DNA of 24,158 bases, taken from the IMG/VR virus record IMGVR_UViG_3300023184_000510, positions 1-24,158 of that record, one strand, 5' to 3'. The stretch is from a virus. Made by a program: the position numbers and the translations under genes. Below the pieces are notes generated by a model. It was not told the origin of the DNA. It worked only from the letters and a program-made list of their open reading frames with translations, and searched no databases. Of the stretch, positions 1 to 24,158 are shown one piece after another (position 1 is the stretch's first letter; each line of letters starts with the position of its first letter).

Positions 1-57
1 ATAAACAATTTTATCTTCTAATACTACTTTGTCTTGTTCAAAGATCTTTTCTTTCAA
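1..57 (-). CDS. Partial 5' end of a further leftward gene, product unknown
   Basis: The last 57 bases on the minus strand stay open to the window edge from a TTG codon at 57-55 and read MKEKIFEQDKVVLEDKIVY (19 residues). The frame overlaps the 3' end of the oxygenase at 38-745 by 20 bases, like other overlaps in this run, and a G-rich stretch (GGGGG) lies about 10 bases upstream as a possible ribosome binding site. The composition is protein-like and resembles the short strand-rich lead-in of the neighbouring oxygenases, but 19 residues are too few to assign a family. The TTG start is an inference. Confidence 0.35.
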   Translation of the reverse strand, partial: MKEKIFEQDKVVLEDKIVY

Positions 58-745
58 TGCTCTTAACCCCCGACTCCCTCATTACTTTCCATTCTTCAAT
101 TTCTTCAGCTTGAGCTTCTCTAATTTTTTTAAGGTCTTCTTCCCATTTTGCTTTTATTTCATCCGTATAGATAGAATCTGCATTATCCCAAAATGAACCT
201 AGTGTATATCTTTCTCCAGAATCTACGGTTGTAACCTTGTGCTCATTACCAAAACCTCCATCAAAAATTGCAAGCATTCCTATTTCGGGTTTGATTTCAA
301 TATCAAAATTTTTAAATTTAAGTAACCCTCCTGTAAAATTATCATTTAAATAAATAAATGATGCGTATTTACTTTTAGAAAATGGGGTTGGGTTACCTTC
401 TGAATCTGTATTATCTGAATGATAACTGGCATAAGAACCCTCAATCCATTTTTGAGCATGAAATGTAATTTCAGTTAGTTCTCTCCCAAATGCTTTTTCC
501 GAAATTAATTTAACTTTATCTCTAAGTTTATTAAAATAATCTGCTTCTAGCCCTAGTTTTATTAACTCTTGATCAAAAGGGAAAAATCCTTTTGCATATG
601 ATTCATAAAATGATATTGGGTTCCAGGTTATTCTTCCAGACTGATCGCAGTCGTCAAGATATTTTATTACAGCTGAACATTCTTCTGGAGTCATAAAATT
701 TTTAATTACAAAAACATCATCTTTTAAATTTATAACATCATTCAT
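38..745 (-). CDS. 2OG-Fe(II) oxygenase, prolyl-4-hydroxylase-like
   Basis: A 235-residue protein of the Fe(II)/2-oxoglutarate dioxygenase superfamily, which couples 2OG decarboxylation to hydroxylation of a substrate. The double-stranded beta-helix core carries the iron triad H109-x-D111 (YHSDN) and H169 (NEHKV), and R179 in GERYT as the likely 2OG carboxylate ligand. YLNDNFTGG at about 132-140 is the typical strand preceding the core. Residues 195-235 form a highly charged helical tail (Lys/Glu rich) that the paralogues lack. The start ATG overlaps the stop of the upstream oxygenase gene by 8 bases and has no good Shine-Dalgarno site, so translation is probably coupled. The substrate is not readable from sequence; context suggests a protein side chain, perhaps Pro in a tail protein. 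Confidence 0.85.
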   Translation of the reverse strand: MNDVINLKDDVFVIKNFMTPEECSAVIKYLDDCDQSGRITWNPISFYESYAKGFFPFDQELIKLGLEADYFNKLRDKVKLISEKAFGRELTEITFHAQKWIEGSYASYHSDNTDSEGNPTPFSKSKYASFIYLNDNFTGGLLKFKNFDIEIKPEIGMLAIFDGGFGNEHKVTTVDSGERYTLGSFWDNADSIYTDEIKAKWEEDLKKIREAQAEEIEEWKVMRESGVKSIERKDL

Positions 746-1424
746 TATTTTGTTTACCTAACTTATCAATTGTCCAAAAAAATGGGGAGGTATATCTGCA
801 ACCACTTATAACTGGTCTAACCCCATGAATATAATTCATATCTCCTGGGAAAAAATATACTCCACCCTTTTTTGGCTTAAATTGAATTGATTGATTTGGA
901 AAAAATAATTCTCCACCTTCATAATCATCATTTAAGTAAAATATTGTAGAGAGGTCATACCAGGGGAAGTCGTTTGGGGTTCCTGCTGACGGTCCGCTAT
1001 GCAGTTCCTTGTCTGCGTGTGGCACCTGCAGGCTTCCTGTAGGCCACCTTACAAGGGCTGGCCATGTAGGGTTTGCTTCTACGTTAAAAGCTTTTTCAAT
1101 TATTGGCTTTAGTCTATCTATAATTTTATGTAACATTACATTAATTTCTGGATCTATTTTTTCTAATGTATCGGTTGTTGCAACTCGGTCTTGCCAAATT
1201 CTATGGTCGTATACACAAACCCCAGCTTCATTAAAATGAGATTCGGTTATATCCCATATTGTATTATTAGATATTTTGCCGTAAAGAAAATCTATTTCTT
1301 CCTGTGTTAAAAAATTTTCAATTTCATGAATATGCTCTGGGGATTGTCCAAAGTATCCTGATGGCGTAATTGATTTTTTTTGTGTATTACTACCCATTAT
1401 ATTACCTTGATTTACTGGCTTCAT
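738..1424 (-). CDS. 2OG-Fe(II) oxygenase, prolyl-4-hydroxylase-like
   Basis: A 228-residue Fe(II)/2OG dioxygenase. The metal triad is H136-x-D138 (VPHADK) and H200 (YIHGV), with R210 in GCRYT as the 2OG-binding arginine. FYLNDDYEGGELFF at 162-175 is the hallmark of P4H-type enzymes found in many phages. About 30 residues precede the first strand. The first ATG was chosen because AAGGGAG lies 7 bases upstream; an in-frame ATG at residue 10 has a weaker site. The 3' end overlaps the next oxygenase gene by 8 bases. A 74-base gap upstream carries a possible -10 element, so this pair may have its own promoter within the leftward run. Substrate unknown. Confidence 0.87.
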   Translation of the reverse strand: MKPVNQGNIMGSNTQKKSITPSGYFGQSPEHIHEIENFLTQEEIDFLYGKISNNTIWDITESHFNEAGVCVYDHRIWQDRVATTDTLEKIDPEINVMLHKIIDRLKPIIEKAFNVEANPTWPALVRWPTGSLQVPHADKELHSGPSAGTPNDFPWYDLSTIFYLNDDYEGGELFFPNQSIQFKPKKGGVYFFPGDMNYIHGVRPVISGCRYTSPFFWTIDKLGKQNNE

Positions 1425-1455
1425 TGACTATCTCCCTTTATATCTATAGATTACT

Positions 1456-1461
1456 AGTATA
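1456..1461 (-). promoter_or_regulatory. Possible -10 box upstream of the 738-1424 oxygenase gene
   Basis: On the minus strand TATACT lies 31 bases upstream of the start codon, in the only sizeable gap (1425-1498) of this cassette. A poor -35 (TTTAAT) sits 17 bases further up. The call rests on the -10 match and the gap only. Confidence 0.3.
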
Positions 1462-1498
1462 TCGTACTATTAATAAAAATTAAACCTTTAAGCAAATG

Positions 1499-2203
1499 CT
1501 ATTCATTTACCGTCAATTTAATTGCTTTAACTTCATGTTCTCCAATAATATTGCCATTTTGATCCATTGCTCTTCTGTAAAAATCATTCCACTTACCCTT
1601 AGATTGATCTTCTGTTATTATTTGTCTATATTCTAAAATATCTATTTCTGGTTGATTTTTATCCAACTCCTCACAAGAAGTATATGTAATACTTGAGTTT
1701 TGCATTTCTGTTAAAGAAATTGGCAATATTGCAATCACTGGTGTGTTAGCCTTTATGGTTATAACTTGATTTGGCTTAGTAACTTTCCATGAGCATGGGA
1801 ATGATCCTTTAAAAAATGATGTAGACACTACAGAAAAAAATGGTTCCGCCCCTTCAATAAATTGATTTGGAACAGGCATACCTAAAAGACTTAAATTTTT
1901 ATCTGTTCTAAAAATTAATCCTGTTCGAAAATTTATTGTTCCTTGTTTTGTAGCAGAGTCAGCCCAGTTGGAGCCGCTTAATATTTTTACACTTTCTGGA
2001 TCATTATTTATTTGACCATCCCAGATAAAAGATATGTCTTCTGGAAATGAAATTGACCAGCCCAATTGGTTGGCTTGTGTTACTGGAAGGCAATGATATA
2101 CATGCTTAGTTTGTTCTTTATCCATCCAGTCTCTATTTATTTTAAGTGGTTGAATATTAGCACTAAAATCTCCTCCTGCTTTTGCAACAAATATTTCATA
2201 CAT
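1499..2203 (-). CDS. DUF6065-like protein, copy 2 of a tandem pair
   Basis: A 234-residue protein that I recognise, from memory of the family pattern, as DUF6065-like: an N-terminal NRDWMD motif (23-28), a Cys-Leu-Pro step (about 40-42), ANQLGWSISFP (46-56), FIWDG (61-65), then a VPNQFIEGAEPFFSVVSTSF core and an AILPISL strand. The function of the family is unknown. No signal peptide or membrane segment is seen and the fold looks all-beta. It overlaps the paralogue upstream by 8 bases and has a GAGG site about 9 bases before its ATG. It sits between P4H-like oxygenase genes, so a role in the same modification pathway is plausible but inferred. Confidence 0.68.
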   Translation of the reverse strand: MYEIFVAKAGGDFSANIQPLKINRDWMDKEQTKHVYHCLPVTQANQLGWSISFPEDISFIWDGQINNDPESVKILSGSNWADSATKQGTINFRTGLIFRTDKNLSLLGMPVPNQFIEGAEPFFSVVSTSFFKGSFPCSWKVTKPNQVITIKANTPVIAILPISLTEMQNSSITYTSCEELDKNQPEIDILEYRQIITEDQSKGKWNDFYRRAMDQNGNIIGEHEVKAIKLTVNE

Positions 2204-2906
2204 CAGTATTTTCCTCTACAACACTTAATCTTATTGATTTAACTTCATGTGTACCAATTTTGTTTCCTAAATGATCTACTCCATCTCGATAAAAATTAGA
2301 CCATCCTCCTGATAAATTAATTTCTCTAATTTTTTTTGAATACTCTTCTCCGTTAAAAGGCATTTTTTCCATTGTAGAAGTATTTTTAAATATAATTGAT
2401 GAATTATTAATATTGTTTAAAGACATTGGCACTATTGATACAAATGGCGTATTTGCTTTAATTGTTATTGGGACATTTGCTCTAGTTATTCTCCATGCAG
2501 CTGGCAGTGGTGCGCTAAAAAAAGAAGTTGAAATACTTGCTGTAAAAGCTGTTGCTCCGTCAATAAATTGATTGGGGACTGGCATTATTACAATAGTGGT
2601 ATCTTCTTTTGTTTTTAATAGAATACCTGTTTCAAAACTTATTGTTGCATTTCCCCTTGCTGGCGAACAATATTTATTACCTTCAAGAATTTTTACATGG
2701 TCTGCAGAATGGTCGGATATGCCATCCCAAATAAATGTAATGTCTTCTGGAAATGAAAGTCCCCAGCCTAATTGATTTGTTAGGCTAACGGGAAAACATT
2801 TATATGCATGTGCTTTATATGTTTCATCCATCCAGTCTCTGTTTACAGATAGGGGCTTGATTATTGCTGAATTTTCTCCAACTCTATAAGCTATTATTTC
2901 ATTCAT
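2196..2906 (-). CDS. DUF6065-like protein, copy 1 of a tandem pair
   Basis: A 236-residue paralogue of the gene immediately downstream. It shares NRDWMD (22-27), NQLGWGLSFPEDITFIWDG-type spacing, MPVPNQFIDGA, STSFF, an IVPMSL strand and the C-terminal pattern NFYR.G.D..GN.IG.HEVKSI.L.V. The pair evidently arose by tandem duplication and has since diverged substantially. AAAGGT lies about 7 bases before the ATG. No catalytic motif of a known enzyme class can be named. The two proteins could act as a heterodimer or on different substrates; this is speculation from tandem retention. Confidence 0.68.
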   Translation of the reverse strand: MNEIIAYRVGENSAIIKPLSVNRDWMDETYKAHAYKCFPVSLTNQLGWGLSFPEDITFIWDGISDHSADHVKILEGNKYCSPARGNATISFETGILLKTKEDTTIVIMPVPNQFIDGATAFTASISTSFFSAPLPAAWRITRANVPITIKANTPFVSIVPMSLNNINNSSIIFKNTSTMEKMPFNGEEYSKKIREINLSGGWSNFYRDGVDHLGNKIGTHEVKSIRLSVVEENTDV

Positions 2907-2920
2907 AATTTTACCTTTAT

Positions 2921-3589
2921 TTAATTTACAAAAAGCTCTCTATATTTCTTTTCTATTTCACGATATTCTGGTGTATGTGGGGCTGCGTGCCAGTCTAGCA
3001 TAGTTACCAAAGAATATTTTTTTCCACTTCTAACTGGCATTGCTGCATGTGAATAAATAAATGAAGATGGAAATATATACAGGTCTCCCTTTTTTGCTTT
3101 AATTGGAAGGTCTAGTTTATCAAAGTATAACTCTCCGCCCTCATAATCATCATTTAAATATCCTACAAGTGAAACTGTTGCTATATAAGAATATCCATGA
3201 TCAGAGTGTACTTTAAAATGTTGACCTGGACCATATTTAATTAAATTCATAGCTTCCATATAGTTCATTACTACGCCATGCTTTGAACAATAGTCTTGAA
3301 TTGCTGGTTGCATGGCATCATAACAATCTTGCCAAATTTCATCTAGCGCTATTTTTTGTGGAATTTTGCCTGTTGGATCATCTGTTAATTTTCTTAATTT
3401 AACATCTGAGCAGTCTCTGTATTGCAACATTTCTGTTTTAAAACCAACAGTAGCGGGAACCCATCTAGTATCCTCATCTGCTTCATCTTTTAAAACCTTT
3501 TCAGCTCTAGGAATAATTTTTAATTCTTCAGGTAAACAATTTCTATAAACTAAGATTCCTGGGGCTACTACTTCTACACTTGTATACAT
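2921..3589 (-). CDS. 2OG-Fe(II) oxygenase, prolyl-4-hydroxylase-like with Lys as 2OG ligand
   Basis: A 222-residue dioxygenase. The triad is H128-x-D130 (VHSDHG) and H181 (YSHAAM). The position that is Arg in most neighbours is Lys (K190/K191 in SGKKYS), as in true prolyl-4-hydroxylases, where Lys binds the 2OG carboxylate. YLNDDYEGGELYF at 144-156 is canonical. This makes it the best candidate in the window for a genuine peptidyl-proline 4-hydroxylase. AAAGG about 7 bases upstream supports the ATG. It lies 14 bases upstream of the DUF6065-like pair and 19 bases downstream of the Asp-hydroxylase-like gene, within one apparent operon. Confidence 0.88.
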   Translation of the reverse strand: MYTSVEVVAPGILVYRNCLPEELKIIPRAEKVLKDEADEDTRWVPATVGFKTEMLQYRDCSDVKLRKLTDDPTGKIPQKIALDEIWQDCYDAMQPAIQDYCSKHGVVMNYMEAMNLIKYGPGQHFKVHSDHGYSYIATVSLVGYLNDDYEGGELYFDKLDLPIKAKKGDLYIFPSSFIYSHAAMPVRSGKKYSLVTMLDWHAAPHTPEYREIEKKYRELFVN

Positions 3590-3608
3590 TAAATGCCTTT
3601 CATTTCTA

Positions 3609-4181
3609 TTATTTTACCATACTATTTGGTAAAATGTCAATAATTAAATGTACCCTATTTAAATTAGTTGGATTTGAAACTGAATGGGGTAAAACATTAT
3701 TAATCTCATAGCAAACCCCTTCTTTCATATTAATTGTATTGTCTTTAACGGTAAATAAAATTTCCTCATTAGTTATTATTGGAATATGGCACCTTCTAGC
3801 AAAATTTAAAAAAGAACCTCCATCAACATGCTTTCTAATGCTAGTATTTGACATCATTTTAATAAACTCTACTCTCATTATTTTGCCATCATAAAAATAT
3901 TCTAATTGTTTATAAATATTACTAAGCTCTTCTTGTGCAGCTGTGTTTTTTAACTCATACCTTTTTTTAATTATTGCTTTATTCCCTGGCTCCCAATCAT
4001 AGGATGATTGTAAAATAGGGTAACATTCTGTATTTTTATGAGTATAGGCATTGTCTTGTCTTCCAGTATCTAAAAACCATTCTGTATCATATAGTAAAAT
4101 TTCTTTTTTAATATTAGATATATCAAAGCTATCTCTTTGTATAATAGTCCATGAACTATTTTTTTTCAATTGATTTGACAT
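3609..4181 (-). CDS. Aspartyl/asparaginyl beta-hydroxylase-like dioxygenase
   Basis: A 190-residue protein with the layout of the Asp/Asn beta-hydroxylase domain (PF05118 type). In numbering from the chosen start, H118-x-D120 (KHVDGG) is followed by RRCHIP (about 129-134), a strand LFTV, a Met-x-x-Gly turn (MKEG), H166 in LPHSVSNP and R176 in RVHLIID. HxD, the distal His and the Arg are the expected Fe(II) and 2OG ligands. The start at 4181 is preferred over an in-frame ATG five codons upstream (4196) because GAGG lies 9 bases before it; the upstream ATG has no site. The gene overlaps the sulfotransferase by 26 bases. It may hydroxylate Asp/Asn/His of a virion protein, or a small molecule; the substrate is unknown. 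Confidence 0.78.
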   Translation of the reverse strand: MSNQLKKNSSWTIIQRDSFDISNIKKEILLYDTEWFLDTGRQDNAYTHKNTECYPILQSSYDWEPGNKAIIKKRYELKNTAAQEELSNIYKQLEYFYDGKIMRVEFIKMMSNTSIRKHVDGGSFLNFARRCHIPIITNEEILFTVKDNTINMKEGVCYEINNVLPHSVSNPTNLNRVHLIIDILPNSMVK

Positions 4182-4860
4182 AATTATAAACCTCATAATC
4201 TACTAAATTCATTTCTTTAATTCTTTTAATTTGATCTTCATTAATTTCTATTTTTATTTTATGAGATTGATTAGCTTTATCAGAATTTTTAAAAATATTA
4301 AATCCAAATTCTTCTTTTATTGCACCTGAAAAATCTTCTTTAAATTTATTAAGATTCTCTATTGTATAGGCATTGATTCCCTCTAATGATTTTTTTATAT
4401 CATTAAATTCTAAAGAATAATTTTCTATGTACCAGCCATGTGCAACTCTATGAAGTTGACTTGTTAAATTTAAATTAAATTTATCAATGTTTATAGATCC
4501 TGTTAAAAATTTTGATTGCATATTACTTTGTATTTCAGACTGCTGACCCCATAGCCAATTACTTAATTTATATTCAGCTTCCTCTTTAGTTCTTATTTGT
4601 CCTGTTGTATAATTAAAATAACTAATAAACCTTTCAACTGGATCTCTTAAAACAGTAAATACTTGTGGAGATTTCATTTGATCAATTGGCATTCTGCCAA
4701 AATGACCTATTACAAATTTAGAATCAGAGATTTCTTTTGTATCTATAAATGTTCTATTTGATGCAAAATGCTTTATACCATTTGCAAGTAAATTAGGAAT
4801 TACATTGTTCCTAATATACACTCCAGATGTTCTTGGAATGTGCAAATGGTATATAGACAT
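4156..4860 (-). CDS. PAPS-dependent sulfotransferase-like protein
   Basis: A 234-residue protein with both cofactor motifs of the sulfotransferase superfamily (Sulfotransfer_2 type, as in heparan sulfate O-sulfotransferases). The 5'-phosphosulfate loop is HIPRTSG at 7-13, and the 3'-phosphate-binding motif is VLRDPVERFISYF at 70-82 with the conserved Arg and Ser. VIGHFGRMP at 50-58 is typical of the region between them. The enzyme would transfer sulfate from PAPS to a hydroxyl (sugar, hydroxylated side chain or Tyr). AAGGG lies 8 bases upstream of the ATG, inside the end of the Hint-domain gene one base away. A sulfotransferase next to hydroxylases and a Pro-rich virion protein suggests sequential hydroxylation and sulfation, which is inference. 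Confidence 0.82.
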   Translation of the reverse strand: MSIYHLHIPRTSGVYIRNNVIPNLLANGIKHFASNRTFIDTKEISDSKFVIGHFGRMPIDQMKSPQVFTVLRDPVERFISYFNYTTGQIRTKEEAEYKLSNWLWGQQSEIQSNMQSKFLTGSINIDKFNLNLTSQLHRVAHGWYIENYSLEFNDIKKSLEGINAYTIENLNKFKEDFSGAIKEEFGFNIFKNSDKANQSHKIKIEINEDQIKRIKEMNLVDYEVYNYVKSIEKK

Positions 4861-4861
4861 A

Positions 4862-6187
4862 CTAGAAGCCCTTTTTATTGTGAACTACTAGTCCTCCTGC
4901 AATAATGATATCCACTGGAAGAGCATCAACCTGGTAAACAGATCTTTCTTCATCAATTGTATCAATATAAACAACAACGTCTTCGTAAAAAGCATGAGTA
5001 TCATTGTTAAACTTCATCAAAGAATCTCCTACTTCTACAGTACCTGTTGTAATAAACATCCAGGTATTTCCTCTTTTTACAAGAATTGTTTGCTCTAAAG
5101 AAAATCTTTCATTTTCATTTTTATTAAAATAAACTGTAATATCTTTTTTAGATTCAATAATATTTGTAACATATGTTGGCTTTAATGCAATATCTGTTAA
5201 AGCTGGCGCCGTCCAAGTATACGGATCTGAGCTTGCTTCATCAATAAGCTCATTCCAATTTGCTGCCCAAATTGCATCTCCAACAAGCAGGTGCTTAGCC
5301 ATTTTCCATGAAACTGTTCCATCTAATCCTATAACAGCAATTAATGTGTCTTGATCAATACAGAAAAATGGTGGGGAAAAGAATACTGGTGGGGCAAAGA
5401 ACCCTGGCGGATTAAAGAACCCTGGTGGATTAAAGAACCCTGGTGGATTAAAGAACCCTGGTGGGGAAAAGAACCCTGGCGGATTAAAGAACCCTGGTGG
5501 GGCAAAAAATCCTGGTGGGGAAAAGAACCCTGGCGGCGCAAAGAAAGCTGGTGGAGAAAAGAATGACGGCGGAAAGAATGGGGCTAGTGTTGTAATAGTA
5601 GCCGTTACTGCTGCCAAAGATGTTCCGTTTGCATTAATTGCATAAATAGAATAGTTTTGTGACGTATTTGCAACTTCAGTAAATACTGAGGGTGATGTTG
5701 CATTTGTACGTGTTGGGCTTTGTACCGTATCAGATGAAACAATAGTATAAGATGTTATTGCCGATCCTCCAGTAGCTGGTGCTGACCAAGAAACGCTGTC
5801 CTGGTTTGCAACAGTTGAAACTGCTGAAGGTGAAATTGGAGCTTGTGGAACTGTGGTTGCAGTAATAGATGCACTTGCTACAGATGCATTTCCCGTTCCA
5901 ACTGCATTTGTTCCTGTTACTGTAAATGTATAAGCTGTGGCTGATTGCAATCCAGTTACAACAATTGGTGAAGATGCTCCAGTTGCGGTGTATCCACCTG
6001 GTGATGATGTTACAGTAAAGGATGTTGCTGCAGCTCCAGAAGTATCTGGTGTAAAAGCAACTGATGCTGATCCATTATTATATGGTCTTGAGGTGCCTAC
6101 ATTTGTTGCTACTGGTGATAATGGTGCTTTTGGTTGAAGAAAATCGTTTGCTGCTTGAGATTTTCTTCCTACTTTTCTTATTGCCAT
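4862..6187 (-). CDS. Fn3 x2, PPGFF-repeat and C-terminal Hint-domain virion protein
   Basis: A 441-residue modular protein. Residues about 21-113 and 114-201 are two fibronectin type III-like domains (SYTIVSS, YTFTVTGTNAVG patterns), common in phage tail proteins. Residues 202-275 are about twelve hexapeptides [S/A/N]PP[G/A/V]FF. C276 directly after the repeat starts a Hint (intein/hedgehog-like) domain: CIDQDTLIAVIG block A, LLVGDAIWA, EVGDSLM, and GGLVVHNKKGF with the terminal His436-Asn437. The residue after Asn is Lys, not Cys/Ser/Thr, and the usual block-B His seems to be Gln366. Self-cleavage rather than splicing is therefore the more likely activity, if any. AAAGGAG precedes the ATG. 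The gene follows the fibre genes and immediately precedes the modifying enzymes. Confidence 0.83.
   Translation of the reverse strand: MAIRKVGRKSQAANDFLQPKAPLSPVATNVGTSRPYNNGSASVAFTPDTSGAAATSFTVTSSPGGYTATGASSPIVVTGLQSATAYTFTVTGTNAVGTGNASVASASITATTVPQAPISPSAVSTVANQDSVSWSAPATGGSAITSYTIVSSDTVQSPTRTNATSPSVFTEVANTSQNYSIYAINANGTSLAAVTATITTLAPFFPPSFFSPPAFFAPPGFFSPPGFFAPPGFFNPPGFFSPPGFFNPPGFFNPPGFFNPPGFFAPPVFFSPPFFCIDQDTLIAVIGLDGTVSWKMAKHLLVGDAIWAANWNELIDEASSDPYTWTAPALTDIALKPTYVTNIIESKKDITVYFNKNENERFSLEQTILVKRGNTWMFITTGTVEVGDSLMKFNNDTHAFYEDVVVYIDTIDEERSVYQVDALPVDIIIAGGLVVHNKKGF
5363..5578 (-). repeat. 18-bp tandem repeat encoding [S/A/N]PPGFF hexapeptides
   Basis: About twelve in-frame 18-bp units (core, read on the plus strand, aaccctggtggattaaag) encode alternating Pro-Pro-Gly and Phe-Phe. 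Several central units are identical at DNA level, which implies recent expansion or homogenisation. The outermost units are degenerate (PPSFF, PPAFF, PPVFF, PPFF). The repeat ends exactly at the Hint-domain cysteine. Confidence 0.9.
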
Positions 6188-6215
6188 ATTTTATTCTCCT
6201 TTATTATATATCTCA

Positions 6216-9071
6216 TTACGCTGTTAGATCTCCATAGATAACCCATGTGTTAGCTGCTCTCTTAAATAGTGTACATGATGACCATGTAGTTCTCAATTTG
6301 AGACCTGGTGTTCCATTAACTGTTACTGTTCCATCTACTGGTGCAATTGTAACTTGTCCTGCGCCAGTTTGTAGTATGTCAATTGCTGTTCCGACTGGAT
6401 ATGGAACTGATGCATTTGTTGGAATTGTAAGTGTTATTGCAGTTGCTGAGCCCATTTCAATTAATGAATCTCTTTCTGAAAGTGAAGATAGTGTATATCC
6501 TGCTGTTTTTGCAATAATTGGTGTTCTAGAAACAACACCTTCTGCTGTTTGTGCACCGTCTGTAAATTGTATTCCAGCTGCCGCAACAGTAACTACGCCT
6601 GTAAATGTAGGTGTTGCAATTGTTGGAGAAGTAATAGATGCTCTTGAAGTATCTACTGGATGAACGTGATCAACACGAGCATATTTTGCAGAAGTTCCCA
6701 CTGCCGCAGTTCCGTTCATTGGTGAAGTTGTTGATGCGGCTTGTCCAATAACAAATGCTGTTGTTGCAATTTGTGTTGTATTAATATCTGCCACAGCAGT
6801 TGGTGCTAGTGGAACTCCTGCTAATGTTGGGCTAGTTGCAAACACTAGTGAGCCAGATCCTGTTTCATCTGTTAATGTAGAAGCAAGATTTGCGCTAGAT
6901 GCTGTTCCAAGGAATGTTGCCATACCAGTTGAAAGAGCTGTTATTCCAGTTCCTCCATTTGCTACTGCTAATGTGCCTGTGACTGCAGATGCTGGTAAAT
7001 TTGTAAATGTATTAGATGCTCCACTTATACTCTTATTTGTAAGAGTATCAGTTGTATCTTTTCCAACTAAAGTGTCTGTGGCTGCTGGAAGTGTGAGTAC
7101 ACCAGATGCAACACCTGATGCTTGAAGTTTTGTACTTCCGCTTGTTGCACCTGAATGATTCATACCATTTGATATAGTTGGAAGTGTAATTGATGAGCCT
7201 GTTGGAATTGTAACTGTACCTGTAAATGTAGGTGAAGCTGTTGGTGCTTTTAGGCCAATGCTAGTTGTAAGTGTTGTAGATAGGGATGCATCATTTCCAA
7301 GAGCAGTTGCAATTTCTCCAAGAGTATCTAGAGTTGAACCTGCGCTACCTACAAGAGCTGCTACTTCTGCACGAACAAATGCTGTTGTAGCAATTTGTGT
7401 TGTATTAGTTGCTGCTGATGCAGTTGGAGCGGTAGGTGTTCCAGTTAGTGCTGGTGAAGCAAGAGATGCTTTGAGTCCCAATGCTGTATCCAAACCTGAA
7501 ATCTTTGAAGTTGCAATTTCTGCAGATGCGTTAATATCTGCATCTAGAATTGCACCATTTGCAATTTTATCTGATGTAATTGCTGAATCAGCAATATCTG
7601 CTGTTGCAATTGTTCCATCTACAATCATAGATGAAGTTACTGTACCCAATGGTAGAGTTACTGTACCTGTAAATGTTGGTGAATTAAGATTTGCTTTTAA
7701 TGCCAGTCCTGAGTTAACGGTTGCAGTTAATGCAAGTGCTGATGTATCAGCAATTCCATGTACGCTTGTTGTGGCTGTGTTGTGTGTAGCAATTTTTGTG
7801 TCTGCTGCTGTTGCTGCTGCTGAAGTTGCTGCAGACTGCGCTGCGGTAGCCTTAGTGCTAGCATCTGTTGCTGCTGCTGCAATTGCTGCTGTTTGAGCTG
7901 CATCTGCTTTAGTAGTAGCATCTGTTGCGGCTGAAGAAATTGCTTGTGATTTAGCTGTTGCAATATCTGTAGTAAGTGATGTACTAAGAGCCGTATCTGC
8001 TGATGTTGCAAATGACTGTGCTGCAGTTTGAGCTGCATTAGCCTTAGATGTTGCATCGTTTGCTGCAGTTGCAACACCATTACCTATTGATGTTGCAACG
8101 CTTGTTGCAAAATTAGCATCATTTCCTAATGCTGCTGAAAGCTCATTAAGTGTATCAAGTGCTGATGGAGCTGAAGCAACAAGAGCTGCTACTTCTGCAC
8201 GAACAAATGCTGTTGTAGCAATTTGTGTTGTATTAGTTGCTGCTGATGCAGTTGGAGCTAAAGGAGTTCCTGTCAATGTTGGAGAAGCAAGTGGGGCTTT
8301 TGCATCCAATTGTGTTTGAACTGCGCTAGATGTTCCATTTAAATAATTAAGTTCTGCTGAAGTTGCTGTAACTGCATGAAGTTTAACCAAATCACCATTG
8401 ATTATTCCTGATGAATGAATTTGATTTAATTCTGTTGCTGTTGAAGACAAAACAACATTTTCATTAATTTTTGGCGATGTTAATGTTTTATTTGTGATTG
8501 TTTGAGCTTCATCTTTTAAAACAACATCTGATGTTACTCCTACTGTTAGTGTTCCAGCTGTGTCATTATAAGTAATTCCTACTCCAGTAGATGGGATTAA
8601 AGCTGCTCCAATTACATCTTGTACTGTTTCTGTAATATTTAATTCTGATGCTGGTACTTTTCCGTCTGAGCCAAGTGATGCAACACCTAGTATTGCTCCT
8701 CTATCAGTTACTGGAATAAAATCATTTGCTGTTGAATTACTTAGTGATGATACTTGTCCATCAACATAAGCTCTTGTTGCAACAACTGCTGAATCAACAT
8801 TAATGGTGATTGTATTTGCTCCGTCATTGTATGTCTTTGAAAGACCTGAACCCATAGTAAGGGCAGTATAGATAGCATCTTGGGAAATTTCACCAATTGC
8901 TGCTGCATCAGATGCAGCATAAGAAAGAGCTGTCCATGTATCTGTTCCATTACCAAATTTAAATTTATTTGTATCTGACTCTACGCCCATTTCGCCTGCG
9001 GCTAAAATTGGATTTACTGAGGTCCACTGTGAAGCTATTCCTCTTCTTACTTGAATTCTTACTGTTGACAT
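6216..9071 (-). CDS. Large tail-fibre protein with Mtd-like N-terminal module
   Basis: A 951-residue structural protein. Residues 1-54 (RIQVRRGIASQW, AGEMGVESDT, FKFGNGTDTW) match the N-terminal module widespread in phage receptor-binding proteins, including the major tropism determinant. The rest alternates beta-rich fibre repeats (SPxLTGTPxAPTAS, NTTQIATTAFV, three copies, two of them nearly identical), an Ala-rich 19-residue-type coiled-coil stretch around 340-450 (DATTKADAAQ units), a VANGGTGIT turn and a HVHP segment near 815. The C-terminus (YTLSSLSERDSLIEM, ITLTIP, GTAIDILQTGAGQVTI) is a common short-tail-fibre end. It probably forms a trimeric host-contacting fibre. AAGGGG sits 6 bases before the ATG. 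Confidence 0.85.
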   Translation of the reverse strand: MSTVRIQVRRGIASQWTSVNPILAAGEMGVESDTNKFKFGNGTDTWTALSYAASDAAAIGEISQDAIYTALTMGSGLSKTYNDGANTITINVDSAVVATRAYVDGQVSSLSNSTANDFIPVTDRGAILGVASLGSDGKVPASELNITETVQDVIGAALIPSTGVGITYNDTAGTLTVGVTSDVVLKDEAQTITNKTLTSPKINENVVLSSTATELNQIHSSGIINGDLVKLHAVTATSAELNYLNGTSSAVQTQLDAKAPLASPTLTGTPLAPTASAATNTTQIATTAFVRAEVAALVASAPSALDTLNELSAALGNDANFATSVATSIGNGVATAANDATSKANAAQTAAQSFATSADTALSTSLTTDIATAKSQAISSAATDATTKADAAQTAAIAAAATDASTKATAAQSAATSAAATAADTKIATHNTATTSVHGIADTSALALTATVNSGLALKANLNSPTFTGTVTLPLGTVTSSMIVDGTIATADIADSAITSDKIANGAILDADINASAEIATSKISGLDTALGLKASLASPALTGTPTAPTASAATNTTQIATTAFVRAEVAALVGSAGSTLDTLGEIATALGNDASLSTTLTTSIGLKAPTASPTFTGTVTIPTGSSITLPTISNGMNHSGATSGSTKLQASGVASGVLTLPAATDTLVGKDTTDTLTNKSISGASNTFTNLPASAVTGTLAVANGGTGITALSTGMATFLGTASSANLASTLTDETGSGSLVFATSPTLAGVPLAPTAVADINTTQIATTAFVIGQAASTTSPMNGTAAVGTSAKYARVDHVHPVDTSRASITSPTIATPTFTGVVTVAAAGIQFTDGAQTAEGVVSRTPIIAKTAGYTLSSLSERDSLIEMGSATAITLTIPTNASVPYPVGTAIDILQTGAGQVTIAPVDGTVTVNGTPGLKLRTTWSSCTLFKRAANTWVIYGDLTA
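7351..7430 (-). repeat. 80-bp exact direct repeat, copy A
   Basis: Identical over 80 bases to 8179-8258. It encodes APTASAATNTTQIATTAF and flanking residues of the fibre (about residues 548-574). Perfect identity in a low-identity surround points to gene conversion or recent duplication. Confidence 0.9.
8179..8258 (-). repeat. 80-bp exact direct repeat, copy B
   Basis: Second copy of the repeat at 7351-7430, encoding about residues 272-298 of the same 951-residue fibre protein. Recombination between the copies would delete 828 bases in frame. Confidence 0.9.
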
Positions 9072-9102
9072 ATTATTACCCCTTTTTATTTCTTATTTGT
9101 AA

Positions 9103-9111
9103 AGTATAGCA
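9103..9111 (-). promoter_or_regulatory. Extended -10 promoter for the 951-aa fibre gene
   Basis: On the minus strand TGCTATACT (TGn plus TATACT) lies 31 bases upstream of the fibre gene start, in the 59-base gap 9072-9130. No good -35 is visible, which is normal for extended -10 promoters. Transcription would start near 9096, leaving a short leader with the AAGGGG site. Confidence 0.45.
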
Positions 9112-9130
9112 TTATTTTATTACAAAACCT

Positions 9131-9487
9131 TTAACCAATTGTACTTGAATCAAAAGTCATTTCAAAACTTGTAGTGCTTGGATCGCCACCGTCTGCCATC
9201 TTAGTGGCAGTTGAAACTACTCCATTTGCAAAAACTGTATAAATAGGATTTCCATCATAATCTATGGCTAATCCAATATCCATAAAGCTAATTGCTCCAG
9301 ATGTATCTACTATATCTGCTGTATGTGCTAAAGAGACCCAAGTTCCATTAATTTGGACTTTGAGTCTTCCTGTTTGTTCATCAAATGCTATAGGGGCTGT
9401 GCCTAATACAATGTTAGAATCAAATGTTGCTGTTCCAGCGACATTTAATCCATTTTTTACTCTAAAATTCTTGTTTACTATTGCCAT
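9131..9487 (-). CDS. Small virion-associated protein sharing the MA-VNKNFRVKNGL N-terminus
   Basis: A 118-residue protein whose first 17 residues (MAIVNKNFRVKNGLNVA) match the N-terminus of the 603-residue fibre encoded just upstream. The two probably attach to the same virion partner through this tag. The rest is beta-strand rich (GRLKVQINGTWVSL, a fibre-like strand pattern) and ends in SFEMTFDSSTIG. No catalytic motif is seen. The only SD-like run (AGGGG) is about 14 bases upstream of the ATG and lies in a possible stem. Specific function unknown; structural role inferred from position and the shared N-terminus. Confidence 0.7.
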   Translation of the reverse strand: MAIVNKNFRVKNGLNVAGTATFDSNIVLGTAPIAFDEQTGRLKVQINGTWVSLAHTADIVDTSGAISFMDIGLAIDYDGNPIYTVFANGVVSTATKMADGGDPSTTSFEMTFDSSTIG

Positions 9488-9501
9488 TTAAGTTCACATA
9501 T

Positions 9502-9538
9502 CCCCTAAGTTTTTGTTGGGGTTTTTAAAAGGAACCCC
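9502..9538 (-). promoter_or_regulatory. GGGG/CCCC/GGGG alternating stem upstream of the 118-aa gene
   Basis: Read on the minus strand: GGGGTT (9538-9533), AACCCC (9523-9518), then AGGGGA (9506-9501). The central CCCC can pair with the upstream GGGG (6-bp stem) or with the downstream GGGG that is the only SD-like sequence for the gene starting at 9487. This could tune translation or simply be a hairpin. Confidence 0.35.
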
Positions 9539-9553
9539 TTAACCTTTATTTAA

Positions 9554-11365
9554 TTATTTAATTAATGTTGCAACAACTGTTACTGTTGTATTTGCATTAA
9601 CTGTATCAACATTGATGCCAATATTTCCGCTTACATATACAGCTGTTGTTGAGCCAAGGTCTCCATTTGTTCCAACTGTTGCAAATTCTGTGATTGCCAC
9701 ATTATTTGATGCATCTGTTGTTAAAAGAAGCTCTGAAACCTGTGAGTGAGTTGATGTTTCAAACTTTACCCACAATTTAGCTGTCTTATAATCTGCTTTT
9801 GCCCAAGACATTACAGAGGATCCTGTTGATACTGATGCAAGAACTGCTTGAGCGGCTCTTGTAGATGTTAAATCATTAACATTAATTGCTGTAAATTTTG
9901 TAGTTCCATCTTTTACTGCATTAAGTGCTGCTGATGCAGTTGCTTCTGCTGCTGCCTGCGCTGCGTTAGCCTTAGTAGTAGCATCTGTTGCTGCTGCTGA
10001 AGTTGCTGCTGCCTGCGCTGCGTTAGCCTTAGTAGTAGCATCTGTTGCTGCTGCTGAAGTTGCTGCAGACTGTGCTGCGTTAGCCTTAGATGTTGCATCT
10101 GCTGATGCAGTTGCTTCTGCTGCTGCTTGCGCTGCGTTAGCCTTAGTAGTAGCATCTGTTGCTGCTGCTGAGATTGCTGCAGACTGTGCTGCGTTAGCCT
10201 TGCTAGTAGCATCTGTTGCTGCTGCTGAGGTTGCTGCAGACTGTGCTGCGTTGGCCTTAGTAGTAGCATCTGTTGCTGCTGCTGTTCCAATTGCATCTGC
10301 GTATGTCTTTGTAGCTGCGTGTAGTCCAGTAGTTGGTGCTCCACTTAATACAAGTGGTCCAGTCATTGTATCGCCAGACTTGGATACCTTTGCGCCTACT
10401 GCGGTGCTAAGTGATGATGCAAAATTTGGATCATCACCAATTGCTGCCGCTAATTCATTAAGAGTGTTAAGTAGGTCTGGTGCCGCATCTACAAGATTTG
10501 AAACTGCTGTATCTGTATAAGAATGAGCATTTGAAATAGCTTCTGTTTTAGCTGTTGCTATTTCTCCTGTAATTGTTGTGTGAAGAGTGGTATCTGCTGC
10601 TGTTGCAAAAGACTTGGCTGCGTTAGCCTTAGTAGTAGCATCTGTTGCTGCTGCTGAGATTGCTGCTGCTTGAGCTGCATCCGCTTTAGTAGTAGCATCT
10701 GTTGCTGCTGCTGAAGTTGCTGCAGACTGTGCTGCGTTAGCCTTGGTAGTAGCATCTGTTGCTGCTGCTGAGGTTGCTGCTGCCTGTGCTGCGTTAGCCT
10801 TAGATGTTGCATCTGCTGATGCAGTTGCTTCTGCTGCTGCTTGCGCTGCGTTAGCCTTAGTAGTAGCATCTGTTGCTGCTGCTGAAGTTGCTGCAGACTG
10901 TGCTGCGTTAGCCTTAGTAGTAGCATCTGTTGCTGCTGCTGAGGTTGCTGCAGACTGTGCTGCGTTAGCCTTAGTAGTAGCATCTGTTGCTGCTGCTGCT
11001 TGCGCTGCGTTAGCCTTAGTAGTAGCATCTGTTGCTGCTGCTGAGATTGCTGCTGCTTGAGCTGCATTGGCCTTAGTAGTTGCATCTGAAGCTGCAGTAG
11101 AAACTGCTGTTGAAATTCTTGTTAGAGCGCTTATTCCATCTATTGTTACGTCTGTTGCTGTAATTGTTCCAGCAGAGAAGTTGCCGCTTCCATCTCTTTT
11201 GACAACAGTATTTGGGGTATTGGCAGAAGTAGATGCTCCACCAACTGTACTAATTATAAAGGCTGTTGAAGCCTCTGTTAAAATATTTTGTCCGTTTACC
11301 GTTGCGGTTGCGCCTTCAACGATTAAACCATTCTTTACTCTAAAATTCTTGTTTACTGTTGCCAT
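9554..11365 (-). CDS. Repetitive coiled-coil tail-fibre protein
   Basis: A 603-residue protein. Residues 1-17 carry the VNKNFRVKNGL tag shared with the next gene. About 93-251 and 363-479 are arrays of a 19-residue Ala-rich unit (DATTKANAAQ followed by [SA]AATSAAAT or variants), predicted as long helices or coiled coils. They are separated by LVDAAPDLLNTLNELAAAIGD and a KSGDTMTGPLVLSG turn typical of phage fibres. Residues 500-603 form a beta-rich end (ADYKTAKLWVKF, SELLLTTD, ITEF) resembling the C-terminus of the 182-residue protein upstream. It likely forms a long, thin fibre shaft. AAAGGGAG precedes the ATG. The reverse-strand open frames across it are repeat artefacts. Confidence 0.85.
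   Translation of the reverse strand: MATVNKNFRVKNGLIVEGATATVNGQNILTEASTAFIISTVGGASTSANTPNTVVKRDGSGNFSAGTITATDVTIDGISALTRISTAVSTAASDATTKANAAQAAAISAAATDATTKANAAQAAAATDATTKANAAQSAATSAAATDATTKANAAQSAATSAAATDATTKANAAQAAAEATASADATSKANAAQAAATSAAATDATTKANAAQSAATSAAATDATTKADAAQAAAISAAATDATTKANAAKSFATAADTTLHTTITGEIATAKTEAISNAHSYTDTAVSNLVDAAPDLLNTLNELAAAIGDDPNFASSLSTAVGAKVSKSGDTMTGPLVLSGAPTTGLHAATKTYADAIGTAAATDATTKANAAQSAATSAAATDATSKANAAQSAAISAAATDATTKANAAQAAAEATASADATSKANAAQSAATSAAATDATTKANAAQAAATSAAATDATTKANAAQAAAEATASAALNAVKDGTTKFTAINVNDLTSTRAAQAVLASVSTGSSVMSWAKADYKTAKLWVKFETSTHSQVSELLLTTDASNNVAITEFATVGTNGDLGSTTAVYVSGNIGINVDTVNANTTVTVVATLIK
9929..10279 (-). repeat. 57-bp tandem repeat array, distal
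   Basis: Six or so 57-bp units encoding 19-residue coiled-coil-like repeats (residues 363-479 of the fibre). Units share the core gttagccttagtagtagcat on the plus strand and differ mostly by whole-variant blocks, which suggests shuffling between units. Confidence 0.88.
10613..11089 (-). repeat. 57-bp tandem repeat array, proximal
   Basis: Eight or so units of the same 57-bp family (residues 93-251), one of them shortened to 15 residues (DATTKANAAQAAAAT). The array shares unit variants with the distal array about 330 bases away. Confidence 0.88.
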
Positions 11366-11386
11366 TTATTGCTCCCTTTTACTGCT

Positions 11387-11935
11387 TTACTTAAGTGCCG
11401 TTCTAATATATCTAGCTGTTACTGCTGTTGTTATTGGTGTGATTACTAAACTAATTATACCATTAGTGAATGTAAATGCGGTTGTACAAAGTGGTGTGTC
11501 TATGTTAGACACAATGTCTGATTCTGATACATAAACTGTAGAAGAGTCATGAATTGCAGTTATGTTTGAAAAATAATAATCTGATCCTCTGCTAATTTGA
11601 AGAGAATATTTAACTGTTCTATAATCTGCTGCTAAAAATGAATCAATTGTTGTTGGATTTTCAATGCCGTTAACTGTTAAATCATTATTTCCTTCTAGGC
11701 CAAGCAGTGCTTCTATTGTTGTGCCTTGATTAGATAATGTATCAACTGATGTTGATAAAGCATTTAATTTATATGTTAATGATGAAGAGTCAGTAGAATT
11801 AGTTACACCAACTACTGTTTCAAGTGCTTCAATTGCATCATTGGCATTTGCGTGTTGAGCCGCATGTCCTGATAATTCATCTGTTGCTGCTGGGTTAGAA
11901 AGATTATTTTTACTTGCTGGAAATGTTGTTGCCAT
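11387..11935 (-). CDS. Tail appendage protein with fibre-type C-terminal module
   Basis: A 182-residue structural protein. The N-terminus (FPASKNNLSNPAATDELSGH, then AAQHANANDAIEALETVVGV) is a recurrent motif in phage neck or tail-appendage proteins. A short helical linker follows. Residues about 100-182 are a beta-sandwich-like module (FLAADYRTVKYSLQISRG, YYFSNITAIHDSSTVYVSES) that resembles the C-terminus of the 603-residue fibre downstream. It has no enzymatic motif. AGGAGG stands 6 bases before the ATG and a TATAAT is visible upstream. Probably part of the tail-tip or fibre assembly; the exact position in the virion is unknown. Confidence 0.75.
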   Translation of the reverse strand: MATTFPASKNNLSNPAATDELSGHAAQHANANDAIEALETVVGVTNSTDSSSLTYKLNALSTSVDTLSNQGTTIEALLGLEGNNDLTVNGIENPTTIDSFLAADYRTVKYSLQISRGSDYYFSNITAIHDSSTVYVSESDIVSNIDTPLCTTAFTFTNGIISLVITPITTAVTARYIRTALK

Positions 11936-11963
11936 TTTTCCTCCTGGCGTACTGCATTACTTT

Positions 11964-11969
11964 ATTATA
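11964..11969 (-). promoter_or_regulatory. Possible -10 box upstream of the 182-aa appendage gene
   Basis: A perfect TATAAT on the minus strand, 29 bases before the start codon, in the gap 11936-11979. A matching -35 at normal spacing is not visible, so confidence is low. Confidence 0.3.
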
Positions 11970-11979
11970 CACTATATTT

Positions 11980-12348
11980 TTAAACAACCCCAGCGTCAAA
12001 TAGTGTTAGCTGGCTAAATGTTGGACTGTTAATATTGCTTGATGGTTGGCCGCCATCAAGCCCCATAATAATTGGGAGAGTTTCTTGTACAGAAGCCGTG
12101 GGATTAAGATTATCAAACCTAATAATATTTTGTGTATCTATAGAATGTACTTCTCCATCAAATGCATGTGTATGCAAATAAAATGGTGTTGGATCTGTAC
12201 TAGGAGGAGTAAGTTCTACCCAAATTGATCCATTATATATTCTCAAATTTTTTGTTACGACATTAAAGTACACATCTCCAGTTGTAGCTCCAGACGGGTC
12301 TGATTCAACAGTTAAAAGATTTAAAGCCACTTTCATTTGTCGTGACAT
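11980..12348 (-). CDS. Small tail-fibre-associated protein
   Basis: A 122-residue protein. The segment TTGDVYFNVVTKNLRIYNGS (21-40), followed by WVEL, is the 'G-x-Y-F-x-x-x-x-x-x-L-x-x-Y-x-G-x-x-W' pattern that recurs in phage fibre proteins, and it also occurs in the 426-residue protein upstream (SGQIYFDTSSHVLFFYNG). LHTHAFDGEVHS is a His-rich turn of the kind seen in fibre tips, possibly metal binding. The C-terminus ends in SPTFSQLTLFDAGVV. AGGA about 8 bases upstream of the ATG, 4 bases after the preceding stop. No enzyme function is indicated. Confidence 0.68.
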   Translation of the reverse strand: MSRQMKVALNLLTVESDPSGATTGDVYFNVVTKNLRIYNGSIWVELTPPSTDPTPFYLHTHAFDGEVHSIDTQNIIRFDNLNPTASVQETLPIIMGLDGGQPSSNINSPTFSQLTLFDAGVV

Positions 12349-12352
12349 TTTA

Positions 12353-13633
12353 TTATCCTATTACTACTACCCTGTATTCCCCAGCTGTTGGGGCTACAGC
12401 AAAATCAATAGTCACGGCAGTTGCAGATGTTCTTTTTACATCTGCTTCTACTTGTGCATATGGTGATGATGCTTCAAAAATTTGAACTGTAACATCTGTT
12501 GTATCTAAATTATGTGTAACTGTATATGATGTTGCTGAAGATCCTAAAGTCTCAGCATATTTTCTAGCAATTGCATGATAATTTGAACCATTGTTTGTTA
12601 ATGTCCATTTGTCTGATGTTTCATTCCATAGAATTTCTACATCTGTTTCTAATCCACGTTCTACACGAATTCCAGCATCTACTGTTGGAGTTCCTGCAAA
12701 GTCTGTATTAAGATTAATTTTATTATCAACTATATTTATTTGTGTTGTGTTTACTGAATTAATAGTTCCAGTTACATTTAAATTACCGCCAACAGACAAG
12801 TTATTTGTAATTGTTACATCATCTGGCAGACCAATTGTTACTGCTGCTGATTCCCCACTATTTGGAGAAACTGTAACTTCGTTTGCTGTTCCAACAATTG
12901 TTGCAACATAGTCGCCCGTTGTGTCAGATCCTAATGCTACAGAATTTGGCTGAATTGTTGTTGTAATTGTTACATCGCCAAGGTTTGTCATTGTGGCAGA
13001 GCCAGCAATATCTCCAGAAAGTGTGATTACTGGATCTTTGTTTAAAGATACGGCTCCTGCTGTTACTGTAAAATCTGTTGAGTTAAATGAAGCAACACCT
13101 TTTTGAGTTGTAGTTGCATCTTTTGCAGTAATTGTAATTGTATTATCTGTTACTGCTGTATCAATAGACCCGTCGCCAGATACAGTCAATGTATCTGTAA
13201 GAAGACTTACTGTATCTGTGCCCGTTTCTCCCGCTATTGAAAGATTTGTTCCTACGTTTACTTCACCTGCGGAAGTTAAACGGCCTTGTTGATCAACTGT
13301 AAATGTTGGAATTTTAGTTGTTGATCCATATGAGCCTGTAGATACTGCTGTATCATTTAATTTTATTGTATGTGTTCCCGCTGGGTCGCTATAAGTTGCT
13401 GTTAATCCTGTTCCAGCTATTACTGTAGAACCAATTAAATCTTGAATAACTTCTGTAGATCCAGATGTGGGTGTCCACTCTGTTCCATTGTAAAAGAATA
13501 ATACATGTGAACTAGTATCAAAATATATTTGACCTGATACTGGATTTGATGGTGCTGAACCTAAATTTTGAATCCTTGCATTTAAGAGTTCATTCTTGTT
13601 TAAATCTATGCTAATTAAATATTTTTTTGCCAT
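12353..13633 (-). CDS. Tail-fibre protein
   Basis: A 426-residue beta-rich fibre. Residues 1-55 contain the recurrent N-terminal module (LNKNELLNARIQNL, SGQIYFDTSSHVLFFYNGTE). The middle has repeated T-V-S-G-D and T-x-T-x-T strand patterns. Residues about 285-345 (LSVGGNLNVTGTINSVNTTQ, INIVDNKINLNTD, AGIRVERG, ILWNETSDKW) are the strongly conserved fibre motif seen in many marine and freshwater phages. The C-terminus (YTVTHNLDTTDVTVQIFE) is a small beta domain also found in the 147-residue neighbour (VEINHNLGYNPNVTIK). AAAGGGAG precedes the ATG. It probably contributes to host recognition or baseplate decoration. Confidence 0.83.
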   Translation of the reverse strand: MAKKYLISIDLNKNELLNARIQNLGSAPSNPVSGQIYFDTSSHVLFFYNGTEWTPTSGSTEVIQDLIGSTVIAGTGLTATYSDPAGTHTIKLNDTAVSTGSYGSTTKIPTFTVDQQGRLTSAGEVNVGTNLSIAGETGTDTVSLLTDTLTVSGDGSIDTAVTDNTITITAKDATTTQKGVASFNSTDFTVTAGAVSLNKDPVITLSGDIAGSATMTNLGDVTITTTIQPNSVALGSDTTGDYVATIVGTANEVTVSPNSGESAAVTIGLPDDVTITNNLSVGGNLNVTGTINSVNTTQINIVDNKINLNTDFAGTPTVDAGIRVERGLETDVEILWNETSDKWTLTNNGSNYHAIARKYAETLGSSATSYTVTHNLDTTDVTVQIFEASSPYAQVEADVKRTSATAVTIDFAVAPTAGEYRVVVIG

Positions 13634-13649
13634 TTTCTATCTCCCTTTT

Positions 13650-14093
13650 TTATGACAGGTATGCTGTCCCCGAAAATGGTTGTGCCATTGTCAGTTTTAT
13701 TGAATTTATATTTACATAGTCTATTCCTGTTTCAAGAATATCCCCTGAACTTGATTTAATTGTTACGTTTGGATTATATCCCAGATTATGATTAATTTCT
13801 ACTGAATATATTCCATTTATTGGTCCAGCTACCTGCGCTAACTCCCAACCCTGTGTTAAAGTTTGTGACATTAAAGTAATTGCTGCAGCATTAGCCCATG
13901 TTTCATTTGATAACTTTGGGCCATAAAATTTAGATACACTTGTATCAAAATAAAAATCTCCTAAAAGTCCTAAATTATTTGCTGGTGCCCCAACTCCATT
14001 TAAAATAGTTTTTCCTCTTGCTCCTTGCGGACCAGGGGACAGGACTACTACATTATTTTTATTTTCGGTTACTATAACTGTTGTGTTTGTCAT
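13650..14093 (-). CDS. Small tail protein with collagen-like tripeptide turn
   Basis: A 147-residue protein. VVVLSPGPQGARGKTIL at about 15-31 is a very short collagen-like GPQGARG stretch as found in phage appendage proteins. LLGDFYFDTSVSKFYGPK follows the same strand pattern as the neighbouring fibres. Residues 95-147 form a beta domain with EINHNLGYNP. The start ATG overlaps the stop of the preceding gene (ATGA), so translation is coupled. Its one or two Gly-Pro-rich turns could also be substrates for the P4H-like enzymes of this phage, which is speculation. Structural role inferred. Confidence 0.7.
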   Translation of the reverse strand: MTNTTVIVTENKNNVVVLSPGPQGARGKTILNGVGAPANNLGLLGDFYFDTSVSKFYGPKLSNETWANAAAITLMSQTLTQGWELAQVAGPINGIYSVEINHNLGYNPNVTIKSSSGDILETGIDYVNINSIKLTMAQPFSGTAYLS

Positions 14094-14437
14094 ATTGTTA
14101 CCGATCTTTTAAGGGTCATAAATCCTTCAATAAGTTTAATTTTATTTAAATTAGAATCGGTAAGCATTAAGTCATAAGATGATTTAGGATAAAAGAGTTT
14201 GCTTGTTTGTGTAGGTGTCATTGTTACTGTAATTTGTCCCGTAGGGCCATCTATTGCTATTCCGCCTGATGGGGAAGTAAGTGTTACAGCTAGCTTTGTT
14301 CCACCCGCCTGATCACGAATTTGCATTTTTGCGGATGCACCAGTCAGATCTATTGCGGTATCATTTTCGTCTCTATAAGCAATTATAAAACTAAATGTTG
14401 CATTGTGATCTACTTCAAAATTCTTTTGTCCTGCCAT
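14090..14437 (-). CDS. Tail/baseplate beta-sandwich protein
   Basis: A 115-residue protein with the pattern FEVDHNATFSFIIAYRDEND, AIDLTGASAKMQIRDQAG, ITVTMTPTQTSKL, YDLMLTDSNLNKIKLIEG. This is the small immunoglobulin-like or BppU-N-type fold common upstream of phage fibre genes, where it often joins the fibre to the baseplate. The length is typical. TAGGAG lies about 10 bases before the ATG. It is the first gene after the hairpin at 14460-14493 and heads the fibre block; it ends in a 4-base overlap with the next gene. Confidence 0.72.
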   Translation of the reverse strand: MAGQKNFEVDHNATFSFIIAYRDENDTAIDLTGASAKMQIRDQAGGTKLAVTLTSPSGGIAIDGPTGQITVTMTPTQTSKLFYPKSSYDLMLTDSNLNKIKLIEGFMTLKRSVTI

Positions 14438-14459
14438 ATGCCATAGTCTCCTAAATAGG

Positions 14460-14493
14460 AATACTCCTGTACTAATTTTAGCACAGGAGTATT
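14460..14493 (-). terminator. Strong hairpin between holin candidate and tail block
   Basis: A perfect 11-bp inverted repeat, AATACTCCTGT (14460-14470) and ACAGGAGTATT (14483-14493). Inside the loop CTA/TAG can extend the stem after one mismatch. No U-tract follows on either strand, so it may be a partial terminator, a processing site or an mRNA stabiliser rather than a classical intrinsic terminator. Confidence 0.5.
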
Positions 14494-14509
14494 TCTAATC
14501 AACTAGTTG

Positions 14510-14749
14510 TTAAGCTTTATTTACAAATCCAAAACTTTTATCATTTGGATTTAGGGCCTTTAATACAACGGGGGCAATTGCTGCAATTCCACCCATTAAA
14601 AGGTCTTTAGGATTCGTATTTCCTGTCATGTAAAGAGCAAGTGCTGCTGATAGGAATGCTCTTCCGTAGCTTGATAGTGCTGATAGAATTTGTTCCTGCA
14701 TTGTTACCTTTCCATCTTTGTTTAAATCTGCTTTTGCAAATTTAGCCAT
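14510..14749 (-). CDS. Putative holin with N-terminal EF-hand-like loop
   Basis: A 79-residue small membrane protein. A hydrophobic helix spans about 22-42 (ILSALSSYGRAFLSAALALY) and a second about 49-65 (DLLMGGIAAIAPVVLKAL), followed by NPNDKSFG. This helix-loop-helix with the LNPND end is a family common in phages and often annotated as holin. Unusually, residues 8-19 (DLNKDGKVTMQE) form a textbook 12-residue calcium-binding EF-hand loop, with Asp1, Asn3, Asp5, Gly6, Val8, Thr9 and Glu12. GAGGAG sits about 9 bases upstream of the ATG, after two small hairpins. A holin role is inferred from size, topology and nearness to the endolysin, which lies on the other strand 2.2 kb away. Confidence 0.6.
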   Translation of the reverse strand: MAKFAKADLNKDGKVTMQEQILSALSSYGRAFLSAALALYMTGNTNPKDLLMGGIAAIAPVVLKALNPNDKSFGFVNKA

Positions 14750-14764
14750 ATTTTCATCTCCTCG

Positions 14765-14802
14765 TGGGCGGGATGCCCATGGAATTTTCGGTTTTACCCG
14801 AA
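14765..14802 (-). promoter_or_regulatory. Two small hairpins in the leader of the holin candidate
   Basis: On the minus strand TTCGG-GTAAAA-CCGAA (14802-14787) is followed by TGGGC-ATCCC-GCCCA (14779-14765), and then immediately by the GAGGAG ribosome site. They lie between the nrdJ stop and the holin start, and could attenuate read-through or set holin translation. Confidence 0.4.
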
Positions 14803-14818
14803 TACTATAATGTTACCA

Positions 14819-16753
14819 CTATGCTGATATATCTACAAGCTCGCAATTTCCATCAGAACTACATGCAAGCGTGGCAGATGGTGATGTCCCATCTTCTGTC
14901 TCATAAAAAGATAGATCTTCCCAACGAATATTGTTAGGCGTTTTTGCAACAAGTGTTTCATATTCTTCTTTTGAAACTTCCTGGTACGGAGCTTGCTTAT
15001 ATGTGTGATCGGAATGTGGCAAAAATGAAATACCAGATACTTCATCAAAATTCTTATACACCCAAGCGCCAACCTCCATCCATTCTTCTTCTTTGACAGA
15101 AACTGTAATTGAAGGTTTATGTTCACACCATGCACGTTGATAAACTAACCAAATATTTAAATGATCAATTGCTGTAAGGTCATTCCTAACAATTGCTCCG
15201 TCTGGAGCTTTAACGGGAAATGAAAATACATAAGTATCGTTTGGCTTCATTACATCATCTTCAACTGGAATGCCAACTTCTTTTAAAAATGTAGAAATTG
15301 GATCTCCTTTTGAACCTCTAACGGTTCTAATATAATATGGAGAATGCCACGGGTGCATTCCTGATGATACCCCAACTAATTGTGATACTGTTCCTGAAGG
15401 CTTTACACATGTAATGGCGGCAGATTCAGAAATTCCAATTTTTTCAGCCTCTTCTTTATTTACTTCTCTTGCTTTTTCACGTAATGTCATTAAAAATGAT
15501 TCAAGCATAACCAAATCTTCTTTCCCAGACATAAATTTATGACCAAACTGTCCTGTTAAAGAAACTCCCAACAACCTTTCTTCTTCTGTGTTATCTTTCC
15601 ATATTTTACGAATATATTTAAAATCTGTAAGCGTAGATTGCCATGTTCCAAGTATTGTTGCTAATTCTACTTTTCTTTCAATATCTTTCTTTGTATCATT
15701 TTCACGCAATACAACTTCGGAAAGATTACAAAATTGATAAGGCCTAAGAATAATTTCTGAGCAAGGGTTAGTTCCATAATGAATGCTTGGGTCCCTTCTT
15801 CCAAACTTTGCAGCCTGTGCTTGAGCTGCCGCAACATTATAAATTCCACGTTCTCCCGACTTTGAGTCATATAAAGATTTCCATTCTGCAATAAATTGCT
15901 CCATTTCTGGTTTACGTGAATAAGCAACAGAATTATTAGATAGTGCACGTTGTGGGCTTGCTTCCCACCAATTGCCTGATTTTGCTTGAGCCATTTCAAT
16001 GTCATTAATATTTGAAAGAGAAATCATTGCTGATCGTCTAACTCCACCGACAACAACAACCTCACCAATTTTGCACATAATGTCATGACACTCAATTGGC
16101 TTAAGATTTCTGCCTGCTGCATTTTTAAATTTAGCAATAGTAAAATCAAAAAGATTAATTAATGGCTGTGGACCAGAAGAACGACCACCCATTGTTTTTA
16201 ATCTTGCACCAGCCGTTCTAACTTTTGTTACATCAATTGCTGGAATGTGTCCTGTCCAAAGAAGAGCAAGTAATTCACGATATGCTTTAGCCCATCCTTG
16301 TTTTGAATCTTCAACTACAATAACAGTGTCTGATTTTTCAAGTTTTTCTGGAACGGCGGGAAGTTTATTAATGTACTTGTATTCTACTGAAAATCCAACA
16401 CCTGTTCCGCACATTAAAACATACATAGTTTCATCAAATGAACGAGGAGAATCTACTGGTAAAAATGCACAATTGTAACCCGCAACATTGTCTCTTTCTA
16501 GTGCTGCTCCTGATGTCATAACGGAACGCATTGAAGGCATTACATTTCGTTTAAATACAAACTCTTTTAATTCCGCAACAAGCTTTTCATTTGGAATATA
16601 ATTGTAATTTACCTTTAAATGGTTAGTCATAAAATTAAAATATCTATCTACTGTTTCTCCCCATGTTTCTCTTCGTGCTTCTACTTCTACCCATTTTGCA
16701 TATCTAGATAAAGCAATAAAGTTTTCATAAGGATTTTCAATAGTTTGTAACAT
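14819..16753 (-). CDS. nrdJ: Class II (adenosylcobalamin-dependent) ribonucleotide reductase, monomeric RTPR type
   Basis: A 644-residue reductase converting ribonucleotides to deoxyribonucleotides for phage DNA synthesis, using adenosylcobalamin to generate the thiyl radical and needing neither oxygen nor a second subunit. Key residues: C95 (GYNCAF) and C342 (QFCNLSE) as the active-site redox pair; C331-x-E333 with N329 (TNPCSEI) as radical cysteine and base; KPSGTVS at 451-457 as phosphate-binding segment; C631 and C637 (LACSSDGNCELV) as the C-terminal dithiol shuttle. Spacing between C331 and C342 equals that of C408/C419 in the Lactobacillus enzyme. It is shorter than the roughly 740-residue Lactobacillus enzyme, as phage versions often are. 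No start-proximal strong SD: AAGG lies 11 bases upstream. Confidence 0.93.
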   Translation of the reverse strand: MLQTIENPYENFIALSRYAKWVEVEARRETWGETVDRYFNFMTNHLKVNYNYIPNEKLVAELKEFVFKRNVMPSMRSVMTSGAALERDNVAGYNCAFLPVDSPRSFDETMYVLMCGTGVGFSVEYKYINKLPAVPEKLEKSDTVIVVEDSKQGWAKAYRELLALLWTGHIPAIDVTKVRTAGARLKTMGGRSSGPQPLINLFDFTIAKFKNAAGRNLKPIECHDIMCKIGEVVVVGGVRRSAMISLSNINDIEMAQAKSGNWWEASPQRALSNNSVAYSRKPEMEQFIAEWKSLYDSKSGERGIYNVAAAQAQAAKFGRRDPSIHYGTNPCSEIILRPYQFCNLSEVVLRENDTKKDIERKVELATILGTWQSTLTDFKYIRKIWKDNTEEERLLGVSLTGQFGHKFMSGKEDLVMLESFLMTLREKAREVNKEEAEKIGISESAAITCVKPSGTVSQLVGVSSGMHPWHSPYYIRTVRGSKGDPISTFLKEVGIPVEDDVMKPNDTYVFSFPVKAPDGAIVRNDLTAIDHLNIWLVYQRAWCEHKPSITVSVKEEEWMEVGAWVYKNFDEVSGISFLPHSDHTYKQAPYQEVSKEEYETLVAKTPNNIRWEDLSFYETEDGTSPSATLACSSDGNCELVDISA

Positions 16754-16804
16754 TTATTATACGACCTTTTCTCCGCCTTGCGGTATTAATTTAGATGAAG
16801 TCTT

Positions 16805-16833
16805 AGTGTATCAAACTTTTATTTAATGGTCTA
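16805..16833 (-). promoter_or_regulatory. Candidate promoter for nrdJ
   Basis: On the minus strand TAGACC (16833-16828), a 17-base spacer and TACACT (16810-16805), each 4/6 to consensus. The start point would be about 45 bases before the nrdJ ATG. It diverges from the endolysin promoter in the 201-base intergenic region 16754-16954, which holds no other gene. Confidence 0.4.
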
Positions 16834-16891
16834 CAGCTTAAAAATATTTTTATACGTTTCATTATTTGAGATTATATTGCAGTTGACTAAC

Positions 16892-16921
16892 TTGACAGCT
16901 ACCATTATTCAATGCTATTCT
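16892..16921 (+). promoter_or_regulatory. Candidate promoter for the endolysin operon
   Basis: TTGACA (16892-16897, 6/6) with an 18-base spacer and TATTCT (16916-16921, 4/6). The predicted start near 16928 lies downstream of an earlier in-frame ATG at 16826, which argues for the shorter endolysin start at 16955. Confidence 0.55.
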
Positions 16922-16954
16922 TATAGTTCGTTATCTCTAGAGGAGGAAATGCCA

Positions 16955-17494
16955 ATGGAGAATATAAAGCAACAGTTTAGCGATTTGATTCGTGACTGGA
17001 CAATAATAGCAGTAACAATGTTATTTTTGTTTGGATCCCCAGCAAATGCTTTAACTGTAAAACCTTTAGTGAAAACTGAAGCCCAATTAAAGCAAGAAGT
17101 CTTAGATAAGTTCAGTAATGAAAGTTACAGACCATCTGAGATGCTTACAGACGAAAAGTTAAAACAATTACTTGAGATTGTAGGATTCGAAGGAGCAGGC
17201 CTTAAGAAAGCTTGGTCAATAGCAAAGCGTGAATCTAATGGAAGACCGCTTGCGTATAATGGGAATAAGAAAACTGGAGATAGTTCTTACGGACTATTTC
17301 AAATTAATATGATTGGAGATCTTGGTCTTCAAAGACTTGAGAAATTTAATCTACAGAGTAACAAAGAGTTATTCGACCCAGTAACAAACGCTGAGATAAC
17401 GTATTATATGACTGATGGCGGTAATGATTGGTCAAGCTGGAAGGGTATGACCCCAAAAGCTAGGGAATGGCTATTGCTATTTCCAAAATCTTAA
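16955..17494 (+). CDS. Secreted lysozyme-like/lytic transglycosylase-like endolysin
   Basis: A 179-residue muralytic enzyme from the chosen start. Residues 1-32 look like a Sec signal peptide: a charged n-region, WTIIAVTMLFLFG and an Ala-x-Ala site (ANA-LTV, cleavage near 32). Residues about 77-179 have the SLT/lysozyme-like layout: catalytic Glu93 in AKRESNGRP, GDSSYGLFQIN at 108-118 and the WSSW strip at 159-162. It would cleave the glycan backbone of peptidoglycan. The start at 16955 is set by AGGAGG 8 bases upstream; ATG 16949 is too close to it and ATG 16826 lies upstream of the likely promoter. A signal peptide means export could use Sec, with the holin acting as timer or membrane depolariser. 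Confidence 0.83.
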   Translation: MENIKQQFSDLIRDWTIIAVTMLFLFGSPANALTVKPLVKTEAQLKQEVLDKFSNESYRPSEMLTDEKLKQLLEIVGFEGAGLKKAWSIAKRESNGRPLAYNGNKKTGDSSYGLFQINMIGDLGLQRLEKFNLQSNKELFDPVTNAEITYYMTDGGNDWSSWKGMTPKAREWLLLFPKS

Positions 17495-17507
17495 AAGTAG
17501 GGTGTGG

Positions 17508-17723
17508 ATGCAGAGAATACAGTACGTATCAAAATATCTGTCTCTTTCAAAAGAGGGCCTTGTTCCAGAGACTTTATGTCCCATGGATCAGGGTTCTCTT
17601 TTTGCCAATCAGGATGCTGATGAAAATATTTATTTTTATTGTTTATCTTGCAATTATAAAAAAATTGTTGGGCTTGAATTTTATGACAAAATTGTTAATT
17701 TGGTAAAATCTATTGTGCAATAA
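17508..17723 (+). CDS. Small Cys-containing phage protein, possible zinc ribbon
   Basis: A 71-residue protein with LCPMDQG (about 24-30) and YFYCLSCNYKKIVGL (about 43-57): one Cys followed by CxxC, plus Asp/His-type neighbours that could complete a metal site. I recall similar CPMD...YCLxCxYK...GL.FY proteins in actinophage-like genomes, function unknown. ATG 17508 is preferred to an in-frame GTG at 17502 because AGGG lies 5 bases upstream. It follows the endolysin stop by 13 bases, so it is co-transcribed with it. Confidence 0.68.
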   Translation: MQRIQYVSKYLSLSKEGLVPETLCPMDQGSLFANQDADENIYFYCLSCNYKKIVGLEFYDKIVNLVKSIVQ

Positions 17724-17733
17724 AGAACTTTGT

Positions 17734-17762
17734 TTGTGCAATATTGAGTCGGCAACTATTAT
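17734..17762 (+). promoter_or_regulatory. Weak candidate promoter before the 17810 gene
   Basis: TTGTGC (17734-17739), 17-base spacer, TATTAT (17757-17762). The -10 is 5/6, the -35 poor. It lies in the 86-base gap between two small genes. Confidence 0.28.
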
Positions 17763-17809
17763 AAAAACTGATTCATTAGGCAACACTATATTTTGGAATG
17801 AGGACAAAA

Positions 17810-18019
17810 ATGAATGAAGAAGAGGTAGCTCCTTCTGCTTTAGAAGATAATTTGCCTATGGTGACCTATATTATGCTTCATAGAATATATGATTTATTGA
17901 CGCTTATATCTAATAAAGTTGTTGGTGGCGATGATACTCAAAAAATGGTAGAATATCATGAGCAAGGGTTTTTATTAGGTCCAAACCCATCTTATAACAC
18001 AGGAGAACAAAATGAATAA
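17810..18019 (+). CDS. Small acidic protein of unknown function
   Basis: A 69-residue protein. An acidic N-terminus (MNEEEVAPSALEDN) is followed by an amphipathic helix around MVTYIMLHRIYDLLTLISNK and a polar tail. I do not recognise it. The ATG at 17810 is chosen over the in-frame ATG at 17798 because GAGG lies 7 bases upstream of it. It overlaps the next gene by 8 bases. Overlap, a good ribosome site and sequence composition support it as real. Confidence 0.68.
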   Translation: MNEEEVAPSALEDNLPMVTYIMLHRIYDLLTLISNKVVGGDDTQKMVEYHEQGFLLGPNPSYNTGEQNE

Positions 18020-18200
18020 AAAAGAAGCAATTGATTTAATGGTTTTAACATTTCAAAATCAAAATATGGTAATGGCAAAAGCTACAAAGCTTTCTGATGA
18101 AGAATCAGCAAAAGTTGTTGCTCAAGCACATGATGCAGTTTCATTTATAATGGAATATGTTTATGATGCTCTTGCTGCAGCCGATGTATTAAAAAATTAA
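18012..18200 (+). CDS. Small helical protein of unknown function
   Basis: A 62-residue, apparently all-helical protein (KKEAIDLMVLTFQNQNMVMA, then an Ala-rich second helix SFIMEYVYDALAAADVL). AGGAG lies 7 bases before the ATG and the gene overlaps the preceding one by 8 bases. It ends 10 bases before a triple-hairpin element with a terminator, so it closes the endolysin operon. No family recognised. Confidence 0.7.
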   Translation: MNKKEAIDLMVLTFQNQNMVMAKATKLSDEESAKVVAQAHDAVSFIMEYVYDALAAADVLKN

Positions 18201-18210
18201 TTAACTTAGA

Positions 18211-18254
18211 ATTAAGGTTGAGCGTTTACGTTCCCTTAATGTGCTTAGGCACAT
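18211..18254 (+). ncRNA. Two stacked hairpins preceding the terminator
   Basis: Hairpin 1: ATTAAGG (18211-18217), a TT bulge, GAGCG, loop TTTA, CGTTC, CCTTAAT (to 18240). Hairpin 2: ATGTGC-TTAG-GCACAT (18239-18254), sharing two bases with hairpin 1. Together with the terminator at 18256-18289 they form a compact 79-base structured unit. It may be the 3' end of the operon mRNA or a small RNA; the RNA call is inference. Confidence 0.45.
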
Positions 18255-18255
18255 C

Positions 18256-18289
18256 AAACCCCAATTAGATCCGCCTCTAATTGGGGTTT
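18256..18289 (+). terminator. Strong intrinsic-type terminator hairpin
   Basis: A perfect 14-bp stem, AAACCCCAATTAGA (18256-18269), loop TCCGCC, TCTAATTGGGGTTT (18276-18289). The end of the stem is U-rich on the plus strand (GGGGTTTG). It separates the endolysin operon from the modification island. Confidence 0.85.
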
Positions 18290-18295
18290 GTATTA

Positions 18296-18309
18296 TGATA
18301 AAATAGTAT
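18296..18309 (+). promoter_or_regulatory. Extended -10 giving a leaderless start at 18310
   Basis: TGATAAAAT (18296-18304) ends 5 bases before an ATG with no Shine-Dalgarno site. Transcription would begin at or next to the A of the start codon. Confidence 0.55.
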
Positions 18310-18453
18310 ATGGCAAAAAATCATTTTTCAAATACATTAAATAGTCCCTATTTTCGGATTGATGAAAATCAAAAACCTTGTTTTTGCGGTAAATTAACTT
18401 GCAGAATTGAAAATATCTTTAAAAAAATATTTAACAAGAATGGCAAAAAATGA
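18310..18453 (+). CDS. 47-aa Cys-rich small protein
   Basis: A 47-residue protein: MAKNHFSNTLNSPYFRIDEN, then QKPCFCGKLTCRIENIF and a Lys-rich tail. CxCx4C (C24, C26, C31 by my count) may bind metal. Three signs support it: its stop overlaps the methyltransferase start as ATGA (4-base overlap, coupling), an extended -10 box lies 5 bases before the ATG, and the composition matches the neighbours. Function unknown. Confidence 0.6.
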   Translation: MAKNHFSNTLNSPYFRIDENQKPCFCGKLTCRIENIFKKIFNKNGKK

Positions 18454-19154
18454 AAAATAATAATATTAGTTTTGAAGGAATTGAAGAAGAAGATTTTATC
18501 AATTTTAAATCTATAAGAAGAAAAGATTGTTTAAAGCAAGAAGAATTTGATAAAGAACATAATGTAACTACATTTATTGGTATAAGATTAGCTAAAGATG
18601 GTTCTGGAGAATATGTTCCTACTGCTATTGAAAATCGTGATAAATTTATAAATTCAGAAGGAATGCAAAATTCTGCTTTAGAACAAATTAATGCTGTAAA
18701 TAATTATTTACAAAATAATATTCCTGATATTTCAGAATATAATTTTATTGATCTTGGTGCGGGTTACGGAAAAGTAATTCTTTCTAGCTTGATATCTAAT
18801 GCTCCTTATAAATCTTATACTGCAATTGAAATTGATCCTAGTTTTTTTAATGTCTTAAAAAATAATATTGAACAATGTAATAAAAGAACTAGTTCTTGGC
18901 CTACTATAAATTTAATTAACCAGGATTTAAAGGACTATGTCTGTTTGCCAGAAAAAACCATATATTACTTCTTTAGATCTACTGATGGTGATATTTTTAG
19001 TGAATTTATATCTAAAAATAAAGAATTATTTATGAATAATAAAACAATTTTAGTTGATATTTGGCCTTCTTGTGGGTGGGTGGATGCGGTAGAGGATGTC
19101 TTTACTAGAGTCTATAGTAAAGACATGATTGGCATATATCAATCAAAAATATGA
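18450..19154 (+). CDS. SAM-dependent methyltransferase (class I)
   Basis: A 234-residue Rossmann-fold methyltransferase. Motif I is FIDLGAGYGK at 99-108, and motif II acidic residue E127 is in AIEIDPSF. INQDL near 156-160 supplies the motif III acid and YYFF at 172-175 follows on strand 4. The first 90 residues form a separate polar N-terminal region. GAGYGK...AIEIDPSF is reminiscent of Dot1-like or small protein and natural-product methyltransferases, but no DNA methyltransferase motif (NPPY or DPPY) is present, so DNA methylation is unlikely. The substrate is unknown. It is coupled by an ATGA overlap to the 47-residue protein and its stop TGA is part of the promoter of the next gene. Confidence 0.78.
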   Translation: MKNNNISFEGIEEEDFINFKSIRRKDCLKQEEFDKEHNVTTFIGIRLAKDGSGEYVPTAIENRDKFINSEGMQNSALEQINAVNNYLQNNIPDISEYNFIDLGAGYGKVILSSLISNAPYKSYTAIEIDPSFFNVLKNNIEQCNKRTSSWPTINLINQDLKDYVCLPEKTIYYFFRSTDGDIFSEFISKNKELFMNNKTILVDIWPSCGWVDAVEDVFTRVYSKDMIGIYQSKI

Positions 19155-19166
19155 TACAATTACAAT
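19152..19166 (+). promoter_or_regulatory. Extended -10 giving a leaderless start at 19167
   Basis: TGATACAAT (19152-19160) ends 6 bases before the oxygenase ATG; its TGA is the stop codon of the methyltransferase. No Shine-Dalgarno site is present. Confidence 0.6.
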
Positions 19167-19907
19167 ATGTTCTCAGATAACCCAAACCTAATTCAAGTAG
19201 CTCCTAAAGTATGGATCTATAAAAACTTTATATCAGCTGAAGTTGTTAAGCAGATTAATGACCAGATGGTTAAAAAAGCTGAAATAATTGGCGATGAGTG
19301 GAAAACCACTATGACTCATGCTATTGATTGGTACACAGATAAATCTGGTCCAGTCATTTTGCAACTTAGAGATATATGGGCTCAGGCATCTGAACTAATT
19401 GCTCCAGAATATATTATTCATCCTAATGAGTGTCTTCTTGTTTTTTCAGAGGGCGACGAGATGTTTATTCACTCAGATTCTCCTGGAGAAGAAATGGCAT
19501 CTGAATTAACTCAACATGATAGATGGAATACATGCTGTGTTTTACATTACGGTTTATGTATTTATTTTGGAGATTTTGAGGGTGGCGAAGTATTTTATCC
19601 TAATATATCTTCAGAAGGCGTAGTAGTGGGACTTGAAGGAAACGAAAATTGTTTAGAAGTTTCAGTAGAGCCTGGAGATCTTGTTATTCATGGTGCTTTA
19701 GAAGATTATGCTCATGGAGTAAGAAAAGTTACAAAGGGTTCAAGATATACTTTTTCTAACTTTGTTCTTCCTAAAGAAAAAAATCCTGGAACATTTCCAA
19801 ATTATGGAACTCCTGAAAATGTAGAAAGAAATAAGGGTATTCGATTTGATGACTGGAATATCGCTGCTCCTGAAGGAACATTTACTGAAACAAATAATAG
19901 ACACTAA
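19167..19907 (+). CDS. 2OG-Fe(II) oxygenase, paralogue of the 22035-22751 gene
   Basis: A 246-residue dioxygenase. The triad is H102-x-D104 (IHSDSPG) and H183 (YAHGV), with R193 in GSRYTF as 2OG ligand; DFEGGEVFYPN at 136-146 precedes the core. It aligns along its whole length with the 238-residue protein at 22035-22751: both begin MFS[DN]xP, share IYxF/YKNxISA, W.PxxDLW-like region, HxDSPG and the GDLxIHG turn. A 50-residue C-terminal extension is specific to it. Its start is apparently leaderless. Substrate unknown. Confidence 0.87.
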   Translation: MFSDNPNLIQVAPKVWIYKNFISAEVVKQINDQMVKKAEIIGDEWKTTMTHAIDWYTDKSGPVILQLRDIWAQASELIAPEYIIHPNECLLVFSEGDEMFIHSDSPGEEMASELTQHDRWNTCCVLHYGLCIYFGDFEGGEVFYPNISSEGVVVGLEGNENCLEVSVEPGDLVIHGALEDYAHGVRKVTKGSRYTFSNFVLPKEKNPGTFPNYGTPENVERNKGIRFDDWNIAAPEGTFTETNNRH

Positions 19908-19925
19908 TATATATAATATATAGTG
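19902..19925 (+). terminator. AT-rich hairpin at the end of the 19167 oxygenase gene
   Basis: CACTA...TAGTG inverted repeat with an AT-rich inner stem and a one-base bulge, overlapping the stop codon. It is weak as a terminator because no U-tract follows. It lies between convergent genes. Confidence 0.35.
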
Positions 19926-19975
19926 CAAAATTGAAGTGCGAAAAAAGTGCGGCGAAAGTAGAGACCCTTTAATAT

Positions 19976-20173
19976 TTAGGGTATAGTTCTATTGCAGAAA
20001 CTTGGTATATATTTATCATCTGAAGTAAATTTGTATAATAAATCCATTAATGATTTACAGCTTATATGGCTTTCTAGGTACCATATGTCACATACCCCTT
20101 CATCTACATTCAAACATTCGGCTAATTGGCCTTCTATGACCTCTAAGACCCATTCTAGATCAACTTGTGGCAC
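19976..20173 (-). CDS. Small protein of unknown function downstream of an oxygenase gene
   Basis: A 65-residue protein from a GTG start: VDLEWVLEVIEGQLAECLNV, DIWYLESHISCKSLMDLLYK, ending FCNRTIP. It is acidic and mostly helical with four Cys. It starts 3 bases after the stop of the 331-residue oxygenase and ends just before the convergent gene, so it fits the gap, but the ribosome site is weak (GAAG). An opposite-strand frame at 19992-20351 overlaps the oxygenase and is judged false. Moderate confidence that this is a real gene. Confidence 0.5.
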   Translation of the reverse strand: MPQVDLEWVLEVIEGQLAECLNVDEGVCDIWYLESHISCKSLMDLLYKFTSDDKYIPSFCNRTIP

Positions 20174-20176
20174 TAA

Positions 20177-21172
20177 TTATTCTTCATTTTCAGATCTTAT
20201 GACACATAGGTTCAAATCTCGGTCTTTTACAAGGTCTTCTTTCTTTTTGAATATACTGACCATATTTGCACCATTTCTAAAACCAACCTCTCTAGTGTCG
20301 GCAATAATTTTGCCCCATTCTTCTTCTGTGTGTTTATTTTTTTCAGCATAATATTCAGGCGGGAAATCGGTAGTAAGAAAACACCTAATAAAAAACTTAT
20401 GTCCTTGTGTAATTGGGAAAACGCCATGATATAAATCTGAACGAAACATAATAATATCTCCAGCTTCAGGCTTATATATAATAGGCTGATCTATAAGTTT
20501 ATATTTGAACGTTTCTCCATTTTCATTAGTATATTCTTTATCTTTGGAGGTATCCATATTAACAAAAGATAACTCTCCACCCTTATAATCATCATTTGGA
20601 TAAACAGTTAGTGTGTATGCATGAGAAGTAGCTCCAAGCCATGGGGCTCTATCTGTATGATGAAGCATTGTATACTCTGTTCCGTCAATTACTGTAGTTG
20701 TACTCTCATTTGTCTCATTGTAGTCAAGTATTAATATGTCAGCACATCCCCAACCTGTTCCAGGGACTTCAGATTCTTTTGTTGGTAAATTTGGAGAAGA
20801 TCCTAGTCTTTTAATATAGTCTAGATCTATATATTTTTCTTTATAGATAGCAACTGCATCCCAAAAGGCCTTTTTAATTTCTTTTAATACATAGGCCCCA
20901 TCAGATGTATTTGACTCAAGTCCTTTATCATCTGGATTTAGTCCTTTTAATATTCCCCATGGAAACCAGTCTTCCCATTCACCAAAATAAGGATCTGATC
21001 CATCCTGTGATTTTCTAATGATACTCATTACTCTATCTGGGTCTTCAAATACATTTTTAAACACTATAACTGTAGGTGCTACCAGGTAGTTATCCATTCT
21101 TTTATGTTTAATTTTGACCTTGCTATCATATAGCCCGCCACAATATCCTTCAGATGTTTCAAAATGTTCCAT
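20177..21172 (-). CDS. Large 2OG-Fe(II) oxygenase
   Basis: A 331-residue dioxygenase, the longest of the set. The triad is H172-x-D174 (LHHTDRAP) and H249 (LYHGV). The 2OG ligand is probably K259 (GHKF), with R263 nearby. YPNDDYKGGELSF at 191-203 is the P4H-type strand. An insert at about 205-230 (DTSKDKEYTNENGETFKYK) lengthens the core, and an N-terminal 100-residue region with WEDWFPWG is not found in the paralogues. The C-terminal 60 residues are charged. TATAAT ends 5 bases before the ATG; GGGG is 11 bases away, too far for a good SD. Substrate unknown. Confidence 0.85.
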   Translation of the reverse strand: MEHFETSEGYCGGLYDSKVKIKHKRMDNYLVAPTVIVFKNVFEDPDRVMSIIRKSQDGSDPYFGEWEDWFPWGILKGLNPDDKGLESNTSDGAYVLKEIKKAFWDAVAIYKEKYIDLDYIKRLGSSPNLPTKESEVPGTGWGCADILILDYNETNESTTTVIDGTEYTMLHHTDRAPWLGATSHAYTLTVYPNDDYKGGELSFVNMDTSKDKEYTNENGETFKYKLIDQPIIYKPEAGDIIMFRSDLYHGVFPITQGHKFFIRCFLTTDFPPEYYAEKNKHTEEEWGKIIADTREVGFRNGANMVSIFKKKEDLVKDRDLNLCVIRSENEE

Positions 21173-21183
21173 AATTAATTATA
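21173..21183 (-). promoter_or_regulatory. TATAAT five bases before the 331-aa oxygenase ATG
   Basis: On the minus strand TATAAT (21183-21178) is followed by TAATT and the start codon, the same layout as at 18310, 19167 and 22751. There is no TGn extension here, and a distant GGGG could act as a weak ribosome site. Confidence 0.5.
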
Positions 21184-21193
21184 CCCCTTTATT

Positions 21194-21727
21194 TTAGTCA
21201 ACTGGATTAAAAAACATAACAAATACAGTTCTTTCTCCTGATTGTATTGTTTCTACTTGATGTGGTAAATCTCTTCTTCCATCAAAATATATTAATGTGC
21301 CAGGCAATGGCTTAATTTTAAAATTTATTGTAGTGAAGTTAATTTCTCCGCCTATATACTGATCATTAAAATAAAATAATCCACTATATATCTGTTCTTC
21401 TTTTCCACTTTCTTTTGAAGCTGCACCATAATCTGTATGTAAGTCTCCAAAATATCCTTTTGACATTGTATGGACAAAACATCTCTTTAAAACAAGATCC
21501 CTCTCATATTCTTTTTCTAATTTAATTTTTGTTTTTTTATATATGTCAAGGATGCCTGTTTTTATACTATCTTCTAAATTATTAAAATCAGACTCTGTTG
21601 TTGCAGTCCAATGTGTCTTAATATATTCTGGCCCGCCCAAACTTTCTATATTTAAAAAGTGAGTTAAATAATTTTTAGTTGTTTCAGGATCAACAAAATT
21701 AATTTGTACTATGGGACCTAATGTCAT
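21194..21727 (-). CDS. 2OG-Fe(II) oxygenase, prolyl-4-hydroxylase-like
   Basis: A 177-residue compact dioxygenase. The triad is H97-x-D99 (LHTDYG) and H156 (LPHQV), with R166 in GERTVF as 2OG ligand; FYFNDQYIGGEINF at 118-131. It is shorter than its neighbours and lacks extra domains. The frame stays open 15 codons further up (ATG at 21772), but the start at 21727 is chosen because AAAGG lies 5 bases upstream and the likely promoter overlaps the longer version. Substrate unknown. Confidence 0.83.
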   Translation of the reverse strand: MTLGPIVQINFVDPETTKNYLTHFLNIESLGGPEYIKTHWTATTESDFNNLEDSIKTGILDIYKKTKIKLEKEYERDLVLKRCFVHTMSKGYFGDLHTDYGAASKESGKEEQIYSGLFYFNDQYIGGEINFTTINFKIKPLPGTLIYFDGRRDLPHQVETIQSGERTVFVMFFNPVD

Positions 21728-21742
21728 ATAAACCTTTCGCTT

Positions 21743-21772
21743 ATAATACATTATACTACATATCCTAGTCAA
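21743..21772 (-). promoter_or_regulatory. Candidate promoter for the 177-aa oxygenase gene
   Basis: On the minus strand TTGACT (21772-21767, 5/6), an 18-base spacer and TATTAT (21748-21743, 5/6). Transcription would begin near 21736, leaving a very short leader. Confidence 0.5.
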
Positions 21773-22034
21773 CTAGTTTATATACTATATATAATATTTT
21801 TGTATTTTCTTTTAATGATAACTTCCAGAATTTTTGCATACAACCCCTATACCCCAATAAAGAAAAATTTATTAGGAACCCCGAAATTATCCTATTATAA
21901 GTAAGTAATTCATCGGTTAGAGCTGTAGCTTTTATCTGAAAGAAATAACTTCCGTCATCATCGCACTTAGAGTTTAACCCCTTGATATTATCTCCGAAAA
22001 CTGTCCAAGGTTAGAAGTGTAGCATTTTAAAATT
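21773..22034. other. 262-base gap without a convincing gene
   Basis: Lies between two leftward oxygenase genes. It is AT-rich at the left and mixed at the right. A 29-codon plus-strand frame (21815-21904) reads MITSRIFAYNPYTPIKKNLL and then stops; it has no ribosome site. A D-arm-like string (21906-21925) does not extend to a tRNA. It may hold a decayed gene or the 3' end of the upstream transcript. Confidence 0.4.
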
Positions 22035-22751
22035 TCACTTGTCAATATCGCCTAAAAGCCAATTTTTAACAGAAATTTTAGATCTATCTCCAATTTGTTT
22101 AAAATAGTTTTTGCTTTTATATTTAAAATACTTTGCGCTGTCTGCATCTATTGAATTAGATAAAAAACAATTAAATGCATATCTTGTGCCAGAGGTTACT
22201 GCGTATGTACCATGTGATTGCAATTCACCAGATCCGTGTATAATTAAATCTCCTTGTTCTGGCTTAAATTTAAAACAATTTTCTGAATAACCATTTAAAT
22301 TTTTTGTTCCGTCTGGAGTTAAATATGGATAATAAACTTCTCCGCCCGTAAATTCACCTAAATATGCAACCATTCCGTAATCTATAGAATGGCATGTTCC
22401 ATAGGGATCATCAACAGTTACTTCTTCCGAATGTTCTTTTCCTGGACTATCTGCATGTACATACATTCCATCTTGACCAGGGATGCTCCTCATAAATTGT
22501 GCTTTAGGGCCTAAAAAATAATCAGGATATACAAGATCAGATAGATTCTCCCAAAGATCTAAAGCTTCTGGAATAAATCTACTTACTCTTGAGTCGTACC
22601 AACTAATTCCACTATCAGAAACTAAAAAATCTTTTTCCTCTAATGTATTTAATATGCTTACATAACGATTTGCCATATCTGCTGAAATATAATTTTTAAA
22701 TAAATATATTTCCTCGGCAATCTCTACACACCCTGGTTTATTTGAAAACAT
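22035..22751 (-). CDS. 2OG-Fe(II) oxygenase, paralogue of the 19167-19907 gene
   Basis: A 238-residue dioxygenase. The triad is H99-x-D101 (VHADSPG) and H180 (QSHGT), with R190 in GTRYAF as 2OG ligand; EFTGGEVYYPYL at 133-144. It is clearly homologous over its length to the protein at 19167-19907 on the other strand, implying duplication with inversion or independent acquisition of relatives. Its C-terminus (KYKSKNYFKQIGDRSKIS) is shorter and basic. It has an apparently leaderless start behind a consensus TGATATAAT. Confidence 0.87.
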   Translation of the reverse strand: MFSNKPGCVEIAEEIYLFKNYISADMANRYVSILNTLEEKDFLVSDSGISWYDSRVSRFIPEALDLWENLSDLVYPDYFLGPKAQFMRSIPGQDGMYVHADSPGKEHSEEVTVDDPYGTCHSIDYGMVAYLGEFTGGEVYYPYLTPDGTKNLNGYSENCFKFKPEQGDLIIHGSGELQSHGTYAVTSGTRYAFNCFLSNSIDADSAKYFKYKSKNYFKQIGDRSKISVKNWLLGDIDK

Positions 22752-22765
22752 ATTTAATTATATCA
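22752..22765 (-). promoter_or_regulatory. Consensus extended -10 giving a leaderless start at 22751
   Basis: On the minus strand TGATATAAT (22765-22757), a perfect TATAAT with the TGn extension, ends 5 bases before the ATG. No Shine-Dalgarno site. Confidence 0.65.
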
Positions 22766-22907
22766 TTATTAAATTCCCTTCTAATTTTCATATTTTAAAA
22801 AATGTTAATATATTTTTATTATGTACGATACATACATTTAAAAAGGTTGTTAATTTTAGATAGTCCGCCCATAATGTCCGAATTGATACATATTCAATAA
22901 GGCAATG

Positions 22908-22919
22908 TGATGTACATCA
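22908..22919. promoter_or_regulatory. 12-bp perfect palindrome, possible operator
   Basis: TGATGTACATCA is a perfect palindrome in the 279-base non-coding region 22752-23030 between divergent transcripts. Such symmetry is typical of dimeric repressor sites; it occurs once, so the call is tentative. Confidence 0.3.
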
Positions 22920-22958
22920 TACAAGATTTTTCCGACACGCCCGAGATACATGCCTCTT

Positions 22959-22986
22959 TTGTCAGTCCCCCCTGTTAGACTAAAAG
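22959..22986 (+). promoter_or_regulatory. Candidate promoter for the 23031 gene
   Basis: TTGTCA (22959-22964, 5/6), a 16-base spacer and TAAAAG (22981-22986, 4/6). An alternative -10 TATAAA at 22987 would need a 22-base spacer. Confidence 0.35.
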
Positions 22987-23030
22987 TATAAAGAAAGTAA
23001 GAAACTCTTACTAAGAAAGGTTAGGTCAAT

Positions 23031-23198
23031 ATGACTAACAGAATATGGGAAAGTCTAAACGACTACACCCTAGATAGCGACGCTAAGCGTCTTGGATATG
23101 TAGCCTGCTCAGCAGGTTGCGGTAGAGTAACCGCTTGGTCACTCTGCGTAATGTGTGGCGGTAACTACGCCGAGCATAACCTAGTCGGTGTGAGGTAA
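23031..23198 (+). CDS. 55-aa zinc-finger-like small protein
   Basis: A 55-residue protein starting MTNRIWESLNDYTLDSDAKR, followed by VACSAGCGRVTAWSLCVMCG. Four cysteines (C26, C30, C39, C42) form a CxxxC-x8-CxxC site, a compact zinc-binding knuckle. Possibly a nucleic-acid-binding or host-takeover factor, but the target is unknown. AAAGG and AGG precede the ATG. Its stop codon lies in the GTAA loop of a stable hairpin. It is the first gene of the compositionally distinct right-hand block. Confidence 0.65.
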   Translation: MTNRIWESLNDYTLDSDAKRLGYVACSAGCGRVTAWSLCVMCGGNYAEHNLVGVR

Positions 23199-23205
23199 CT
23201 CACAC
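23188..23205 (+). terminator. GNRA-capped hairpin containing the stop codon
   Basis: GTGTGAG (23188-23194), loop GTAA, CTCACAC (23199-23205): a perfect 7-bp stem with a GNRA tetraloop; the stop codon TAA is bases 2-4 of the loop. Confidence 0.65.
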
Positions 23206-23215
23206 TCTAGGCGCT

Positions 23216-23231
23216 ACACGCTACGGCGTGT
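23216..23231 (+). terminator. UNCG-capped hairpin between small genes
   Basis: ACACGC (23216-23221), loop TACG, GCGTGT (23226-23231). C(UACG)G is an exceptionally stable UNCG tetraloop. No U-tract follows, so it may act as a processing or stability element, or as part of a terminator before the next promoter. Confidence 0.55.
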
Positions 23232-23235
23232 CGTC

Positions 23236-23264
23236 TTGATAATGTCAGCCACATAGGCTACAAT
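23236..23264 (+). promoter_or_regulatory. Strong candidate promoter for the 23299-24143 gene string
   Basis: TTGATA (23236-23241, 5/6), a 17-base spacer and TACAAT (23259-23264, 5/6). The predicted start near 23271 leaves a short leader with AAGGGG 8 bases before the 23299 ATG. It is among the best two-element sigma-70-type promoters in the window. Confidence 0.65.
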
Positions 23265-23298
23265 TCCTACTATAACTACTAACGAAAGGGGTCACAAA

Positions 23299-23466
23299 AT
23301 GACTCAACCTAAACTCTCACCTCGCTTAGAGGAGATACGCATAGCGCAACAGGCTCGCTATGCTGAACAGCGTGAAGCCTTTGCTAATCGTGAATTACTT
23401 AATACTCTTAATCGTGCTAATCAAACTCTAAATAACCTATACCTACTAACGAAAGAAGAAAACTAA
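23299..23466 (+). CDS. 55-aa helical protein of unknown function
   Basis: A 55-residue Arg/Gln/Asn-rich protein (LSPRLEEIRIAQQARYAEQR, then FANRELLNTLNRANQTLNNL), predicted as one or two long amphipathic helices, probably a coiled coil. AAGGGG lies 8 bases before the ATG and a strong promoter is upstream. It ends in TAATG, sharing one base with the next start. Function not recognised. Confidence 0.68.
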   Translation: MTQPKLSPRLEEIRIAQQARYAEQREAFANRELLNTLNRANQTLNNLYLLTKEEN

Positions 23467-23618
23467 TGACTATCACATACTCACTATGGGACGGCGCACA
23501 ATTACTAGGCGCAGGGCTTACCGCTAATAGCGCAGACGAAATGAATAAGGTTGTAGCAGACCTACAAAAAGTTTCCACTAATGTAGTGGCACACATGAGA
23601 AAGGTAACACAAAACTAA
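23466..23618 (+). CDS. 50-aa small protein of unknown function
   Basis: A 50-residue protein, MTITYSLWDGAQLLGAGLTA, then NSADEMNKVVADLQKVSTNV and a basic end. A short beta-like start is followed by a helix. It overlaps both neighbours by one base (TAATG junctions), which strongly supports it as a real member of a coupled operon. Not recognised. Confidence 0.65.
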   Translation: MTITYSLWDGAQLLGAGLTANSADEMNKVVADLQKVSTNVVAHMRKVTQN

Positions 23619-23821
23619 TGTCATACGCATACTCATACCAAACTAACACAGTAGATAAATACGCCTCTATTCAATCAGATGTTGCAGACCAGTACGCCTA
23701 CCTAGATGAAGAAGAAGCCTATAACAAGGCACTAGAAGAAGGCTCTATGAGTTTGCTTGATGTTAATGATTTTGATGATGATGAACTAGCAAAAGTATTC
23801 GCACTAAGTTGGGATAACTAA
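23618..23821 (+). CDS. 67-aa acidic small protein
   Basis: A 67-residue, very acidic protein (MSYAYSYQTNTVDKYASIQS; DEEEAYNKALEEG; NDFDDDELAKVFALSWDN). Such acidic early proteins can mimic DNA or bind host regulators, but no specific function can be claimed. One-base overlap with the preceding gene. Confidence 0.7.
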   Translation: MSYAYSYQTNTVDKYASIQSDVADQYAYLDEEEAYNKALEEGSMSLLDVNDFDDDELAKVFALSWDN

Positions 23822-23823
23822 TA

Positions 23824-23937
23824 ATGAATAGACTACTAACTAGCCTAGTACAATTAGCCCTTGCAGTACCTGCCCTATACATGGGGCGCATAGTATGGCA
23901 TGAGTTTATTATCGAGATGAAGGAGTTATTTAATTGA
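23824..23937 (+). CDS. 37-aa single-span membrane peptide
   Basis: A 37-residue peptide, MNRLLTSLVQLALAVPALYM, followed by GRIVWHEFIIEMKELFN: one hydrophobic helix at about 4-20 and an amphipathic tail. It starts 2 bases after the preceding stop and ends in a 4-base overlap with the next gene. Too short for family assignment; context supports it. Confidence 0.55.
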   Translation: MNRLLTSLVQLALAVPALYMGRIVWHEFIIEMKELFN

Positions 23938-24143
23938 AGTCACAACTAGAGCGAGACATAGAAATAAAAGAAAGCTTTATAGATTTACTTAATGATGTTT
24001 ATCCTACTGTAAAGATTGGTTACTCTACCTTTACTCCCGCCGAGATCTTGGAGTGTTGCGACCCTATCGCCTTTAGTATAGGCGTTATAGAGCATGAGGA
24101 CTACATGCTAGAGCGTGGCGAGCTAGATGATGAAGAGATGTAA
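23934..24143 (+). CDS. 69-aa acidic small protein with TTG start
   Basis: A 69-residue protein (LERDIEIKESFIDLLNDVYP; GYSTFTPAEILECCDPIAFS; VIEHEDYMLERGELDDEE). The G-Y-x-x-x-P-x-x-x-L-x-x-x-D-P-I-A-F pattern resembles, from memory, a small family of hypothetical proteins widespread in phages. It begins with TTG, 8 bases after AAGGAG and overlapping the previous stop as TTGA. Function unknown. Confidence 0.68.
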   Translation: MKSQLERDIEIKESFIDLLNDVYPTVKIGYSTFTPAEILECCDPIAFSIGVIEHEDYMLERGELDDEEM

Positions 24144-24158
24144 ATCACACTAGCCTAG

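Follow-up and report, generated by a model that had tools for sequence, protein, structure and literature searches.

An aquatic phage has tail-fibre genes bordered by eight intact iron-dependent hydroxylase genes

The window analysed here, a 24,158-nucleotide stretch of viral DNA (IMG/VR record IMGVR_UViG_3300023184_000510), comes from an aquatic phage and contains eight intact iron-dependent hydroxylase genes, located on either side of its tail-fibre genes. It is the arrangement of these genes, rather than their number, that seems to be new: those to the left form a conserved, ordered cassette beside a protein with a Pro/Phe repeat. All eight ORFs of the 2-oxoglutarate-Fe(II) (2OG) oxygenases reported in a first-pass annotation were found in the window at their coordinates (Table 1). 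The description of these ORFs as two clusters of diverse enzymes with intact ligands was also borne out, HxD, a distal His and an Arg/Lys residue 9–12 residues further on being present in 8/8 proteins.

Table 1. Features of the window (positions in nucleotides)
Feature	Position	Strand	Evidence
Possible start of a ninth 2OG gene, frame open past the edge	1..61	-	MKEKIFEQDKVVLEDKIVY; position in relatives
2OG-Fe(II) oxygenase, '38-like' subfamily, late tail-cassette gene	38..745	-	PF13640 32.7 bits; HSD...H...R; clade of 10 rows, support 99
2OG-Fe(II) oxygenase, '738-like' subfamily, directly after DUF6065	738..1424	-	PF13640 35.9 bits
DUF6065 protein, second copy, conserved cassette member	1499..2203	-	PF19541 112 bits; 46% identity to 2196
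DUF6065 protein, predicted dUTPase-like beta fold	2196..2906	-	PF19541 106 bits; model pLDDT 93
2OG-Fe(II) oxygenase, '2921-like' subfamily, 2OG ligand Lys	2921..3589	-	PF13640 51.3 bits
PF05118-type hydroxylase	3609..4196	-	PF05118 55.2 bits (cut-off 22.6); same place in other contigs
Sulfotransferase	4156..4860	-	PF03567 27.8 bits (cut-off 22)
Tail-region protein: fn3 + PPxFF repeat + Hint/intein-like C-terminal part; proposed substrate	4862..6187	-	
Pro/Phe repeat (FFxPPGFFxPP..., residues 203-275), proposed hydroxylation target	5363..5581	-	Sequence
Tail fibre protein, Mtd_N domain	6216..9071	-	PF18454 44.9 bits; several tail-fibre PHROGs
B12-dependent (class II) ribonucleotide reductase (RNR), lineage marker	14819..16753	-	
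2OG-Fe(II) oxygenase, '19167-like' subfamily, cluster B	19167..19907	+	PF13640 16.5 bits (below cut-off); converged family; HSD/H/R
2OG-Fe(II) oxygenase, '20177-like', large (331 aa)	20177..21172	-	PF13640 33.2 bits
2OG-Fe(II) oxygenase, long-branched subfamily	21194..21772	-	PF13640 40.3 bits
2OG-Fe(II) oxygenase, 19167-related	22035..22751	-	PF13640 21.1 bits (below cut-off); model vs PHD2 and algal/bacterial P4H, Z 14-15

Consistent with the first-pass assignment, a family HMM search placed seven of the eight proteins in a single PF13640/prolyl-hydroxylase-like family and the eighth (3609) in PF05118. The Pfam cut-off for PF13640 was exceeded by 38, 738, 2921, 20177 and 21194, but not by 22035 and 19167, a paralogous pair (35% identity, E 3e-44). 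Iterated profiles built from three different seeds reached the same ~316–319 proteins, including all seven PF13640-type proteins of the window, and thus support the family membership of these two weak scorers, that of 22035 being supported also by its predicted fold. The structure model of 22035 (mean pLDDT 91) matched prolyl hydroxylases, with Z ~15 to PHD2/P4H; the double-stranded beta-helix fold is predicted for this protein alone and is assigned to the other window oxygenases by homology. The motif was retained in 156 of 160 non-redundant homologues, which, on the basis of these sequences, is far beyond chance, and active sites were conserved in each of the subfamily alignments. HAD/H/R were invariant in the '738-like' alignment (13 orthologues, 52–63% identity), which represents the most conserved orthologue, as were HxD, H and K191 in the '2921-like' alignment (23 sequences), the profile of which had prolyl 4-hydroxylases as its best PDB matches.

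The PDB profile and fold matches were dominated by procollagen/HIF prolyl hydroxylases, including an algal P4H bound to (Ser-Pro)5, and the best matches were to peptidyl prolyl 4-hydroxylases (B. anthracis 3ITQ/5HV0, Chlamydomonas P4H-1 2JIG/3GZE, 5C5T and human PHD2/EGLN1). The phage enzymes share with these proteins the predicted double-stranded beta-helix fold, HxD...H and the Arg/Lys 2OG ligand, but differ from them in their low identity in fold matches (~13–17%) and in the presence of several divergent copies per cassette. The PDB entry nearest to 3609 was an L-proline cis-4-hydroxylase (4p7w, E 3.8e-4). Lysyl and PKHD hydroxylases are also structurally close, PKHD matches occurring in the same PDB lists; PF13640 includes both, and resemblance to the P4H family does not fix the substrate.

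The tree and the gene maps placed the window oxygenases in separate old subfamilies, several of which have orthologues at the equivalent cassette position in other phages. As regards the alternatives originally posed, duplication or repeated acquisition, they are therefore paralogues that diverged long ago and have been inherited in a fixed order, with 19167 and 22035 as the only closer group. Recent tandem duplication was rejected in view of the low identity of most pairs and the age of the subfamilies. A search of 84,980 genomes for a host origin of the '738-like' gene yielded a single match; the 5.3-kb contig concerned had been binned into a Chitinophagaceae MAG and probably comes from a phage, and a host origin was rejected. 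The view that eight copies constitute a striking expansion, one or a few being familiar, proved to be overstated: PF13640 genes were present in 26 of 30 related contigs, relatives of ~100–115 kb carried 3–15 of them, up to five 2OG-Fe(II) oxygenases are found in the marine cyanophages of the Sullivan set (PMC3037559), and cyanophage S-SCSM1 has 24 such genes (PMC9602691).

The left cluster has the order tail fibre, fn3 + PPxFF + Hint-like protein, 2OG, DUF6065, 2OG, 2OG and further genes, and this order was found again in dozens of contigs. The repeat of the 4862 protein comprises 22 overlapping PPxFF/FFxPP matches; its fn3 domain scored above the Pfam cut-off, and the protein had a weak match to phrog_6977 (minor tail protein). 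The Hint-like C-terminus matched Intein_splicing below the cut-off in relatives (E 1e-6 to 3e-5) and weakly in the window copy (E 0.1). The link between the oxygenases and this neighbour was not mentioned in the first-pass annotation. The pair formed by the sulfotransferase (4156; E 3e-10 to phrog_3347, galactose-3-O-sulfotransferase) and the PF05118 hydroxylase (3609) recurred in ~10 loci, and the other genes of variant cassettes belonged to no clear family except for an SDR and a sub-threshold GlcNAc-transferase match. The DUF6065 model (2196) matched dUTPases (Z ~11 over 110–130 residues, ~10% identity); these proteins lack the HxD motif, the second copy (1499) does not score as a 2OG oxygenase in profile searches, and they were rejected as hidden additional oxygenases, their fold matches being dUTPase-like and not to oxygenases.

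The association with the repeat was evident in two samples. In contigs fetched through their RNR gene, a selection blind to this trait, all those with a high Pro/aromatic repeat score (11/11) had a tail-side 2OG array, with at least four 2OGs in the full maps, and the four contigs devoid of 2OGs (G006, G011, G024 and G028) had no comparable repeat protein; likewise, relatives without the repeat protein lacked a comparable 2OG array. Two contigs, G005 and G010, had single-proline FTPFGF repeats and only two tail-side 2OGs. When 2.9 million viral contigs were scanned blind with a DNA pattern for PPxFF repeats, 56 testable loci were obtained, and a 2OG lay ≤4 kb downstream of 49 of these, versus 5 of 44 GPx (collagen-like) loci (Fisher p 4e-15, a value overstating independence because the contigs are related, with a control that is imperfect because GPx is palindromic in DNA (GGNCC), favouring GC-rich contigs). 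The second copies of PPxFF found in G001, G002 and G026 had no adjoining 2OG. Relatedness of the phages remains a rival explanation for the association, and plain linkage within the tail module could account for the adjacency. The cassette was found with two very different RNR lineages (85–95% vs 30% identity), and is therefore not bound to one genome backbone.

We tentatively favour, at a little under even chances, a cassette for virion-protein modification, in which the P4H-like enzymes act on the PPxFF repeat of the 4862 protein. The repeat of this tail-region protein (4862–6187), encoded just upstream, would be hydroxylated by several P4H-like Fe(II)/2-oxoglutarate hydroxylases belonging to as many old subfamilies, and the DUF6065 proteins may serve as helpers (scaffold or substrate presentation). 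In the window variant, further marks might be added by the PF05118 hydroxylase and the sulfotransferase. The modified protein would be stiffened or decorated, with altered stability, host-surface binding or recognition. The proposal supposes that the enzymes are catalytically active, that proline is the target residue and that the repeat protein is the substrate; we infer, in addition, that this protein is probably located in the virion, that its Hint-like domain may have a role and that cluster B may contribute to the same task. One argument against a multi-enzyme scheme is that one repeat type could be served by a single P4H. The subfamilies differ and may have different substrates, as supposed in the first-pass annotation, or may share one repeat protein as their target. 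A fuller version, in which a dedicated line of prolyl-hydroxylase-like enzymes, DUF6065 and the optional PF05118 and sulfotransferase proteins renders virion fibres hydroxyproline-rich and possibly sulfated, is possible but doubtful.

The enzymes may instead have other targets (large tail fibres, other virion proteins, host proteins, or surface glycans or lipids), the PPxFF protein being a mere conserved neighbour. The great diversity of the subfamilies is consistent with this explanation, as are the location of cluster B (19167–22751) away from any repeat protein, the presence of 2OG genes elsewhere in the genomes of relatives, the similarity of the neighbouring sulfotransferase to galactose-3-O-sulfotransferase and the weak glycosyltransferase match in a variant cassette; moreover, the title of PDB entry 5v7y describes a P4H modifying EF-Tu, and the B. 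anthracis P4H modifies EF-Tu. We nevertheless consider it less likely, given that the oxygenases are specifically associated with Pro/Phe repeats when compared with the control, an association that is missing where the repeats are missing. Auxiliary metabolism, in which 2-oxoglutarate is burnt to succinate, shifting the nitrogen or energy state of the host, has been proposed for cyanophages (PMC3037559) and again in PMC9602691, but appears improbable here: one enzyme would be enough, an ordered, subfamily-specific set would not be needed, and neither a tail-module nor a Pro-repeat link is predicted. Some phages use 2OG enzymes to oxidise DNA or nucleotides. Hypermodification of this kind (TET/JBP or AlkB-like) would fit the match of the cluster-B profile to a Naegleria Tet-like dioxygenase in the PDB (E ~1e-7), the predicted dUTPase-like fold of DUF6065 and the PHROG name 'DNA endonuclease' among relatives; it is very improbable, as the Pfam families are PF13640 and PF05118, with no match of the window oxygenases to TET/JBP or AlkB families at E ≤ 1, sequence and fold rank prolyl hydroxylases first, above the Tet-like protein, and the genes surrounding the cassette are tail genes. 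Most strongly disfavoured is the view that the set has no special function and is a mere accumulation of selfish or decaying morons next to the tail genes, as the variable copy number in relatives might suggest, given the retention of ligands in the homologues and the conservation of order and orthology.

Genes for 2OG-Fe(II) oxygenases are widespread among the accessory genes of phages and are mostly explained via host nitrogen metabolism; a proline-rich, specific and conserved neighbour provides a concrete candidate substrate. If virion-protein modification is confirmed, tailed phages would have virion prolyl hydroxylation, and it would be virion chemistry rather than metabolism that the abundance of their 2OG genes reflects. 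The marine cyanophages (PMC3037559, PMC9602691) resemble this phage in their many diverse copies of the PF13640/phrog_61 family, although their closest proteins are only ~30% identical to the window oxygenases. The chlorella virus PBCV-1 encodes a P4H, and there is evidence that its proteins contain 4-hydroxyproline (Eriksson 1999, cited in PMC9301287); this is an algal virus, whereas the tailed phage studied here has an enzyme set accompanied by DUF6065 and, in the window variant, by a sulfotransferase. A Phold study of phage EGLN3-like proteins found phage 2OG oxygenases to be widely similar in structure to prolyl hydroxylases (PMC12774648), and its text on these proteins mentions neither the cassette nor the repeat protein nor the proposed substrate.

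DUF6065 had no relatives in 50,697 phage records, in which the repeat protein had a sole match (26%), over its Hint-like end. The near-identity search of deposited phages found none, and a viral-contig search seeded with 22035 alone, and thus limited by its single-sequence seed, found no relatives. Promoter and terminator scans of the window gave signals no higher than those of shuffles. The listed start of 21194 is TTG, an ATG further in being possible. The RNR was closest to those of Streptomyces phages (65%), which hints at an actinobacterial host. Finally, at the left edge, MKEKIFEQDKVVLEDKIVY corresponds to an open frame leaving the window, as a peptide too short for proof of homology; in relatives, the gene following the '38-like' gene was another 2OG in 32 of 37 cases, making a ninth 2OG gene plausible at this position.

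All eight 2OG-Fe(II) oxygenase (2OG) ORFs, named here after their start coordinates, were confirmed at the positions first listed, and the HxD motif, the distal histidine and the Arg/Lys ligand were located in each. Profiles seeded with 38, 738, 2921 and 21194, with 19167 and 22035 (35% mutual identity), or with 20177 retrieved the same ~316–319 proteins from related contigs. An AlphaFold2 model of 22035 (pLDDT 91) matched PHD2, the B. anthracis P4H and an algal P4H bound to a (Ser-Pro)5 substrate, with Z values of 14–15, and Foldseek gave the same kind of match at E ~1e-7. The dioxygenase fold attributed to the set in the first-pass annotation therefore stands, as Pfam placement, profile convergence and the model matches did not reveal several members lacking it. 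Procollagen prolyl 3-/4-hydroxylases were the nearest solved structures to the profiles of three subfamilies; lysyl hydroxylases and PKHD enzymes ranked close behind. The oxygenases belong to a known superfamily, and their copy number has precedent: cyanophages usually carry one to five such genes (PMC3037559), and one carries 24 (PMC9602691). Eight copies had been considered a striking expansion, but this number is not unusual in the group, PF13640 genes being present in 26 of 30 relatives, with 3–15 in each ~100–115-kb contig (15 in G059, 12 in G057).

The window, a linear 24-kb IMG/VR fragment, holds tail-fibre genes and a class II ribonucleotide reductase (RNR) displaying 83–96% identity across the best 80 viral contigs and 65% identity to Streptomyces phages; no DNA match to it was found among deposited phages. 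The joined gene maps of its relatives revealed an ordered cassette: a 6216-like tail fibre, a 4862-like protein with an fn3 domain and a Pro/Phe repeat, a 2921-like 2OG, one or two DUF6065 genes, 738-like, 20177-like and 38-like 2OGs, a further 2OG and a conserved block of larger genes, taken to be putative packaging and head genes. The window keeps this order, from right to left, with two extra genes (4156 and 3609). The cassette co-occurs with RNRs 85–95% identical to that of the window and with RNRs only ~30% identical to it, and is therefore not confined to one genome backbone. In a FastTree phylogeny, in which several branches are long, the 738-like, 38-like and 2921-like sequences formed well-supported groups, each drawn from the same cassette position across different phages; these are old paralogues, each maintained separately. 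Active-site residues were kept in these groups, and 156 of 160 homologues retained the motif. Cluster B (19167–22751) lies past the RNR, where relatives also have a variable number of 2OG genes. No description of the cassette was found in the open-access literature searched.

Features of the window and of the viral contigs compared with it
Contig	Position	Feature	Observation
Window	38	2OG	PF13640, above cut-off
Window	738	2OG	PF13640, above cut-off
Window	1499-2906	Two DUF6065 paralogues	Constant in the cassette of relatives; 46% identity
Window	2921	2OG	PF13640, above cut-off
Window	3609	2OG	PF05118; nearest solved structure L-proline cis-4-hydroxylase
Window	4156	Sulfotransferase	
Window	4862..6187 (-)	fn3 and repeat protein	FFxPPGFFxPP repeat, residues 203-275
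Window	4865-5362	Hint/intein-like region	Kept in some relatives, short tails instead in others
Window	9554-11365	Tail protein	Mostly AAATDATTKANAAQ-type repeats
Window	18450-19154	Methyltransferase-like protein	Directly upstream of 19167; matches RrnaAD/PrmC weakly
Window	19167	2OG	PF13640, below cut-off
Window	20177	2OG	PF13640, above cut-off
Window	21194	2OG	PF13640, above cut-off
Window	22035	2OG	PF13640, below cut-off
L150 (G008)	4180-5736	Second Hint-type protein	PPVVVNTD repeats; directly adjoins its own 2OG gene
L047	9995-18017	Variant cassette, also in G005/G010	FTPFGF repeats, DUF6065-like proteins, only two 2OGs; weak GlcNAc-transferase-like protein and SDR (17319-18017)
L207, L220, L224, L240, L257, L258, L270, L274, L276, L284 (~ten contigs)		Variant with 4156 and 3609	
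L221, L233, L237, L243, L253, L265, L267, L272, L280, L282 (one of 205 kb)		Second arrangement, other phages	Repeat protein, oppositely oriented 2OG, then 2OG and DUF6065

The repeat of the 4862 protein varies between relatives (FFAPPG, FFPFFPPYF, FSPPLFF), with a constant richness in proline and aromatic residues; the Hint/intein-like nature of its C-terminus is convincing only via these relatives. Among contigs chosen by RNR, a selection blind to this trait (the region is incomplete in G003 and G007), all 11 with a repeat score ≥20 had a tail-side 2OG array. Neither 2OGs nor such a repeat protein were present in G006, G011, G024 (which has a weaker YYAAPQ repeat) and G028, and single-proline FTPFGF repeats accompanied two tail-side 2OGs in G005 and G010. 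Independently, all viral contigs were scanned at the DNA level for the pattern PPxFFxPPxFFxPP, which yielded at least 75 in-frame loci. Among the matches listed, a 2OG lay ≤4 kb downstream in 49 of the 56 loci with ≥2 kb of downstream sequence, versus 5 of 44 for control collagen-like GPx repeats (Fisher p 4e-15, a value that overstates independence because the contigs are related); several of the seven exceptions resembled either a second copy of the repeat protein lying upstream or a fragment that stops early. Linkage within the tail module is a real confounder of this association. In G008 the PPVVVNTD repeat, also proline-rich though of another type, has a comparable neighbour.

Given the prolyl-hydroxylase nearest structures and the adjoining repeat protein, the simplest account would be hydroxylation of peptidyl proline in the repeat protein by the 2OG enzymes, possibly followed by sulfation. 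Chlorella virus PBCV-1, which encodes a P4H and for which 4-hydroxyproline has been reported in viral proteins, provides a precedent, as cited in PMC9301287. The cassette is of interest because it offers a concrete, cheap test for a widespread, long-unexplained phage gene family.

The DUF6065 model (pLDDT 93) has a dUTPase-like fold (~10% identity), so this protein appears not to be an unrecognised oxygenase; that it serves as a helper is conjecture, and a literature search for the family returned nothing. A 738-like gene is also carried by L447, a contig of 5.3 kb that was assigned to a Chitinophagaceae MAG and is probably a misbinned phage fragment.

Follow-up and report, generated by a model that had tools for sequence, protein, structure and literature searches.

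Why would a tailed phage carry a row of putative hydroxylase genes directly behind a tail gene with Pro-Pro-aromatic repeats? Among the genes that aquatic phages are said to carry as "auxiliary", those for 2OG oxygenases are relatively common, and their substrates generally go unnamed. Phage 2OG-Fe(II) oxygenases resemble EGLN3 (PMC12774648), and one survey has called the viral use of prolyl 4-hydroxylase (P4H) cryptic (PMC9301287). Here we analyzed the 24,158 nucleotides of IMG/VR record IMGVR_UViG_3300023184_000510 (hereafter, the window; Table 1) and its relatives, and we argue that these phages probably encode a prolyl-hydroxylation system for their own tail repeats.

Gene content of the window

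The preliminary description of this DNA had read a PPGFF-Hint protein followed by a sulfotransferase, an AspH-like enzyme, a P4H, a DUF6065 pair, and two more P4Hs, and both coordinates and Pfam matches agree with this order. The sulfotransferase and repeat genes are separated by a single base, as it had said, and the 26-base overlap that it gave for the sulfotransferase and AspH genes holds when counted from an internal ATG at 4181 (41 bases from the first ATG). Eight of the twelve repeat units read as PPGFF, so that most do contain Pro-Pro-Gly, and the Hint call is backed by a profile match to the bacterial intein-like domain 2LWY (8e-7). Collagen-type Gly-X-Y is absent, the array being X-Pro-Pro-x-Phe-Phe or FFPP. 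The three P4H genes of the window match the Pfam family PF13640 at 2e-13, 1.5e-8, and 1.5e-7; P4H slots D3 and D4 of this cassette would fall past the contig end.

Table 1. Features of the window
Feature	Coordinates	Strand	Basis
FN3-FN3-(PPxFF)12-Hint tail protein, 441 aa, presumed substrate	4862..6187	-	PF00041 fn3 1e-7
PPxFF repeat array, 12 units, 8 PPGFF	5363..5578	-	Read from sequence
Hint domain of repeat protein	4865..5362	-	Alignment A3 and PDB profile search
Sulfotransferase, variable module	4156..4860	-	PF03567 3e-6, PHROG 3347
Asp/Asn beta-hydroxylase-like 2OG enzyme (AspH)	3609..4196	-	PF05118 9e-15
P4H slot U1, prolyl-hydroxylase-like 2OG enzyme	2921..3589	-	PF13640, H128-D130-H181, Lys191
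DUF6065, dUTPase-like beta-clip fold, cassette core	2196..2906	-	PF19541 2e-30
DUF6065, second copy	1499..2203	-	PF19541 3.5e-32
P4H slot D1, Arg 2OG ligand	738..1424	-	Best matches all D1 orthologues, up to 67% identity
P4H slot D2	38..745	-	Best matches D2/D3, 57% identity
Tail fibre, Mtd_N-type N-terminus, upstream neighbour of repeat gene	6216..9071	-	PF18454, tail-fibre PHROGs, synteny
T183, conserved 183-aa tail gene, control marker	11387..11935	-	Alignment A2, tree

A conserved operon in uncultured phages

Hundreds of phages from lakes and the sea, all uncultured, carry a repeat tail protein beside a set of putative hydroxylase genes. The conserved order in IMG/VR is (tail fibre), FN3-(Pro-Pro-aromatic)n-variable C-terminus, zero to two variable genes, P4H (U1), DUF6065, and P4H (D1) to (D4). 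More than 110 further viral loci contain PPGFFxPPGFF in the correct frame of the repeat gene with neighbours as in the window, and the tail protein has the window's architecture in many loci, so the arrangement seen there is more than chance. In a synteny comparison of 112 loci, P4H slot occupancy was 291/559 downstream of the repeat gene versus 2/~300 upstream. Among records that bear the repeat and are 14 kb or longer, 21 of 21 had PF13640 and 18 of 21 had DUF6065, compared with 2 and 0, respectively, of 48 random viral records. In reverse, the repeat protein was found in all 66 DUF6065 loci that extend far enough upstream, and no DUF6065 gene without it was found among complete loci. The preliminary description had set independent occurrence of enzymes and repeat as one refuting condition; this was looked for in both directions and not found. 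The P4Hs form one conserved unit with the repeat gene; the sulfotransferase is absent from most PPGFF loci with P4Hs.

Outside these viral contigs, the PPGFF pattern gave five matches in genome contigs, none adjoining a P4H or DUF6065 gene. Four were low-complexity or shadow frames and one had no PPGFF open frame at all; the matches thus provide no host or prophage link. WhiB genes in the phage genomes suggest actinobacterial hosts. The Hint protein alone as query found no match in viral contigs, and among deposited phages it matched only Phage NCTB, via the Hint domain; the 24 kb of that phage that we looked at hold collagen-like tail genes and neither a PP array nor a P4H. None of 50,697 deposited phage records yielded a DUF6065 match. 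Our literature search found no description of a repeat-hydroxylase system and no paper naming DUF6065.

Putative hydroxylases and DUF6065

The P4Hs of a given slot form an orthologous group of their own (U1, 23/23; D1, 14/16), and the 2OG ligand is slot specific, with Lys in 91 of 97 U1 and Arg in 93 of 97 D1 sequences. In the alignment of 23 U1 orthologues (A4), both the HxD...H iron triad (H128, D130, and H181) and Lys191, the basic 2OG ligand after the distal His as in collagen-type P4H, are invariant. The predicted U1 structure (pLDDT 89.5) is a P4H-type double-stranded beta-helix that matches prolyl hydroxylases with Z scores of 20.1 to 17, the nearest being Trichoplax PHD, an algal P4H with (Ser-Pro)5, P. 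putida P4H, PHD2, and PBCV-1 vCPH. U1 thus models as a protein prolyl hydroxylase, and its likeness is to enzymes whose substrates are peptides and proteins.

The DUF6065 model (pLDDT 87) has a dUTPase fold (Z 11.7, 2.7 A over 116 residues). Of the five catalytic motifs of dUTPases, no motif III Asp/Tyr is evident in the invariant columns of a sequence alignment (A1).

Repeat class and cassette switch together

A second repeat class, FTPFGF (TPFG), carries a different cassette; the preliminary description had missed this class, as well as the conservation of DUF6065, which is as strong as that of the P4Hs. A P4H lies within the next three genes in 66/84 PP loci versus 4/26 TPFG loci, and DUF6065 in 63/84 versus 0/26. 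On the tree of the upstream tail gene T183, repeat class has switched at least five independent times, each time with the cassette. That TPFG genomes are without P4Hs was considered and rejected: they keep one or two at the far end of the cassette, a point against the reading of repeat-matched hydroxylation. A "DUFb" model cross-matched DUF6065 and gave no discrimination, and the 214- to 221-aa "OxB" and 186- to 189-aa "Cup" genes had no family match, so that a 2OG label for these is a guess from His-rich motifs.

Joint switching might instead reflect linkage without action, in which a tail-tip hotspot exchanges repeat gene and oxygenase genes together while the enzymes act elsewhere, on a host protein such as EF-Tu, the host surface, or a small molecule. 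The two are contiguous and could move as one DNA block; two P4Hs that are structurally close to U1, from P. putida and B. anthracis, have EF-Tu as partner in their entry titles; and cyanophages carry 2OG enzymes without these repeats. Genomes with two repeat proteins argue the other way. In the fetched loci that show both, the second, distant repeat protein lies across the T183 gene from the cassette-side copy, yet the repeat types agree in 36/36 genomes (19/19 dereplicated), which exchange of a single segment does not explain. Together with the failure to find DUF6065 apart from the repeat protein in complete loci, this leads us to regard linkage without action as unlikely.

The N-termini of the paired proteins are unrelated in 16 of 19 genomes, and array profile similarity in pairs is 0.68 for the own partner versus 0.21 for others (p 5e-5). 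Recent gene conversion was rejected as the full cause of the matching arrays: codons often differ between the two copies, and identical hexapeptides are encoded by different codons in many pairs, although conversion may account for some pairs (L330 and L376, for example). Two genomes (L328 and L340) share a class between copies with poorly matched arrays, which counts against matching.

The C-terminal cap and its neighbouring genes

In the window, the Hint domain has the N-terminal Cys1 (present in at least 90% of alignment A3) and the C-terminal HN, which is followed by Lys-Lys-Gly-Phe with no Ser/Thr/Cys nucleophile. The block-B TxxH, which reads TAEH or TKEH in L010 and L088, is lost through a His-to-Gln change (SLEQ). 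By sequence, the domain is at most bacterial intein-like (BIL-like), and not a true splicing intein. It shares Cys1, the terminal HN, and the 2LWY match with BIL/Hint domains, but differs in capping a repeat array and in having lost the block-B His; in some other phages the cap is without Cys1.

The sulfotransferase (27.8 bits to PF03567, curated cut-off 22) lies beside CIDxDT..HN Hint tails in 14/14 cases versus 0/79 for other tails; it is a variable module of one Hint subclass, not part of the cassette core. The HIPRTSG PAPS-binding region is largely conserved in 19 predicted sulfotransferase sequences. AspH (55.2 bits to PF05118, curated cut-off 22.6) partners it in most loci, L138 and L141 having the sulfotransferase without AspH; its sole PDB sequence match is L-proline cis-4-hydroxylase (4p7w, 4e-4). 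Elsewhere, too, the genes that come next after the repeat gene track C-terminal class, with a 140- and 80-aa pair beside Cys-rich tails and a 179- and 199-aa pair beside Cys-less Hint tails.

Such tracking would be expected if the enzymes modified the FN3 or C-terminal domains rather than the array. However, the core P4H-DUF6065 set is constant across C-terminal classes and differs by repeat class, and FN3 domains are common to the PP and TPFG classes; we find this target rather improbable. The preliminary description had proposed that P4H hydroxylates Pro-Pro-Gly, following an X-Pro-Gly specificity, and that the sulfotransferase then sulfates the new hydroxyl. Both enzyme genes are adjacent in the window, but Gly-free FFPPFFPP or FPPHFPPFF arrays retain the whole P4H-DUF6065 set, so that Pro-Pro-Gly is not required, and most PPGFF loci with P4Hs have no sulfotransferase; because the latter follows the Hint subclass and not the array, we consider it unlikely that the hydroxylated repeat is sulfated, and the combined scheme very improbable. 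Least credible is a metabolic role, with free hydroxyproline or a natural product made and the host reprogrammed. Phage 2OG genes are usually labelled auxiliary metabolic genes (PMC9301287) and AspH has its weak cis-4-hydroxylase match, but U1 resembles peptide- and protein-acting enzymes and several paralogues keep a fixed order and position behind a tail gene.

Discussion

Gene content and order, slot orthology, catalytic residues, the predicted U1 fold, co-switching, and in-genome repeat matching are the basis for a model of tail-repeat hydroxylation. In this model, the window contains an instance of a widespread phage operon, which would both produce a tail appendage protein and finish it. 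The substrate would comprise two FN3 domains, a Pro-Pro-aromatic array, and a C-terminal cap, here Hint. U1 and D1 to D4, as distinct orthologues each with a fixed place in the operon, would hydroxylate array prolines before or during tail assembly, and the same enzymes would act on matching arrays in other proteins of the genome. DUF6065 may be a near-constant helper of dUTPase fold, and the genes right behind the repeat gene (sulfotransferase and AspH here, others elsewhere) would serve the particular cap. We infer the action on the array, the choice of prolines, and the virion location from the genes; the modification would probably stiffen the array or alter host contact. Of the preliminary description, the genetic unit of repeat and P4H is supported, and the X-Pro-Gly rule and the sulfation step are not.

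Mimivirus L230, a hydroxylase/glycosyltransferase, modifies the giant virus's own collagen by lysine hydroxylation at Gly-X-Y. As proposed here, a virus enzyme likewise acts on a repetitive protein of the same virus, but the system belongs to tailed phages, its arrays are Pro-Pro-aromatic, and it includes DUF6065 as well as more than one P4H paralogue. For the prolyl hydroxylase vCPH of PBCV-1, a eukaryotic algal virus, we know of no operon in which several paralogues accompany a matched repeat protein. The fold of this viral P4H (PDB 5c5t; Eriksson et al. 1999) matches that of the U1 model (Z 17.6). The 2OG-Fe(II) oxygenases of cyanophages and other aquatic phages (PHROG 61) belong to the same enzyme superfamily, but their annotation is that of auxiliary genes and names no substrate.

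The genomic data give phage 2OG oxygenases a concrete candidate substrate and testable residues. More tentatively, and at somewhat less than even confidence, we propose a repeat-matched hydroxylation code, in which a lineage pairs one proline-aromatic repeat, used in several tail proteins, with a trans-acting cassette that is swapped whole, yielding collagen- or extensin-like tail fibres that are post-translationally finished. If the model is true, DUF6065 acquires a first context and a fold, and tailed phages use a dedicated operon to hydroxylate the repeats of their tails; such virion maturation is otherwise known, to our knowledge, only from large eukaryotic viruses. That the hydroxylase set changes with the repeat suggests that these phages give their tails a chemical finish of their own making, as animals do with collagen.

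Conserved enzyme genes behind the repeat gene

The window is one entire IMG/VR record of 24,158 bases and, from its tail PHROGs, is read as part of a tailed-phage genome. The leftward gene run recognized in the preliminary description is real, and Pfam upheld its family assignments. Slots D3 and D4, the last prolyl 4-hydroxylase (P4H) positions of the cassette, would lie past the record's end. Because tail-fibre genes (Mtd_N start, tail PHROGs) lie upstream, we infer from position that the repeat protein is part of a tail-tip or fibre module. A ribonucleotide-reductase-like gene adjoins the tail module and shares its strand, and the opposite end of the window carries a second oxygenase region, whose four 2OG-type genes are distant from the cassette slots (about 25-43% identity).

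Features of the window
Feature	Position	Arrangement	Family evidence
fn3-repeat-Hint protein	4862-6187 (-)	leftward run, first gene	Pfam
Sulfotransferase		leftward run, second	PF03567
Asp/Asn-hydroxylase-like		leftward run, third	PF05118
P4H-like, slot U1	2921-3589	leftward run	PF13640
Two DUF6065		leftward run, after U1	PF19541
P4H-like, slot D1	738-1424	leftward run	PF13640
P4H-like, slot D2	38-745	leftward run	PF13640
Ribonucleotide-reductase-like	14819-16753	adjoins tail module
Second oxygenase region	18450-22751	opposite end
Methyltransferase-like	18450 (+)	second oxygenase region
Four further 2OG-type	19167 (+), 20177 (-), 21194 (-), 22035 (-)	second oxygenase region

Scanning IMG/VR for the amino-acid pattern PPGFFxPPGFF, we found it in an open frame at more than 110 loci, in most of which about 200 residues (the FN3 part) precede the pattern and a variable end follows. 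Profile searches of these loci returned 366 P4H-like and 92 DUF6065 ORFs in a near-fixed gene order: the repeat gene, zero to two variable genes, P4H, DUF6065 and several more P4H genes. P4H genes filled 291 of 559 slots downstream of the repeat gene and 2 of about 300 upstream, a contrast within the same loci that controls internally for genomes generally rich in oxygenases. At the level of whole records, PF13640 was present in 21 and DUF6065 in 18 of 25 repeat-bearing records picked for few or no P4H genes in the fetched locus, and the four records in which P4H was missing are fragments no longer than 13.5 kb. Among 48 control viral records no shorter than 14 kb, chosen via an arbitrary 16-mer, the counts were 2 and 0 (Fisher p = 9e-16 and 8e-14, respectively).

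In the reverse direction, we read the upstream side of the 80 best DUF6065 loci. Fourteen end too early; a Pro-Pro-aromatic repeat protein lies upstream in all 66 others, a sample biased toward close relatives because the best-scoring loci were taken. Several of these arrays are poor in or devoid of Gly (FFPPFFPP, FPPHFPPFF) and keep P4H-DUF6065. The animal X-Pro-Gly rule, on which the pairing had initially been based, is therefore not what ties enzyme to repeat.

The P4H slots are named by position before (U1) or after (D1 to D4) DUF6065. Slot labels agreed with best hits between loci in 23/23 cases for U1, 14/16 for D1, 22/27 for D2 and 20/29 for D4, indicating that the slots are distinct orthologues. 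The 2OG ligand is Lys in 91 of 97 U1 sequences and Arg in 93 of 97 D1 sequences. In U1, H128, D130, H181 and K191 are invariant, and the closest sequence is the B. anthracis P4H. The closest solved structures to its predicted model (pLDDT 89.5) are prolyl hydroxylases; its structural neighbours include an algal enzyme with a (Ser-Pro)5 peptide, PHD2 with HIF peptides, the P. putida P4H with EF-Tu and the PBCV-1 enzyme.

DUF6065 is highly conserved: in most loci it is about 50-60% identical to the window copy. Its model (pLDDT 87) has a dUTPase fold, with dUTPases making up all 50 listed neighbours (best match Z 11.7, 2.7 A over 116 residues). A cellular genome, that of the control Caulobacter vibrioides, carries DUF6065 as well.

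Repeat class and cassette change together

Using T183, a conserved upstream tail gene, as a marker for relatives, we found FN3-repeat-Hint proteins with FTPFGF repeats lacking Pro-Pro (the TPFG class, as opposed to the Pro-Pro-aromatic PP class). Their cassette is a different one: X213, a gene of 186-189 aa, a pair of diverged DUF6065-like genes, X236 and a gene of 214-221 aa, and P4H is confined to one or two genes at the far end. Across the 110 dereplicated repeat genes followed by five or more genes, P4H occurred among the next three downstream in 66/84 PP versus 4/26 TPFG cases, DUF6065 within six genes in 63/84 versus 0/26, and X236 in 0/84 versus 12/26. The TPFG state occupies five separate places on the T183 tree, representing five changes forced by well-supported branches. 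The TPFG cassette was found at all five, and 40 of 41 PP loci satisfied the rule set for the PP cassette. The exception, L337, has P4H genes and no DUF6065 among the six genes scored; its source record (the same contig as L051) does contain DUF6065.

A separate group of FTPFGF-repeat tail proteins (L384-L463) has a cassette that consists largely of unnamed families (X213, 186-189 aa, X236, 214-221 aa), in which only the diverged DUF6065 and an AspH had convincing Pfam matches. In L343, genes that by eye resemble methyltransferase, radical-SAM and cystathionine-gamma-synthase genes (17214-20498) lie directly behind the repeat gene, and P4H matches occur farther along the record.

One repeat-specific enzyme set per genome would be expected to yield two proteins sharing only the repeat. 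Two repeat proteins occur in 36 loci and are of the same class in 36/36 (19/19 dereplicated; chance about 5e-5). No similarity was found between their N-terminal parts in 16/19, although a contig edge shortens a few of these. Array composition was closer to the genome partner than to others (cosine 0.68 versus 0.21), also within the PP class (0.65 versus 0.29; permutation p = 5e-5 for both). The remaining alternative is that paired arrays arose by intragenomic exchange followed by codon divergence; in several pairs (L359, L323, L383, L374, L435), shared hexapeptides are never DNA-identical. Some second repeat proteins carry a Cys-rich tail behind the array (L312:8791-, L343:8574-, L026:1069-), and in L343 and L312 the array is preceded by what looks like a PASTA-type domain.

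The sulfotransferase follows the cap

Of the co-occurrence with the repeat gene anticipated for related genomes, the P4H part was borne out; the sulfotransferase part was not general. A sulfotransferase lies directly behind the repeat gene in 14/14 loci with a CIDxDT...HN Hint cap and 0/79 others (dereplicated), with an Asp-hydroxylase alongside in most but not all. Other cap types have different neighbours, the variable genes going with the C-terminal cap. The pattern points to the cap, not the array, as what the sulfotransferase serves, although recombination coupling the gene's end with the adjoining gene could also produce the pairing. The window Hint domain keeps Cys1 and the terminal HN; block-B His is lost and no nucleophile follows HN, so full splicing would not be expected. 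The domain may instead form a thioester or be purely structural.

Caps starting KSVG/KSLG, without Cys1 (L009, L016, L048, L077, L096, L111, L118), are followed by a 176-191 aa and then a 192-199 aa gene, neither with a clear family match. In a deposited phage (Phage NCTB 90182-114637, L122), a collagen-like (Gly-X-Y) tail protein carries a fused Hint domain, and a small intein-domain gene is present separately; no P4H occurs within the 24 kb fetched.

Hosts and proposed role

WhiB, a regulator described as confined to Actinobacteria and the phages that infect them (PMC10611076), was found in 13 of 32 repeat-bearing records; of the 11 records that reach 105 kb or more, 10 have it, which makes actinobacterial hosts likely for this group. 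No cassette was found among 84,980 prokaryotic species (one genome each), nor DUF6065 in deposited phages, consistent with carriage by lytic, uncultured phages.

PBCV-1 is known for virus-encoded hydroxylation of its own Pro-rich or collagen-like proteins, as is mimivirus. Our literature searches turned up no phage counterpart, no account of repeat-cassette matching and no role for DUF6065. Most likely, the P4Hs would hydroxylate prolines of the array post-translationally, ahead of assembly, drawing on host 2OG and iron, and the presence of several paralogues hints at separate target sites (first or second Pro, array start and end). Such hydroxylation would reach every phage protein bearing the array. 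In collagen and plant extensins, hydroxyproline makes proline-rich segments stiffer or more stable, so the simplest benefit would be a stiff, solvent-friendly stalk linking the FN3 base to the cap.
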